NCBI GenBank assembly: GCA_026671195.1
Contig: JAPOHD010000027.1
Span: 124,001 to 188,000 of the forward strand
Reading direction: 5' to 3'
From: Draconibacterium aestuarii
GTDB lineage: Bacteria; Bacteroidota; Bacteroidia; Bacteroidales; Prolixibacteraceae
Length of the DNA: 64,000 nt
The translations under genes and the position numbers were made by a program. Positions within the stretch are counted from its first letter, which is position 1. Each line of letters opens with the position of its first letter. The notes under the pieces were generated by a model. It was given only the letters and a program-made list of their open reading frames with translations, did no database searches and was not told the DNA's origin. This document shows, in pieces, positions 1 through 64,000 of the stretch.

Positions 1-2441
1 AGGAGCAGAATATCGAATTGTATCTGGAACGTTGTCATTGGGAAACTCAGGTTTGGGTTGATGGACAAAAAGTGGGACTGCAAAACAGCCTGGGTACAGC
101 GCATCAATACGACTTAACTAAATACTTGTCTCCCGGAAAGCATAAGATTTCTGTTTGTGTGGATAATAGAATAAAAGATTTGGATGTTGGTCCCGATTCG
201 CATAGTGTTTCTGATCATACACAAAGTAACTGGAACGGAATTGTTGGCGAAATAAAACTGGTAAAAAGAGCCAAACTTTCAATTTCTAACCTCCAGGTTT
301 TTCCTGACATCGCAAATAAAAAAGTGCGGGTTGAAATCGAATTAAAAGATATTGCCGAAACAAAAGGGGAAACGATTATTCGTGTAGAAGCTGTCAGCGC
401 TGGGAATGAAGAGGAAGTTCGCGTAAATCCGGTTGAAATGAAGATTGAAAATCGTTCTGGCAAAATTGTAATCGATTATCCGATGGGAGATGCTGTGCGA
501 TTGTGGGACGAATTTGACCCGAATTTATATAAGTTAACTGTTGAGGTACAATCAGGTTCGGCAAAAGATGAACAAGAGGTACATTTTGGAATGCGCGAAA
601 TTAAGGCAGACGGCACTCGTTTTGCTGTAAACGGACGCCCGGTTTTTCTGCGGGGAACACTTGAATGTGCCATTTTCCCCAGAACCGGTTATCCACCCAC
701 TGATGTTGAATCATGGAAACGGATCATTACGATTTGTAGGGCGCACGGTTTAAATCATATTCGTTTTCATTCATGGTGTCCTCCCGAAGCAGCTTTTACT
801 GCGGCCGATGAACTTGGATTTTATTACCAGGTGGAGTGTTCGTCGTGGGCCAATTCAACAAGCAGGCTGGGTGATGGATTGCCCGTGGATAAATGGTTGT
901 ACGAGGAGAGTGTGCGAATGATAAAGGCTTATGGGAACCATCCTTCGTTTTGTTTAATGGCGTATGGTAACGAGCCTGCAGGTAAAAATCAGAAGCAATT
1001 TCTGGCAGATTTTGTAACCCTCTGGAAAACAAAAGACAGCCGTAGAGTTTATACCGGCGGTGCAGGTTGGCCGGCAATTGAGCAGAATGATTATCACAAT
1101 CTTCCCCAACCACGGATTCAAGCCTGGGGTGAAGGGCTCCGCAGTATAATAAATGCACAACCTCCGCGAAATGACTACGACTGGCAGAACCGACTTGGTA
1201 AAAACGACCGCCCGGTTGTGAGCCACGAAATTGGGCAGTGGTGTGTTTATCCCAACCTAAAAGAAAGTGAAAAGTATGATGGCGTATTAAAAGCTAAAAA
1301 TTTCGAATTGTTTAGGCGCAGTTTAAATGCGCATCAAATGGGCCATCTTGCCGATAGCTTTTTATTGGCATCGGGGAAGTTGCAGGCGTTATGCTACAAG
1401 GCTGATATTGAGGCAGCACTTCGAACCCCCGGTTTTGGTGGATTTCAGCTGCTCGATCTTCATGATTTCCCCGGGCAGGGAACGGCTTTGGTTGGTGTAC
1501 TCGATCCGTTTTGGGAGGAGAAAGGATACATTACCCCTGAAGAATACAGCAGGTTTTGTAATGAAACAGTTCCGTTGGCACGACTGCCAAAACGAATATT
1601 TAAAAGTAACGAAACCATTTCGGCAGAGATTGAAGTGGCACATTTTGGGCCGAAGGAATTAGCTGGTGTAACTCCCCATTGGAAGATTGCAGATCAGCTT
1701 GGAACTGTAGTCAGGGAGGGTAACCTGGCTACAACAAATCTCAACTGGGGTAATGGAATAAAATTAGGTTTTGTTGAAACAACAATCCCGACAGAAAAAG
1801 CAAAACAATTTACTTTGGAGGTCGAAATTGCCGGTTTTATTAATAGTTGGGACATTTGGGTATATCCATCGGAACAACCCAAATTACAGGAAGAAATTCT
1901 TGTGGTTCAGGAACTCAATAAAAAGGCAATTACTACCTTGAAAAATGGTGGAAAAGTATTGCTGACAGCCAGAATAGGAAGTGTAAAAAATGGGAAAGGC
2001 GGAGAAGTTGGAATTGGTTTCTCAAGTATTTTCTGGAATACAGCATGGACCGGCGGACAAAAACCACATACCTTAGGAATTTTATGCGACCCAAATCATC
2101 CGGCATTGGCAGATTTCCCAACAGAATTCCACTCAAACTGGCAGTGGTGGGATGCAATGAGTCATTCAAATGCGATTAATGTGGAGGTTTTTTCAAATCC
2201 TGTGCAACCTATTTTACGTGTGATTGACGACTGGGTAACCAATCGCCAGTTGGCCTTAATCTTTGAGGCGAAAGTAGGAAAAGGGAAATTGATGGTAACG
2301 GGAATAGATCTTGTTGATAATTTGAAAAACAGACCCGAAGCACAACAGCTTTTGTATAGTTTGGAAAACTATATGACCGGCGAGAAGTTTAATCCGCTTA
2401 CCCAATTGTCAGAAAATGAAATCAGAGAAATATTTGAGTAA
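1..2441 (+). CDS. Glycoside hydrolase family 2 protein, 5' truncated
   Basis: The reading frame is open from base 3, so the gene starts before the window and the TTG at position 18 is probably not the real start. The visible part begins inside the jelly-roll sugar-binding domain (LYLERCHWETQVWVDG), followed by an immunoglobulin-like domain and the TIM-barrel catalytic domain. The candidate acid/base glutamate is in AYGNEP (codon at 972) and the candidate nucleophile is in SHEIGQW (codon at 1227), the two usual GH2 positions. A beta-rich accessory region follows. It probably removes a beta-linked terminal sugar from a polysaccharide fragment, but the substrate cannot be read from sequence. It is a close relative of the complete GH2 gene at 5925-9152, with the DUF5107/TPR gene lying between the two, which suggests one glycan-utilisation operon. 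Family assignment is firm; specificity is unknown. Confidence 0.9.
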   Translation, partial: EQNIELYLERCHWETQVWVDGQKVGLQNSLGTAHQYDLTKYLSPGKHKISVCVDNRIKDLDVGPDSHSVSDHTQSNWNGIVGEIKLVKRAKLSISNLQVFPDIANKKVRVEIELKDIAETKGETIIRVEAVSAGNEEEVRVNPVEMKIENRSGKIVIDYPMGDAVRLWDEFDPNLYKLTVEVQSGSAKDEQEVHFGMREIKADGTRFAVNGRPVFLRGTLECAIFPRTGYPPTDVESWKRIITICRAHGLNHIRFHSWCPPEAAFTAADELGFYYQVECSSWANSTSRLGDGLPVDKWLYEESVRMIKAYGNHPSFCLMAYGNEPAGKNQKQFLADFVTLWKTKDSRRVYTGGAGWPAIEQNDYHNLPQPRIQAWGEGLRSIINAQPPRNDYDWQNRLGKNDRPVVSHEIGQWCVYPNLKESEKYDGVLKAKNFELFRRSLNAHQMGHLADSFLLASGKLQALCYKADIEAALRTPGFGGFQLLDLHDFPGQGTALVGVLDPFWEEKGYITPEEYSRFCNETVPLARLPKRIFKSNETISAEIEVAHFGPKELAGVTPHWKIADQLGTVVREGNLATTNLNWGNGIKLGFVETTIPTEKAKQFTLEVEIAGFINSWDIWVYPSEQPKLQEEILVVQELNKKAITTLKNGGKVLLTARIGSVKNGKGGEVGIGFSSIFWNTAWTGGQKPHTLGILCDPNHPALADFPTEFHSNWQWWDAMSHSNAINVEVFSNPVQPILRVIDDWVTNRQLALIFEAKVGKGKLMVTGIDLVDNLKNRPEAQQLLYSLENYMTGEKFNPLTQLSENEIREIFE

Positions 2442-2487
2442 ACAGCGACTGAAAGAATTTGACAAGTAAGGATTTGGATAGATTAGT

Positions 2488-5400
2488 ATGGTTAAGCAAG
2501 TAAAAGCAGAAATAGAAAAATTAATCATCCCAACATACGAGTTGGGAAAGTCGGAAATAAATCCGGTTTTTTTGAAAAACGTGTTTATCAGGGATCGTCG
2601 GGTAAAATCTACCCCGTACCTTTTATTGATAAGGTTTTCGATACAAAAGTGGATAAAAAGTACGATGCTGCAATTTTGGAAAATGAGTTTGTGAAATTGG
2701 TAATATTGCCAGAAATAGGCGGAAGAATTTTTGAAGCACAGGATAAAGCCAATAATAATTACAATTTCTTTTATAAGCAAAAAGTGATAAAACCGGCACT
2801 GGTTGGACTGGCCGGACCATGGATTAGCGGAGGTGTGGAATTTAACTGGCCACAGCACCATCGCCCCGGAACTTATTTGCCTACCGATACTTATATTGAA
2901 GAGGAAAATGATGGAGCAAAAACAATCTGGATGTCGGAATACGACCCGATGTATCGATTGAAAGGGATGCACGGAATTCGTATTCGTCCAAACAGTGCGT
3001 TAATAGAATTGCGGGGAAGACTGTTTAACCGTACTCCTTTAACTCAAACTTTTTTGTGGTGGGCAAATGTAGCAGTACAGGTTCACGATGATTACGAAAG
3101 CTTTTTTCCGCCCGATGTACATTATGTGGCCGACCATGCAGTACGTGCCATGAGCAGTTTTCCTCTTGCTGAAAACAACTATTATGGTATTCCTTATCAT
3201 CAGCGCCCCGGGAAAAACGATTTGCGAAAATATTCCAATATTCCGGTACCCACCAGCTACATGGTTTGTGATACAAAATACGATTTCTTTGGTGGCTACG
3301 ATCACAGGGCACAGGGCGGTTTTGTTCATGTTGCCAACCGGCATATCGCTCCCGGTAAAAAACAGTGGACCTGGGGAGATGATGAATTTGGCAGGGCCTG
3401 GGACCGCGAATTAACCGATGAAGGTGGCCCGTATTTTGAATTGATGGCGGGAGTTTATACAGATAATCAACCCGATTTTACTTATTTACTTCCTTACGAA
3501 ACAAAGACTTTTTCGCAGTTCTGGTGGAGTTATAAAAACCTTGGCCCCGTACAAAATGCAAATAAAGATTTTGCGATCCGATGTGAAATTCAGCAGGGGA
3601 ATAAGCTTGATATTGGTGTCGCGAGTAGTCAGAAATTCAAAGATATTAAAGTCATTCTAAAAATAGGAAACGAGCAAAAAATAATTGAAAACATTACTGT
3701 TTCACCCGATAATCCCTGGAAAGAAAATACTATTAAAATAGAACCAGGAGAGGAAAATACGATATCGATACGGGTGGTTGACAGCAATGGGAAAGAGCAA
3801 ATAGTTTACCATCATCGTGAGATTGATTGGTCGCGAAACCGAAAAGTGGCTGTCGAGCCCAAACCGCCAAAGGATATTGAAAGTGTGAACGAACTGGAAT
3901 TGATTGGTGAACATTTGGAATTGTACCGTCACCCAACACGCTATCCTGAACAATATTGGGAAGAAGCAATTAAACGGGATCCGAACAGTTATAAATCGTG
4001 GATTGCTTTAGGACGTGTGGAACTTAAAAATGGCAAATTTGAAGCAGCTGAAAAGAACTTCAAAACAGCCATCGAGATTATGACCAGTTATCACCCTAAT
4101 CCGGCATCGGGCGAGGCGCATTATTTTTGCGGATTAGCCTGTTCATATCTGAGAAAGGAAACAGTGGCTTACTCACTTTTTTATAAAGCAACCTGGAATT
4201 TCGAATGGCGTGCTTCTGCTTATTATCAGTTGGCTTTACTGGATTGTAAACGCATTGATTATTCAACGGCATTGGAGCATATTGAAATGGCGTTGGATAC
4301 AAATCGCCAGAATAATAAAGCTAACATATTGAAGGCAATTATTCAGAAAAAACAGGATAACAAGGCCGCAGCAAAAGCTACATTGCAAGAAGTACTAAAG
4401 GCCGATCCTTTAGACCAGTGGGCAAAATTCGAACTTGCATGTATAACCGAATCGTATCCCGATTTTCTTCAATCTTCGAGAAACGATGCCCAAACGGTAA
4501 TTGACATTGCTTTTGATTATGCAGAAGCGGGTTTTTACGATGAAGCAATTCATTTAATTGAGTTACATCATAACAATGAAATCGCGGAATGTGCTGTCCC
4601 AAATCCAATGGGAAAATCGGTGATGACACAATTTGTTCTGGCCTGGTTACATGAGCTGAATGGTAATGACTCATCTGCATCTGAAATTCTAAATGGCACC
4701 ATCGGAGCAGTGCCCGATTACTTTTTCCCGTCCAGAATATGGGAACAGCTGGTTTTGGAATGGGCATTACCAAAAGCGGGAAACAATACGATAGCAGCTT
4801 TCGGATTAGGCAATTATTATTACAATTTAAAACGGCACGATGATGCCATAAATGCCTGGGGAAAAGCGGCAACCGCAAATTGTAGTTATGGTACTTTGTA
4901 TCGTAACCTGGGAATAGCCTGTTGGAATAAACGTTGCGATGGAGAAAGAGCAAGAGAGTGGTTCTTAAAGGCCATAGAGCTATCGCCTGCAGATGCACGA
5001 ATTCGTTATGAATTCGATCAGCTTCGAAAAAAACTAAACGACGATCCTTGCGAGCGTTTAAAAGATCTTGAGTGGATAAAGGATTTGGTGATTACACGCG
5101 ACGATTTTTGTGTGGAACTGGCAGCACTTTACAATTTTACAGGACAATATCAAAAAGCACTGGATTTGACAGAAAACCGAAGATTTCACCCTTGGGAAGG
5201 TGGTGAAGGGCAGGTGTTGAAACAGTTTACACAAGCCTGCCTGAAGTTGGGGCAGGAAGCATTTTTAAAAGGCGATGCAAAAACAGCATTAAAGTTCTTT
5301 CAAAAATCGATGGAAACACCCGATAATTTAGGCGAAAAATACCATCCTTTACAGGCGGTTGCACATATTAATTACTGGAAAGGGAAGGCATATAAAACTT

Positions 5401-5825
5401 TGCAGAATGAAAGGGAAGCAATGAAACATTTCGATGCAAGTATAAAGGAAGAGGACGATTTTATTGATATGGCAGTTAGTGTATTTTCGGAAATGACCTA
5501 TTATCGTGGCTTGTCGTTAATTGAGCTGAAGAAGACAGAAGAAGCCCAACATTTGTTTGCTGAAATGAAAAACTTTGGTGAAGCAAAGCTTAACGAAGAA
5601 GTTCAGATTGACTATTTTGCAACCTCGTTACCGTTGTTACTGGTTTTTGACGATGATATTCAGGAACGAGATAGAATGGATGCAAAATTCCTGATCGCAC
5701 TGGCCGAAAGCGGACTTGGAAATACAGCAAATTGTATCCGTCTTTTAGAGGAAATTTTAAGTATGAACAAAATGCATACCGGTGCGATGGAGCTGTTGGC
5801 TCGATTCTTAAATCATTTAAAATAG
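2488..5825 (+). CDS. DUF5107 domain / TPR repeat protein, with an apparent frameshift near the N terminus
   Basis: The protein has an N-terminal DUF5107 domain (typical GLAGPWISGGVEFNWPQHH segment, about residues 30-330) followed by a long alpha-helical region of tetratricopeptide repeats to the end (for example YKSWIALGRVELKNGKFEAA). DUF5107 proteins are often found beside glycosidases; their biochemical role is not established, although the domain looks like a beta-sandwich sugar-binding fold. The downstream frame alone opens only at GTG 2649. Homology-like sequence (EKRVYQGSSGKIYP) continues upstream in that frame to 2574, and the expected N terminus (MVKQVKAEIEKLIIPTYELG) is in another frame from ATG 2488. 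The two frames join at a T7 run at 2567-2573, where one extra T would restore a single gene. The gap to the preceding GH2 gene is 46 bases, consistent with an operon. No signal peptide is visible, so it may be cytoplasmic. Confidence 0.8.
2567..2573 (+). other. T7 homopolymer at the apparent frameshift site
   Basis: Upstream of this run the frame from ATG 2488 encodes the expected DUF5107 N terminus. Downstream, from GAA 2574, the matching sequence is in the frame of the long ORF. Eight T residues instead of seven would join them. This may be a sequencing or assembly indel, a real mutation, or slippage that is corrected in expression. Confidence 0.65.
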
Positions 5826-5895
5826 CTAATCCAGTTCAGTAAAAATCGAATAGGAAACGACCATGACAACAAATACCACAAAATTCCCCCTCTAA

Positions 5896-5903
5896 TACCT
5901 TTG
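5896..5903 (+). promoter_or_regulatory. Possible Bacteroidota -7 promoter box (TACCTTTG)
   Basis: TACCTTTG matches the Bacteroidota sigma factor -7 consensus TAnnTTTG and lies 21 bases before the ATG of the second GH2 gene. No convincing -33 TTTG is seen at the right distance, so this is a half-match only. If real, the second GH2 gene can be transcribed separately from the upstream pair. Confidence 0.35.
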
Positions 5904-5924
5904 AAAATTTTAATTGTTAATTAG

Positions 5925-8900
5925 ATGAAAACTAAAATCTCACTCAGTATATTTCTTTTTATTCTAAATGTAACGCAGGTGTTTGCTCAAAATGCCATCA
6001 ATTTGTCGGGGAAATGGCAGGTAAATCTAGATATGCAGAACGAACTCGTTGTTAAATATCCGGCAGAAACAATTACCAGTGGAACGGTTATTTTACCCGG
6101 GTCTTTGGCTGAAAACGGTTTCGGCTATAAAACATCAGGTTCCGATTTTGGAATTCTTACGCCTGAATACAAATACCTTGGAAAGGCCTGGTATAAAAAA
6201 CAAATTGAAATTCCGAAAGAATGGGCCGGGAAAGATATTGAGATTTTCCTGGAGCGGGTACTTTGGGAGTCACGGATCTTTGTTGATGGAGAAGAGCTTT
6301 CGAAACATGATGCGCTGGGAACACCGCACCTTCATAAGCTGGGAAAAATTTCTACCGGGAAGCATGAATTAAGCATTCAGGTTGACAACGAAATGATTCA
6401 TAACATTGGTGATAAAGGCCATGCTTATGGAGAATACACCCAAAGTATCTGGAATGGAATTGTTGGCCGGATGGAATTGCGCGCCAAAGATCTGATTTCT
6501 TTTCAGAGCGTAAAAGTTACTTCAGATATTCAGAATGAGTTACTTCATATCGCAACTGATATTTATACCGAAGAGTCGAGTTCGTTAAAACTTGATTATG
6601 AAATTGTGTCGGTTTCAACAAATGAGGTTCTTTTTTCCGGAACCCAGTCGGATAATATCAGACGAGGAAAAACAAGCCTCGAATGGCCGGTAAAAACCGA
6701 AGGTAAATTAACAAAGTGGAGCGAATTCACTCCTGAAGTTTATCTTTTAAAACTGAAGTTGCATTCAGGAGAAAAGGTGGATAGTTACGAAACAGAATTC
6801 GGTTATTGTCAAATAAGTCATAACGGTACTAAAGTACTGGTTAACGGAACTCCGGTATTTTTACGTGGAAATCTGGATTGTGTTCATTTCCCGTTAACCG
6901 GTTATCCCTCATGCGACCTGAATGACTGGATAAGAATTTTTAAAACGTACAAAGAGTATGGTTTAAATCATGCCCGTTTTCATTCATGGTGTCCGCCTGA
7001 AGCAGCATTTAAAGCAGCCAACCGCGTGGGAATTTATCTGCAGGCAGAGGCATCAATATGGATCGATTGGTGGATGAGCACCGACATGATAGAACGCGGC
7101 CGTCCGGAAATGGATACAAAAGGCCATCCAACAGGTTTGGGACACGATGCGGAACGCGATAAATTTGTTATAGCTGAAATGAACCGGGTGGTGGATACTT
7201 ATGGAAATAATCCTTCTTTTACAATGTTCTGCATCGGGAATGAACTTGGGAATTCTGATTTTAATGTAATGAAACAGTGGGTGGCCGATTTAAAGGAGAA
7301 AGATCCACGTCGTTTATATGCAGTTTCAACGGCCCGCACCATTACTGAGGTCGACGATTACTGTGCAACACATTATATAAAAGATTTTGGCCGCACCCGA
7401 GGGTTAAATGGCTCCCGTACCGACTGGAATTTCGAAGATGTTTACAGTAAAATGGACATCCCGATTATTGCCCATGAAATCGGGCAGTGGCCGGTTTATC
7501 CGCGTTGGAGCGAAATTGGTAAATATAAAGCTGTGTTAAAAGCCCGTAATTTTGAGGAGTTTAAACGTCAGGCAGAAAAGAATGGGATTGCCACACAGGC
7601 TGACGATTTTGCTGATGCTTCGGGCGCACTCAACCAGATCATGTACAAGTACGAAACAGAATCGTTTTTACGAACACCAAGCTGTGCCGGGGTTCAACTT
7701 CTGAGTATGCAGGATTACCAGGGGCAGGGCGAAGCTTTAATCGGCTGGCTCGATTGCTTTTGGGAAAGCAAAGGAATTACTACTCCTGAAAAATTTAGAC
7801 AGCATTTTTCCGAAACGGTTCCGCTGCTTTTGTTTGAAAAATTTGTATGGGAAAACAACGAGGTCTTTCGCGCCGAAGTACAACTTTCGCATCATTCTGT
7901 TGAGGATTTAAACGGGCAGGTAAACTGGACCGTAACTGATGATCCGGGCAATGAGCTTGCGAAGGGAAGTTTTAAAAAAATGACTTTTGGAAATGGCACT
8001 TTAAAGAATGTGGGGAAAATAGAATTTCCCCTGGATAAAATAAAAAAGGCTACCAAACTAACCATTTATCTTGAAGTTTTAAATACTGAATTTTGCAACG
8101 AATGGGACATTTGGGTATTTCCTTCACAGCCGGCAGAAATTGAAAAGAATTCGATAATTGTTGCTGACGAACTAAATGCTGAAACCTTTAAAAAGCTAAA
8201 TTCTGGCGCAAAAGTATTGTTGCAAGCCAATCAATTAGGAACAAACGAAACTTCAGTTAAAGCTTTGTTTTATCCATTGTACTGGTCGTTAACATTTTTC
8301 CCGGGGCAGGGGAAAACCAACATCGGCTTATTACTTCAGGATAAACATCCTGCCTTTAACAATTTCCCTACTTCGTTTCACAGCAACTGGCAATGGGAAA
8401 CCATTTCGGCCGATGCCAAAGGATTTATTCTGAATGAATTGCCCCACGAATATAAACCAATTGCCCAGCCGGTTGACGATTTTCACCGAAACAACAAAGT
8501 GGGATCCATTTTCGAATTGAAAGTGGGCGAAGGGAAATTGCTGGTTTGTGGTTACAACCTGAAATCGGAAAAACCTGCAGCGCGCCAATTGAAACAAAGT
8601 TTGCTGGAATACATGAACTCCAATGATTTTAATCCCGGGCAGGCAATGGATGAGAAGTGGCTCCTCAAAACATTTAAAAGTATTCCGAAAGCGGAAAAGG
8701 CAGATTTGCCTGAGGAATTTAGTAAGGCAATTCTTTTGGTAAATGCAGCCAAAAAAGTGCATAACGGTAGTGAAAATATTGCGTGGGAGCCTGCGTTGGA
8801 TGAGGTTGAAATTGAAGAAAATGTTACGTACCGTTTAACGGCCGATGGAACATGGAAAGAGAATCAAAATACAGCCTGGCATGGAAATGAAATGACTCTT

Positions 8901-9152
8901 CAATTAAATTGTGCGGAAGGAATGCTGGGAACTTTATTAGTTCGTTTTCACGATTGGAACAACAAGGGCAGAACCGGGATGCTTGATTTCGAAGGCCGCA
9001 AATCGAAACTGGATTTGCACAGAGGTGAGGGTGTTTGGATAAAGTTTCATGTAATGCGCGAAGACAGCAACGATGGTAAATTAATATTGAAAACCAAAGC
9101 TGAAACCGGTGGCAATTTAATGATTACCCGGATTGTTTTGTTGAAAGAGTAG
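5925..9152 (+). CDS. Secreted glycoside hydrolase family 2 protein with extra C-terminal domain
   Basis: The 1075-residue protein starts with a clear Sec signal peptide (MKTKISLSIFLFILNVTQVFAQ), so it acts in the periplasm or at the surface. The order is a jelly-roll sugar-binding domain (about 25-190), an immunoglobulin-like domain (about 195-300), then the TIM barrel, with candidate acid/base Glu440 in CIGNELG and candidate nucleophile Glu518 in AHEIGQW. The core resembles the truncated GH2 protein at the window start almost motif for motif. It differs by an added beta-rich domain of about 130 residues at the C terminus (from about residue 940), possibly carbohydrate binding. The upstream gap of 99 bases contains a possible promoter. 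Substrate is unknown. Two related GH2 enzymes around a DUF5107 protein suggest work on successive or different linkages of one glycan. Confidence 0.9.
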   Translation: MKTKISLSIFLFILNVTQVFAQNAINLSGKWQVNLDMQNELVVKYPAETITSGTVILPGSLAENGFGYKTSGSDFGILTPEYKYLGKAWYKKQIEIPKEWAGKDIEIFLERVLWESRIFVDGEELSKHDALGTPHLHKLGKISTGKHELSIQVDNEMIHNIGDKGHAYGEYTQSIWNGIVGRMELRAKDLISFQSVKVTSDIQNELLHIATDIYTEESSSLKLDYEIVSVSTNEVLFSGTQSDNIRRGKTSLEWPVKTEGKLTKWSEFTPEVYLLKLKLHSGEKVDSYETEFGYCQISHNGTKVLVNGTPVFLRGNLDCVHFPLTGYPSCDLNDWIRIFKTYKEYGLNHARFHSWCPPEAAFKAANRVGIYLQAEASIWIDWWMSTDMIERGRPEMDTKGHPTGLGHDAERDKFVIAEMNRVVDTYGNNPSFTMFCIGNELGNSDFNVMKQWVADLKEKDPRRLYAVSTARTITEVDDYCATHYIKDFGRTRGLNGSRTDWNFEDVYSKMDIPIIAHEIGQWPVYPRWSEIGKYKAVLKARNFEEFKRQAEKNGIATQADDFADASGALNQIMYKYETESFLRTPSCAGVQLLSMQDYQGQGEALIGWLDCFWESKGITTPEKFRQHFSETVPLLLFEKFVWENNEVFRAEVQLSHHSVEDLNGQVNWTVTDDPGNELAKGSFKKMTFGNGTLKNVGKIEFPLDKIKKATKLTIYLEVLNTEFCNEWDIWVFPSQPAEIEKNSIIVADELNAETFKKLNSGAKVLLQANQLGTNETSVKALFYPLYWSLTFFPGQGKTNIGLLLQDKHPAFNNFPTSFHSNWQWETISADAKGFILNELPHEYKPIAQPVDDFHRNNKVGSIFELKVGEGKLLVCGYNLKSEKPAARQLKQSLLEYMNSNDFNPGQAMDEKWLLKTFKSIPKAEKADLPEEFSKAILLVNAAKKVHNGSENIAWEPALDEVEIEENVTYRLTADGTWKENQNTAWHGNEMTLQLNCAEGMLGTLLVRFHDWNNKGRTGMLDFEGRKSKLDLHRGEGVWIKFHVMREDSNDGKLILKTKAETGGNLMITRIVLLKE

Positions 9153-9244
9153 GTTTATAGAGATTCTCAGCCTTTTTTTGCTGAATAATTTCTAAATTCA
9201 GTCATTAGTTATACTACTACTTTCAAATCTAACATCTTTGAAAT

Positions 9245-10849
9245 ATGAAACGTCGTTCCTTTTTTAAAACAACAGCTCTTGGAGGCTCGGTTCTGGCTGT
9301 TTCAGGAATATCCGCCTGTGCCACTGAAAATGCTAAAGATACAAATGAAGATCCGGCTGATTTTGAATTGAATGAGATTACAGTTCAGGAGCTGCAACTA
9401 AAAATGGAGTCGGGTGAACTTACCTCAGAAACAATCTGTAAAAAATACCTTGATCGAATTGTATTGGTCGATCCGCTTTTAAATTCAATAATCGAACTTA
9501 ATCCCGATGCGTTGGATTTAGCACGCACGCTGGATCAGGAAAGGGAAGCAGGAAATGTTAGGGGGCCGTTGCATGGTATTCCTGTTCTTATAAAGGACAA
9601 TATCGATACCGGTGATAAGATGCAAACTACAGCAGGATCGCTGGCTTTGTTCGGAAATGTATGCAAAGAGGATGCATTTATTGTAAAAAAACTTCGCGAA
9701 GCAGGAGCTGTTTTATTGGGGAAAACAAATCTGAGTGAGTGGGCCAACTTTCGTTCAACCAATTCATCCAGTGGTTGGAGTGGCCGTGGAGGTCAGGTTC
9801 ACAATCCGTTTTGTCTTGATCGAAGTCCTTGCGGATCCAGCTCGGGCACTGCAGTTGCTGTTTCGGCTAATTTATGTACAATCGGGATTGGTACCGAAAC
9901 AAACGGCTCAATTGTCTGCCCGTCGGGAATAAACGGTGTGGTCGGTATTAAACCAACACTGGGAATGTGGAGTCGCCGTGGAATTATTCCCATAGCACAC
10001 AGTCAGGACACGGCCGGGCCAATGACGAAGAATGTTACTGATGCTGCTGTTTTGCTTGGTGTACTTGCTGAATTTGATTCATTGGATGCAGAAACCCACC
10101 TGGGGAAAGGAGAAATCCATAACGATTACACAAAATTTCTGATTGATAAAGGACTGCAGGGAAAACGCATTGGAATTGCATCGGATATGATTCCTTCAAA
10201 TAATAAGGTGAAAGCATTGTTTGTTGAGGCAGTTCAGACCATGCAACGAAATGGTATTGAGTTAATTGAAGATTTGAAATTTGAGTCTCGTCGCAAGTGG
10301 AGCAGTCCGTCGTATCAGGTTTTGCTGTATGAATTTAAAGCCGACTTAAACAGCTATTTACAAAAGCATAATACAGCTCCCGTAAAAAGTCTGAAAGAAA
10401 TAATTGAATTCAATAAACAGAATGCCGACAAGGAAATGCCCTGGTTCGATCAGGAAATATTTGAAGAAGCGCAGGTGAAAGGCGATTTGAACAAAGAAGA
10501 ATATCTGACCGCATTAAAAGACTCAAAAAAATATGCGGGGAAAGAGGGAATTGATGCACTAATGGAAGAACACAATCTGGATGCTTTAATTGCCCCGACA
10601 AACGGGCCTGCATGGACAATCGATTGGGTGAACGGCGATAATTTTAACGGCGGAAGTTCTTCGCCGGCAGCCATTTCAGGCTATCCAAACATTACTGTGC
10701 CAATGGGATTTGTAAACGGTTTGCCAATTGGTATTTCATTTTTTGGACGAGCCTGGAGTGAACCCAAATTGCTTGAAATTACCTATGGTTTTGAACAGGC
10801 TACGAAACATCGTAAAGCTCCTGATTTTCAAAAATCGTTGATGGAATAA
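9245..10849 (+). CDS. Amidase signature family protein, probable lipoprotein
   Basis: The N terminus has an RRSFFK motif, a hydrophobic stretch and a cysteine in SGISAC, which fits a lipoprotein signal, possibly Tat-dependent. The rest is a full-length amidase signature enzyme (534 residues). The Ser-cisSer-Lys triad is visible: Lys117 in VLIKDN, Ser199 in CGSSSG and nucleophile Ser222 in GTETNGSI. Such enzymes hydrolyse C-N amide bonds; known relatives include GatA, fatty acid amide hydrolases and peptide amidases. A secreted stand-alone form with no GatB/GatC neighbours is unlikely to be the tRNA amidotransferase. It follows the GH2 gene by 92 bases on the same strand and may belong to that transcript. 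The true substrate is unknown. Confidence 0.9.
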   Translation: MKRRSFFKTTALGGSVLAVSGISACATENAKDTNEDPADFELNEITVQELQLKMESGELTSETICKKYLDRIVLVDPLLNSIIELNPDALDLARTLDQEREAGNVRGPLHGIPVLIKDNIDTGDKMQTTAGSLALFGNVCKEDAFIVKKLREAGAVLLGKTNLSEWANFRSTNSSSGWSGRGGQVHNPFCLDRSPCGSSSGTAVAVSANLCTIGIGTETNGSIVCPSGINGVVGIKPTLGMWSRRGIIPIAHSQDTAGPMTKNVTDAAVLLGVLAEFDSLDAETHLGKGEIHNDYTKFLIDKGLQGKRIGIASDMIPSNNKVKALFVEAVQTMQRNGIELIEDLKFESRRKWSSPSYQVLLYEFKADLNSYLQKHNTAPVKSLKEIIEFNKQNADKEMPWFDQEIFEEAQVKGDLNKEEYLTALKDSKKYAGKEGIDALMEEHNLDALIAPTNGPAWTIDWVNGDNFNGGSSSPAAISGYPNITVPMGFVNGLPIGISFFGRAWSEPKLLEITYGFEQATKHRKAPDFQKSLME

Positions 10850-10856
10850 ACTTTCT

Positions 10857-10893
10857 ACACATCTTTGCGTTCTTTGTGTCTTTGTGGTTTAGA
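10857..10893 (-). repeat. Dispersed CACAAAG-type intergenic repeat, single arm
   Basis: The strand complementary to this stretch reads as the ACCACAAAGACACAAAGAAC type. The same low-complexity motif recurs in the spacers near 50087, 50390, 51940 and 61738. It is an arm of an intergenic repeat family rather than coding sequence. Confidence 0.5.
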
Positions 10894-10903
10894 GTTATCT
10901 TTG
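10873..10903 (+). promoter_or_regulatory. Probable promoter for rlmN (TTTG-N19-TATCTTTG)
   Basis: TTTG at 10873-10876 and TATCTTTG at 10896-10903 are separated by 19 bases, a full match to the Bacteroidota primary sigma factor pattern (-33 TTTG, -7 TAnnTTTG). It lies about 100 bases before the rlmN start, giving a leader of roughly 95 bases. The -33 element falls inside the dispersed repeat, so the match could be partly coincidental. Confidence 0.45.
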
Positions 10904-11005
10904 CCAAAAGTTATAGCATTGAATATTCGTGATAAAAGAGTTTGATACAAATTTATTTCTTGTCTTGTATCTTGATTCTTGTGTCCTGGATCTAATTTTA
11001 GATAA

Positions 11006-12028
11006 ATGAAAGAGAGCTTGTTTGGAAAAACATTGACAGAGTTGCAAGAGGTAGTGATGGAGTTGGGTTTACCTAAGTTTACTGCCAAACAAATTACAGA
11101 TTGGTTATACAAAAAACAAATCTCGTCGATCGATGAGATGTCAAATCTTTCGAAAAAAGCACGCGAGCTTTTAAACGCAAGGTTTGAATATGGCTTAACC
11201 AATTATATAAAAGTTCAAGCCAGTACTGACGGGACAAAAAAATACCTGTTCCCAACCATTCAGAATAAATTTATTGAAACGGCAATGATTCCCGACCGCG
11301 ACCGTAAAACGGTTTGTGTGAGCTCGCAGGTGGGCTGTAAAATGGGCTGCCTGTTTTGTTTCACAGCCAAACAAGGTTTCCAGGGGCATCTTTCGGCGGG
11401 CGAAATTATCAACCAGATAAAAAGTATTGATGAGGTGGAAGAGGTTTCAAACATCGTTTATATGGGAATGGGCGAACCTTTTGATAACCTTGATGAGGTT
11501 TTAAAAAGCCTCGAGATTTTAACTTCGGAATGGGGTTTTGCTATGAGTCCTCGCCGGATTACGGTTTCAACTATCGGGATCATTCCGGGAATGTTGACTT
11601 TCCTCGAAAAAAGCGAGGCACACCTGGCTGTTAGTCTGCACACTCCGTTTCATGAAGAGCGCCAAAAGATTATGCCGATACAGGTGGCTTACCCGATTGA
11701 AGAGGTGGTGGAAGAAATTAAAACCTGGGACTTTGGCCGCCAGCGCCGGGTTTCTTTCGAGTACATTTTGTTCGACGGATTGAATGATACACCTGCCCAT
11801 GTCAACGAACTTGTTCGCTTGCTGGATGGTTTAAAATGTCGGATCAATCTCATCCGTTTTCATCCTGTTCCTGGAACGCCCCTAAAAAGCCCGGATGAGA
11901 AAACCATCTTAAAATTCAAGGAAAAACTGAATAATAAAGGAATTCTTACTACTGTTCGTGCATCGCGGGGTGAAGATATCTATGCCGCTTGTGGTTTGCT
12001 TTCTACAAAGGAGTTAGTGAAAAACTGA
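11006..12028 (+). CDS. rlmN: Dual-specificity 23S rRNA/tRNA adenine-C2 methyltransferase RlmN
   Basis: This is a radical SAM enzyme of normal family length (340 residues). The CX3CX2C cluster motif is Cys111, Cys115 and Cys118 in GCKMGCLFCF, and the C-terminal methyl-carrying cysteine is Cys329 in AACGLLS. The small N-terminal helical domain (GLPKFTAKQITDWLYKK) is typical of RlmN. The family methylates C2 of A2503 in 23S rRNA and A37 in some tRNAs through a protein-bound methyl-cysteine intermediate. The antibiotic-resistance homologue Cfr is less likely given the housekeeping context and the RlmN-like N terminus. The gene stands alone, with a convergent lipoprotein gene downstream. Confidence 0.96.
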   Translation: MKESLFGKTLTELQEVVMELGLPKFTAKQITDWLYKKQISSIDEMSNLSKKARELLNARFEYGLTNYIKVQASTDGTKKYLFPTIQNKFIETAMIPDRDRKTVCVSSQVGCKMGCLFCFTAKQGFQGHLSAGEIINQIKSIDEVEEVSNIVYMGMGEPFDNLDEVLKSLEILTSEWGFAMSPRRITVSTIGIIPGMLTFLEKSEAHLAVSLHTPFHEERQKIMPIQVAYPIEEVVEEIKTWDFGRQRRVSFEYILFDGLNDTPAHVNELVRLLDGLKCRINLIRFHPVPGTPLKSPDEKTILKFKEKLNNKGILTTVRASRGEDIYAACGLLSTKELVKN

Positions 12029-12153
12029 TTGTTCATATTTGGGGATTAACAACCTTTGTTGCCAAAAGGATACTTCAATAGCTGCAACCGTTACATCACA
12101 ACTTATTTAGTATAAACGATTGGTTTTTGGGTTATAAACGAAATATAGTCTGC

Positions 12154-12963
12154 TTAATAGTATTTATATTCTCTTAATGCAACCATATAAGGCTTCTGGT
12201 TTTGGTATGCCACACACTTAGTCCAGTTTCCGGTCGTATCGTATTCATATTCGTAACTGGTAGTTTCTGACGTTCCACGGTCAGTATTGTATACTTCCTG
12301 ATCTTTCATGAATCCCTGGTCATTGCGTGTAAAATTCATTCCTCCCCGCACGGTGTCGGCTCTCGAAAATGTGTACCCGGAGAATTCCCCCTCTTCGTCA
12401 TATTGGTAATCATATCTAAAAGTTGGTTCTCCCTTAACGTTATACCATTGTAAATTTAGGTATGTGTTATCATCGTTCAGTTGAATTAGCAGATAATTAC
12501 GCAAAGTATCAGTAAGCGGATCAAAAAGTTCAATTTTATATGTTCCATTTTCTACTTTAGAAATTGTTTCTTTAATGGTAATTGAATCTTGTCTTAATCT
12601 TTGGGCAGAGGTGTAAAAATTATCGTCGCTGCTTATTTCCCAGCTTCCGAGAATTTCTCCATTATCGCCCAATGTAATTGATTTCTCTGCCAAACCAGAG
12701 GCATTGAATTGTACTTTAAAGTCATTTGTCCAGTTAATGCTGTCACGGGCAGCGATGCTTAACGGAATTCCGGTTTCAATTTTACCCTCTTTTTCAATGG
12801 GGAAAAAGTTGGTTTCTGTTACTTCCATTAGTTTCCCGTTCAAGACTTCGGGGAAATAAGTATAAGGAGTAAACATTCCGACTATGGTTTTTTCAATTGG
12901 TTTCTCTTGTGAACAAGCCAAACAAAACAGGAAAGCACAAAAAATAAATACTGGTTTTTTCAT
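12154..12963 (-). CDS. Putative lipoprotein, function unknown
   Basis: The start is placed at ATG 12963 because a lipoprotein signal (MKKPVFIFCAFLFCLACSQ) begins there; the longer frame upstream to 13011 adds only non-signal sequence. The mature part, about 250 residues, is rich in Tyr, Asp and Thr. Its second half has Y-x-Y-D-x-x-G-type strands (YRYDYQYDEEG, YEYEYDTTGNWTK) like those of many Bacteroidota surface lipoproteins with wide beta-sheets related to YD/RHS hairpins. No catalytic motif is visible. It probably sits in the outer membrane or faces the periplasm. It is convergent with rlmN and on the same strand as the ASKHA gene, but 207 bases away from it, so probably not in the same operon. 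Confidence 0.8.
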   Translation of the reverse strand: MKKPVFIFCAFLFCLACSQEKPIEKTIVGMFTPYTYFPEVLNGKLMEVTETNFFPIEKEGKIETGIPLSIAARDSINWTNDFKVQFNASGLAEKSITLGDNGEILGSWEISSDDNFYTSAQRLRQDSITIKETISKVENGTYKIELFDPLTDTLRNYLLIQLNDDNTYLNLQWYNVKGEPTFRYDYQYDEEGEFSGYTFSRADTVRGGMNFTRNDQGFMKDQEVYNTDRGTSETTSYEYEYDTTGNWTKCVAYQNQKPYMVALREYKYY

Positions 12964-13170
12964 AATTGTGGTTTTTTGATTTTTATTGAAATTGATTAGT
13001 GCCAAACACATTCATCTATAAGAAAAATTAAAAATGTAGTTGTTTTTAATGCCTTAGTTATGCGTTATTTATGCAAAAAAGTTACAAAACATTGCAAAAA
13101 ATTATATTCAAAGTATGGAATGTGGAATAAAAATAAGGGAGTTTTAGATTTTTGACGGGCGAAAACCGGT

Positions 13171-14661
13171 TTACACAAGCATCATTTTCTCAATATAAAT
13201 ATCCTGGAACGAACCATCTCCTTCGAGATTGATATGTGTGGTTTTTCCCAGAATAGCTTGTGTGAATTCCATATTTTCAAACAAAAACATTTTTGCGCCG
13301 ATCAAAGCCGTGTTTCCGAGTTTATATATTTTTTCTTCTACTGCTTCAATCAAACCTGTGCGAATAACATTTTTGGTGTTTAAAAAATTACCAAAACCTC
13401 CGGCGATAAAGACATGTGCAACATCGCTCATCGAAATACCAAGTTGGTTGAGCAGCATCTGAGTGCCGGCGGCAATAGCGGCTTTTGCCAGTTGAAACTC
13501 GCGAATATCTTGTTGGGTGAGTGTCACTTTGGGAGAAAGAGGAATGTTTTCTGCCCCGGAGTTGATTTCCCCGAACATGCCAATTTGTTGTTGATCCAGC
13601 AGAATGGCCATCACATCGATCAGGCCGCTACCACAAATACCTTTGGCTTTTACATTGCCGATAACGTGGCTTTTTAGCTTCCCGTTTTCCATTTCTACCG
13701 ATGAAATGGCGCCGGTTGTTGCCCGCATTCCCTGCTGAATTTTTGCTCCCTCAAAAGCCGGTCCGGCAGCGGTTGATGCGCAAACAATCTTATCACAATT
13801 CCCAACTACAATTTCGCCGTTTGTGCCCAAATCGATTAGAATGGAAAAAGCTTTTTGTTCAGCCATTTTTGTGGCAGCAATTCCGGCCAGGATATCGCTT
13901 CCCACGAAACTTCCGATGGAAGAATGAAATTTGATTTTGGCAGCATTGGGCAGGTTCCAGTTTAAATCTTTTGCAGTAAAAGTTTTCACGCCCAATTCGT
14001 TCGATTCAAACGGATAAAACGAAAGGGGCTGCACATTTAATCCGCAGAAGATGTGCTGCATTACCGTGTTACCAACCAGTGCAACTTTTGAAACTTCCAG
14101 CCTGTATTTATGTAACATGGAATCAATCATCGCTGCTATTTTAGTGCGGATAAGATGCTGCAATTCATTTTGTTTACCGTCCAGACAAAATTGTATGCGG
14201 GCAATTAAATCGCCACCGTATTTTGCCTGTGGGTTTACATCAGAAACCGAATCCAGGATATGGCCGTTTTCGAGATTAATAAGTTGAACGACAACTGTAG
14301 TGGTTCCAAGATCTACTGCAATGCCAAAACCATGTTGCGGGTTAAAATCAAATGGCGTGTTGTCGGCCAGAATAATGTGCTCGAATTGTGAGATTTCAAG
14401 CGTAATATCCGATTCAGCCTTGCAAAAACAGGCCAATCGCCAGTTATCTCCCAGTTTTAGCTTGTGTAATCTTTTTTGCTGATTTGCGTCGATCGCCAAT
14501 TCCCCGTCCAAAAGTTTTATTTTGCAGGCACCGCAGGTTCCTTTTCCTCCACAGGGAAATTCTACTCCAAATTCGTGTAAAACATCAATCAATGGAGTTG
14601 CGCGGTTAACTTTTATCGTTTTTCCAAGCGGATGCAGGGTGATTTTAACTGTTTTGCTCAT
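13171..14661 (-). CDS. 2Fe-2S ferredoxin / ASKHA-domain protein of the corrinoid-activation (RACo, DUF4445) type
   Basis: The N terminus is a plant-type 2Fe-2S ferredoxin domain with Cys37, Cys43, Cys46 and Cys78 (CX5CX2CX31C). A middle region and a C-terminal ATPase domain of the ASKHA family follow (phosphate-binding IAVDLGTTTVVVQLI, second motif ILIDLGTNGEIVVG). Characterised relatives use ATP to drive reduction of cob(II)alamin and so reactivate corrinoid methyltransferases. ATG 14661 is preferred over TTG 14667, which adds two residues. Length (496) is somewhat shorter than the larger family members. No corrinoid protein or methyltransferase gene is in the window, so the partner must be elsewhere or the role may differ. 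Confidence 0.88.
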   Translation of the reverse strand: MSKTVKITLHPLGKTIKVNRATPLIDVLHEFGVEFPCGGKGTCGACKIKLLDGELAIDANQQKRLHKLKLGDNWRLACFCKAESDITLEISQFEHIILADNTPFDFNPQHGFGIAVDLGTTTVVVQLINLENGHILDSVSDVNPQAKYGGDLIARIQFCLDGKQNELQHLIRTKIAAMIDSMLHKYRLEVSKVALVGNTVMQHIFCGLNVQPLSFYPFESNELGVKTFTAKDLNWNLPNAAKIKFHSSIGSFVGSDILAGIAATKMAEQKAFSILIDLGTNGEIVVGNCDKIVCASTAAGPAFEGAKIQQGMRATTGAISSVEMENGKLKSHVIGNVKAKGICGSGLIDVMAILLDQQQIGMFGEINSGAENIPLSPKVTLTQQDIREFQLAKAAIAAGTQMLLNQLGISMSDVAHVFIAGGFGNFLNTKNVIRTGLIEAVEEKIYKLGNTALIGAKMFLFENMEFTQAILGKTTHINLEGDGSFQDIYIEKMMLV

Positions 14662-14782
14662 CTTCAAATCTCAAAAAATTAATAGGAAATTCGGCTGAGC
14701 AATTTAGTTAAAAAAGGAGAGTTTAATCCTATTACAACCTAATTTTAAAAAGGCGGACTCCCATCTTCCGTCTTCTAACTTG

Positions 14783-16096
14783 TTATATATCCAGATGAAA
14801 CCAGTTGTCGTTTCCTTTTAGATAAGTAAAATGCACACTGGCAGCCAGCCAGGGAATCATCGGTGTCCAGATTCTGATTTCAGTTCCCAGCGAAATCCGC
14901 GGCTTCCGTTTATAGATGTCAATGTAGTGGTCGTCTGCCATGCCCATTTGTGTGTAAACAGAATGCTCCAAAGCAAACCAGTTAAAATAGATGTAGGTAA
15001 AGCTGCCATTTATTTTTGCATTGTAATGTCCCTGTCCGGATTCTTGCCCGTTAATTATGCCTTTCACATCGCCCGAGCTCATATAGTGCAGCAGCGAAGG
15101 TGTTGTTGCGGTAGAGTATCCGGTAGCATAAGAAGCCGACAATTCAACAACTTGATTAAGCGTTTTGTAATACGAAGTGCCGAATCCAAAAGAATGATAA
15201 AACGGGCTGTTTTTATCGAGCCCAATTCCAATGCCATAACCACCCGAAACCAGATACCCGTCTTTTTGGTGGCGGTGCCGGTTAATTAATCCAACCGATT
15301 CGCCCACCGAAAGTGCCAGGTAATTAATGGTGTAATCGTCAACAAACGGAACGGTGGTGCTCAACAACGCGGTGTCGGTTTTATGTTGAAAAAAGTTCCA
15401 GCTAAAATTAGGAGAGAAGGTGTATTCGTAATCGGTATGCCAGGGATTTCCGATACTTCCCGAGAATTGTTTTGAGTGGTAAGCAACTGCTTGTATTTGT
15501 TGGTCACCGGAGTAGCGGTAATTATTTCCCGTTCCGCTGGAAACATGAAAAGAAAGTGTCATGTTTTTATAAAGCAATTGGCGTGGAATGGTAACTCCGG
15601 CTCGGTATTCGGTATTGTAGGTTCCTATTCGTCCGTTAAGGTCGAGTTTGATGTTTCGGCCTAAAAAGTTGGGATCGGAGAAGCCCATCGACAGGTTTTT
15701 ATCGTCTTTGTTACCGCTAATGGTAACGTAGGGTACCAGATTAAATGCATCTTTTGCAGTGAGTTTCAGCAGGTGCCCATCCGGGGAAATCGAATCGATG
15801 GAATAATCTACGTTCGCAAAATTGCCAATGTTCCAGATCTGGCTGATGGATCGGTCGAGACAATCCTGATCAATGGTTTCACCCGTTGAAAACTGAAGTT
15901 CACGCTCAATGATCTTATCGCGGGTACGCCAGTTTTTGTGAATCTGGATGGAGTCGATTTTCCATTCCTTTAATGCGTCTGCAGGTTGTGCAGCCGAGAA
16001 AAAGAATGGTACCAACAATGCAAATAGCAGAAGAATGCGTTTTGATTGTTTGCAGTTATAACTTTTTTGTACCCTATAGAAGTCGCTAATGGTCAT
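14783..16096 (-). CDS. Outer-membrane beta-barrel protein with one POTRA domain (BamA/Omp85-like)
   Basis: A hydrophobic signal segment (about residues 20-36, LLLFALLVPFFFSAAQ) follows a polar N-terminal extension. One POTRA-like domain spans about residues 44-117 (IDSIQIHKNWRTRDKIIEREL). The rest is alternating amphipathic strands typical of a 16-stranded Omp85-type barrel, including GFSDPNFLGRNIKLDLNG, which resembles the first barrel strands of surface-antigen proteins. With 437 residues and a single POTRA it is much smaller than BamA. It is likely an accessory Omp85-family protein that inserts or exports an envelope component; the substrate is unknown. The ASKHA gene follows on the same strand after 121 bases, with no functional link apparent. 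Confidence 0.82.
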   Translation of the reverse strand: MTISDFYRVQKSYNCKQSKRILLLFALLVPFFFSAAQPADALKEWKIDSIQIHKNWRTRDKIIERELQFSTGETIDQDCLDRSISQIWNIGNFANVDYSIDSISPDGHLLKLTAKDAFNLVPYVTISGNKDDKNLSMGFSDPNFLGRNIKLDLNGRIGTYNTEYRAGVTIPRQLLYKNMTLSFHVSSGTGNNYRYSGDQQIQAVAYHSKQFSGSIGNPWHTDYEYTFSPNFSWNFFQHKTDTALLSTTVPFVDDYTINYLALSVGESVGLINRHRHQKDGYLVSGGYGIGIGLDKNSPFYHSFGFGTSYYKTLNQVVELSASYATGYSTATTPSLLHYMSSGDVKGIINGQESGQGHYNAKINGSFTYIYFNWFALEHSVYTQMGMADDHYIDIYKRKPRISLGTEIRIWTPMIPWLAASVHFTYLKGNDNWFHLDI

Positions 16097-16316
16097 ATAG
16101 TTTTATGGAAAAGTTTTGTGATAATCTTTTTATGTGCCGTTAAAAGTAGATCAGTCCTTATTTTTTAAAAAATGATTGGCCCGGTTTGGGTTGAAAAGTT
16201 ACTATTGGTGTTTAATAAGAAAATTGGTGGGATAAAATGTCGTTATTTGAGATAAAAATTTGAGAAGACGCAACCGTACACGTGTGAATTACATCTTTTA
16301 GGAAATAGACATTGCT

Positions 16317-16742
16317 ATGAAAAAATCAGTTTTTAATTTGTTTGTTTTTATGTTTTTGTTCGCTCTGACTGCGTGTGATAACGATGACTGTTCATGCGAT
16401 GATGAAATTTACGGAAAGTGGGAAGCAAAAGAGTTTATGTCGATTGAGTCGGTATTGTATGTAAAAAACAACGATTATAATCCGGTTATCGAGTTTAAGA
16501 ACGATGGCAGTTATCATCTTGGTTTAGATGTGAATACCTGTTTTGGTGATTTTGATCTGGAAGAAAACCAGGTGCTTTCAATTTCGGACGCAGGCTGCAC
16601 CGAAGCATGTTGCGACAGCGACTTTTCTCAAAAATTTACCTCGATGTTGCCGCAGGTTAGCGGCTATGAGATTGAGACCAGTACTTTAATCCTGGAAGTT
16701 GAAGGGTGGGGCTGGATTGAACTGGCTCGTGTGTCAGAGTAA
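16317..16742 (+). CDS. Small cysteine-rich lipoprotein, function unknown
   Basis: A clear lipoprotein signal (MKKSVFNLFVFMFLFALTAC) is followed by an Asp/Cys-rich segment (DNDDCSCDDE) and a lipocalin-like or META-like beta domain (YGKWEAKEF, then strands ending in LILEVEGWGWIELARV). Several cysteines (CSC, ACC) may form disulfides or bind metal. The 3' end overlaps the convergent hydrolase gene by 9 bases. Homologues of this size are common, uncharacterised Bacteroidota lipoproteins. Confidence 0.8.
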   Translation: MKKSVFNLFVFMFLFALTACDNDDCSCDDEIYGKWEAKEFMSIESVLYVKNNDYNPVIEFKNDGSYHLGLDVNTCFGDFDLEENQVLSISDAGCTEACCDSDFSQKFTSMLPQVSGYEIETSTLILEVEGWGWIELARVSE

Positions 16743-17570
16743 ATCGGAAAGTTTATATTTTTCCTTCAGCGCAAATCCCTTTGCTGTTTTCTGAACAGTT
16801 GCACACTCGGTATAATAATCGTGTTCGAAAAACAGCACTTGTTTTTTCTCTACAACTTCATTTAAAAAATGTTCTTTTTCTTCCATCACTTTTACCGGAT
16901 CCAGGTCGTACGAAGCAATCCAAAGCAGTGGAATATTGCCCGTTGTTGGAATCAAATCTGATGTGTAAATAAAGGTTTCTTTCTCGGTGTGAATATAAGG
17001 AATCATTTGCCCGGGTGTGTGTCCGTCAAAAATCCTGACTTCGAAATTCGGAAATAATTCGCCTTCGTTTTCAACCAACGTTAATCTACCCGAGTTGTTG
17101 ATGAAATTCAAAACATCGGTGTGGTATGCAGCTCTTTCGCGCGGATTTGAAACCTTCGCATGCTCCCATTGTTTTTTACTACTCCACATGGTGGCATTGG
17201 GAAAAGCCAGTTCGAGTTTTCCATTCACATCTTTTATGGCGCCGGTGCAATGATCCCAGTGCAGATGCGTAAAAAATACATCGGTAATATCTGCAGTTGA
17301 ATACCCGTTTTTTGCCAGCGATTTTTCCAGGTCAACGACCGAAGTAACTCCATTGTTTTTCAGGTACTTTTCGGGATAGTGATTCCCAACCCCTGTTTCA
17401 ATCAGGATTTTATGCTCGCCGGTGTCAACCAGCAGACAACGTAAAGTCAGTTGAGTGAAATTACTTTCGTTTGCCGGATACGCTTTGCTCCATAATATTT
17501 TCGGGATTACGCCGAAAATGGCCCCGCCATCACAATGAAAGTGACCTGCAGAAATCGGAATTAGTTTCAT
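16734..17570 (-). CDS. Metallo-beta-lactamase-fold hydrolase
   Basis: The zinc-binding HxHxDH motif is present as His102, His104, Asp106 and His107 in THLHWDHCTG, followed by GHTPGQM (His ligand), a bridging Asp in YTSDLIPT and a late FEHD motif. The order fits the family branch containing AHL-lactonase-like and YtnP-like enzymes. The start is set at ATG 17570 because homology begins at MKLIPISAGHF; the open frame runs further upstream to 17654 through a short repeat-like stretch (GGAAGCCGGAAGTCAG) that is not typical coding sequence. No signal peptide, so probably cytoplasmic. Lactonase activity is possible but not shown. It ends overlapping the convergent lipoprotein gene by 9 bases. Confidence 0.9.
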   Translation of the reverse strand: MKLIPISAGHFHCDGGAIFGVIPKILWSKAYPANESNFTQLTLRCLLVDTGEHKILIETGVGNHYPEKYLKNNGVTSVVDLEKSLAKNGYSTADITDVFFTHLHWDHCTGAIKDVNGKLELAFPNATMWSSKKQWEHAKVSNPRERAAYHTDVLNFINNSGRLTLVENEGELFPNFEVRIFDGHTPGQMIPYIHTEKETFIYTSDLIPTTGNIPLLWIASYDLDPVKVMEEKEHFLNEVVEKKQVLFFEHDYYTECATVQKTAKGFALKEKYKLSDLL

Positions 17571-17666
17571 AATAAAAAGTTGGAAGCCGGAAGTCAGAAA
17601 CCGGAAGTTTGCTTTTCCGTTCTGAAATCCACCTTTCATTAATAATAGGCGCAAAAATAGATGAAT

Positions 17667-18755
17667 TTAGTGGTTGGCAAGATTATACTTTTCCTGAAAG
17701 ACAGAATCTAACGAAAAGTTCATAACGTGTTTTACAACTCCGCGATAATCTTTTACGCCTTCTTTTACTTTGTTGGTTTTTAAATAAGCGTCGTTTACTT
17801 TCGATGCCGCTTTATCCAGTTTTTCATTTCTGAGCTCCAACCAGTGTTCGCGTATGGCATTAATGTCGTTTTTCACATGCGGATTTATTTTGGCTATCAA
17901 CTCCGAAAATTCTTCCATTTGATAGGCGCGGATTAAAAAGTGCCTTAATATGGCCAGGTTGGCCGAATAGCGAACCTGCTGCGAATCGCTCGTTGTACAA
18001 ACCAGCCAGGCATAAAAATTGGCTTCCGCTTCGCTGGTTATGCCAAATTGATGCGCTTTCTCGTGTGCCAAGACGAAGGGATATTCAAGTGGAAGAACTT
18101 TTTTATTTACATGAATTTCGTTAAAAAACGGGCCAAAGTATCCGGCAATTCCGGTTTGTGCAAAAAAGTTGCTGAGTGTAATTTTTTTATCATTTCGAAT
18201 TCCCATCGGATAAGGAATCTTTACAAGCGGGGCAAGGTTTTTATACGAGTTTTCTATGGAGTTTTCAATGAGATTGTACTCGCTTCTCCCAAAGCTGCAA
18301 TGCGAATTGTTGGTGTCCTCGATAAGCTTATTTATAACTGTTATAAACGCCTCTTTGTCGGGTTGTTTTTCTTCAAGTTCAAGTCGCTCGTTTAATGGTG
18401 GCCTGTAATAGTTAAATCCCCAAAGTACATAAAACAGAATGTAAACTGCCGACAAAGTGTTTAGTATTAACTTGCCGGCGTATTTCATTGAAATTTTCCG
18501 GGTAAAAAGTAGAAAAATCAATACAGGTATTGAACCGATCAGCAAGAGGTAAAAAATATCGTCGAGTGAAAATGGGAACCAAGAAGTGATACCTGAGAAA
18601 ATCCGGGCAACAAAAGGATAAAAAAATTGAGAATACGAGCGTTCAACAAAATCAGGATTTTGGCTAAAAACCTCGGTGATTAAAAAACACAAAATTGCTA
18701 ATGCTGGTAAGCGAAGCCATTTTTTGAATCTTATTTTCCAGGTTTTTTTCTGCAT
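17667..18755 (-). CDS. DUF3810 family membrane protein with HEXXH motif
   Basis: The N-terminal third has hydrophobic segments at about residues 14-30, 66-85 and 95-113. The soluble part carries a zinc-protease-like motif, LAHEKAHQFGI (HEKAH at 231-235), with a downstream SEAEANFYAW (Glu242 or Glu244 as possible third ligand). This is the pattern of DUF3810 proteins, which are confined largely to Bacteroidota and have no assigned substrate. It is probably an inner-membrane metalloprotease-like protein with its active site in the periplasm. It lies 96 bases upstream of the MBL-fold hydrolase on the same strand and could be co-transcribed with it. A TATCTTTG box lies just upstream. Confidence 0.88.
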   Translation of the reverse strand: MQKKTWKIRFKKWLRLPALAILCFLITEVFSQNPDFVERSYSQFFYPFVARIFSGITSWFPFSLDDIFYLLLIGSIPVLIFLLFTRKISMKYAGKLILNTLSAVYILFYVLWGFNYYRPPLNERLELEEKQPDKEAFITVINKLIEDTNNSHCSFGRSEYNLIENSIENSYKNLAPLVKIPYPMGIRNDKKITLSNFFAQTGIAGYFGPFFNEIHVNKKVLPLEYPFVLAHEKAHQFGITSEAEANFYAWLVCTTSDSQQVRYSANLAILRHFLIRAYQMEEFSELIAKINPHVKNDINAIREHWLELRNEKLDKAASKVNDAYLKTNKVKEGVKDYRGVVKHVMNFSLDSVFQEKYNLANH

Positions 18756-18768
18756 TGCTGTTTTTGGG

Positions 18769-18776
18769 CAAAGATA
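18769..18776 (-). promoter_or_regulatory. Possible -7 promoter box of the DUF3810 gene
   Basis: On the minus strand the sequence reads TATCTTTG, an exact TAnnTTTG match, 13 bases before the ATG at 18755, implying a very short leader. No clear -33 TTTG is found upstream. Confidence 0.4.
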
Positions 18777-18999
18777 ACAGACAGGGATAAGAATAATAAA
18801 TAATTATCAGATGAAATATGCATGAGAAAGAAGATCCCATTGAACGAATAAAACCTGTATGTATAGGAATTGCATGCATAATCTGTAGTGAATGAAATCG
18901 AAATCCTGGATGTAAATAGAAAACATCTTTTTGTGGCAAAAAGAATGATTAATAAACGCATTTGCTATAATTGCACATAAAATAATTTAAAATTAGAAA

Positions 19000-20208
19000 A
19001 TGATTAAGGCTGTTTATTCTCTGTTAATGGTTGGGGGACTGATAACAAATAGTAGTGTTTTTGGTGAGGGTGTCGACAAAAAAGTGATGAAAATACATGA
19101 AAAAGTAATTACTGTAGACACGCACTGCGATACTCCAATGGCTTTGCTGGATGAAGGCTTTGATATTGGAGAACGAAATGCGCCACCCAAAAGCAGAGTT
19201 GATTTTCCAAGAATGAAAGACGGAGGTCTGGATGCCATATTCTTTGCAGCCTTCACGGGGCAAAAAGAACGAACGCCCGAAAATACAGTAAATGCTTATC
19301 GTCTGGCTCACCAAATGATTGACGAAACCTATAAAGTTTGCGAAGAAAATAGTGAAATGGCTGAGGTGGCAACAAAATCGGAAGATGTTTTACGACTGGA
19401 GAAGAAGGGGAAAAGGACCATTTATATTGGAATGGAAAATGGTTTTCCGTTGGGCAAGGATTTAAGCCGTGTGGACGAATTTTATAAAAGAGGCGTTCGG
19501 TATATTACACTTTGTCACTCGTCAAACAATGATATTTGCGATTCGTCAACTGATAAAAAAGGACCGGAACACAATGGTTTAAGTGATTTTGGGAAAGAGG
19601 TTGTGGAGAGAATGAATGATTTGGGTATGCTAATCGATGTATCTCATATTTCCGACAAATCGTTTTTTGATGTAGTGGAATTAAGTAAAACTCCGGTTAT
19701 TGCATCCCATTCAAGTGTGAGGTCAATTGCACATCACAAACGTAATTTTTCAGACGAAATGTTACTGGCACTCGCGAAAAATGGGGGTGTTATACAAATT
19801 TGTCTGTTAGACGATTATATAAAAGATCCGGATACCACATCGGTTAATTATCGTAAGCAGAAGGAATTGTGGGACAAATTTGCTAACGCCAAAACAGAAT
19901 CAGAAAAGAAGAAGTTGAGAGAGGAATGGAATACCTTGTCTGAAAAATATCCCAAACGGATGCCTACTGTAGAAGATTGTGTGGACCATATCGATTATGT
20001 AAAAAACCTGATCGGGATTGATTATGTCGGAATTGGTTCCGATTTCGATGGCGGAGGAGGTTTGGACGGTGTTGCCGATGTTAGTGAATTTCCCAATATT
20101 ACAACAGAAATGCTAAGGCGAGGTTACACCGAAGAAGAAATCAGAAAGGTGTGGGGAGGAAACTTTCTAAGAGTATTTAAAAAAGTGGAAATTTATGTTA
20201 AAACATAG
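19000..20208 (+). CDS. Membrane dipeptidase (peptidase family M19)
   Basis: All zinc-site motifs of the renal dipeptidase family are visible: His42 and Asp44 in VDTHCDT, Glu146 in GMENGFPLG, the DVSHISD histidine, the ASHSSVRSIAHHKRN histidine and the late GSDFDGG aspartate. The N terminus (MIKAVYSLLMVGGLITNSSVFG) is a Sec signal peptide, so the enzyme is periplasmic. It should hydrolyse dipeptides, including L-D or D-containing ones from peptidoglycan or dehydropeptides. The length (402) is normal. It is transcribed divergently from the DUF3810 gene and precedes the giant-protein locus, with 158 bases to giant 1 and no sign of a shared function. Confidence 0.94.
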   Translation: MIKAVYSLLMVGGLITNSSVFGEGVDKKVMKIHEKVITVDTHCDTPMALLDEGFDIGERNAPPKSRVDFPRMKDGGLDAIFFAAFTGQKERTPENTVNAYRLAHQMIDETYKVCEENSEMAEVATKSEDVLRLEKKGKRTIYIGMENGFPLGKDLSRVDEFYKRGVRYITLCHSSNNDICDSSTDKKGPEHNGLSDFGKEVVERMNDLGMLIDVSHISDKSFFDVVELSKTPVIASHSSVRSIAHHKRNFSDEMLLALAKNGGVIQICLLDDYIKDPDTTSVNYRKQKELWDKFANAKTESEKKKLREEWNTLSEKYPKRMPTVEDCVDHIDYVKNLIGIDYVGIGSDFDGGGGLDGVADVSEFPNITTEMLRRGYTEEEIRKVWGGNFLRVFKKVEIYVKT

Positions 20209-20309
20209 TAAATTATCATTTTAACGTAATAAATTGATTGTATAGTGCGTTAATGCATTATGCAAACAATACAGAAGATATTTTTTATCAAACCCAACGA
20301 GCGTAAGAA

Positions 20310-20317
20310 TATTTTTG
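20310..20317 (+). promoter_or_regulatory. Possible -7 promoter box of the giant-protein locus
   Basis: TATTTTTG matches TAnnTTTG exactly and lies 49 bases before the TTG start chosen for giant 1. The region around it is AT-rich with a T-run near the -33 position but no clean TTTG. It supports a start at 20367 rather than at the later ATG at 20436. Confidence 0.4.
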
Positions 20318-20366
20318 AGATTGTAAAAGCATTTTTTATTAATCAATAATATTCAAAAATATTAGT

Positions 20367-23300
20367 TTGTTGGACGCGGCTAAGATTGAATATAATCAAA
20401 CCCTAAAAATAATTATATGCGTTATAATTATTTTTATGAGCAATATGGATGCGATTCCTAAGGAATTTACTCCTGACATTTATTGCTCCCGGGAAGGAAT
20501 GTCTGATCATCTGGAAGGTGGAATTAGCAGGCGTTCTGACTATAATGTGTGTAATTCGGAAACGGGCACTGAACAAAATGCGGGAATTGATTTCCCAAAA
20601 AGTTTACAGGTCCAAACCGATCCGAATTCATGTGTGGCATTTATCGACTCAGCCTTGCAAGTTTACGATCCTAATAATGTGATAGTGAAATTGACCTGGC
20701 AAATGACCGGAGCCACTGACGGTAATTCTCCGGAAGACGGTGTAAATCAGATTGGTGGCTATTCTTTTAATGTGGGAGTAACATTGCTTACCTATACTGT
20801 TGAATCAAATCTTAGCGAAACGAACATAAGTACAATAAGTATAGAAGTTGTTGACAGCGAGGCGCCTCAAATTGTTAGTGCTCCCGGCGATATCGGTGTA
20901 AGTAATGATCCGGGAGAATGTTCTGCACATGTTTATTGGAGTGATCCTGTAGCCCGGGATAATTGTTTGGACTCGGAACAATTGGTGTATACTTCCAATT
21001 ATAAATCAGGGGAAAAATTTCCTGTTGGAGAAACAGTGGTTCGGTACAGTATAACTGATGGTAAGAATAGTACGGAGTTTAGTTTTACTGTTTCGGTTAA
21101 GGATAACGAGGGCCCGGTAGTAAGTGCCCCTCCGGTTGATACATCATATTGCGGAGAGGCAGTTCCTGACGCATTTACAAGCTGGGAGCAGTTTGAGCAG
21201 GCAGGAGGAAGTGCATACGATAATTGTGGGATAAATTATAACAGTTTCAGGTATTTTCAGAACAAAGCCAGCAGTATTTCCTGTCCGTATACCGTAACTC
21301 GTACTTATCTGCTTGAAGATATATACAGGAATGTTACTGAATTTGTGCACGTAATTGAAGTGAGTGCAAATGGAAATTCGGGTGAGTCTGATGTGGATAA
21401 TTTCAGTGGGATAAATCCTGGCTCGGGAGGAAACGCAACTGCGGCTATTTCAGCTAGTATTAATAATGTAACTTGTTTTGGGGGAAGTGATGGAAGTATA
21501 ACAGTGGATACTTCTAGTGTTGCTCAAAAAATAACTAAAATCGAATGGGATAATGGTTCATCAACACTCAATCTTTCGGGGCTGTCAGCCGACATTTATA
21601 CGCTCGAAATTACAGCTGGTGGAAGTGTTAGCTCACAAATATTTGCAGTAACCGAACCCGGCATATTAGATGCGTCGGTTATTAAAAAACAGATTACCTG
21701 CTTTGGTGCCGATGATGGGAAAATCAATGTTTCAGTTCCGACTGGTGGATCAGGAATCTATCAGGTATCGATTAATGGCATTGATTGGTATGATGTAAGT
21801 ATGGCTATGCCGTATGAGTTTACAGAACTAACAGCCGGAACCTATTCTGTTCAACTTCGTGATGCTGTGAACCTGGATTGTTTCAGAGAAATTGCTAAAA
21901 TAGCAATCGCTGATCCTTCTCCTTTAACAATAACAACAAGTGTTACAGAGACTACATGTTCTGGTACAAATGATGGTGATATTACAGTTGCTGTTACGGG
22001 TGGTACACCTCCTTTTCAGTATAGTTCTGATGGAGCTGTATTTCAAGTGTCTGAAGTGTTAACCAGCTTGGCAGTTGGCAGTTATATGGTGACGGTTCGT
22101 GATTCAAATTTATGTTCGATCGAAAAAGAAGTTGTAATAACACAGGCACCTCCTAATTTCAGAATAATAAGTCAACCTCAAGCCCAGGTTGATTGTAGCG
22201 GAGCCACAGTCGAATTTAAGGTAGAGGCCATTAATGCTGTAGGAACATTCCGCTACCAGTGGCAAAAGAAAAGTCCAAACGACAATGATTTTGAGGATAT
22301 TATCTCCGCCAATTCAAATGCATTAAAACTGGACAATATTGGAAGTAACGATGTTGGCCTGGACAGTACGTTTTATCGTGTAATTATTTCCGACGATTGT
22401 TCTTCTGCTGTTTCAGACTCAGCCCTATTGCGTTTAAACGAAATTATAGAGGTAAAGCCTGCACAGGAGCAACTTGAAGTCTGTAATGGAGAAACGGTAA
22501 TTTACGAGGTGGTTACGCGAGGCAATGTTATTCTCTATTTTTGGGAAAAGTCAAATTCAACGAATAATTGGATTCCCATTAGTGATGGGGGCAAATATTC
22601 AGGATCAGGTACTTCTGAATTAACGATATCGGATGTTGGTGCATCGGAAAGTGGTGTTTATCGGGTGCGTGTTGTTTTTGAAACAATTAATACATCCACT
22701 GGCAATAAATCCTGTAATGAAATAAGTCGGGAGGAACGAATACTGGTTGTTGACAATATAAAACCCGAACCAAAATGTCAGAACAAAACCGTTTCGCTCG
22801 GTTGGAGCAGCCCTTTAGTAATTAGTGCTTCCGATATTGATAATGGAAGTACTGATAATTGTGGTATTGCAACTATTTCGCTTTCGCAAACAAATTTTGA
22901 TTGTTCGCATCTTGGAAATAATATAGTTACGCTTACAGTAACCGATACAAATGGTAACGATTCTACATGTACAGCAACGGTTTTAGTGGTAGACAATGTT
23001 TCTCCTTCGTTTACAGTACCCGGTTCAGTAACATTAGATGCAGGTACTTCATGTTCTCCCGATGTAACGCCATCGAAAACCGGAATGATTACCGTTATGT
23101 CTGATAACTGTACGGCAGATCAGGATCTTTTGGTTACCTATGCCGATGGCGCGTCGATTGCAGGTTTGTGTGGCGGGGAGTACAGTATCACCCGTACCTG
23201 GACTGTAAGTGACAAATTGGGGAACAGTACTTCAAAAGACCAGTTGATTACGGTTGTTGACGGAACCAACCCGGTGATGTCGATACCCGAAAACGTTGCC

Positions 23301-26300
23301 CTTCTGTATGGTGATCCGACTGAACCTCAATATACCGGGCAAGCCAGTGTTACCGACAATTGCGACAGTAATCCTGTAGTAAGTTATTCCGATAGTATTT
23401 CATACGAAGTGGGATGTCCTTATACTGTTTTTCGTAAATGGACGGCCACCGATTGGTGTGGCAATTCGTCTTCTGCTTTCCAGCAAATTAGGGTAAGCGA
23501 CACAGAAGCGCCGATTTTAATACTTCCAAATGATACTGCAGTAGCTACTCCCAATGATATTCCGTTGGTTGACACTTCTGTGGCAAATGCGATTGACAAT
23601 TTTGATACAAATCCTACAATAGAGTTTCTGTATGAAGAATTTACCGGTCTGGATGCGAAACCTGGTTTTTGCCCCACTTCGGTTACCCGGTATTTCAGGG
23701 CATCCGACCAATGCGGTAACAGTGTTGTGGGTTCCTACATCATTTATGTAAGCGATGTTTCCGATTGTGCCGAATGTCAGGAAAGTGTACCGTTTTTTTA
23801 CCTGGATTTAACCTATAGTGCCGAGGCTGAAGAAACAATAAAAAATGTTGATCGTCATAAAGCAGGATATTGCTGTTCGGAAGGAAATTCGAGTTGTGTG
23901 GCTTTTAATATTCTTTTTCATCGTGATGTTATTGGTCTTGAAATAACAGTAAACGGGGCTACACCAAAAGGGCAGGAATGGGACGTGGATTGTGAGTCGG
24001 TTGATTTGAATAAGGAATATTTGTGTATTCCTACCGATGAGCAGTTTCATTTATTTACCTTGTGTAAACCGGGGAATAATCTTAACTCTTATACATTTAG
24101 AACCTTAATCGGAGCCTCTGTTCCCGATGATGAGATAACAACCCGGGTGGAATGTGTCGAACAGCTATCGATTTCAGGAATTGCTGATCCTGTGTGGAAC
24201 AGCGTTTATCCCGGTGTTCGCGGAGAGTACAACAGTTACCTCGATCTTTCAGATCCGTATAATCCTGTGTTTTCAGCGCCTCCGGGAGCTCCCGGAGAAA
24301 TTCGTTACGAGGTTGCAGGACCTTTAGTAGAGCCGGTTTGTGGACAAACTGCAGATACTGCCCTGGTAACAATTCTTGTAAAAGAAGCTATCGCAATTGA
24401 TCTTAACATCGAACCCGATTTGATGTGTGAAGATTCGCCGGATACCATTGCGCCCGTTATTTCTCCTGTCGGTTCGTATGAATTTGAATGGTATGTGGGC
24501 AATGATACTACGGGTGTACCTTTTTCAACAGCAGAAACTTTTGTTCCAACTGCCGAAGGAGAATATGTATTGAAAGTAACCGATGCAGATCATGATATTC
24601 CCTGTAGTTCGGAGGTTTATAATTTTGAAATTCTTTTCGATTATACCGGTCCTACAATTCAGGTTCCACCAAATACACTTACAGTACAATGTAACGATGG
24701 CAGTGTAATTACGAGTATTCAGAACTGGCTGAATTCAGCACAGGCAAGTTATACAAACTCGCGTGGAATTTTTGTCGAATTTATTCCGGAGAATGATTTC
24801 GATTTTAATAACCTTGATATGGCGTGTAACGATACGCTGGAGGTGACTTTTTCCGCATTCGATCATTGTTCCAACATGGCTACAAATACGGCTTTAATTG
24901 TTGTTATCGATACAATTGCACCGATAATTTTTCGCGAAGCAGCCGATGCCAGCACACAATGTACGGGTATTGATCCGGATCAGAATGCTGCATATCTGGG
25001 CTGGTTGGCAAATCACGGAGGAGCGGCGGCAAACGATGATTGTGACGCAAACCTGACCTGGATTACTGATACCGATACTTCCTTATGGAGTGGAGATCAG
25101 GTTAACAACCAGATAAGTATAACATTTACGGTTTTTGATGATTGTGGAAATACGGCTCAAACTACGGCTACTTTTTCTATATTCGATACGATTGCACCTG
25201 CAATTAATACCCTGCAGAATATCGTTGAATGTCCGGAATTTGTTCTTCCTGCCGGAAGTACGATGCTCAATATCGATCCGGCAGAAGTGAGTGACGATTG
25301 TTATGCAACCTGTAGTTTTAGTGATTATACCATTCGTTGGCGGATCGATTTTGCCGATAGCACTTCTCTTCCGGCCGGAGGTGGTTACGCTACCGGACAC
25401 ATCTCCGACTTAGGGGTCGATATTTTATTTCCAGCCGACAGTTTAACATTTTTAAATGCTGATCATAAAATTAGCTACTGGATAGAAGACTGTAGTGGCA
25501 ATGTATCGGAAGCACAAATCCGAACCGTCACTGTTTTGCCTCCTCCGGTGGTTGTGAGTCCTGCCGATACGCTTTATTACTGTTATGGCGATACAGTTTC
25601 TGAAATTTTACTTACAGGATATCCGCAGGGTGATGTGGTTTTCGATATTAGTGGTGGAGCTTTACTGGGAATTGCCAACCAAACCGGTGTTTCATCCATC
25701 CCTGCGTTCTGGGCTACAAAACCCGGTTCGGCTATCATTTCTATTACTCCGCGTACGGATGATTGTATCGGAGAAACCGTTGATTTTGTTATTGTAGTTA
25801 AGCCGGTTGTTAATGTATCCGTTTCACCGGCACGACAAACTATCTGTTCAGGAGATTCAACAGATATCAGAATATCAAGTAACACAGCCGGGGCAACTTT
25901 TTCATGGGAAATAAGTTCTGTTACGCCATCAGGAAGTGTTGCCGGAGCATCAGGTGGTGCAGGAAATTACATCCGGCAAGGCCTGGTAAACAACACATCG
26001 TCGCCGGCTGAGGTGGTGTATCGTGTATCGGTTGAAGCCAATGGCTGTCCCGGTATAATGCCCACTCCTGTTACAATTACGGTAAACCCTGTCCCTGAAT
26101 TACTAATTACAGATCCAGATACAATTTGTGAACCGGAAACCATTGATCTAACGGATATTGCTATTACGGCAGGGTCTTCAGCCGGAGCTGATTTTACATA
26201 CTGGGCAGACACGGCTGCCACTGTTTCATTGGCTAATCCCGATGCAATAATTCAAAGCGGAACCTATTATATTATGGCCTCTTTTGGCACAGGATGTACA

Positions 26301-29300
26301 ACTATAAAACCGGTGAATGTTGTAGTGAATCCTGTTCCAGGACTTACCAGTACGCTCACTCCGGATGGAATTTGCAGTAACACACCATTTAGCTATACAC
26401 CAAGCGGAAATCTGCCAGGCACTGTATTTACATGGAGCAGGGCCGCCATTCCCGGAATTAGTAACCCGGCGGAAACCGGTACAGACAATATTGATGAAAT
26501 ATTGGTAAACGAAACTTCAAATCCCATTGAGGTTACCTATATATATACTCTTTATTCTCCCGATGGATGTAACAGTGTGTATGAGGTAAAAGTTATGGTT
26601 ACGCAGTCGCCCTACTTAACAAGCACAAATCCCGATGGTATTTGTAGTGGCGAGGTGCTGAGCTATAATCCAACCAGTAATGTTTCGGGTACTGTTTTTA
26701 ACTGGACAAGAAACGCAGATGCCTATGGAAATGCGGCAGCTTCCGGAACCGGAGATCCCAACGAAATATTGGTGAATCAATCCAATGGTCCGATATCGGT
26801 TATTTATTATTATTCTCTGAGTTCAAATAACTGCAGCAATCCAACTGTATTCCAGGTGATGGTAGTGGTTACACCTTCGCCCGAGGTTACCGTTCGGGCA
26901 TCGGAAGCAGAAATTTGTCCGGGTGAAGCGATAGATCTGTTCTCCTTATCCACCGATTTGCTGAATTCTGCACTTGAAACCGAACTATTAATGGATGACT
27001 TTCATTCCGGGACCGGAAACTGGACAGCATCAGGTTCTCAATATGCATGGAGCTTGCAAGCCGATTCTTCTGTTTATACATCTGAAGAAGTAATGAGTTG
27101 GATTCCTTTCAGAACGAAAACTGTTCAGAATATTTTTCATTCCAATGACAGTACCCCGTTTTTACTGGCAAATCATCATGAATCCGTATTTGGATTAACG
27201 AATACCACATCCTATCTAACCAGTAAAATTTTCGATACCAAGGGGTACACCGAAATAAAACTAAGCTTTTGGCATCATTATAAACGAGGCACCAGTTCTG
27301 TAGAAAAAGCTGTTGTTGAGTATTCAACAGATGGAACGAACTGGAACATGGTAGGAACGGAAGAGTATAGTTATACAAGGGGTGAAGCTGATAGTTTTGA
27401 ATATGTTGAAACTACAGATCTTCCGGTGGGAGAATCTACTGTACAAATTCGTTTTGCTTATACAACTATTGGGATAGCTCAAAAATTCTGGTGGGCAATC
27501 GACAATATCCAGGTAACGGGAGTTCCTCAGGTGCAAAGAGAAATCCAATGGACTTCCACCCCCGCAGGATTTACTTCTACAGAGGGCAACCCAACCGGTG
27601 TTTATCCAACAGAAACCACAAGTTATATTGCTACTTACACCGATCCGCTTACAAATTGTTCCGGATCGGATACGGTGACGGTAATTGTTCGCGAATTACC
27701 GGATGTGCAAATTTATGCCGATTATTGTTCTGACCCCGGTTATATTATCTTAACCGCCACCGAAGGAGCAAGTTATTTGTGGAGTACCGGAGAAACCACA
27801 CAGATAATCAAAGTAGATGTTGCAGATATTTACAGCGTAAAGGTGATTGATGAGTATGGATGTGAAAATGTGGCTTATACAGGTGTTTCGACCGAACTGG
27901 TTATAAACGGAGATTTTGAACAGGGAAATGTTGATTTTAGTACCGGGTACCAATACGTGGCAGATGATGCTCTCAGAAACAATGAGCTAAATCCCGAGGG
28001 GTACTACTCGGTGGGAACAAATGCTCAGCATTTTCATAGTAATTTTTGGGGATCTGATCATACCAACGGCTCTGGAAATTATATGATCGTGAATGGTTGG
28101 GGATCGGATCAGGTTGTTTGGGAACAGGAAATTGACATTCTCCCAAACACTGAATTCTATTTCTCTGCCTGGGCAATGAGTTTAAACAGTGTCGCTCCAT
28201 TCGTCAAACTACGTTTCGAAATTAACGGTGTTCAAATTGGAACAACAGCCAATCTTCCTGTTGGTCAAAACAACAACAGAAATCCGTGGACAAATCGCTT
28301 TTATGGAAACTGGAACTCGGGAAATGCAACAAAAGCAACAGTTAGAATCATTAATCTGGAACCGGCGCTGGGAGGTAATGATTTTGGCCTTGACGATATT
28401 TCTTTTGGAACGCTGGAGCCTTTGCCTTCCGAAATAGAAGCATCTGGATTAAACACAACTGTTTGTGAAGGTGATTCCGTCCAATTACTTTTGGATGTCC
28501 AAAAAGGGAAAGAGCCTTTTACGTATTCATGGACCGGACCAAACGGATATACTTCGAATGAGAAAGAACCGGTTATATATAATACCGATCCCGCGTTTAC
28601 CGGGGACTATATTGTAACCGTAACCGATGGATATGGTTGCGGACCGATATACGATACAGTGCAAATTGTTGTGAACGAGGCAGCCATTGTTGATGCCGGA
28701 AGCGATCAGCTAATTTGTGCCTCTGAGAATGAAGTTTCTCTCAACGGTTCGTATGGGGGATCAACCACTTCGGTAACCTGGTCGGGTGGAACCGGAAGTT
28801 TCCTTTCAGCTGCGGATCCAACTACAACTTATACGTTTAGTGATACGGATATTGCGGCCGGTGGAGTTACTCTGGTACTTACTTCGGATGATCCTCCTGG
28901 AGTTTGCGGGCCCGTAAGCGATACGGTGAATATCAGTATTTATCCGCTTGTTGAGGTAGTGGTTGATACTGCCGTTCATCCACTGTGTCCCCGGGATAAG
29001 AATGGTTATATTACTGTTCATGGAGAAGGAGGAGTGGCGCCTTACAGTTATTTCTGGGATAGTACCCCGAAGCAAACATCAGCAACGGCAGGAGGGCTTC
29101 GTGCCGGCACTTATAAGGTGACTGTTACCGATGCAAACGGATGTTGGGATACTTTGTCGGTAACGCTTTCCGATCCTCCCGAATTGGTAGTGAGTGACAC
29201 GGTGCAGGTTACTGAGCCTTCATGTTACAACGGAAGCGATGGTACGGCTACAGTAATCGTAACCAGTGGAAACAATCCAACATTTTGGTGGCACACAGAG

Positions 29301-30527
29301 GATACAACACAGACAATAACCGGCTTGTCTGCCGGAGTGTATTTTGTTTATGTAATGGACGAGAATGCATGTTCAGTAAAAAGTATTACACTTTCCCTTG
29401 GTGAGCCTGCGCCTCCTGCAGTCCAATGTCCTGATGACATCACAGTTTTGGCCGACTACGGAAAGAATTATGTTGAGAATCTGAAATTGGCAGCACCTGA
29501 TTATCAGAACGACTGTCCCCTTGTCGATCAGGTTTGGGTGCTCTCGGGTGCAACTAGCGACAGCTCTTCACAAACCGGAATAGATACACTGAAAATGCAC
29601 GACTTTAATATTGGCGTCACTAAAGTTACTTACACCTTTGTTGATGAGGCGGGTAATGTAAATGAGTGTTTCTTTTTAGTGACCGTTGAGGCAGCTCCTG
29701 AAATTGAATGCCACGAGGATACGACAATTTATATCGACCGTGCCGCCACCGGCTGTGAATTTATTTTCGATCCGGGAGTGCCTGATTTGGTTCAGGGTGT
29801 ACCACCAATCACCTGGTCGTGGAAAATTACTTATCCCGATGGTTCAACCAATTCAGATATATACACAAAATATGCACCTGATTATTCTGCCGATGCCATT
29901 GGTAACATGAACTTTCCGTTGGGAGTTAGTACAATTGAATGGAAAGCAGAAAACGGAGCTGGTTTTGATTCCTGTGCGTATTTCATAGAAATAGTCGATA
30001 CGCTTGCTTCCGGGTTTGAAGTTTATCCTTTCGAAGCGTGTGTTGACCCGATTCGTATGGCAACCTATGTTCCGGGCAACGAAACTACAGATCCTGTTTT
30101 GCTTATAGATCCTGACCCCGATGGGTATACCTTCGGGGCTGGAAATACAGCATTGGATATAACCTTCCCAAAAACCAACTGTTGCGATTCTGCAGCTATA
30201 AAAGTTTACTGGGAAATTGTTTTTGCCGACACTCCTGGTCCCAATGGAGTGGATCTGATTTCGCATGATACAATACGGGGTGTGGGACAGCCTTCGGTTT
30301 ATATCGATCCAAAAACGGGCTCTGCAGCAGATATTTTCTTTTGGGGAGACGGCGTAAACTATATGGAAGTTATCCATGAAATTACCTATTGGGTAGTCGA
30401 CTGTTTTGGAAATATTTCGACAAAAACCACCAGCCCTCTTGTGATAAAACCACGTCCCAAACTTGTAAAAAAAGTATCCATGCAAAATAAAACAAACAGT
30501 GTATTAAATGATATAGTAATTAAATAA
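20367..30527 (+). CDS. Giant 1: secreted 3386-residue HYR/SprB/PKD-type repeat protein without a known sorting domain
   Basis: No ATG precedes the hydrophobic export segment (LKIIICVIIIF), so the start is TTG 20367 or TTG 20370; the paralogue giant 2 shows the same NQTL(K/R)-hydrophobic start. Order: N-terminal HYR-like domains (to about residue 330); three SprB-type repeats (about 360-595, e.g. ITCFGADDGKINV); two Ig-like domains (about 597-790); more HYR-like domains; a Cys-rich module (about 1133-1340); further HYR/PKD-like domains; two jelly-roll domains (about 2200-2390 and 2510-2690, the first MAM-like); SprB repeats again; and a C-terminal module ending IKPRPKLVKK. No type A or type B T9SS domain is seen. 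It is followed by a PorP/SprF gene after 134 bases, the arrangement known for sprB-sprF. It is likely a T9SS-exported cell-surface adhesin or fibre protein. Confidence 0.85.
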   Translation: MLDAAKIEYNQTLKIIICVIIIFMSNMDAIPKEFTPDIYCSREGMSDHLEGGISRRSDYNVCNSETGTEQNAGIDFPKSLQVQTDPNSCVAFIDSALQVYDPNNVIVKLTWQMTGATDGNSPEDGVNQIGGYSFNVGVTLLTYTVESNLSETNISTISIEVVDSEAPQIVSAPGDIGVSNDPGECSAHVYWSDPVARDNCLDSEQLVYTSNYKSGEKFPVGETVVRYSITDGKNSTEFSFTVSVKDNEGPVVSAPPVDTSYCGEAVPDAFTSWEQFEQAGGSAYDNCGINYNSFRYFQNKASSISCPYTVTRTYLLEDIYRNVTEFVHVIEVSANGNSGESDVDNFSGINPGSGGNATAAISASINNVTCFGGSDGSITVDTSSVAQKITKIEWDNGSSTLNLSGLSADIYTLEITAGGSVSSQIFAVTEPGILDASVIKKQITCFGADDGKINVSVPTGGSGIYQVSINGIDWYDVSMAMPYEFTELTAGTYSVQLRDAVNLDCFREIAKIAIADPSPLTITTSVTETTCSGTNDGDITVAVTGGTPPFQYSSDGAVFQVSEVLTSLAVGSYMVTVRDSNLCSIEKEVVITQAPPNFRIISQPQAQVDCSGATVEFKVEAINAVGTFRYQWQKKSPNDNDFEDIISANSNALKLDNIGSNDVGLDSTFYRVIISDDCSSAVSDSALLRLNEIIEVKPAQEQLEVCNGETVIYEVVTRGNVILYFWEKSNSTNNWIPISDGGKYSGSGTSELTISDVGASESGVYRVRVVFETINTSTGNKSCNEISREERILVVDNIKPEPKCQNKTVSLGWSSPLVISASDIDNGSTDNCGIATISLSQTNFDCSHLGNNIVTLTVTDTNGNDSTCTATVLVVDNVSPSFTVPGSVTLDAGTSCSPDVTPSKTGMITVMSDNCTADQDLLVTYADGASIAGLCGGEYSITRTWTVSDKLGNSTSKDQLITVVDGTNPVMSIPENVALLYGDPTEPQYTGQASVTDNCDSNPVVSYSDSISYEVGCPYTVFRKWTATDWCGNSSSAFQQIRVSDTEAPILILPNDTAVATPNDIPLVDTSVANAIDNFDTNPTIEFLYEEFTGLDAKPGFCPTSVTRYFRASDQCGNSVVGSYIIYVSDVSDCAECQESVPFFYLDLTYSAEAEETIKNVDRHKAGYCCSEGNSSCVAFNILFHRDVIGLEITVNGATPKGQEWDVDCESVDLNKEYLCIPTDEQFHLFTLCKPGNNLNSYTFRTLIGASVPDDEITTRVECVEQLSISGIADPVWNSVYPGVRGEYNSYLDLSDPYNPVFSAPPGAPGEIRYEVAGPLVEPVCGQTADTALVTILVKEAIAIDLNIEPDLMCEDSPDTIAPVISPVGSYEFEWYVGNDTTGVPFSTAETFVPTAEGEYVLKVTDADHDIPCSSEVYNFEILFDYTGPTIQVPPNTLTVQCNDGSVITSIQNWLNSAQASYTNSRGIFVEFIPENDFDFNNLDMACNDTLEVTFSAFDHCSNMATNTALIVVIDTIAPIIFREAADASTQCTGIDPDQNAAYLGWLANHGGAAANDDCDANLTWITDTDTSLWSGDQVNNQISITFTVFDDCGNTAQTTATFSIFDTIAPAINTLQNIVECPEFVLPAGSTMLNIDPAEVSDDCYATCSFSDYTIRWRIDFADSTSLPAGGGYATGHISDLGVDILFPADSLTFLNADHKISYWIEDCSGNVSEAQIRTVTVLPPPVVVSPADTLYYCYGDTVSEILLTGYPQGDVVFDISGGALLGIANQTGVSSIPAFWATKPGSAIISITPRTDDCIGETVDFVIVVKPVVNVSVSPARQTICSGDSTDIRISSNTAGATFSWEISSVTPSGSVAGASGGAGNYIRQGLVNNTSSPAEVVYRVSVEANGCPGIMPTPVTITVNPVPELLITDPDTICEPETIDLTDIAITAGSSAGADFTYWADTAATVSLANPDAIIQSGTYYIMASFGTGCTTIKPVNVVVNPVPGLTSTLTPDGICSNTPFSYTPSGNLPGTVFTWSRAAIPGISNPAETGTDNIDEILVNETSNPIEVTYIYTLYSPDGCNSVYEVKVMVTQSPYLTSTNPDGICSGEVLSYNPTSNVSGTVFNWTRNADAYGNAAASGTGDPNEILVNQSNGPISVIYYYSLSSNNCSNPTVFQVMVVVTPSPEVTVRASEAEICPGEAIDLFSLSTDLLNSALETELLMDDFHSGTGNWTASGSQYAWSLQADSSVYTSEEVMSWIPFRTKTVQNIFHSNDSTPFLLANHHESVFGLTNTTSYLTSKIFDTKGYTEIKLSFWHHYKRGTSSVEKAVVEYSTDGTNWNMVGTEEYSYTRGEADSFEYVETTDLPVGESTVQIRFAYTTIGIAQKFWWAIDNIQVTGVPQVQREIQWTSTPAGFTSTEGNPTGVYPTETTSYIATYTDPLTNCSGSDTVTVIVRELPDVQIYADYCSDPGYIILTATEGASYLWSTGETTQIIKVDVADIYSVKVIDEYGCENVAYTGVSTELVINGDFEQGNVDFSTGYQYVADDALRNNELNPEGYYSVGTNAQHFHSNFWGSDHTNGSGNYMIVNGWGSDQVVWEQEIDILPNTEFYFSAWAMSLNSVAPFVKLRFEINGVQIGTTANLPVGQNNNRNPWTNRFYGNWNSGNATKATVRIINLEPALGGNDFGLDDISFGTLEPLPSEIEASGLNTTVCEGDSVQLLLDVQKGKEPFTYSWTGPNGYTSNEKEPVIYNTDPAFTGDYIVTVTDGYGCGPIYDTVQIVVNEAAIVDAGSDQLICASENEVSLNGSYGGSTTSVTWSGGTGSFLSAADPTTTYTFSDTDIAAGGVTLVLTSDDPPGVCGPVSDTVNISIYPLVEVVVDTAVHPLCPRDKNGYITVHGEGGVAPYSYFWDSTPKQTSATAGGLRAGTYKVTVTDANGCWDTLSVTLSDPPELVVSDTVQVTEPSCYNGSDGTATVIVTSGNNPTFWWHTEDTTQTITGLSAGVYFVYVMDENACSVKSITLSLGEPAPPAVQCPDDITVLADYGKNYVENLKLAAPDYQNDCPLVDQVWVLSGATSDSSSQTGIDTLKMHDFNIGVTKVTYTFVDEAGNVNECFFLVTVEAAPEIECHEDTTIYIDRAATGCEFIFDPGVPDLVQGVPPITWSWKITYPDGSTNSDIYTKYAPDYSADAIGNMNFPLGVSTIEWKAENGAGFDSCAYFIEIVDTLASGFEVYPFEACVDPIRMATYVPGNETTDPVLLIDPDPDGYTFGAGNTALDITFPKTNCCDSAAIKVYWEIVFADTPGPNGVDLISHDTIRGVGQPSVYIDPKTGSAADIFFWGDGVNYMEVIHEITYWVVDCFGNISTKTTSPLVIKPRPKLVKKVSMQNKTNSVLNDIVIK
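23764..24385 (+). other. Cys-rich module of giant 1
   Basis: About 205 residues begin with CAECQESVPFFYLDL, then GYCCSEG, CVAFNILFHRDVIGLEI, VDCES and TLCKPGNN, and run to a PKD-like strand. The same order of motifs occurs in giant 2 at 42322-42972, so this is a discrete domain, probably disulfide-bonded, not a HYR, SprB or PKD repeat. Confidence 0.6.
25228..25555 (+). other. Internal copy of the giant C-terminal module
   Basis: The segment contains DDCYATCSF, YTIRWRIDFADS, a short spacer, then HKISYWIEDCSGNVSEAQIR and a proline-rich exit strand. These align with the last about 150 residues of giants 1 and 2 (NCCDS, W-x-I-x-F, H-x-I-T-Y-W-V-x-D-C-x-G-N), although here it is mid-protein and lacks the WGDG part. 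Confidence 0.5.
30015..30527 (+). other. C-terminal module of giant 1
   Basis: It contains ACVDPI, TNCCDSAAIKVYWEIVFAD, GVGQPSVY, FWGDGVNYMEVIHEITYWV and DCFGNIS, and ends in VIKPRPKLVKK plus a polar tail. Every one of these blocks has a counterpart at the end of giant 2. It occupies the place where a T9SS sorting domain would be expected. Confidence 0.65.
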
Positions 30528-30661
30528 GAACTAAAGAATGATCTTTTATGAGAAAATCCGCGGTCTGTATAAAACAGAAAGAGTCGTTTAGAATAAACAG
30601 AAAAGATGTTTGTGTCAGTTTAATGCTTCAGTGAGTTTATAAACGGTAGCAATGCATAAAA

Positions 30662-31651
30662 GTGGGTAATAAAATAACATCACAATTCATCGTTGTAACT
30701 CGAAAACATAATAGCCTTATCAAAAGAATTATTATTCTGGGAATGTTCGTCTTGCTAATGGCACTTAAGAGTGTTGCGCAACAGGAACCTATATTAACTT
30801 CATATATGTTTAACGGGCAGGTAATCAATCCTGCTTATGCAGGTATGTGGGAGAAAATAGGGTTCACAACTTTGGTTAGAAAACAGTGGGCAGGGATCGA
30901 TGGCACTCCGCTCACCGAAGCATTTTCTTTTCATACCCCTTTTAAAAACGATGCAGTTGGCATTGGTTTAAACATTATGAACGACCGTTTTGCTTTAGAA
31001 AATCGACTGAGTGTTCTTGCCGACTACTCATACGAGGTGTACCTTACTCCACGAACACGGATGCGGATGGGGATTAAATTCGGATTTATTAATTACAAAA
31101 ACCTGCTTACCCAATATAAGTTGTATCCCGATAATAAATTCGACAGAGCTTATGAAAGCGATGTAAATTTGAAGTTCTTGCCCAATTTTGGTTTTGGCGT
31201 TTTTATTTATCAGGACGATTACTATATGGGTTTTTCTATACCTCGGCTTGTGGAGAATGATTTAAAGGAAAATTTTCATAATTATTCAACCAGTGCCGAG
31301 GTGCGTACTATTTATCTTAGCGGAGGTTATGTTTTTCCCTTGGATCATATGAATTATGTTGTATTTAAACCAACCATTTTGGTAAGGGCCACCTGGGGGA
31401 CTCCGCCGCAGACGGATTTGGCTGCTAATTTTTTATTGCGCGAACAGTTGTGGTTGGGCGTTATGTTTCGAACAGGTTCTGCATTGTGCTTTACGGGAAA
31501 CTGGATATTTAACAACAACCTGCGTGTGGGCTTCGCAATAGACGTGTCCTACAATGAGATTTACCCTTATCAGAACGGAACTTTCGAATTTACAGTAGGA
31601 TATGATATCGATTTTTTTGGCAGACGTTATTTAAGATCGAGATATTTTTAA
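30662..31651 (+). CDS. PorP/SprF family type IX secretion outer-membrane protein 1
   Basis: After a signal peptide ending in SVAQQ, the protein begins QEPILTSYMFNGQVINPAYAG, the hallmark start of PorP/SprF proteins, and continues as a beta-barrel of normal family length to the C-terminal aromatic SRYF. In Flavobacterium johnsoniae, SprF is needed for export of the adhesin SprB, whose gene is adjacent. Here it follows giant 1 by 134 bases, so it probably serves that giant. The start is GTG 30662; an ATG at 30652 runs out of frame into a stop. It is roughly three quarters identical by eye to the second PorP/SprF protein at 32844-33743. Confidence 0.93.
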   Translation: MGNKITSQFIVVTRKHNSLIKRIIILGMFVLLMALKSVAQQEPILTSYMFNGQVINPAYAGMWEKIGFTTLVRKQWAGIDGTPLTEAFSFHTPFKNDAVGIGLNIMNDRFALENRLSVLADYSYEVYLTPRTRMRMGIKFGFINYKNLLTQYKLYPDNKFDRAYESDVNLKFLPNFGFGVFIYQDDYYMGFSIPRLVENDLKENFHNYSTSAEVRTIYLSGGYVFPLDHMNYVVFKPTILVRATWGTPPQTDLAANFLLREQLWLGVMFRTGSALCFTGNWIFNNNLRVGFAIDVSYNEIYPYQNGTFEFTVGYDIDFFGRRYLRSRYF

Positions 31652-31706
31652 AACCAGTTTAAACACTCCTTAGAAGTCCTGAATAAGCATACCTTTTAGG
31701 ATGGTA

Positions 31707-31857
31707 TTAGTATCTATCCTGGTGTTACAGCGAAGGAGAAACAACCGAATCAATCCGCTCTGGCGCAAGTCTACCGGCTTAATCTGCCATTTTATACCTT
31801 AAGTAGTTTCGTCCAGGCAGAGTCTGATTTCTATAAACCGGCACGCGAGATAGTGAA
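31707..31857 (+). repeat. Spacer repeat E, copy 1
   Basis: It begins TTAGTATCTATCCTGGTGTTA and continues through GCGAAGGAG, CAACCGAA, CAATC and GAGTCTGATTTCTAT, each of which recurs in copy 2 at 32382-32540 with scattered differences. The GCGAAGGAG/GAAGCAATC pattern resembles bacterial REP-type intergenic elements. Confidence 0.6.
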
Positions 31858-31893
31858 ATAGATTGCTTCACCTTCCGTCAGCTGACGGATCGG

Positions 31894-32104
31894 TTGCCAA
31901 TGACAGATTTCATTAAAGTATTTAATATGAATAAAGTACAGAGATTGCCATTAAATGTCATTTCGACGAAGAATGAGGAGAAATCTTAGACTCAAACAGA
32001 TTTCTCACCTTCGTTTCTCAGGTTCGAAATGACGGCTTCAGAGTTTTGTCATTGCCCTATTATGCCCAAATATTTTTGGGTAAGATCTCGCAATGCCATC
32101 TAAT
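31894..32104 (+). repeat. 211-base tandem duplication, unit 1
   Basis: It starts TTGCCAATGACAGATTTCAT. The unit contains an inner palindromic element that opens with GTCATTTCGACGAAGAATGA and closes with TCAGGTTCGAAATGAC, so it can fold into a long hairpin. Confidence 0.75.
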
Positions 32105-32317
32105 TTGCCAATGACAGATTTCATTAAAGTATTTAATATGAATAAAGTACAGAGATTGCCATTAAATGTTATTTCGACGAAGAATGAGGAGAAATCTTAG
32201 ACTCAAACAGAGTTCTCACCTGCGTTTCTCAGGTTCGAAATGACAGCTTCAGAGTTTTGTCATTGCCCTATTATGCCCAAATATTTTTGGGTAAGATCTC
32301 GCAATGACATCTAATTT
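32105..32317 (+). repeat. 211-base tandem duplication, unit 2
   Basis: It repeats unit 1 almost base for base from TTGCCAATGACAGATTTCAT to CATCTAATTT, with only a few substitutions, indicating a recent duplication. Confidence 0.75.
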
Positions 32318-32381
32318 AAATAAATCATCGGCGGACGATAAACAACCAAAACTGAAACATAAAAGTTGCCCGTTCGGCTGT

Positions 32382-32540
32382 TTAGTATCTATCCTGGTGT
32401 TACTGCGAAGGAGGACCAACCGAAGCAATCTGCTCTGACGCAAGTCTCCCGACTTAGTCTGCGATTCTATCCCTTTTAGGTTAGTTGTGAAGTTCATACG
32501 GAGTCTGATTTCTATGACCTGGCGCACGAGATGGGTGACT
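32382..32540 (+). repeat. Spacer repeat E, copy 2
   Basis: This is the second copy of the element at 31707-31857, in the same orientation, so the two copies bracket the tandem duplication. Confidence 0.6.
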
Positions 32541-32843
32541 CGCAGGAGGTGGGAAGCAGTGAATAGAATACTGACTTTTTCATTGGATTTTCTTGACATA
32601 AACAATTCAAAATATTGTGTACGGATTAAAAAAAATGGGCTAATGTGCAGTTATTAACAATTCCCAGAATGGGAAAATGAACAATGCTAAACATAAGTTC
32701 CCTTTGTTAATGAGGGTTTTGTGAATATCTTTTTTATGTATAGAAGGTTGCTTTTGTTGATAAATTGTCGTAGTTTTCCATAGTTGTAACTAGAGAAACT
32801 TAGTATCGTCATTAAAAGAATTGTTGTTTTAGGGATATTTGTC

Positions 32844-33743
32844 TTGCTAATATCACTTCAGTGTGGTGCACAACAAGATCCTATTTTAACCTCATATATG
32901 TATAATGGTCAGGTCATTAATCCGGCTTATGCAGGGATGTGGGAGAAGATAGGATTCACCACTTTAGTAAGAAAACAGTGGGCCGGCATTAATCGCTCGC
33001 CGCTCACTGAATCATTTTCATTTCATTCACCTCTCAGGAACGATGCCGTTGGTGTTGGACTTAATATTATGAACGATCGTTTTGGTTTGGAAAACCGGCT
33101 GAGTATTCTGGGTGACTATGCCTACGAAGTTTATCTTTCGTCACGAACAAGAATGCGCCTGGGAGTCAAATTCGGATTTGTTAACTACAAAAATCCACTT
33201 ACCGAGTACGAACTATATCCTGATAATAAATACGACAGGGCTTTTGAAGAAGACGTTGATTTGAAGTTTCTACCCAATTTTGGGGTGGGGATGTTTATTT
33301 ATCAGGAGAATTTTTACTTTGGTTTATCGGTCCCCAAAATTGTGCAGAACGATTTAAAAGAAAACTTTCATAATTATTCAACCAGTGCCGAGGTACGTAC
33401 CATTTATATGAGTGGAGGCTATGTTCAGCCTTTGGATCCTTTTAATTATATTGTTTTTAAACCCACACTTCTGGTTCGTACAACCTGGGGGGCTCCTTTG
33501 CAATTCGATTTGGCGGCAAATTTTATGATACGCGAAAAATTATGGCTGGGTCTAATGTACCGCACAGGATCAGCCATGTGTTTTACCGGAAACTGGATGT
33601 TTAGTAATCATTTACGCGTGGGTTTTGCCATGGAAGTGACCTACAATGAAATTTATCCTTACCAGAACGGAACCTTTGAATTTACAATTGGCTACGATAT
33701 TGACTTTTTTGGACGTAGTTATTTAAGAGCAAGATATTTTTAA
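32844..33743 (+). CDS. PorP/SprF family type IX secretion outer-membrane protein 2, start uncertain
   Basis: The mature part (QQDPILTSYMYNGQVINPAYAG to RARYF) is a full PorP/SprF barrel very close to the first copy. The 5' end is odd. TTG 32844 leaves only a stub of signal peptide (MLISLQCGAQQ). The fuller signal (IKRIVVLGIFVLLISLQCGAQQ) reads upstream in frame to 32811, but with no ATG, GTG or TTG start; only ATT, ATC or GTC codons are available. A stretch like the leader of copy 1 (GTTGTAACT) lies at 32783 but is one base out of frame. Either a rare start codon is used or the 5' end has decayed. It lies 119 bases before giant 2 and probably serves it. Confidence 0.85.
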   Translation: MLISLQCGAQQDPILTSYMYNGQVINPAYAGMWEKIGFTTLVRKQWAGINRSPLTESFSFHSPLRNDAVGVGLNIMNDRFGLENRLSILGDYAYEVYLSSRTRMRLGVKFGFVNYKNPLTEYELYPDNKYDRAFEEDVDLKFLPNFGVGMFIYQENFYFGLSVPKIVQNDLKENFHNYSTSAEVRTIYMSGGYVQPLDPFNYIVFKPTLLVRTTWGAPLQFDLAANFMIREKLWLGLMYRTGSAMCFTGNWMFSNHLRVGFAMEVTYNEIYPYQNGTFEFTIGYDIDFFGRSYLRARYF

Positions 33744-33862
33744 AACAACAAATAGAAACCGAATTAGTGTAAATCGGTTAGATCAAAAACAGAATAAGAA
33801 GAGAAGAAGAAATAACAATAGATAAATTAAAGAAACAGCCTTTTAAAACAAAATTGTTTTAG

Positions 33863-36800
33863 GTGACTAAATTACAACATAACCAGACTTTGAGAATAGC
33901 TCTATTTATTTTAGCTGCTGTTACTGCTGTGCTTATGGAACCCGCTTCTGTAAACGGGACTGTTTTGTCATCAAACCTGATCCAGGCCTCCTCAAACGAT
34001 AATCAAAATGCGCTTCTTTGTCCCGAAGATATTTCAACCTATACCGATTTAAATTCATGTGCCGCTGTTATCAGCTCGGGTTTAAACCTCGAAGATCCTG
34101 ATGGAAACATTGCAACACTTTCGTGGCAGCTTACAGGCGCTACCGAAGACCATTCAACCAATTCGGGTATCAATCAGCTAAAAAGTTATGCGTTTAACGA
34201 AGGAACAACAGTAGTTACCTACCAGGGTAAAGACCGTTACAACAATTCAATTTACTGCACCTTTACCGTTACTGTGGCCGACAACCAGGTTCCCCGACTG
34301 GAAACGACCTTCGAAAACATAACTGTTGAAGCCGATCAGGGCGATTGTAATGCCTTTGTTAGCTGGCCCGAGCCGCTGGTGGCCGACAATTGTGTTTCTG
34401 CCGATCAGATTTTGATAACCGCGAATTACAATTCAGGTACTTCGTTCCCGGTGGGTACAACCGAAGTGCTCTATTTGGTTAGCGATGGTGTGGAATTAAA
34501 CGACGAAACCTACCAGTTTACCGTAACCGTTACCGATGAAGAAGCTCCTGAGATTTTTGCTCCACAGGCCGTGCACATTCAGTGTGGCGATGCCGTTCCC
34601 GATGCCTTAACCAGCTGGCAGCAGTTTTTCGAAGCCGGAGGAATGGCCTTCGACAACTGCAATATCGATTACAGCAGTTTTAAATACGCGGGACAAAAAA
34701 GCAACGGAATCCGCTGCCCCTACACCATAACACGTACCTATAGTATTGCCGATGGCTATGGGAATGTAAGTGAGGTGGAGCATTTGATTTATGTAGGGGA
34801 AGAAGAGGTGGTTGAGGCAGAACCGGTTGTGGGATTGAAATCGGCGATGGCTGAATGTACCCTTATCCATTCAGGAAACTGGAATGTGGATTCAATCTGG
34901 AGTTGTGGCTCAGCACCAACCTCTACTGATAATGTTACTATTCCTGATGGTTATACTGTAACCGTTGATGCAGCAGCAGTGTGTCAAAATCTTACAATTG
35001 CCAGTGGTGGAACCTTGAACCATGGCGGATCATTGGCAACTACGCTTCAGGTTTACGGAAACTGGACAAACAATGGCACATACAATGGTGGCACAAACGG
35101 GGTGGTTGAGTTTACAGGAAGTAATCCTGCCACGATAAACGGAACAACCAATTTTGAAGGACTCATTGTGAATAAAGGTGGCGGACTTTCAACTACCCTT
35201 ACGATTAATGGTAATGTTACTGTGCTTAGCAGCGGTTTGCTCACCATGACCAGCGGCCTTGTTACTGTGCCGGGCAGTAGTAGTTTCACTGTAAATCCTT
35301 CAATAGGGTTGGATATAGATCAATTTGCCGGATTTGACGTAACGGGTGGATCCTTGACAACAGGCAACTTTACCATTACCAATGAAGGATTAATACGAAT
35401 TTCATCAGGAAGCACTGTGAGCTTTGGTACTGCCTCAGGAAATGAGGTACACATGCAAACCGACGGAGCGTTTATTGTTACTGGTGGAACTGTTGATATC
35501 GCAGGAAGACTCTACAACTCTGCTGCCGGAACGCTTGATCCGGACGGATTAAATTTAACTTCGGGTATTTCAATATCAGGTGGAATAATTACCCTGGCAA
35601 CCGCTGGCAACGGTTTAAGCAGCACAGGCTCTTTACATGTAACTTCTGCCGGAAACTTTGACTTTACAGGGGGAACTATAGTTTTTGAAAATCCAAGCAC
35701 TGCAAGTACCGAATTGGATCTTGGTTTGATCGATGGTGGCGGAACAAAAAACACCACAGGCGGTACTTTTCAATTCGGGAATGCATCAACACCGGCAGGT
35801 TCTACCTTTAATATTTCAAGCGAGATAGCACTTGATCGCATCACTTCATCAGCGAATGCTGACCTGGTTTTGGAAAGTGATCTGCTTGTGAATGACCTTG
35901 CATTGAACAGTGCAACTACCATTGATTTAAATGGGAATGCATTGCAGCTGGGAGTTACAGGTACAGGAATTTATACTTTTCCGATTTCTGATGCATCAGG
36001 AAATTCGATACCAGTGGTAGTGAATTTATCTTCAGCTAGCTCATTTACGTCTGCTTATATTGAGGTTTTAACTACGGATTCAAAACATTCAAGTAACCAA
36101 AATATAACAAGCTATTTTGATAGATTCTGGGAACTAAATTTTGTTGGTATAGCGTCTCCAGGTTATTCTCTTGATGCCAATTTTACAAATGGAGACCTTG
36201 TTAATGGCCCATCAAATTTGGTAGTAGGAAGTTATGCATCCGGATGGTCACGAATTTCAGGTGCAACAATAGGTGGCAATTCACTAAACTTAAGCAATAC
36301 TTCATCTAGTTTGGTATTTACGGCACTTGATGCACCAACAGTTTCAATTACCAATGTCGAACCCGTGGAAATCTGTTATGGTGACGCTGTTACTATTAAT
36401 ACAACGGCTTCTGCCGACCCCGTTGCCTCGTACAGTTGGAATCCTACCTTGAATTTAGATTTGACTGATCCTGCGAATCCGGTTGCCAGTCCGCTGAGTA
36501 CTACTACTTATACAGTTACTCTAACTGATGGAAATGGCCTGACTGCAACCGATAATATAACTGTTAATGTAAATCCACAGTTAACAACAACAGGCATCGA
36601 AAGCAAGGCGGTAAGTTGTTTTGGTGGAACTGACGGCGAGGCAACAGTCACACCATCCGGAGGTTCAGCTCCTTATACTATAACACCGACACCGACAGGA
36701 TTGATAGCCGGAACACATACATTTACGGTAACTGATGATAATGGATGTACCACAACCGTTGATGTAACCATCACCCAACCTGCAGCTGCATTAACTGCTA

Positions 36801-39800
36801 CGGGAGTTGAGAGCCTGGCGGTAAGTTGTTTTGGAGGAAATGATGGAGAGGCGACAATAACTCCATCTGGCGGTACATTACCTTATACCATAACACCAGC
36901 TCAGACAGGATTGAGTGCCGGAACACATACATTTACGGTCACCGATGATAATGGATGTACCACAAGCGTTGATGTAACCATCACCCAACCTGCAGTTGCA
37001 TTAACTGCTACGGGAGTTGAGAGCCAGGCGGTAAGTTGTTTTGGGGGAAATGATGGAGAGGCAACAATAAACCCATCCGGCGGTACATCTCCTTATACCA
37101 TAACACCTGCTCAGACAGGATTGACAGCCGGAACACATACATTTACGGTAACTGATGATAATGGATGTACCACAACCGTTGATGTAACCATCACCCAACC
37201 TGCAGCTGCATTAACTGCTACGGGAGTTGAGAGCCAGGCGGTAAGTTGTTTTGGAGGAAATGACGGCGAGGCGACAATAACTCCATCTGGCGGTACATTA
37301 CCTTATACCATAACACCTGCTCAGACAGGATTGACTGCCGGAACACATACATTTACTGTCACCGACGCAAATGGATGTACCACAACCGTTGATGTAACTA
37401 TCACCCAACCTGCAGCTGCGTTAACAGCTACGGGGGTTGAGAGCCAGGCGGTAAGTTGTTTTGGGGGAAATGATGGCGAGGCAACAATAACCCCATCTGG
37501 CGGTACATTACCTTATACCATAACACCTGCTCAGACAGGATTGACAGCCGGAACACATACATTTACTGTCACCGACGCAAATGGATGTACCACAACCGTT
37601 GATGTAACTATCACCCAACCTGCAGCTGCGTTAACAGCTACGGGGGTTGAGAGCCAGGCGGTAAGTTGTTTTGGGGGAAATGATGGCGAGGCAACAATAA
37701 CCCCATCTGGCGGTACATTACCTTATACCATAACACCTGCTCAGATAGGATTGAGTGCCGGAACGTATACATTTATGGTTGCCGATGCAAATGGATGTAC
37801 CACAACCGTTAATGTAACCATCACCCAACCTGCAGCTGCGTTAACAGCTACGGGGGTTGAGAGCCAGGCAGTAAGTTGTTTTGGAGGAAATGATGGAGAG
37901 GCGACAATAACTCCATCTGGCGGTACATTACCTTATACCATAACACCTGCTCAGACAGGATTGACAGCCGGAACACATACATTTACTGTCACCGACGCAA
38001 ATGGATGTACTACAACCGTTGATGTAACCATAACACAACCTGCAGCATCATTATTAATATCTCTAACCTCACAGAATGATGTAATCTGTTCCTATGACAG
38101 TGATGGTGCAATAGACATTACGGTCTCAGGAGGAACTCCAGGTTACTCATACTTCTGGACAACAACAGGTGGAAGCGGATTAAGTGCAACAGCAGAAGAT
38201 CAATCCGGACTAACAGCAGGAACTTATACTGTAGTTGTAACTGATGCCAATAATTGTTCAGCTACAACAACTATTATCATTGATATTACTGACAGTGAAG
38301 CACCTGTTATTACATGCCCGGGTGATATTAGTATTGGCACTGATGATGGGGTATGTAATGCATTTGTTACACTCGATCCGGCTACCGCAACAGATAATTG
38401 TATAAACGATGTAGTAATAACAAACAACGGAACCGGAAGCGATGATGCTTATGCCAGCGGAACCTACGCTGTGGGGACAACCACTATTACGTTTGCGGCT
38501 ACGGATTATAATAATTCATCTACATGTACTACAAGGGTCACTGTTTACGATGACGAAGGTCCTGTTATTACAGATTGTCCTGTGCAAACAACGGTGGTGG
38601 TGTACAATAATCCGGGAACTTGTTTTGGAAATGCAACCTGGACAGAACCAACAAAACCAAGTTCAGATAACTGTACCAACAATAAGAACCAGATTTCCTG
38701 GTCTGAACCTTCACAAAATCCGGGAGATTTATTCCCATTTCCTGTTGGTAAAACTACACTTGAATATATCGCCGGTGATCCTTCGGGTAATTTTACTGTT
38801 TGCGCCATTGATATTATTGTACTGGATGGTGATGATCCGGTTATCAGCAATTGTCCTGCAAACATTGTTGAGAGTGTTGAGCCCGGAGAGTGTTATGCCA
38901 TTGTTGACTGGACCGCGCCAACAGCAACTGATGGATGTTCTGATGTTACTACATTGCTTAGTAATTTTTCACCGCTTGATACCTTTTATACCGGTACAAC
39001 TACCGTTACTTACACTGCTACAGATACTTCAGGTAACGAGGAAGCCTGTTTGTTCACTGTAACGGTTGCTGATAATGAGGCACCTGTTATTGCAGGCTGT
39101 CCGGTGGATATTACTCAGGATAATGATGCCGGAGAATGTGATGCGGTTGTAACATGGGCAGAACCAACAGCAACAGATAACTGTACATCTGAAGCTGCTT
39201 TGATTTGGACGAAATCGCATAGCCCGGGAGACGTTTTTCCTATAGGAACAACAACAGTAAATTATTCTGTGGAAGATGCTGTTGGTAATACCAGTCTGGT
39301 ATGTTCATTTGATGTTATCATTAACGATGCTGAACCTGCTGTATTAACTGCCCCTGCCGATATTACTGTTAGTGCTACCGCTAACCAGTGTAATGCCTCT
39401 GTAACGTTACCTTTTGCCGTTTTTACCGATAACTGTCCTTCGCAAAATTCAATGGCAAACAGCTACAATGGTGGGGGAAGAAATGCCAGTGACGTTTACC
39501 CGGTTGGAACCACCCAGGTAATCTACACCATTACCGATTTTAATGGTACGGTTTTAAGAGATACCACTTTGGTTACTGTAGCAGATGATGAGAAGCCTGT
39601 TTTGAATTGCCCTGGAAATATTACGGTAGCAGCTGCTAACAATTCATGTGAGGCTAATGTATCGGTTGTGGCAAACTACACCGATAACTGTGCTGTAGAT
39701 ACGATATATAACGATTTTAACAATGGTGGAGCTAACGCCGGCGGACAGTACCTTGTGGGTACTACTACTGTTACTTTTACTGCGGTTGATGCATCAGGGA

Positions 39801-42800
39801 ATACCTCAACCTGTTCGGTAAATGTAACTGTATTAGATAACCAGGACCCGGAGATTACCTGTCCGGCAAATATAAGCCAGAATGTGGATGCTGGAGGATG
39901 TACTGCTTTTGTGTCGGTTCCGTTACCAACTACAACAGATAACTGTGCGGTAGATACAGTGTATAACGATTATAATTCGGGAGGTGGTGATGCCAGCGAT
40001 ACGTATTCAATTGGTACAACTACTGTAATTTATACGGTACTTGATGAATCGGGAAATGCCACAACCTGTTCAATGAATATCACTATAAAAGATTCCATTG
40101 CTCCGGAAATCAATTGTCCTGGAGATGTTACTCAAACTGCCGATCCCGGTGAATGCCAGGCAAATGTTACAGGTTTGATTGCAACTTTAGCAGGAGACAA
40201 TTGTAACGATGGAACAATAACAAATGACTATAATTCAGGAGGTGCCAATGCCAGCGGAGTTTATCCTGTAGGAACTACTGCCGTTTTGTTTACCGCTACC
40301 GATGCTGCCGGGAATACCGACACCTGTTCGGTTAAAGTAACCATTACCGACGACGAGGCACCTACTCCTGATGTTGCTGCCTTAAACGATGTTTGGGGCG
40401 ATGTGTGCGAAACCACAACTGTTAATGCTCCCACGGCAACCGATAATTGCGATGGAGTTGTTACCGCTTACACGGATAGCACTGCAACATTTGATGCTGT
40501 AGGAGACTATCTTATTACCTGGGTTTATGTATCAAACGATGATACCACGCGTCAGGATCAGAATGTATACATTAGAAGTGCAGGACCTCCAACACCCGAT
40601 GACGATAATTTACCCACCGTAACAGGTCAATGCGAGGCAACTATTGCGCCACCTTATCCAAAAGCCAAATCAAGCTGTAATGCAAATGTTGACGGTGTTA
40701 ATTTAGATCCGCTTACCTATACCACCCAGGGAACCCATATTGTAACCTGGATGTATGCCACAGCCAGCGACACTACTTATCAAACACAGGTGGTTATCGT
40801 GAAAGACACCGAAGATCCGGTAATTACCTGCCCCGCCGCCGTTAATACCTATGCCGGGATCGATTCCTGTGAGGCTTATGTTGCTTTCGATACAGCTTCG
40901 GCTACCGATAACTGTTTACCGTTTACCATTACCAATAACTATACTACAGGAGGATCGGATGCAAGCGGCATTTATCCAATAGGATCAACAACGGTTACTT
41001 ATACAGCCACCGACTCGGTGGGTAACTTTAGCACCTGCACGGTAGATATTACGGTAATCGATTCTCAGGCTCCTGAAGTTACCTGTCCGGGCGACATTGA
41101 AGTGGCCGCCAATTCATCGGGAGGTTGCGATGCCAACATTTCGGGCATTGTGGCAACAGCAACTGATAACTGTTCCGTAGCCGGTATCACAAACAGTTAC
41201 AACAATGGAGGTAGCAACGCCGGAGGAATATATCCCTTGGGCACCACAAGCGTTACCTTTTATGCCTACGATGCTGAAGGGAATGTAGATTCCTGTTCAT
41301 TTAATGTTACCGTGACCGATACGGTTCCTCCTCAAATAAATTGCCCGGCCAATGTGCAGGTGCCAAATGATCCGGACGAGTGTTATGCCATTGTAAGCTT
41401 ATCGGAGGTAACATCAGTAGGAGACTGCTCGGAGGTGATCATTACCAATGATTACAACAACGGAGGTGCCAATGCCAGCGATACTTTCTACTTGGGAACA
41501 ACAACAATTACATTTAGTGTAAGCGATACGGCCGGTAACACCGGTAATACCTGTTCGTTTGATGTAACGGTTTACGACAGTGAAGCGCCGGAGCCATTCA
41601 CCATTGCGCCGATATTTTCGCAGTGTGCCGTCAGTCCTGATCCTCCGATCGCCATTGATAACTGTAACGATACCATTTGGGGTACTACACCGGTAGAATT
41701 CCCTTACGGAGTAACCGGTACAAGCCAGATTACCTGGACCTTTATCGACAGTGCCGGAAATTATTCAACTGAACTACAGAATGTTTCAATTCTTGATAAT
41801 ACTTCACCCGTATGGGATGATCCGAATTTCTTTGTAAGTAGCTTAAACCGCGAATGTCATGAAGATCTTTCTCCAACTGCGACAGGTATTCCAACCGCAA
41901 CAGATAATTGTGCATTGGCTTCGGTTATATGGCAAGACAGCATCATTACCGCGATAGCCGGAAACTGTCCGGGGAATTACAGGATCGAAAGAAAATGGAC
42001 CGCAACGGACTCAACCGGCAATTTCAGATCCGACATTCAAACCATAAATGTAAGTGATAACACCGATCCGGTAATTATTTGTCACGACACAACCGTTCCC
42101 GATCCAAACGGTATCTGGGCTCCGGATATTTTAAGGGGAATTGAGCTGTATGATAATTGTGGTATAGATACCATTTTCCTTGTGGATGAATATTACAAGT
42201 TTAACGATGATGGCGTGGCCGGTTTTTGTCCTGATACGGTTTGGCGCGAATACATTGTATACGACCAATGTGGGCGGACATCGAATTGTACCCAGGTGAT
42301 TGCCGTAGCATCTCCCGGAGATTGCCAGGTGTGTCAGGACACGGTTCCGTATCGTTTGGCCGACTTAAATGGTGCACCCGACAGTTTATGGGTACTGGAT
42401 GAAAAATTCCTGACACGCGAAGGTGCCTGTTGTACGCACGTTGATGGCAATACGGCCTGGGGCTGTATGTCGTTTAATGTGTATCTCGATGAACATGCAG
42501 TGGGATTGATCTTTGATGTTAAAAATCCGGCTCCGTCAGGTGTGGAATATTACCGGGTGGATTGCGGACCGCTAGTTCCGCTTGGAGGTCTGATCTGTTT
42601 GGCCGGAGGTCAGTTTTATACTGTTACCTTCTGTAAACCGGGAGAAGATAAACCAATTTACAGCATTCAGTCGGTGGCAGGCGCCATTACAACCGATTCA
42701 TTAACCACCCGTGCCGATGTAGAATGTTTTGGCGACCTGCATGTTACAGGTCTGATCCCTTCAACTATTAACTGGTCGGTTAAATATCCGGTTGGACGCG

Positions 42801-45800
42801 ATGACCTGTTGCGCTACCTGGATACTACCGATATTGAGAATCCGGTGTTCAGACCCGACTCAGTAACACCGGCACTTATCGTTTATGAGGTGTGTGGAGA
42901 TTTGATTGGTAACCCGGAATGTGACGGTGAGCCAATGCCTCCTGCTTGTGGCGATGTGGTTGTAAATGTATTGCCACCTGTAAAAATTAACCTGGACGTG
43001 GATCTGACCACCATATGTTCCGATGATATTCCTTCCATTAATGCAGAATTGCCTTTCGAAGATCCGTCGTTAGAGTATTCGTTTCAATGGTACGATGGTC
43101 CGGATGGAACAGGGACAGTAGTGTCTACATTACGCGGTTATCAGCCACCGGGAGAGGGAACCTATTCTGTAGTTGTCACGGAAATAACTTCAGGAGTGGG
43201 GTGTTCAAGCGATTTGACCAATTTTAATATCGCCTTTGACACAACAGGGCCGGTCTTATTGCTTCCTCCCGATACACTCTTCCTCGATTGCAGTCAGTCT
43301 GATTTTGAAACAGTAATCGTGAACTGGATAACCACGGCTCAGGCCTTTGAATATGCCGATTCAACAGCGAGTATCGAAGTATTTAACAACTATTTGGCAT
43401 TTACACCATCATGCGGACACTCAGAGCCCATTTATTTTTGGGCTTATGATATCTGTGGAAACCAGACGCTTGATTCGGCTTATATAGTTATACAGGATGA
43501 TATTGCACCGATAATTCAAATCGAGGCTTCGGATCAGATAGTCGATTGTAATGCCTTGGATAAAAACAGTCATCCCGATTACATAGCATGGCTGGATAAT
43601 CACGGAGGAGCTACGGCTACTGATGATTGTGAACAACCGGATAGTTTGATCTGGACCAACGATGCTGCCGACCAGATATGGGTGGGTAATGGCGCGCGTG
43701 ATTCTATTACCGTAACCTTTACCGTGGCAGACAAGTGTGGAAATTCAGACCAAACTACAGCAACTTTCACCATTATTGATGATGTGCCGCCCGTTATTAC
43801 CTGTCCGGGTGATTTTGAAGATATTATTGCACAAGATAGTTGTTCAGTCTCAACTTTGGATCTGGATAGTGTTTTTGCTGTAGATCAATGTTCGGAACCA
43901 ACGCTGGAATGGATAATGACAGGGGCTACTGTTGGAAGCGGAACAGGACAGGTTATTGATGAACTGTTTAATGTGGGACAAACAACAGTACACTATACTG
44001 CAATCGACGGTGCCGGGTTAACAGATACGTGCTCATTTGTTGTTTGGGTCAAACACCTGAACCCGCCAACTTCAAATATTACATGTCCGACCGACAGTGT
44101 ATGGGCAGTGGCTGATGCCGATTGTTATGCTGATGTTTTATTGGATACCGTTGGGTGGGTTGATCCTTGTAACGAGTTGGATTCTATCTGGAACAATTCA
44201 CCTTACCGGACAAGTGCATCGGATGCAAGTGGCAGATATCCGATTGGCGTTACTGACTTTACATGGTACATACTGGATGTTTCGGATAATATTGATAGTT
44301 GTAATGTAACAGTTATTGTTGATGATGAAACAGCTCCGTATTTCCTAACCTGTCCGAACGATACCCTTGAAGATATTGTTGATCCGCTGGAATGTGATAT
44401 TACCGATTTTAACCTGGTAGCTCCAACATGGGAAGTGGGTTGTGGAGCCGATTTACGCTGGGAATTAAGCGGAGCTACCACAGGAAGCGGAACTGATGTA
44501 ATCGATCCTTCGGTTGTGGCGTTCAACGTAGGCATAACAACAATTACTTACATTCTGGAAGATCCGAGTGGTAATGCCGATACATGTATATTCTGGGCGT
44601 GGGCAAAACATGTCGACTTCCCAACCTCAAATATTACTTGTCCAACAGATAGTGTTTGGGCACAGGCCGATCCTACCAGTTGCGATATTTATGTCCCTCT
44701 TGATACGGTTGAATGGATAGATCCATGTAACGAACTGGATTCCATCTGGAATAATTCGCCTTTCCGCACCAGTGCATCTGATGCCAGTGGAACCTACCCG
44801 ATTGGAGTGCATGACTTTACCTGGTATATACTGGATGTGTCGGATAATATCGACAGTTGTAATGTAACTGTTATTGTGGAAGATGTAGATGCACCGCAAT
44901 TCCTTACCTGTCCGAACGACACCCTTGAAGACATTGTAGATCCGCTGGAATGTGATATTGCCGATTTCAATTTGGACGATCCAACCTGGGATGTAGGTTG
45001 TGGTGCTGATTTGCGTTGGGAGCTGAGCGGGGCTACTTCTGGTAATGGTATCGATTTGATCGATCCTTCTGTGGTGACTTTTAATGTAGGGATAACAACC
45101 ATTACATATATTCTTGAAGATCCTGCCGGTAATGCCGATACCTGTATTTTCTGGGCGTGGGCAAAACATGTCGACTTCCCAACCTCAAACATTACTTGTC
45201 CAACAGATAGCATCTGGGCCACAGCCGATCCATTAAGTTGTGATGTTTTTGTTCCATTGGATACTGTAATATGGACCGATCCATGTAACGAAATAGATTC
45301 TATATGGAACGATTCGCCATATCGTACAAGTCCTTCTGATGCCAGTGGAACCTACCCGATTGGAGTACACGATTTTACCTGGTATATACTGGATGTGTCG
45401 AAGAACATTGTGACCTGTGATGTAACGGTAATAGTGGAAGACATTACCGCTCCGCAATTCCTTACATGTCCTCAGGATACCATGGTAGATATTGTTGATC
45501 CTGTTGAATGTGATATTGACAATTTCGACCTGGTTGATCCAACCTGGAATGTTGGTTGCGGAGCTGACTTGCGTTGGGAATTGAGTGGTGCAACTACAGG
45601 TAGTGGAACCGGATTAATTGATCCTTCAGTTGTTTTATTTAATGTTGGAATAACAGACATCCTTTACATTCTGGAAGATCCAAGTGGTAATGCTGATTCC
45701 TGTTCGATGGTTGCCTGGGCCAAACATGTCGACTTCCCAACTACAACACTGACTTGTCCTCCGGCAAGTGTGACAGAAACTGTTGATCCGGATTTCTGCG

Positions 45801-47095
45801 ATAAATATGTAACCCTCGATACTGTGGTGTGGACAGATCCTTGTAACGAACTGGATTCAATTTGGAATAATTCACCTTATCGTACAAGTCCTTCAGATGC
45901 CAGTGGTGATTATCCGATTGGAGTAACACCATTTACATGGTATATAACCGATGTGTCGGGAAATATCGACAGTTGTAATGTCACTGTTACCATTCTGGAT
46001 TTGATGCCGGTTCTGGATTGTCCTGATGATATTACGGACCAAGCTGACTTTGATAAACCTTATGCATCAGGTATTGATGTTCCTATACCTTATTTCTACG
46101 ATAATTGTGATTCTATACTCACATGGACTGTTAGTGGAGCAACGTCTTTTGCAGAACTTGAAACTGATACACTGGAAGATGGTATTTATGTGGTGCACTC
46201 GCCCGATACCTTTAATATAGGAACTACAACCATTCACTATCGTTTTGAAGATGGACATGGAAACTGGGATTCTTGTTCATTCAATATTATAGTTACAGGA
46301 CCACCGGAAATTGAGTGTCCGCCAAGCGATACTCTCTACTTGGATAACAGTGGTTGCACCTATCCTTTCTACCCGGATGAGGCAACCTTAATTGAAGGAG
46401 TACAACCGATCGACTGGACATGGACATTGGAGAATCCTGATGGATCGACAATAACAGGAAGCAGCAGAACACCCGATGATGGTCCCGATCCGTTACCTAT
46501 TGTATCAGCTCCTCCAAATGAGTATGATTTTGAGCTGGGTACCACCACGATAACCTGGACTGCTAAAAATGTTTCCGGTGCCGATACCTGTGGCCACCAT
46601 ATTCTGGTTCTCGACACCGTTCCACCAACCCTCGATGCCGATCCGTACACGGACTGTGTGGATATGATCGAATTTGCCATTTACAATCCAACAAATCCGA
46701 ACCCGGAATACCACCAGACTGATCCGAACCTGGAAAAATCACCAAGTCCGGATTACAGCACATTCTATGCAGGAGAAACTTATCTCGACCTGACATCATT
46801 GGAAGACAATTGTTGCGATTCGTTGTCGATGGTAAATAACCTTGAGTGGAGAATCGATTTTGTGAATACGATCCATCCGATAACCGGAGCTGCAATCGTG
46901 AATCCATCCATAAGCGGAACCGGACAGCCATCCACCTACGGAAGCAACATTCCATTGTGGGGCGATGGTGTAGATTATACAACCCTGGTACATTCCATTA
47001 CCTATTGGGTAACCGACTGTAACGGAAATTTGAGTGAAGAAATAGTGCGACCGTTAACCATTACGCCACGACCACAAATAATAAAACAGAACTAA
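33863..47095 (+). CDS. Giant 2: secreted 4410-residue HYR/SprB repeat protein without a known sorting domain
   Basis: The start is GTG 33863, followed by a signal segment (LRIALFILAAVTAVLM). Order: HYR-like N-terminal region (about 40-325) matching giant 1; a beta-helix-like region beginning SGNWNVDSIWSCG (about 330-830); one PKD-like domain; seven near-identical 70-residue SprB repeats (about 907-1396); at least eleven HYR repeats (about 1480-2530); further HYR-like domains; a Cys-rich module (about 2820-3037); PKD/HYR-like domains; a tandem array of about 186-residue units (about 3400-4050); and a C-terminal module ending ITPRPQIIKQN. No type A or B T9SS domain is visible. If extended, the chain could reach far from the cell. 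Conserved ends and divergent centres relative to giant 1 indicate duplication followed by repeat turnover. It is probably exported through T9SS with the adjacent PorP/SprF protein. Confidence 0.88.
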   Translation: MTKLQHNQTLRIALFILAAVTAVLMEPASVNGTVLSSNLIQASSNDNQNALLCPEDISTYTDLNSCAAVISSGLNLEDPDGNIATLSWQLTGATEDHSTNSGINQLKSYAFNEGTTVVTYQGKDRYNNSIYCTFTVTVADNQVPRLETTFENITVEADQGDCNAFVSWPEPLVADNCVSADQILITANYNSGTSFPVGTTEVLYLVSDGVELNDETYQFTVTVTDEEAPEIFAPQAVHIQCGDAVPDALTSWQQFFEAGGMAFDNCNIDYSSFKYAGQKSNGIRCPYTITRTYSIADGYGNVSEVEHLIYVGEEEVVEAEPVVGLKSAMAECTLIHSGNWNVDSIWSCGSAPTSTDNVTIPDGYTVTVDAAAVCQNLTIASGGTLNHGGSLATTLQVYGNWTNNGTYNGGTNGVVEFTGSNPATINGTTNFEGLIVNKGGGLSTTLTINGNVTVLSSGLLTMTSGLVTVPGSSSFTVNPSIGLDIDQFAGFDVTGGSLTTGNFTITNEGLIRISSGSTVSFGTASGNEVHMQTDGAFIVTGGTVDIAGRLYNSAAGTLDPDGLNLTSGISISGGIITLATAGNGLSSTGSLHVTSAGNFDFTGGTIVFENPSTASTELDLGLIDGGGTKNTTGGTFQFGNASTPAGSTFNISSEIALDRITSSANADLVLESDLLVNDLALNSATTIDLNGNALQLGVTGTGIYTFPISDASGNSIPVVVNLSSASSFTSAYIEVLTTDSKHSSNQNITSYFDRFWELNFVGIASPGYSLDANFTNGDLVNGPSNLVVGSYASGWSRISGATIGGNSLNLSNTSSSLVFTALDAPTVSITNVEPVEICYGDAVTINTTASADPVASYSWNPTLNLDLTDPANPVASPLSTTTYTVTLTDGNGLTATDNITVNVNPQLTTTGIESKAVSCFGGTDGEATVTPSGGSAPYTITPTPTGLIAGTHTFTVTDDNGCTTTVDVTITQPAAALTATGVESLAVSCFGGNDGEATITPSGGTLPYTITPAQTGLSAGTHTFTVTDDNGCTTSVDVTITQPAVALTATGVESQAVSCFGGNDGEATINPSGGTSPYTITPAQTGLTAGTHTFTVTDDNGCTTTVDVTITQPAAALTATGVESQAVSCFGGNDGEATITPSGGTLPYTITPAQTGLTAGTHTFTVTDANGCTTTVDVTITQPAAALTATGVESQAVSCFGGNDGEATITPSGGTLPYTITPAQTGLTAGTHTFTVTDANGCTTTVDVTITQPAAALTATGVESQAVSCFGGNDGEATITPSGGTLPYTITPAQIGLSAGTYTFMVADANGCTTTVNVTITQPAAALTATGVESQAVSCFGGNDGEATITPSGGTLPYTITPAQTGLTAGTHTFTVTDANGCTTTVDVTITQPAASLLISLTSQNDVICSYDSDGAIDITVSGGTPGYSYFWTTTGGSGLSATAEDQSGLTAGTYTVVVTDANNCSATTTIIIDITDSEAPVITCPGDISIGTDDGVCNAFVTLDPATATDNCINDVVITNNGTGSDDAYASGTYAVGTTTITFAATDYNNSSTCTTRVTVYDDEGPVITDCPVQTTVVVYNNPGTCFGNATWTEPTKPSSDNCTNNKNQISWSEPSQNPGDLFPFPVGKTTLEYIAGDPSGNFTVCAIDIIVLDGDDPVISNCPANIVESVEPGECYAIVDWTAPTATDGCSDVTTLLSNFSPLDTFYTGTTTVTYTATDTSGNEEACLFTVTVADNEAPVIAGCPVDITQDNDAGECDAVVTWAEPTATDNCTSEAALIWTKSHSPGDVFPIGTTTVNYSVEDAVGNTSLVCSFDVIINDAEPAVLTAPADITVSATANQCNASVTLPFAVFTDNCPSQNSMANSYNGGGRNASDVYPVGTTQVIYTITDFNGTVLRDTTLVTVADDEKPVLNCPGNITVAAANNSCEANVSVVANYTDNCAVDTIYNDFNNGGANAGGQYLVGTTTVTFTAVDASGNTSTCSVNVTVLDNQDPEITCPANISQNVDAGGCTAFVSVPLPTTTDNCAVDTVYNDYNSGGGDASDTYSIGTTTVIYTVLDESGNATTCSMNITIKDSIAPEINCPGDVTQTADPGECQANVTGLIATLAGDNCNDGTITNDYNSGGANASGVYPVGTTAVLFTATDAAGNTDTCSVKVTITDDEAPTPDVAALNDVWGDVCETTTVNAPTATDNCDGVVTAYTDSTATFDAVGDYLITWVYVSNDDTTRQDQNVYIRSAGPPTPDDDNLPTVTGQCEATIAPPYPKAKSSCNANVDGVNLDPLTYTTQGTHIVTWMYATASDTTYQTQVVIVKDTEDPVITCPAAVNTYAGIDSCEAYVAFDTASATDNCLPFTITNNYTTGGSDASGIYPIGSTTVTYTATDSVGNFSTCTVDITVIDSQAPEVTCPGDIEVAANSSGGCDANISGIVATATDNCSVAGITNSYNNGGSNAGGIYPLGTTSVTFYAYDAEGNVDSCSFNVTVTDTVPPQINCPANVQVPNDPDECYAIVSLSEVTSVGDCSEVIITNDYNNGGANASDTFYLGTTTITFSVSDTAGNTGNTCSFDVTVYDSEAPEPFTIAPIFSQCAVSPDPPIAIDNCNDTIWGTTPVEFPYGVTGTSQITWTFIDSAGNYSTELQNVSILDNTSPVWDDPNFFVSSLNRECHEDLSPTATGIPTATDNCALASVIWQDSIITAIAGNCPGNYRIERKWTATDSTGNFRSDIQTINVSDNTDPVIICHDTTVPDPNGIWAPDILRGIELYDNCGIDTIFLVDEYYKFNDDGVAGFCPDTVWREYIVYDQCGRTSNCTQVIAVASPGDCQVCQDTVPYRLADLNGAPDSLWVLDEKFLTREGACCTHVDGNTAWGCMSFNVYLDEHAVGLIFDVKNPAPSGVEYYRVDCGPLVPLGGLICLAGGQFYTVTFCKPGEDKPIYSIQSVAGAITTDSLTTRADVECFGDLHVTGLIPSTINWSVKYPVGRDDLLRYLDTTDIENPVFRPDSVTPALIVYEVCGDLIGNPECDGEPMPPACGDVVVNVLPPVKINLDVDLTTICSDDIPSINAELPFEDPSLEYSFQWYDGPDGTGTVVSTLRGYQPPGEGTYSVVVTEITSGVGCSSDLTNFNIAFDTTGPVLLLPPDTLFLDCSQSDFETVIVNWITTAQAFEYADSTASIEVFNNYLAFTPSCGHSEPIYFWAYDICGNQTLDSAYIVIQDDIAPIIQIEASDQIVDCNALDKNSHPDYIAWLDNHGGATATDDCEQPDSLIWTNDAADQIWVGNGARDSITVTFTVADKCGNSDQTTATFTIIDDVPPVITCPGDFEDIIAQDSCSVSTLDLDSVFAVDQCSEPTLEWIMTGATVGSGTGQVIDELFNVGQTTVHYTAIDGAGLTDTCSFVVWVKHLNPPTSNITCPTDSVWAVADADCYADVLLDTVGWVDPCNELDSIWNNSPYRTSASDASGRYPIGVTDFTWYILDVSDNIDSCNVTVIVDDETAPYFLTCPNDTLEDIVDPLECDITDFNLVAPTWEVGCGADLRWELSGATTGSGTDVIDPSVVAFNVGITTITYILEDPSGNADTCIFWAWAKHVDFPTSNITCPTDSVWAQADPTSCDIYVPLDTVEWIDPCNELDSIWNNSPFRTSASDASGTYPIGVHDFTWYILDVSDNIDSCNVTVIVEDVDAPQFLTCPNDTLEDIVDPLECDIADFNLDDPTWDVGCGADLRWELSGATSGNGIDLIDPSVVTFNVGITTITYILEDPAGNADTCIFWAWAKHVDFPTSNITCPTDSIWATADPLSCDVFVPLDTVIWTDPCNEIDSIWNDSPYRTSPSDASGTYPIGVHDFTWYILDVSKNIVTCDVTVIVEDITAPQFLTCPQDTMVDIVDPVECDIDNFDLVDPTWNVGCGADLRWELSGATTGSGTGLIDPSVVLFNVGITDILYILEDPSGNADSCSMVAWAKHVDFPTTTLTCPPASVTETVDPDFCDKYVTLDTVVWTDPCNELDSIWNNSPYRTSPSDASGDYPIGVTPFTWYITDVSGNIDSCNVTVTILDLMPVLDCPDDITDQADFDKPYASGIDVPIPYFYDNCDSILTWTVSGATSFAELETDTLEDGIYVVHSPDTFNIGTTTIHYRFEDGHGNWDSCSFNIIVTGPPEIECPPSDTLYLDNSGCTYPFYPDEATLIEGVQPIDWTWTLENPDGSTITGSSRTPDDGPDPLPIVSAPPNEYDFELGTTTITWTAKNVSGADTCGHHILVLDTVPPTLDADPYTDCVDMIEFAIYNPTNPNPEYHQTDPNLEKSPSPDYSTFYAGETYLDLTSLEDNCCDSLSMVNNLEWRIDFVNTIHPITGAAIVNPSISGTGQPSTYGSNIPLWGDGVDYTTLVHSITYWVTDCNGNLSEEIVRPLTITPRPQIIKQN
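36581..38050 (+). repeat. Seven tandem 210-base units (SprB-type repeats) in giant 2
   Basis: Units begin at 36581, 36791, 37001, 37211, 37421, 37631 and 37841, all exactly 210 bases (70 residues). The core protein motif is QAVSCFGGNDGEATITPSGG, then an AGTHTFTVTD-type strand and ITQPAAALTATG. The first unit is most divergent; the middle ones differ by only a few bases, indicating recent expansion or gene conversion. Confidence 0.95.
42322..42972 (+). other. Cys-rich module of giant 2
   Basis: Motifs in order are CQVCQDTVPYRLADL, GACCTHVDG, CMSFNVYLDEHAVGLIFDV, VDCGPLVPL and TFCKPGEDK, matching the module of giant 1 at 23764-24385. It is followed in both proteins by a PKD-like domain. Confidence 0.6.
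44072..46000 (+). repeat. Tandem array of 555-558-base units in giant 2
   Basis: Equivalent points occur at 44072, 44627, 45185 and 45743. Each unit carries ITCPTDS(V/I)WA, DPCNELDSIWNNSPYRTS, DFTWYILDVS, then CGADLRWELSGAT and AWAKHVDFPT. The fourth unit is partial. Each unit looks like two HYR-like domains duplicated together. Confidence 0.85.
46634..47095 (+). other. C-terminal module of giant 2
   Basis: It contains DCVDMIEFAI, DNCCDSLSM, LEWRIDFVN, GTGQPSTY, WGDGVDYTTLVHSITYWV and DCNGNLS, and ends ITPRPQIIKQN. It matches the end of giant 1 block by block and replaces a conventional sorting domain. Confidence 0.65.
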
Positions 47096-47158
47096 AGATG
47101 AGAAACGAGATATACATAGAAAGAAGCATGAAGAAAGTGGTCAGCGATCCGTTTTCTT

Positions 47159-47913
47159 CTGTCATCTCGACGACTTTAGAGGAGAGATCTGTAACAACAG
47201 AGTCAAGCGGCAACAGATTCCTCCTTCGTTCCTCACTCGGAATGACAGGTGAAAACTTGCCTGTTTCGCAAACCCACTTCTCGTCTGTCATCTCTACATC
47301 ATACTGTCATCTCGATCCGTCAGTTGACGGAGAGAGATCTGTAACAACACAGCCAACCGGCAACAGATTCCTCCTTCGTTCCTCACTCGGAATGACAGAG
47401 AAGTTGGGTGCTCAGTGTTCAGTATTCAGTGATCAGTTGGCATACCCTGTCATCCTGAGCGTAGCCGAAGGATCTGTAACAACAGAGCTAACCGGCAACA
47501 GATTCCTCCTTCGTTCCTCACTCGGAATGACAGAGAAGTTGGGTGCTCAGTGTTCAGTGTTCAGTGATCAGTTGGCATACCCTGTCATCCTGAGCGTAGC
47601 CGAAGGATCTGTAACAGCAGAGCCAACCGGCAACAGATTCCTCCTTCGTTCCTCACTCGGAATGACAGGTGAAAACTTGCCGGTTCAGCAAACCCACTTC
47701 TCGTCTGTCATCTCTACATCATACTGTCATCTCGATCCGTCAGTTGACGGAGAGAGATCTGTAACAACAGAGCCAAGCGGCAACAGATTCCTCCTTCGTT
47801 CCTCACTCGGAATGACAGGCGAAAACTTGGCGGTTTCGCAAACTCACTTCTCGTCTGTCATCCTGAGCGTAGCCGAAGGATCTGTAACAACAGAGCTAAC
47901 CGGCAACAGATTC
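47159..47913. repeat. Array of six REP-like palindromic elements
   Basis: Elements lie at about 47159-47248, 47304-47398, 47447-47533, 47582-47668, 47724-47818 and a 3'-truncated one at 47855-47913. Each opens with CTGTCATC and GATCTGTAAC and closes with CAGATTCCTCC and CTCGGAATGACAG, so its ends are inverted repeats. The third and fourth are a 135-base tandem duplication, and 47249-47398 is repeated at 47669-47818. A long frame through the array encodes only the repeats and is not treated as a gene. Confidence 0.85.
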
Positions 47914-48746
47914 CCCGCTACCGCGCGATTCCATCGCGTGGATGTTCCGGCAATCCGGAGCGAAGTCGAAGCATCGACCCTGCAAACAGCTGATAGTAAC
48001 ATATTAACAAAAAAATATAATAACTCACCCCCGATGAGGGTACGGAGTAAACATAAGATTTCCCATCTTTCTTCGTTGAAGTCAGCGGGAATGAGAGAAC
48101 CAATAAAAAATCAAATCTTTCAGATTCTTGCCTTGGGCAGGAATAGTCTCCCCCCGGGGAGAGAAGGGTCTGGGACAGTAGCTAACAACTTTAAAAATGT
48201 GTATGCCTATGAGCAATGACTAAAAGAAAAAATCTTTCGGTCCGTTAACAGGCGGACAGAAAGTATGGTTCTGTAGGGGCCTTTGTAACAGGAGGCCTGC
48301 AGCCAAAGGGTAAAGTTGGTGTTTATTTCTCTACAACAACATGTATTTTGACGATACACCACAAATGCCGCTTTTCCCTGGGGCTGAACCATTCAATAGG
48401 AAAATCAGGGAGTTCGTCGGTCAACTGACAGACGATACCCCTTGATTCTGATCCGATTCGTCAGCTGACGGATGCAACCAACCCTCTCTAAAAGCAGAGA
48501 GGTGAAATTGAAATACTAAAAAGAATTGTGTAACCGATTGACAAATAACCTTAACAAAAACAAAATGTCAATCAACAAACAAAAAAGAACGTTCTGATTT
48601 TATTGAAAGACGATTTTGCTACGGGCACCAACCGTTCTCCCCTGGAAAGGGAGATGACCGTTAACCGACGGACAGAGGGCTGATAACCCCAGGGCAGAAA
48701 TCCAATCCAATAAAAAAGGAACACATTAACTTTAAAATTAAATGTA
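47914..48746. other. Non-coding spacer upstream of the 371-residue protein
   Basis: No gene is seen. The stretch holds several short dyad symmetries: CGTCAGCTGACG at 48459-48470, a CCTCTCT/AGAGAGG hairpin at 48483-48502, and related GTC-rich inverted repeats near 48410-48435 and 48630-48680. The last 80 bases before ATG 48747 are AT-rich and probably hold the promoter (TAACTTTA, one mismatch from the -7 consensus). Confidence 0.5.
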
Positions 48747-49862
48747 ATGAAAAAGCAAATTTTAATTCTAACGTTTTTTATGGCGGCTTTATTAGTCGGA
48801 AACAATGCCTTTGGGCAGCTATCTGATGGTTCTCCTGATCTTGACTATTTGGATGCAGTACCTACTTACTGTACACCTGCTCTTCCTATTGACTGCGGAA
48901 ATGGAACTGATGCCTTAGCTCCATTGCCTGGTGTTTCTTATCCTTACACAATTACCTCCAGTTCGGTAGGTACTCTTCATTGGTTTGTAACCGATGATGC
49001 TTCTATTATAAGCGCTCAGGGAACTATTGCTGCAGGTATAGAACTTGCTGATGGATCAAGTCCATATGTCTTAACAGCAGATGCTGCATATAATGATCCT
49101 GCTAATACTTCAGCAACGGTTAACATCACCTGGAAATCATTTGATGGTTTGGCAAATAATGTAATATTGGTTGTATACAATGTTGATGATGTAAATTGTA
49201 CAGATAATATGGAGGTTTTCCGTATTATTCCTCAGTACAATTTTACTCTTGATATTGCTAGTATAGCTGATGATGGTGTTAATGGAGGTGATGTAGCTGC
49301 TGTTGAAGATTGTGTAAATCCAATTCAGAGTGCATCTTATGATGGTACTGCTAGAATGTTAACAGTAGATTATGGTACAGATTACGTTTTCTTCGCAGTT
49401 AATGCTGCCAACTGGCAGACTTCATGGATGCCTGATAATTTCACCGCTACAACTAATGGTACAAGTACTGTTACTGTAACTGGATGGGCTTACCCTGCTG
49501 ATGCTGCAACTACCGGCACCTGGAATACAGTTGGAACAGACCCAGTGTTGGCAACTGGATATGCAAGTGCTGTTAACGGCTTTGTTGCAGAAGGATGTAT
49601 TATTGTCAGGGTTCAGGTTGACCATGGTTCTACAACTGAAAATCTTACCGCTGAAACTATTAATTTGACGGTTAATGGTGAAATGATCAATGCACAAACT
49701 ACATCATATGATGGTACTTATCCTGATTTAGAAGATGGAGGAGGTGTTGCTTGTCCTAATGATCTCACAAGTGACAACGCGGATTACGTAATTACTCCGA
49801 GACCTGATGTTGATGAGAGTACTCCTACTCCATTTGAAGATAAAACTCCGAATGGTGATTAA
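48747..49862 (+). CDS. Secreted 371-residue protein in the giant locus, function unknown
   Basis: It begins with a clear Sec signal peptide (MKKQILILTFFMAALLVGNNAFGQ). The mature protein is Asp/Thr-rich, of Ig- or PKD-like beta type, with few lysines and five or six cysteines. A CTDNMEVFRI motif in the middle resembles CTDNIEMYVM in the 239-residue protein at 52133. Near the end it has a YVITPRPDVDES strand like the PRP ends of giants 1 and 2, followed by an acidic tail. No type A or B sorting domain is visible. It sits alone between repeat-filled spacers and downstream of giant 2. I infer a surface-associated partner of the giants, possibly a subunit, but homology gives no function. Confidence 0.82.
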   Translation: MKKQILILTFFMAALLVGNNAFGQLSDGSPDLDYLDAVPTYCTPALPIDCGNGTDALAPLPGVSYPYTITSSSVGTLHWFVTDDASIISAQGTIAAGIELADGSSPYVLTADAAYNDPANTSATVNITWKSFDGLANNVILVVYNVDDVNCTDNMEVFRIIPQYNFTLDIASIADDGVNGGDVAAVEDCVNPIQSASYDGTARMLTVDYGTDYVFFAVNAANWQTSWMPDNFTATTNGTSTVTVTGWAYPADAATTGTWNTVGTDPVLATGYASAVNGFVAEGCIIVRVQVDHGSTTENLTAETINLTVNGEMINAQTTSYDGTYPDLEDGGGVACPNDLTSDNADYVITPRPDVDESTPTPFEDKTPNGD

Positions 49863-49997
49863 TGTTATGACTGAATTTTGCTTTTTCATAACCAAAGATA
49901 CTTAAGCAAAGGGCAGCGGGCAGGGGCAAAGCGCTCCTGCTCCCGGCCCGGCGCTTCTATCGCGAAGGAGAGAGGAAGAAGACTTGGAGAAGAAGAG

Positions 49998-50160
49998 AAG
50001 AAAGTGATCAGTGCTCAGTCGCAGTTGGCAGGAATAAAAAAAAAGCTTGGTGAAACTTGGTGAGTACTTAGTGTCCTTCGTGGTTAAAAAAGAATTAAAT
50101 CACAAAGTTGCACAAAGAACGGCACAAAGGAACACTAAGAAGAGAGGAAGAGAGACTGGG
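49998..50160 (+). repeat. Composite intergenic block, copy 1
   Basis: The block reads GAAAGTGATCAGTG, CAGTCGCAGTTGGCAGGAAT, CTTGGTGAAACTTGGTG, GTCCTTCGTGGTTAAAAAAG, then CACAAAGTTGCACAAAGAAC. Its GTGTCCTTCGTGG and CACAAAG arms are partly complementary and can form a hairpin. Confidence 0.75.
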
Positions 50161-50185
50161 TGAAGAAAGTGATCAGTGATCAGGC

Positions 50186-50271
50186 TTGTCATCTCGACGA
50201 CCAAAAGGAGGAGAGATCTGTTACTTCGGAGCAGATTGATACAGATTCCTCTCTATCGTTCGGAATGACAG
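50186..50271. repeat. REP-like palindrome
   Basis: It runs from TTGTCATCTCGACGACC through GAGAGATCTGTTAC to ACAGATTCCTCTC and CGTTCGGAATGACAG; the ends are inverted repeats. Confidence 0.8.
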
Positions 50272-50290
50272 TTTTGAAGGAGAAGAGAAG

Positions 50291-50482
50291 AAGAAAGTGA
50301 TCAGTGATCAGTCGCAGTTGGCAGGAATAGAAACCTGGCGCCTTAGCGTCTCAGCGGTGAAAAAATACTTGGTGAAACTTGGTGCGTACTTAGTGTCCTT
50401 CGTGGTTAAAAAAGAATTAAACCACAAAGTTGCACAAAGAACGGCACAAAGGAACACTAAGAAGAGAGGAAGAGAGACTGGG
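50291..50482 (+). repeat. Composite intergenic block, copy 2
   Basis: It has the same order of motifs as copy 1, with an inserted CCTGGCGCCTTAGCGTCTCA stretch. A partial further copy (50488-50560) follows directly. Confidence 0.75.
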
Positions 50483-50874
50483 AGAAGAAAGTGATCAGTG
50501 ATCAGTCGCAGTTGGCAGGAATAGAAACCTGGCGCCTTAGCGTCTCAGCGGTTAAAAATAGGTTATGAAAAGGAAGATTGAAACAAGAACCATCCGTGAA
50601 TAACGGAGCACTAAGAGAAAAGCCCGGTTTAGGGCATACGAAATAAGAACTCTGTGGACCTCTGTGAAGACCTCAGTGGCCTCTGTGTTTAAAACGAATT
50701 AAACCACAGAGCACACAAAGTAGACACGGAGCACACAAAGAAGAAACTTAAAATAAACAACAATGTGAATGAATTTATACATATAGTAAAAAGCAATGGC
50801 CTGCCAGGTATACAATGGCAGACAGGGCCACCCCTGGTAAGGGGTAAACCAAAAGCCCGAAGCCCGAAGCGTAT

Positions 50875-50990
50875 TGTCATCCCGAAGGAGGAACGACAGA
50901 GAGATCTGCTGCTGCGGAGCTCAAATGTTCCAGATTCCCTGCCTACCGTCAGGCAGGCTCATCCCGAAGAACCGGGATTCGGAATGACAA
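50875..50990. repeat. REP-like palindrome, longer variant
   Basis: It opens TTGTCATCCCGAAGGAGGAA and closes GGGATTCGGAATGACAA, with an internal CCTACCGTCAGGCAGG dyad. Confidence 0.7.
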
Positions 50991-51745
50991 GTAGGATGAG
51001 GGGCAGGCCAATGCTACATTTTCGCGACGGACCGAAAGAAAGTGATCGGTGCCCGGTCGCCAGTGAGCAGTATTCAGTCGACAGTTCTGTCATCCCGAAG
51101 GAGAAACGACAGAGAGATCTCTTACTGAGCAGCGCATCTGTCCTTACGCGAATGAGAAATCCCTCTGTGCCCCTCTGTGCATCCTCTGCGACCTCTGTGG
51201 TTCAGCAAAAAACTACAGAAGAACAGAAGAGCACAGGGCAACACAGGGTAATAAACAAACACAATCCGCCATTACTGCACAGCAACAGGCTGCCTGCAGG
51301 AGGATGTAATGAAAGAGATACAAGCCGTGTCGGTGCTTCTGCAGATGCAGTACACAGTACCGCGTTTGTCTGCCGGCAAAAACCGGAGAAAGAAATTGAG
51401 GGAGTTAGCAGTCAGGAACATAGAAAATGGAAAACATGCTGACAAGCATAAAAAAATTAACATAAAAATGAAAAAGTAATCAATAATAATTTGCAGGCTT
51501 AAGGCTCTGGTGTTGAATAAGATATAATGTCTCACAAGTAATTGTTAACAATATATGGAAAAAAAGCGCAATACTATAATTCACGTATTTTCGTTTGACC
51601 GAAAGACGCAGTTTGAAAGAATGGACGCTTTTAGCTTGTGGAATTACAGCAATACAAAAATCGTTTTAGTAGAAGTACTTAGCCTGTACAACAGTAAAAA
51701 GTTGAAAGCGCAAAGTGGGCGTACCCAAGGGGGCAGTGCATGGCT

Positions 51746-51831
51746 TTGTCATCCCGGCGACCAAAAGGAGGAGAGATTTGTTGCTTCGGAGCAGATTGTT
51801 ACAGATTCCTCTCTGGCGTTCGGAATGACAG
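51746..51831. repeat. REP-like palindrome
   Basis: It is nearly the same as the element at 50186-50271, opening TTGTCATCCCGGCGACC and closing GCGTTCGGAATGACAG. Confidence 0.8.
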
Positions 51832-51876
51832 GTTTGGAGGAGAAGAGGAGAAGAGAGGGAGAGAAGGAGACTTGGA

Positions 51877-52018
51877 GAAGAAAGTGATCAGTGCTCAGTC
51901 GCAGTTGGCAGGAATAAAAAAAAGCTTGGTGAAACTTGGTGTCCTTCGTGGTTAAAAAAGAATTGAACCACAAAGTTGCACAAAGAACGGCACAAAGAAA
52001 CACAAAGAAGGAGACTTG
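51877..52018 (+). repeat. Composite intergenic block, copy 3
   Basis: It matches copy 1 from GAAAGTGATCAGTGCTCAGT to the CACAAAG arm, with the GAGTACTTAGT stretch deleted. Confidence 0.75.
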
Positions 52019-52132
52019 GAGACGAGGAGAAGAAGAGAGACGGAGAGAGCGGGTGAAATAAACATAGCGCCTTTGCAAGAAAAAAGACAAACAAATGAAA
52101 TAACATGAAGCCGGAAGCTCGCAGCTAAAAAA

Positions 52133-52852
52133 ATGAACAACAGGTTCGCACATATCATCACAACTGTTCTACTGGGAATCATCCTGGTAGCACTGACCGT
52201 GGAAAAATCCGCGGCCCAGATTACAGTGCATGAATGCGATACCATGACCTTTAGCGTAACCAGCCGGCCAAATATCCCGGAAACGCATTTTGTATGGGGT
52301 ATTTATACCGCTTCCGACCAACCAAAAGATGTACTCGATCCTGCCGGAACACTCGATCCCGCCCTGTATTTTGTTGATGGTATGTATGCCAGTGGCGAAG
52401 GCAGAACGGTGAAGGTAACCGGACTGGCACCGGGCAAATACTATGTACGTATTCATGTGTGGGACGAAGTAAGTTGTACCGATAACATTGAAATGTATGT
52501 AATGACCGTTTTGGAATCGGAACTGGTAATGGAAATGTATGCCGATTCGGTGTGTATTGGCGAACCTACCAATGTGTATATCCGCTTTACCGGCCGTGGA
52601 CCTTACGAAATTACCTATACAGTTGGCGATGAGCTGACACCGAGTGTGGTCAACCTGAATGGTACGGAAGTAGATCCGGAAATTACCATCCCGATAAACC
52701 AGCCATTACCGGTGGGAGAAACTACGTTTTGGGTGATCAAGGTGGAAGACAATTGTAAGGCCTACGAATATACAGGCGATGAACGACCGAGCACGGGAAT
52801 TGTGATTTATCCAAAACCCACGCAGTCGAGGATTTACCTAAAAGACGATTAG
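52133..52852 (+). CDS. Secreted 239-residue protein in the giant locus, function unknown
   Basis: ATG 52133 begins a signal peptide (hydrophobic stretch IITTVLLGIILVALTVEKSAAQ). The mature part looks like two Ig/PKD-type beta domains: the first includes FVWGIYTA and CTDNIEMYVM, the second begins DSVCIGEPTNVYIRFTGRGP. It ends IVIYPKPTQSRIYLKDD, a final strand similar in position and form to the PRP ends of giants 1 and 2 and of the 371-residue protein. No recognised T9SS sorting domain. It precedes giant 3 by about 500 bases. As with the 371-residue protein, a role as a surface partner or subunit of the giants is inference from location and shape. Confidence 0.82.
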   Translation: MNNRFAHIITTVLLGIILVALTVEKSAAQITVHECDTMTFSVTSRPNIPETHFVWGIYTASDQPKDVLDPAGTLDPALYFVDGMYASGEGRTVKVTGLAPGKYYVRIHVWDEVSCTDNIEMYVMTVLESELVMEMYADSVCIGEPTNVYIRFTGRGPYEITYTVGDELTPSVVNLNGTEVDPEITIPINQPLPVGETTFWVIKVEDNCKAYEYTGDERPSTGIVIYPKPTQSRIYLKDD

Positions 52853-52934
52853 CGTATGGAAGAGTTATATTGTAAATTAGAAGAAGAAAGTTGGAAGCGC
52901 GATGCACGAAGCGTGAAGAAAGCCGCAGTCATGG

Positions 52935-53019
52935 CTGTCATCTCGACGAGTAAGCGAGGAGAGATCTGTTACTCCGGAGCAGATTGTTACAGATTCCTCT
53001 CTATCGTTCGGAATGACAG
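52935..53019. repeat. REP-like palindrome
   Basis: It opens CTGTCATCTCGACGAG, has GAGATCTGTTACTCCGGAGC in the centre, and closes CTATCGTTCGGAATGACAG; the ends are inverted repeats. Confidence 0.8.
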
Positions 53020-53322
53020 TTTTGAACGAGGAGAGAAGAAGAGAGGGAGAGATGAGGAGACTTGGAGATGAGGAGAAGAAGAGACTGGGAGACGGAGAGA
53101 GCGGGTGAAATAAACATAGCGCCTTTGCGCCTTAGCGGTTAAAAACAAAATATGAAAGGAACATGAAATTTAATCTGCGATTTTTCACAAACAAGCATGA
53201 TTAAATTTCATCGAGAGTTCCATACGTTGCAATTGAAAACAAAAAATTATAAACGGATGAAACGAACATGTAAAATATTTGCACCCAAAAGGATGATTAA
53301 AATACATGTGAGTTACATACTA

Positions 53323-53330
53323 TACTTTTG
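53323..53330 (+). promoter_or_regulatory. Possible -7 promoter box of giant 3
   Basis: TACTTTTG fits TAnnTTTG and lies 21 bases before ATG 53352. No clear -33 TTTG is present. It also shows why a TTG start at 53328 is unlikely: that codon lies inside the box. Confidence 0.4.
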
Positions 53331-53351
53331 AAAATAAACAATTTTGATAGT

Positions 53352-56300
53352 ATGAAAAAGTTGATGTACATAGTATTCTTCCTTAGTTTGGCGGCAAATC
53401 TGCTGGCCCAGGAAACCTATGTCATCGATTCGGTATGTCTTGGAGCCACCAGAACCTACCGTTTAAACGGGGAAAAAGGTTCAACCTACGAATGGAAGAT
53501 TAACGATTCCGACGGTGTTTTATATGCTTCACCGGCTTACGTCGATTTCCGTCTGGACGACGATCCCGCCCCGGGGGATACCATTTGGGGCAGCGAAATC
53601 GATCAGCTTTGGGATGTGGTGGGCGAATACGATATGGTTGTACTGCACTGGTCGGTTCATGGTTGCGATACCGTAGAAATGGGGCACATAAAAGTATTCC
53701 CGCTTCCGGAAGCTGAAGCAGGTGACGATCAGGTGATCTGTTCGCTCGACGATATTGTGGTAAGCGGCGACACCGCCCGGAATTACAGCAGCTTCTACTG
53801 GGAAACCACCGGCGACGGTACTTTTAGTTCTGAGTATGCATTACACCCCACCTATTACCTGGGAGCGAACGACAGCCTTAACGGTAGCATTACGCTGGTG
53901 CTTACTGCCTTTGGACTGGCCGACAACGAAACCTGTATTCCTGCAGTCGATTCGGTTACCTTCGAGTTCAGCAAACCCGATATCAGCTTCTCTGTAAAAG
54001 AATTACTCTGTTACAACGACCGCGATGCCATTATCCGCGGAAATATTATTGGAGGTGCTCCGCCCTTCGTCTTTGCATGGACCGGCCCCGATGGCTATAC
54101 TTCTTCTGCTTCCGACAGCATTACCGACCTTGGCGCCGGGTGGTATAAACTCACCGTAACCGATGCCAACTCGTGTTTCGACATCGATTCGGTAGAAATT
54201 GTAAATCCGCCTGAACTCACCATTGATGATATTGCTGTTATCGAAATTGATTGTTATGGTTATTCCACCGGAGCAATAACTGTTTTGGCTTCAGGAGGCA
54301 CCGGTAGCCTTACCTACCAGTGGCGAAGTGCGCTGGGTACAACCTACAACGGAAACGCAATTACCGACTTACCTGCCGATACTTACTACCTTGTGGTTTA
54401 CGACGAGAACCTTTGTACAGTGCGCGATACGATTGTGCTTGAAGAACCCGAGTTGTTGGTGGTGAATGTTACAGCCGCCGATACCATTTTGTGTAAAGGC
54501 GACGAGGTGACCCTGCACGGCAATCCTTTGGGCGGAACCGGCGAACTCGATCACCGGTGGATAGGAGACGGTTCCATTTACCTCGATTACAGGTACGACA
54601 GTGTTGCGGTGTTTAAGAACAATGCACCCGTAGGTACCCACAATCTGGTTTATATCATTCGCGATGAGGCCGGTTGTGAGGCTTCCGACAGTATTGTATT
54701 ACATGTTTATCCGCCTTCGGAAAGTTACGAATCGATTGAGGTTTGTGCCGGGGCAGATCCATTCCCATGGAACAACAGAACCATTTTGAGTGATGCCGAC
54801 AGAATCTACCTCGATACCCTGGTGGGGGCCAACCAGTACGGTTGCGACTCGATGCTTACGCTCGATGTTAAAGTGCTCTTCCCTGAATTTTACGATACTA
54901 CCATTTACGTTTGTGAAAACCTGGAACCTTACCAACCTTATGGAAACATTACGATATATCCGGATCACGACAGCATTTACCTTGATACCTTGTATTATTC
55001 CGCTTCGAGATGCGACTCGCTGCTGATCACCATAAATGTATTTACTAAGCCGGTAACCTATGCCGATCTGGATACTACCCTATGTTCAGGAGCTGATACA
55101 TTTAAGTGGAACAACCGCTGGATACAGACCGATTTCAGCCAGGTTTACCTCGATACACTCGAAAATATCTATGGGTGCGACTCGTTGTTAACCTACGATG
55201 TAACCATTATTCCGCCGGATACTTTCTATGTGGATACAACATTCTGTCAGGATGAACCTGAATTTGTATGGAACGGCATTACCATTTTAACACAGCACGA
55301 CAGCACCTACGAAGCCACGCTGCAAAACCAGTATGGTTGCGATTCCCTGGTAAATCTGAATGTGCAACTGCTTCCGGTAACCGATACAACTATCGATACG
55401 CTGTTGTGTTACGATAATCCGCCTTATTCCTGGAACAACCTTGTAATTTTTGCACAACACGACAGCACCTACCTCGATACGCTGGTGAACCAGTGGGGTT
55501 GCGATTCGCTGCTTACCCTCAACGTTGAAGTGATGTACCCGGATACGGTGAACATCGATACTACCTTGTGTGAAGGTGTTCCGCCTTTTGCCTGGGGCGT
55601 AAATACGATTTATCTGGTTGATACCTATACCGACAGTTTATATACCGATATCCTTCAAAACCAGTTTGGTTGCGATTCCATTGTTAATCTCGATGTACAG
55701 ATCCTTCGTCCTGCGTATATCCTGGATACGATAGAAGTCTGTGAAAATGTACCGGTTTTTGTATGGCATTCGATGGATATACTTACCGACAGGGACAGCA
55801 TTTATGCCGATACACTGTATTATGCTGCCGGCTGCGACTCCTTACGTCTGCAGTTAACGCTTATCTCGCATCCGGTTTCCGATACAATTATCGATACCGT
55901 ATTGTGTGAGGGAAGTCCGGAGTTTGCCTGGAACAGCCATACCATTTCAACATTTACCGACAGTACTTATCTGGACACACTGTCCAATGTATGGGGCTGT
56001 GATTCAACGCTTGCTCTGAATGTTCAGGTGGTTCCGGCAGTTAAAGATACTTTCCCGGCAACTGTCTGCTATGGAGATCCGATAGCAGACTGGTACGGAC
56101 AAACGATTTCATCGATTATCGACAGTACTTATATCCAGTTATTACCCGATCCGTCGGGTTGCGATACGCTGCTGTACTATGAAGTTACCGTGTTGCCTGT
56201 GACATATGAAGTTTTGGATACCACACTGTGTTACGGACTTGGTGACTTCAACTGGAACAACCGCCTGATTTCGGGTAGTGTGAGTGGTACGTATCTCGAT

Positions 56301-59300
56301 ACCCTGCCAAACAGCTTTGGTTGCGATTCGTTACTAACGTATAATGTAATCATACTTCCACCTGATACTACCCTGGTATACGATACACTCTGTGTTGGCG
56401 ATCAGGAGTACGACTGGAACGGGTATACAGTGTCTACAACCGCAGAAGATGTTTATGAAGCTAGCCTGCAAACTGATTTGGGGTGTGATTCTATCGTGAT
56501 TTTAAACGTTACTTTAATTAACGGAACTACTACCTACGATACGGTTTATGCCTGTGAAGAATATACCTGGACCGAAGGAACCGGTTTGACCTATACCGTT
56601 TCGGATGATTATCTGTTTACACTTGACGCCGGAGCGGCTTGTGCCGACAGTGCCTGGTTACATCTGGTGATCAGTAATCCGGTCATTGAAGCCGGTTCGG
56701 TTGACGTACTTTGTAATGGCGACAGCACCGGATTCATCGATCTGACGGTTAGCGGCGGGATCGGGCAGGTAAGCTTCTTATGGAATACGGGCGATACTAC
56801 GCAAAACCTGAGTGACCTTCCGGCAGGAACGTATTCCGTAACGGTTACCGATTCGCTGGGATGTACAAAAACCCTGGATGTTGAGATTATTCAACCTACA
56901 GAGATCCTGATTACTCTTGATGTTTTAACAGATGTACTGGTTGCCGGAGAATCAACAGGTAGCATTGAAGTGAGCGTTGGAGGTGGTACACCGGGTGCTG
57001 GTTATTCTTATCAGTGGACCGATGGATCGGGTAATATTGTTGGCACGGATGAAGATCTGTTTGATGTACCGGCCGGAACGTATACCCTGGCCGTGACTGA
57101 TGCAAATGAATGTAAAACCGCACAAACCTATCCAATTGAAGAACCGGTGATAACGCCTTGTCTGGAAGATACGCTGCTCACCTGTTTCGAGGATTTAGGG
57201 TCTTATCCGCTGGTAACATCGCTGGAAGATTACGTGACCCTGCTGAAACCTGGTCAGGATATTGATCCGGTCTGCGGAATCGATACAGCAAGCTTCGCCT
57301 CCGATTTCTCAGAAGTAGTGGGAAGTATATATTGTTATGAAGAACTTCGTTATTACACTTTACTGGATGATTGCAGCGATACACTCTTCCATTGTATACA
57401 ACGCGTTATTGTAAACGATACCGAAGCACCAACAATGACCTGCCCGCCAACCATTGTCGTTACCAACGATGTGGTGCCTCCTGCTTATGCCGATACGGCT
57501 GAATTCCGCGCAGACGGAGGTTTGTTCGCCGACAATTGCGGAGTGGTAAGCTTCCGTCAGGTGGGAACAGATGTTTCGGATGGTGGTTCCGATCCGGAGG
57601 TGATAACACGGGTTTACGAGGTAACTGATTATTGTGGTAACGTGGCTACCTGTACGCAGAAGATCGAAGTATATTTGACGGCAGAATTTACTATTGAATG
57701 TGAAGGATTGCCGGATATTTCTTACGAATGTAAAGCTGAATTGCCTAAATATAATCTGGCGCAATTCAGGGCTGACGGAGGTTATGCCTATAGTTCTCCA
57801 TTCGATATTGATTCCTTCTGGGTAAGCACTGTTAGCAATGGCCAGACTTGTCCGGAGACTATAACTCGCACATATTACATCAGAAACGAAAATGGAGATA
57901 TTGAAGGATGTACAAAAACTTATGTAATCTATGATGAAACACCACCAACTTTAATTTTACCGGATAAACATATTTATTGTACAGAAAAATTACCTTCCTC
58001 ATATTATAGTCCCGCCAATGTAATTAATGGTCATGTGGGTATTCCGGCCACTGAATTAATGTGGGAAAATTGTGGCCTTAGTAACATCGAGGGAGTTGTT
58101 CCGGCCAAACAGCCGGATATTGAACCCGGATGTCCGACTATAATTACGCGATACTATATAATATGGGATAAATGTCAGAATCGGAATGAGGCAACTGAAA
58201 CAATTTATGTATACGATACCATTCCTCCGGTTGTGGCTGGCAATTTCCCATACGAGATTTCAGACGAATGTAATATTCCTGATCCATACACCGATGCAAG
58301 TCTGTATGTTTCCGACGATTGTGGCCCGATTGATATTGCATACCGTGATTCATTGGGTGGTGTGGATGAACCGGGTGTGGTATATCGTATTTACAGGTTT
58401 AGTGATCCTTGTAATTGGGTTGAGGTAATTCAGAAAATTACCATTGAGCTTACAAATACGCCGGTGTTCGACGACATCGATCCGATTTGTCAGTTTGGTG
58501 CGGCTCCTGTTTTGCCAACTACTTCTGCAAATGGTATTACTGGTTACTGGTTGCCGGATACGGTAGCTACAGATGTTGCGGGCGACTTTGTATTTATCTT
58601 CTATCCGGATTCCGGTCAGTGTGCCGGTCCGGTAAGTATGGAGATTGAAGTAACGCCTGCTCTGGAACTTTCTGAGACGCACGTTGATCAGGGCTACAAC
58701 CCGAATCCTGTGGGCGAAATTTATATAACGGTTGCTGAAGGTACGGCTCCTTATTCCTTTAGCTGGAGCAATGGCGCAACTACGCAAAACCTGAGCGGTT
58801 TGTATGCCGGCGATTATACGGTATATGTTACAGACGCCATTGGTTGCGAAGACAGCTTAACGGTGACCATCACCTCCGACGATCCGGAATTCAGTTGTCC
58901 GCCCGATACTTCATTCGAATGTCCCGATGTTACTCAATATCCTGCTTTTGTTTCCATTACCGGATTCATAGCCGGAGGAGGATATTATAACCCTGTAGAT
59001 ATTGTTGGCTCGCTGTACAGCTTCGATGATACCATTACAAGCGGATATTGTTTGAGCCTGGAGCGTACCTATGTACTACAGGATATTTATGGCAGAATAG
59101 ATTCGTGTACGCAGATTATAGATTTCTACGATATTGTGCCACCGGTTATAACGGCTCCTGAAAGCGATACTGCCGAATGTTTGTCAAGCGTTATTCCAAA
59201 CCTTACCACATTTAGTGAATTCCTGGCTGTTGGTGGAGACGCTTATGATAATTGTACGCTCGATATCGCCTCGTTTACTGTTGTAACAAGGGAGCCTGTC

Positions 59301-61715
59301 AGGTCACTGGGTCAAACCGAAGTGACTTATGTTTTCAGCATTCAGGATATTTGTGGAAATATAGCGTTTGATTCAACTACTTATGTAAGTACCGACTTTG
59401 AAGCTCCGGAAGCGGTTTGTAACAGCATTACGGTTTACCTTGATGAGAACGGCAACTATATACTTACTGAAATTGACATGCTGACCATCGCAGAAGGATC
59501 AAACGACAATTGTACCGCTCCTGAAGATCTGACTGTTGAGGTTGATGCCGTTGAGTTTACCTGTGAAGATGTGGAAGAAGGCAAAAAGGTAAATGTGGTA
59601 GTAACCGACGAAGCCGGTAATTCTTCCGTTTGTATGGCCGAAATTCTTGTGGTGGATATGGTGCCTCCAACTGCTTTATGTAAGGATATAACCGTTTACC
59701 TCGATGAAACAGGACAGGTTACTGTTACCGGTGCAATGATTGATAACGGCTCTTTCGATAATTGTAAGCTGGATACGGTTATGGCAATACCGGCACAATA
59801 TGATTGTTATGATGTTGGCGATAATCTGATCAAATTAATTGCCGTTGATGTATATGGTTTACGCGATACGTGTGAAGCAACTGTTACTGTAATCGATCCG
59901 ATTGATCCGGTTATTGTTTGTAAACCTTTGCAAACCATTCAGCTGGATGAGTACGGTAAGTATGCGCTTCGCTGGGATATGGTAACCGACAGTGTTTCGG
60001 ATGAATGTGGTATTGATACGGTATTGCTGGATGACTATGAGTTGGACTGTGAAAATATTGGTACAACAATTATTACTGCCACTGCTTACGATGTAAACGG
60101 CAATTCCAGTTCTTGCCAGGCCCAGTTCGAAGTGTTTGGAAATATTCCTCCAAATGTAGTGAACGACTCGGCTGTTACAAGCGTTGATGTACCTGTTGAT
60201 ATAAATGTTTTAGCCAACGATTACGACCTGAAAACAAATATCAATCGGGCTACTTTGGGTGTAGTAATCAATCCGCATCATGGTTCAGTGGTTGTCGATA
60301 ATATTACTGGAATCGTGACCTATACGCCTGATCCGGGCTATGACGGACCGGATGTTTTTAAGTATACAATTTGCGACGATGCTATTCCTTGTGAAGAAAT
60401 GTGTGGAGAGGCTCTTGTATTTATTACGGTTCGTCCGGCCAACAGGCCACCGGAAGCTGTGGATGATTATTATACTTTATTGTGTGGTACACTTACCGGA
60501 AATGTATTGGATAACGATTCAGATATTGATGACGATGAGATTGCAGCACACCCGATTCCGCTGATAGGCCCAACAAACGGGACTGTAATACTGAATACAG
60601 ATGGAAGTTTCGAATACGAACCATTCCTCGATTTCTATGGAATAGATAGTTTCCAGTACGAAATTCACGACGTGGGCGTAACGCCAACTTATTACGATAC
60701 TGCATGGGTTTACATTACCCGTATAGCCGACTACGATTGCGATGGTGTACCTGATGTGATAGATATTGACTGGGACAATGACGGTATTCTGAACTGGGAT
60801 GAAGGAGACGGCCTGATCGATTCCGACGGCGATGGAATAGCAGATGCCTACGATATTGATTCCGATAACGATGGAATTCCGGATAATATAGAGTGGCAGA
60901 AAGAAGACGGTACTTATTTGCCGCCAACAGGCAGAGATTCAGATGGAAACGGCTGGGACGATGCCTACGATATCTGGGATACCTCGAACGGTATACTTGG
61001 TGTGTACTATGAGGCTGTTGATACTGATGAAGACGGAGTTCCGGATTACCTGGATATTGATTCCGACAACGACGGTGTATTTGATTACATTGAAGGACAC
61101 GATGCAAACTTCGACGGTATTGCAGACGTATTCAGAACGTACATGGATTCTGACCTGGATGGTTTGGATGATGCATACGATACGCAGGAAGGTTGGAGTT
61201 TGCCATTTAACTCAATCAACAGTAATGCTCCGTTGCAGGATTTCGATGGCGATGATATAAGAGACTGGCGTGATCCGAATGACGACGGTGATGATTTTAC
61301 CACAAGGAATGAAGATTACAACCAGAATAATGATTGGAGTGATGATGACCTTGATTTAGACGGCTATCCTGATTATTTGGATACCGAAATTAATTGCGAA
61401 TTGTTTATTCCTGAAGGATTCTCGCCAAACGACGACGGTGTTCATGATTTCTTCCAGATTCTGTGTATCTATCCGCGTTATCCGAATGCGAAAATGATGA
61501 TTTTTAACCGTAACGGACAAAAGTTATTCGAGAAAGAAAATTACGGTAACTACGATGTGTGGGGCTGGAACGATGCCTGGTGGTGGGGAACGTCTGAAAA
61601 CAGGCTTACCATTGGTCGATCGGGAGGTTTGCCCGCCGGAAACTACATTTATGTACTTATATTAAATGATGGACTGGGAACGGTTAAGAATGGTACGGTA
61701 ATGTTGGCGTACTAA
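53352..61715 (+). CDS. Giant 3: secreted repeat protein with type B (gliding-motility-associated) T9SS sorting domain
   Basis: ATG 53352 is chosen because it opens a signal peptide (MKKLMYIVFFLSLAANLLAQ); a longer TTG frame starts at 53328. The protein has about 2787 residues. Order: PKD-like and SprB-type domains (to about residue 455); eleven tandem GCDSL repeats of 54-57 residues (about 460-1055); SprB-type repeats again; HYR-like domains with DNCGV and DYCGN motifs; a cadherin-like or bacterial Ig domain (DINVLANDYDL, about 2280-2450); a thrombospondin type 3 calcium-binding region rich in DSDGDG; and the CHU_C-type C-terminal domain (FIPEGFSPNDDGVHDFFQI). This is the architecture of SprB-like adhesins exported by T9SS with a PorP/SprF protein. 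It is the only one of the three giants here with a recognised sorting domain, and it has no PorP/SprF gene of its own next to it. Confidence 0.93.
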   Translation: MKKLMYIVFFLSLAANLLAQETYVIDSVCLGATRTYRLNGEKGSTYEWKINDSDGVLYASPAYVDFRLDDDPAPGDTIWGSEIDQLWDVVGEYDMVVLHWSVHGCDTVEMGHIKVFPLPEAEAGDDQVICSLDDIVVSGDTARNYSSFYWETTGDGTFSSEYALHPTYYLGANDSLNGSITLVLTAFGLADNETCIPAVDSVTFEFSKPDISFSVKELLCYNDRDAIIRGNIIGGAPPFVFAWTGPDGYTSSASDSITDLGAGWYKLTVTDANSCFDIDSVEIVNPPELTIDDIAVIEIDCYGYSTGAITVLASGGTGSLTYQWRSALGTTYNGNAITDLPADTYYLVVYDENLCTVRDTIVLEEPELLVVNVTAADTILCKGDEVTLHGNPLGGTGELDHRWIGDGSIYLDYRYDSVAVFKNNAPVGTHNLVYIIRDEAGCEASDSIVLHVYPPSESYESIEVCAGADPFPWNNRTILSDADRIYLDTLVGANQYGCDSMLTLDVKVLFPEFYDTTIYVCENLEPYQPYGNITIYPDHDSIYLDTLYYSASRCDSLLITINVFTKPVTYADLDTTLCSGADTFKWNNRWIQTDFSQVYLDTLENIYGCDSLLTYDVTIIPPDTFYVDTTFCQDEPEFVWNGITILTQHDSTYEATLQNQYGCDSLVNLNVQLLPVTDTTIDTLLCYDNPPYSWNNLVIFAQHDSTYLDTLVNQWGCDSLLTLNVEVMYPDTVNIDTTLCEGVPPFAWGVNTIYLVDTYTDSLYTDILQNQFGCDSIVNLDVQILRPAYILDTIEVCENVPVFVWHSMDILTDRDSIYADTLYYAAGCDSLRLQLTLISHPVSDTIIDTVLCEGSPEFAWNSHTISTFTDSTYLDTLSNVWGCDSTLALNVQVVPAVKDTFPATVCYGDPIADWYGQTISSIIDSTYIQLLPDPSGCDTLLYYEVTVLPVTYEVLDTTLCYGLGDFNWNNRLISGSVSGTYLDTLPNSFGCDSLLTYNVIILPPDTTLVYDTLCVGDQEYDWNGYTVSTTAEDVYEASLQTDLGCDSIVILNVTLINGTTTYDTVYACEEYTWTEGTGLTYTVSDDYLFTLDAGAACADSAWLHLVISNPVIEAGSVDVLCNGDSTGFIDLTVSGGIGQVSFLWNTGDTTQNLSDLPAGTYSVTVTDSLGCTKTLDVEIIQPTEILITLDVLTDVLVAGESTGSIEVSVGGGTPGAGYSYQWTDGSGNIVGTDEDLFDVPAGTYTLAVTDANECKTAQTYPIEEPVITPCLEDTLLTCFEDLGSYPLVTSLEDYVTLLKPGQDIDPVCGIDTASFASDFSEVVGSIYCYEELRYYTLLDDCSDTLFHCIQRVIVNDTEAPTMTCPPTIVVTNDVVPPAYADTAEFRADGGLFADNCGVVSFRQVGTDVSDGGSDPEVITRVYEVTDYCGNVATCTQKIEVYLTAEFTIECEGLPDISYECKAELPKYNLAQFRADGGYAYSSPFDIDSFWVSTVSNGQTCPETITRTYYIRNENGDIEGCTKTYVIYDETPPTLILPDKHIYCTEKLPSSYYSPANVINGHVGIPATELMWENCGLSNIEGVVPAKQPDIEPGCPTIITRYYIIWDKCQNRNEATETIYVYDTIPPVVAGNFPYEISDECNIPDPYTDASLYVSDDCGPIDIAYRDSLGGVDEPGVVYRIYRFSDPCNWVEVIQKITIELTNTPVFDDIDPICQFGAAPVLPTTSANGITGYWLPDTVATDVAGDFVFIFYPDSGQCAGPVSMEIEVTPALELSETHVDQGYNPNPVGEIYITVAEGTAPYSFSWSNGATTQNLSGLYAGDYTVYVTDAIGCEDSLTVTITSDDPEFSCPPDTSFECPDVTQYPAFVSITGFIAGGGYYNPVDIVGSLYSFDDTITSGYCLSLERTYVLQDIYGRIDSCTQIIDFYDIVPPVITAPESDTAECLSSVIPNLTTFSEFLAVGGDAYDNCTLDIASFTVVTREPVRSLGQTEVTYVFSIQDICGNIAFDSTTYVSTDFEAPEAVCNSITVYLDENGNYILTEIDMLTIAEGSNDNCTAPEDLTVEVDAVEFTCEDVEEGKKVNVVVTDEAGNSSVCMAEILVVDMVPPTALCKDITVYLDETGQVTVTGAMIDNGSFDNCKLDTVMAIPAQYDCYDVGDNLIKLIAVDVYGLRDTCEATVTVIDPIDPVIVCKPLQTIQLDEYGKYALRWDMVTDSVSDECGIDTVLLDDYELDCENIGTTIITATAYDVNGNSSSCQAQFEVFGNIPPNVVNDSAVTSVDVPVDINVLANDYDLKTNINRATLGVVINPHHGSVVVDNITGIVTYTPDPGYDGPDVFKYTICDDAIPCEEMCGEALVFITVRPANRPPEAVDDYYTLLCGTLTGNVLDNDSDIDDDEIAAHPIPLIGPTNGTVILNTDGSFEYEPFLDFYGIDSFQYEIHDVGVTPTYYDTAWVYITRIADYDCDGVPDVIDIDWDNDGILNWDEGDGLIDSDGDGIADAYDIDSDNDGIPDNIEWQKEDGTYLPPTGRDSDGNGWDDAYDIWDTSNGILGVYYEAVDTDEDGVPDYLDIDSDNDGVFDYIEGHDANFDGIADVFRTYMDSDLDGLDDAYDTQEGWSLPFNSINSNAPLQDFDGDDIRDWRDPNDDGDDFTTRNEDYNQNNDWSDDDLDLDGYPDYLDTEINCELFIPEGFSPNDDGVHDFFQILCIYPRYPNAKMMIFNRNGQKLFEKENYGNYDVWGWNDAWWWGTSENRLTIGRSGGLPAGNYIYVLILNDGLGTVKNGTVMLAY
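54727..56520 (+). repeat. Eleven diverged GCDSL-type repeats in giant 3
   Basis: The cysteine codon of each GCDS motif lies at 54844, 55011, 55176, 55338, 55500, 55671, 55833, 55998, 56160, 56322 and 56484, a spacing of 162-171 bases. Each unit has C, then (F/Y)xWN, YLDTLxNxxGCDSLLTLNV and a proline-rich link. DNA identity is low, so the array is old, unlike the 210-base array in giant 2. Confidence 0.9.
60733..61395 (+). other. Thrombospondin type 3-like calcium-binding region of giant 3
   Basis: Repeated DxDxDGxxDxxD motifs (DCDGVPDVIDIDWDNDGI, DSDGDGIADAYDIDSDNDGI, DTDEDGVPDYLDIDSDNDGV) form a strongly acidic calcium-binding stalk directly before the sorting domain, as in many Bacteroidota surface proteins. 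Confidence 0.85.
61396..61712 (+). other. Type B T9SS C-terminal sorting domain of giant 3
   Basis: The CELFIPEGFSPNDDGVHDFF start, the MMIFNRNGQKLFEKENYG core and the GNYIYVLILNDG end match the gliding-motility-associated C-terminal domain (CHU_C). In Flavobacterium this type requires an SprF-like partner for export. Confidence 0.93.
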
Positions 61716-61737
61716 TACCAAAATAAAATATAACTAA

Positions 61738-61804
61738 AACGCAAAGACGCGGAGTCGCAAAGAAGAAAATTTATAAAGTCTTCGCGTCTCTGCGTCTCTG
61801 CGGT
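61738..61804. terminator. Repeat-derived hairpin between convergent genes
   Basis: AACGCAAAGACGCGGAGTCG and, after an AT-rich loop, CTTCGCGTCTCTGCGTCTCT are imperfect inverted repeats of about 25 bases. The position between two convergent genes suggests a two-way terminator, but the sequence also belongs to the dispersed CACAAAG/GCAAAGACGC repeat family and has no long T-tract. Confidence 0.45.
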
Positions 61805-61821
61805 AAAATTTATTGAGAGTA

Positions 61822-63054
61822 CTATTCCAGGGCCTGCTCAATATCCCCGATCAAATCCTCCACATTCTCAATGCCAACCGAAAGGCGCATCATTGTATTG
61901 CGAATTCCGGCAGCTGCCCTTTCGTTTTCCGAAAACTCGGAATAAATTGTGGAGTGCGGGTGGATAATTAATGTTTTATTGTCGTTAAGATTAGTTGCCC
62001 GCCTTATAATTTGCAACTGGTTCATAAAAGCAAAACAGGCCTCTTTCGATTCAAGCTCAAAACTCATAATGGTACCCGGAACACCGTTAAAATAAGCAAG
62101 AGCTGCTTCGTAGCCCGGATCGGATTTTAACCCCGGATAAACCACACTTTTTACTTTCGATTCGGAGTGTAGGAATTCGCCTAAAGCGAGGCAGTTTTTG
62201 TGGCATTTTTCCACACGAAGTTCCAAAATATCCAATCCCTGAATTTGATAACGTGCCGTTTGCGGCGCCATACTCCCACCTGTATTTCGGTATATGTTTT
62301 TCCGCAATTTGGCAATAAATGCATTCTGCTTAAATTTTTCGGTATACTGGTCGAGGTTCGAATTTAATTTCCAATCGTAATTACCATGGTCAATAATTGC
62401 TCCTCCAAACGAGGTTGCTCCACCCGATATGTACTTGGTGGTTGAAATCACCTCAATGTTTATTCCAAATTTTCCGGCCCGAAATACATTGGGAGGGGTA
62501 ATTGTGCTATCGGCAATCAACAGCAAATTGTGTTTGTTTGCAATTTGTGCCAGCATGTCAATATTGGCAATCTGTAGTTGCGGATTGGTTACGGTTTCAA
62601 AATAAATGGCACGCGTATTTGTATCAATTAGGTTTTCAATATCGGTTTCCGATTGCAGATCCGAGAAACGTGTTTCAACACCGAATTCCGGCAATGTTTG
62701 GTTAAACAAAGCATAAGTGTGTCCAAACAAACGATTTCCGGCAATAATATTGTCGCCGGCTTTGGTAAGGGCAAACAGAGTATTCGAAATCGCAGCCATT
62801 CCCGAACTTACCGCCAAAACACCACTGCTGTTGGTAAGCGCTTTTAGTTTTAATTCAAAATATTCTACCGTTGGACTTGATGTTCGTGAATAAACATGTG
62901 CCACATATTCTCCCTTAAAATTGGCTTCAATTTGCTCTGCCGAATCAAATTCGAAGGCTACCGATTCGTACAAGGGCATTTGTAACGCCTTATGAGGATC
63001 ATCTTTTGAATAAGGGACATTTAAGGCAGTGGTTGTAAATCCGGTTTTTTTCAT
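61822..63054 (-). CDS. Cys/Met metabolism PLP-dependent enzyme (cystathionine gamma-synthase / O-acetylhomoserine sulfhydrylase family)
   Basis: This is a 410-residue fold-type I PLP enzyme. The cofactor lysine is Lys207 in STTKYISGG; Asp182 in ADSTITPPN should contact the pyridine nitrogen; SSGMAAISNTLFAL and the C-terminal RLSVGIENVEDLI segment are family marks. Family members carry out gamma-replacement or gamma-elimination on homoserine esters, cystathionine or methionine. The exact reaction cannot be assigned from sequence alone. ATG 63054 is chosen because homology starts at MKKTGFTTTALN; the frame continues upstream to 63192 without family-like sequence. It stands alone, convergent with giant 3 and divergent from the branching enzyme. 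A TACATTTG box on the minus strand (63102-63109) is a possible promoter. Confidence 0.93.
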   Translation of the reverse strand: MKKTGFTTTALNVPYSKDDPHKALQMPLYESVAFEFDSAEQIEANFKGEYVAHVYSRTSSPTVEYFELKLKALTNSSGVLAVSSGMAAISNTLFALTKAGDNIIAGNRLFGHTYALFNQTLPEFGVETRFSDLQSETDIENLIDTNTRAIYFETVTNPQLQIANIDMLAQIANKHNLLLIADSTITPPNVFRAGKFGINIEVISTTKYISGGATSFGGAIIDHGNYDWKLNSNLDQYTEKFKQNAFIAKLRKNIYRNTGGSMAPQTARYQIQGLDILELRVEKCHKNCLALGEFLHSESKVKSVVYPGLKSDPGYEAALAYFNGVPGTIMSFELESKEACFAFMNQLQIIRRATNLNDNKTLIIHPHSTIYSEFSENERAAAGIRNTMMRLSVGIENVEDLIGDIEQALE

Positions 63055-63497
63055 TCGTGCTTTTATTTTAAATGCGAATTCCGCGCTGGTTGACTGGGGA
63101 ACAAATGTAGGGTAAAAAAAGTTTTGTGAGGCAGAATATATTGGGACGAACATGGCGAAATGACATCTGCTTTTGTTTAAAAAATATAACACGCGGGTTC
63201 AAAACTATAAATAAACGGCTTTCCTGTAATGATTTTCCTTTTCAGGTTTATCTTGTTCCAGGTGTTGGTAGTCAGTGTTTTGTTTCGTTATATGCAAGTT
63301 GAAAAATAAATTGGAACACCCGTAATTAATCCGTTTTTAGAAGACGATTAATCATCATTTATCAGAGCAATTATTCCGCTAAGCTAAATAGAACTGCGGA
63401 ATTCAGAGGTGAAGTTCTTCTTTTAATTCCTCATTAATTTTTTCGGAAACCCCGTAAAGTTAAGTCCTGATGTTATATCTTTATAAAAAAACTATCT
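63055..63497. other. Divergent intergenic region
   Basis: This 443-base gap separates two divergent genes, with no coding sequence. It contains a minus-strand TACATTTG (63102-63109) for the PLP enzyme, a TATCTTTA near-match (one mismatch) 16 bases before the branching-enzyme start, and an inverted repeat ATTCCGC/GCGGAAT at 63373-63402 of unknown role. Confidence 0.4.
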
Positions 63498-64000
63498 ATG
63501 AAGAAATATCTTCCAAAACTTGTACAAAACGATTCGTGGCTTGAACCTTATTCGGGTGTGATCTCCGACAGAATGATTGTTGCAGATCGGAAAGAACAGG
63601 AGTTGACCAACGGAATACCATTAATTGATTTTGCAACGGGGTATCTTTATTTTGGCCTGCATAAAACCGACGGGGGTTGGGTGATTCGCGAATGGGCACC
63701 CAATGCCACACATATATATTTGGTTGGAACATTTAACAACTGGAACGAAGAAGCCAGGTATTCGTTTAAGTACATCGATAACGGTGTGTGGGAATTACTT
63801 TTGGATGAACAGGATATGTCGCACGGCGATTTGTATGCTCTTCATGTTCACTGGGCAGTAAATTTTGGGAAACGAATTCCGGCCTGGGCGAAAAGGGTGG
63901 TTCAGGATTCTGAAACACACATGTTCAACGCGCAGGTATGGTATCCCGAAAATCCTTATCAGTGGAAAAATCCGGAGTTCAGAAGAGAGGATGAACCCCC
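63498..64000 (+). CDS. glgB: 1,4-alpha-glucan branching enzyme, 3' truncated
   Basis: The frame from ATG 63498 (MKKYLPKLVQNDSWLEPYSG) stays open to the window end. It encodes the N-terminal region and CBM48 domain of a branching enzyme of the eukaryote-like type (GGWVIREWAPNATHIYLVG, FNNWNEEARYSFKY). The family cuts alpha-1,4-glucan chains and rejoins them through alpha-1,6 bonds during glycogen synthesis in the cytoplasm. The catalytic barrel lies beyond the window, so the assignment rests on the N-terminal part only. No neighbouring glycogen gene is visible. Confidence 0.88.
   Translation, partial: MKKYLPKLVQNDSWLEPYSGVISDRMIVADRKEQELTNGIPLIDFATGYLYFGLHKTDGGWVIREWAPNATHIYLVGTFNNWNEEARYSFKYIDNGVWELLLDEQDMSHGDLYALHVHWAVNFGKRIPAWAKRVVQDSETHMFNAQVWYPENPYQWKNPEFRREDEP

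Follow-up and report, generated by a model that had tools for sequence, protein, structure and literature searches.

The 41-kb locus found in the window (i.e., the whole 64,000-nucleotide stretch of Draconibacterium aestuarii DNA analysed here) appears to encode one very long surface adhesin that is made as several separate proteins. Specifically, we tentatively favor, at slightly below an even chance, a composite adhesin of separate polypeptides that would be chained tail-to-head on one type B anchor, with this anchor held statically by a PorP/SprF protein. A literature search, with most subscription papers outside its reach, found no prior account of such a system.

The original prediction of three giants, two PorP/SprF proteins and two signal-peptide proteins on one strand was confirmed by the open reading frames and a Pfam scan, with the N-terminal signal sequences of the two small proteins (S1 and S2) judged by eye; all seven frames are uninterrupted and lie on the + strand. 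HYR, SprB and PKD-type repeats characterize the giants in the Pfam scan: giant 1 (G1; 20367..30527, 3386 aa) has HYR/SprB/PKD-like repeats, giant 2 (G2; 33863..47095, 4410 aa) has HYR and SprB repeats and a 210-bp tandem array in its gene at 36602-38053, and giant 3 (G3; 53352..61715) counts 2787 aa from the ATG at 53352 within a frame of 2795 aa (53328-61715). The PorP/SprF family members P1 (30662..31651, 329 aa) and P2 (32844..33743, 299 aa, with a true start possibly upstream of 32844) lie between G1 and G2, and the secreted proteins S1 (48747..49862, 371 aa) and S2 (52133..52852, 239 aa), each consisting of a head domain, a second domain and a tail, lie between G2 and G3. S1 had no match in the Pfam scan and the sole match of S2 was PKD, under its cut-off. 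The locus has long gaps filled with repeats and is not a compact operon; the G2-S1 gap (47096..48746) is mostly dispersed repeats, and the frames at 47098-48219, 50765-51442 and 51555-51887 were rejected as genes, being dispersed repeat DNA with no Pfam match. The right-hand flank is a Cys/Met-metabolism PLP enzyme gene on the - strand (61822..63192) that is conserved in same-genus relatives, being present in all 16 same-genus pieces that run from S2 onwards (L109-L124).

G3 is the only protein of the locus with a known T9SS signal, namely a C-terminal CHU_C type B sorting domain (61407..61703, + strand; PF13585, 57 bits vs. a cut-off of 27), at which the NCBIfam type B model TIGR04131 scored 28.5 bits and so remained below the required 35; this agrees with the original prediction of a type B domain in no giant but G3. 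G1, G2, S1 and S2 gave no match to PF13585 or TIGR04131 (type B), or to TIGR04183 (type A), at their C termini, the 10.4-bit TIGR04183 match of G2 being confined to residues 1443-1473. That is, four secreted proteins of the locus are without a known T9SS C-terminal domain (CTD). Candidate carriers for G3, P1 and P2, are encoded in the locus, upstream of it, and the usual carrier place directly downstream of G3 is taken by the PLP enzyme, not by a PorP; PMC12618676 describes orphan type B substrates whose carriers lie at a distance.

The gene order recurs in relatives. S1 and S2 occur in identical sets of 18 same-genus genomes and, in 17 of these (window included), a giant ending in the P-R-P (PRP) tail described below, S1 and S2 follow in order on one contig, the three genes being spread over two contigs in the other (G017). 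A G3 homologue comes after S2 in 17/17 relatives examined, with only its start visible in one (G002). The same order is found in other families, where the fourth gene carries CHU_C by Pfam in four genomes (G041, G257, G155 and G320) and runs off the available piece, leaving its CHU_C end outside the view, in two (G214 and G303). Hence, the predicted gene order, sought in other genomes, turns up both in congeners and in further families, and the claim survives that search. The broader proposal of a conserved multi-gene surface adhesin locus, to which the giants, the small proteins and the type B giant jointly belong, is supported. At E 1e-8, the S1 model matched none of 394 other genomes sampled across the phylum.

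The subunits without a CTD share a C-terminal strand and [RK]-P tail, read directly from the sequence. The C-terminal PRP domain of G1 (29991..30524) carries its tail motif, LVIKPRP (30438-30458), at a distance of 22 residues from the stop; that of G2 (46610..47092) is conserved up to the stop codon and ends in LTITPRPQIIKQN (47054-47092); S1 ends in YVITPRPDV...PFEDK (from 49785) and S2 in IVIYPKPTQSRIYLKDD (from 52799), all on the + strand. P-R-P plus a K four residues on is invariant in 26/26 aligned giant ends (30 loci examined, with L028, L031, L032 and L033 excluded because the match falls short of the C terminus), and the stop lies 0-3 residues beyond the match in 25 of the 26 and 17 residues beyond it in G1. 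Among the matches listed, window included, RP is found near the C-terminal end in 119/120 S1 and [RK]P in 106/120 S2 sequences, the 14 S2 without the basic residue including eight with P-I-P. The idea that the tail is only an ordinary domain linker is weakened by the comparison with P-x-P linkers located inside 10 giant frames, where the middle residue is basic in 4/105 cases vs. 9/9 tails in the same comparison (G3, which ends in CHU_C, and two G029 frames, with a frame change and a piece edge, contribute no tail). The structure model of the PRP domain was poor (pLDDT 54).

The downstream subunits, anchor included, begin with related head domains, located in S1 at 48828-49250, in S2 at 52214-52516 and at the N terminus of G3 at 53403-53717 (all + strand). 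Among six head groups, profile matches reached 90-99% in 7 of 15 pairs; the N termini of giants were not among the best 22 profile matches and all stayed at or below 1.2%. The S2 head against the G3 head alone gave a weak 13.9%, and 63.9% with signal peptides and the next domain included. An N-terminal head is present in 8/8 genes that hold the fourth or anchor position in further loci of this kind (CHU_C shown in six of the eight) vs. 0/14 type B proteins judged by eye to be stand-alone, two from the window's own genome and 12 from loci L197-L211 (16 controls minus four genes, in L198, L199, L200 and L207, that are N-terminally cut); the own-genome C12, C8 and C17 genes are cut as well, and hence were excluded from the head counts. 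The scan for N-terminal heads in these other loci also included five giants, of which three test the N terminus, as G257 and G155 start at a piece edge. The head search also revealed a new run in another genome (G242), in which a protein with a tail is accompanied by one with head and tail and one with head and CHU_C. The anchor heads of other families most closely resemble the G3 head, so inheritance of the entire locus from a common ancestor may account for the shared tail/head pattern.

Based on these patterns, G3 would be the membrane-proximal anchor, using its type B domain to cross the outer membrane by T9SS and remaining attached to P1 or P2 as its PorP/SprF barrel, with the CTD-less S2, S1 and giants G2/G1 stacked on it tail-to-head. 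In each of these CTD-less subunits, the last Ig strand would lead through a P-[RK]-P linker into a short hydrophobic extension at the end, and we infer that this extension would dock on the N-terminal head of the next subunit, i.e., G2 on S1, S1 on S2 and S2 on G3. The type V (FimA/Mfa1) pili of Bacteroidales consist of Ig-like subunits chained through end strands, and this strand-joined chain is the idea borrowed for the present model. S1 and S2 gave no fimbrillin Pfam match at E 0.01 in a comparison of sequences and have no lipobox by eye, and type V pili have a lipoprotein anchor, in contrast to the T9SS type B anchor of this locus.

P1 and P2 are 78% identical and match PF11751 (PorP_SprF) at 201.6 and 217.4 bits (cut-off 22.3), with P1 also matching TIGR03519 at 209.6 bits (cut-off 90.55). 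The part of the original prediction that did not hold is that giants 1 and 2 would each have their own PorP/SprF; we reject this because relatives have just one close PorP and because, in two families, it sits beside the type B gene. Two PorPs at 64% identity or more to P2 were found only in the window's genome among 61 genomes, loci with one CTD-less giant (G034 and G004) and with two (G012, G013 and G029) have one PorP each, and in families f119 and f100 the gene immediately after the type B gene is PorP. Given these observations and the 78% identity of the pair, the PorP most likely serves G3.

Both P1 (...YLRSRYF) and P2 (...YLRARYF) end at their last strand with no Cys within the last 50 residues, and thus do not qualify as SprF-type gliding carriers, i.e., they are without the C-terminal CxC that bonds to GldK and is needed for movement and gliding-track attachment, according to PMC12635249. 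The array would accordingly be held statically rather than driven along a gliding track, and static anchoring of G3 would match Fjoh_3952 or PG1035 as described in PMC12618676 and PMC9143113. Like the type B adhesins with a dedicated carrier (SprB-SprF, Fjoh_3952-Fjoh_3951 and PG1035-PorP), G3 has CHU_C and its locus a PorP/SprF barrel; unlike in these systems, where each substrate has its own CTD as far as the accessible accounts go, here four more secreted proteins have tails and heads and no known CTD. The F. johnsoniae sprC-sprD-sprB-sprF operon likewise groups a giant repeat adhesin with a carrier of the PorP family and additional genes, with SprF having the CxC for track attachment that P1 and P2 lack.

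The same scheme is evident in a second, compact operon type found in eight genomes, in which a type B gene and PorP come after the CTD-less subunits (start codons were set by a crude rule, and the single gaps of 137 and 588 may be wrong). A ...P-x-[TVIS]-x-x-[IF]-like tail is found within the last 24 residues in 22/24 of these CTD-less subunits, the two without it being the second subunit of G019 and the third of the window's own genome, where a similar motif lies deeper in the protein by 28 residues. In one further genome (G031), a PorP is encoded along with a stretch of ~23,100 codons that starts like G2 and finishes like G3, in CHU_C, but is interrupted by frame changes within a near-identical repeat array. 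We rejected this stretch as proof of a fused G2-G3 ancestor, its flanks being unlike those of the window and searches giving no S1 or PRP match and only noise with the S2 model (best domain E 0.012).

Alternatively, the tail (the whole PRP domain in giants) might be a new short T9SS sorting/anchoring signal, with G1, G2, S1 and S2 exported individually, through the PorP of the locus or some other carrier, and meeting outside the cell, which we consider possible but somewhat unlikely. No other conserved feature of these CTD-less secreted proteins lies closer to the C terminus than the tail, which is at or near the stop codon, and type C CTDs (PMC10202324) show that additional T9SS signals exist. 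Further, the tail need not have an adjoining anchor, since two head-bearing proteins of family f21 end in one (AKPLTSKIFHY in G266 and AKPVTSPIEHY in G056) with no CHU_C in the scanned neighbor genes (TPR, formyltransferase and Gate proteins). However, a new signal leaves the association of heads with tailed loci (8/8 vs. 0/14) unexplained, the tails fall far short of type A or B domains in length, and in G155 and G320 PorP comes directly after the CHU_C-bearing fourth gene and does not adjoin the PRP giant.

A related question is how CTD-less subunits of a chained adhesin would leave the periplasm, given that in the literature examined, seen in part, T9SS substrates each carry their own C-terminal signal. 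A somewhat unlikely scenario is that they dock tail-to-head in the periplasm and that the T9SS translocon lets the whole array (up to ~11,000 residues) through in one piece, with the last subunit's CTD pulling it and PorP holding it, so that one type B signal would suffice per non-covalent chain.

It is quite improbable, in our view, that these are co-located but independent adhesins, with tails and heads representing ordinary PKD/Ig-like domain ends and no joint assembly. Hydrophobic strands with P-x-P linkers do end internal Ig-type domains (the 105 cases above), the heads are PKD-like (one head-bearing protein has a PF19408 match over the head at E 2.3e-4, under the cut-off), and head models also match internal domains of some stand-alone proteins. 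Nonetheless, the gene order is fixed across families, S1 and S2 share the same 18 genomes, RP/[RK]P is near-invariant in tails and rare in internal linkers, and N-terminal heads are missing from the 14 stand-alone proteins. Finally, a gliding-motility adhesin system of the F. johnsoniae sprCDBF kind, in which S1 and S2 would be the counterparts of SprC and SprD, and to which the SprB repeats and PorP/SprF partner, the T9SS energy-chain genes found, a GldJ-like gene (367 bits, under the cut-off of 458) and the type B nature of SprB itself (PMC12635249) might point, is very improbable with P1 and P2 ending without the CxC of SprF and the S1 model absent from the phylum-wide sample.

The locus thus brings together CTD-less giants that are tied by gene order, tails and heads to one type B anchor, which points to either a new sorting signal or piggyback chain export. 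Either outcome would change secretome prediction in Bacteroidota, because the named relatives of S1 and S2 are mostly annotated as "hypothetical proteins".

The seven genes of the original prediction are borne out as uninterrupted frames, all on the + strand: the giant repeat proteins G1 (20367-30527) and G2 (33863-47095), each a single open reading frame; the PorP/SprF proteins P1 (30662-31651) and P2 (32844-33743), both PF11751; the small secreted proteins S1 (48747-49862) and S2 (52133-52852); and the third giant, G3 (53352-61715), with a terminal type B domain (CHU_C). The locus is flanked by an M19 dipeptidase and a Cys/Met PLP enzyme. Remaining frames in the intergenic gaps are dispersed repeat DNA, which accounts for the false ORFs there; the gaps at 30527-33862 and 47096-53327 hold many dispersed repeats (TGTCATCCCGAAGG...AGAGATCTGT...GGAATGACA units, CTCTGTG units and a 211-bp tandem pair). 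Pfam identifies HYR, SprB and PKD-like repeats as the building units of the giants, and a 210-bp SprB array in G2 (36602-38053; 6.9 copies, 91% match) is a likely site of copy-number change. By Pfam, the CHU_C domain at the G3 end (57 bits; NCBIfam TIGR04131 scored below its cut-off) is the sole known T9SS signal among the locus proteins, and profile scans revealed no type A or type B domain at the G1 and G2 ends or in S1 and S2, i.e., these proteins are CTD-less.

The CTD-less proteins have conserved ends of their own. The 26 aligned giant C termini (the PRP domain) share 23 invariant columns, including P-R-P and, four positions further along, a K, and the protein stops 0-3 residues beyond the PRP match in 25 of 26 cases (17 beyond in G1). 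S1 ends in ...ITPRPxI...PFExK; RP lies close to the C terminus in 119 of the 120 homologues listed (176 found), and R352 and P353 are invariant across 67 aligned. The S1 structure model (pLDDT 90.3), for which no close solved relative was found, consists almost entirely of strands, the last long one (344-350) leading into the motif; the PRP-domain model was not usable. S2 ends in ...IVIYPKPxxSxIYLK, with [RK]P in 106 of the 120 homologues listed (121 found); 12 of the other 14 keep P-x-P (middle residue I, N, M or L) and two have cut or unrelated ends. Linkers consisting of a strand and P-x-P are also present at internal domain junctions of the giants, where the middle residue is basic in only 4 of 105. 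Given that the basic residue is rare in internal linkers and near-constant in these tails, the tails seem, from sequence, to be something more than a domain boundary.

The gene order is conserved among relatives, as the original prediction had asked to be checked. The comparison set comprised 61 genomes, i.e., the window's own, 36 of the same genus label and 24 belonging to other families within the order. Matches to the last 300 residues of G2 were obtained in 25 of these, to S1 in 19 and to S2 in 19 (the G041 match being marginal, E 7e-4). Within the genus label, the same 18 genomes hold S1 and S2, and these plus G005, whose contig stops ~3 kb past its PorP, have a giant with a PRP-type end. 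The order giant, S1, S2 was found on a single contig in 17 of the 18 (split over two contigs in G017), a G3 homologue follows S2 in 17/17 relatives fetched (start only in G002; two overlapping frames in G008), and the PLP enzyme is present in 16/16 pieces running from S2 on. In one genome, G033, a closely similar PorP (83%) and the end of a G3 were found, with no match to S1, S2 or PRP; its contigs are broken within the locus.

G2-end homologues occur in records of Draconibacterium, Maribellus and Mariniphaga, and S1 homologues additionally in Lentimicrobium, Mangrovibacterium and Sunxiuqinia. The PRP domain was matched in 10 of 295 sampled genomes of the order, the window's among them, and the S1 model had no match outside the window's genome among 395 genomes across the phylum. 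Among the nine other PRP-positive genomes inspected, six (G041, G257, G303, G214, G155, G320) show a giant end, S1, S2 and a further gene in that order, and in G286 and G194 the contigs run out within S2 or after S1. In G051, giant and S1 precede a protein of 388 aa that fuses an S2-like head to CHU_C, and in G303 an additional, short locus encodes a PRP protein, S1 and a CHU_C protein of 230 aa. The last gene carries CHU_C by Pfam in G041, G257, G155, G320, G051 and the short G303 locus.

The N-terminal domains (heads) of S1, S2 and G3 are related. When six head groups, half of them taken from this locus and half from a second operon type, were compared by profile, 7 of 15 pairs reached 90-99% probability, connecting all six; the remaining eight ranged from 67% downward (S2 vs G3 13.9%, S1 vs G3 <1%). 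No pairing of a head with a giant N terminus was among the best 22 profile pairs, hence all are ≤1.2%. An N-terminal head was found in 8/8 fourth or anchor genes of other such loci (best E 9e-25 to 1.3e-7; CHU_C demonstrated in six, with G303 and G214 running off the fetched piece), and in none of 12 stand-alone type B proteins or two further CHU_C-confirmed ones of the own genome; some stand-alone proteins have internal matches to head models.

The second operon type follows the same scheme in compact form (CTD-less secreted proteins, a type B protein and PorP, with gaps mostly of -1 to ~50 bases) in eight genomes: G034, G007, G006, G013, G008, G012, G019 and the window's own (C13:257000-276900, L196). 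A tail lies within the final 24 residues in 22 of its 24 CTD-less subunits (e.g., NPLPDTGEIIPD, AIPNTSEIRAN, ARPATSGIGSN, VPTIGTFQ). At 11 other-family loci with a complete type B gene, no tail-bearing neighbours were seen by eye; four more loci were cut. Separately, in G031 (C1:2079000-2158999, L127-L130) PorP is followed by an adhesin frame of ~23,100 codons ending in CHU_C, with frame changes within a near-identical repeat array; if genuine, this would be a remarkably long coding region.

A tail on every subunit except the last, and a head on every one except the first, is what a tail-to-head chain with a single anchor would be expected to show, and the G051 fusion, which lacks the S2 tail, agrees with it. 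The main rival, that the tail is itself a sorting signal, seems to us less likely. Of the places listed by the search from the head side, 10 had matches that began no later than model position 10, and four of these were new. G160 (S2 cut off, tail upstream) and G242 (consecutive proteins with tail, head plus tail, and head plus CHU_C) agree with the tail-then-anchor rule. G266 and G056 break its strict form, having proteins with head and tail and no CHU_C in the neighbouring genes scanned, and these two loci speak for the sorting-signal rival. The head proteins of both (loci L248 and L249) end in KPxTSxIxHY at the stop and share a neighbourhood made up of Gate, TPR and formyltransferase genes.

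The proposal that giants 1 and 2 each have their own PorP/SprF was not supported. P1 and P2 are 77.6% identical; a PorP at least 64% identical to P2 is single-copy in each of 26 relatives, with two copies in the window's genome only, and loci have one PorP with either one PRP giant (G034, G004) or two (G012, G013, G029). Hence, P1 and P2 are best read as a recent pair. In G155 and G320, PorP lies directly behind the CHU_C gene, and the PorP partner is most likely the type B giant G3, not the PRP giants. The genome encodes porP-gldK-gldL-gldM-gldN, a second gldK and a GldJ-like gene under cut-off; the two GldK paralogues (C13:206000-222000, L178) lie before GldL and behind GldN, both above the TIGR03525 cut-off. 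According to PMC12635249, the gliding carrier SprF requires its C-terminal CxC for the bond to GldK and for movement. P1 and P2 terminate at the last strand, and the last 50 residues of eight PorP proteins inspected in the own genome (10 matches exist) contain no Cys.

PorP carriers of type B substrates have been described before; in the literature listings searched, we found no account of CTD-less, tail-bearing partners. The boldest reading, that the entire chain is exported on one signal, we consider improbable. On the chain reading that we prefer, subunits would be linked tail-to-head, with a single type B anchor at the chain end. A static anchor of the kind described for Fjoh_3952 (PMC12618676) would by inference suit the locus better than a moving adhesin.
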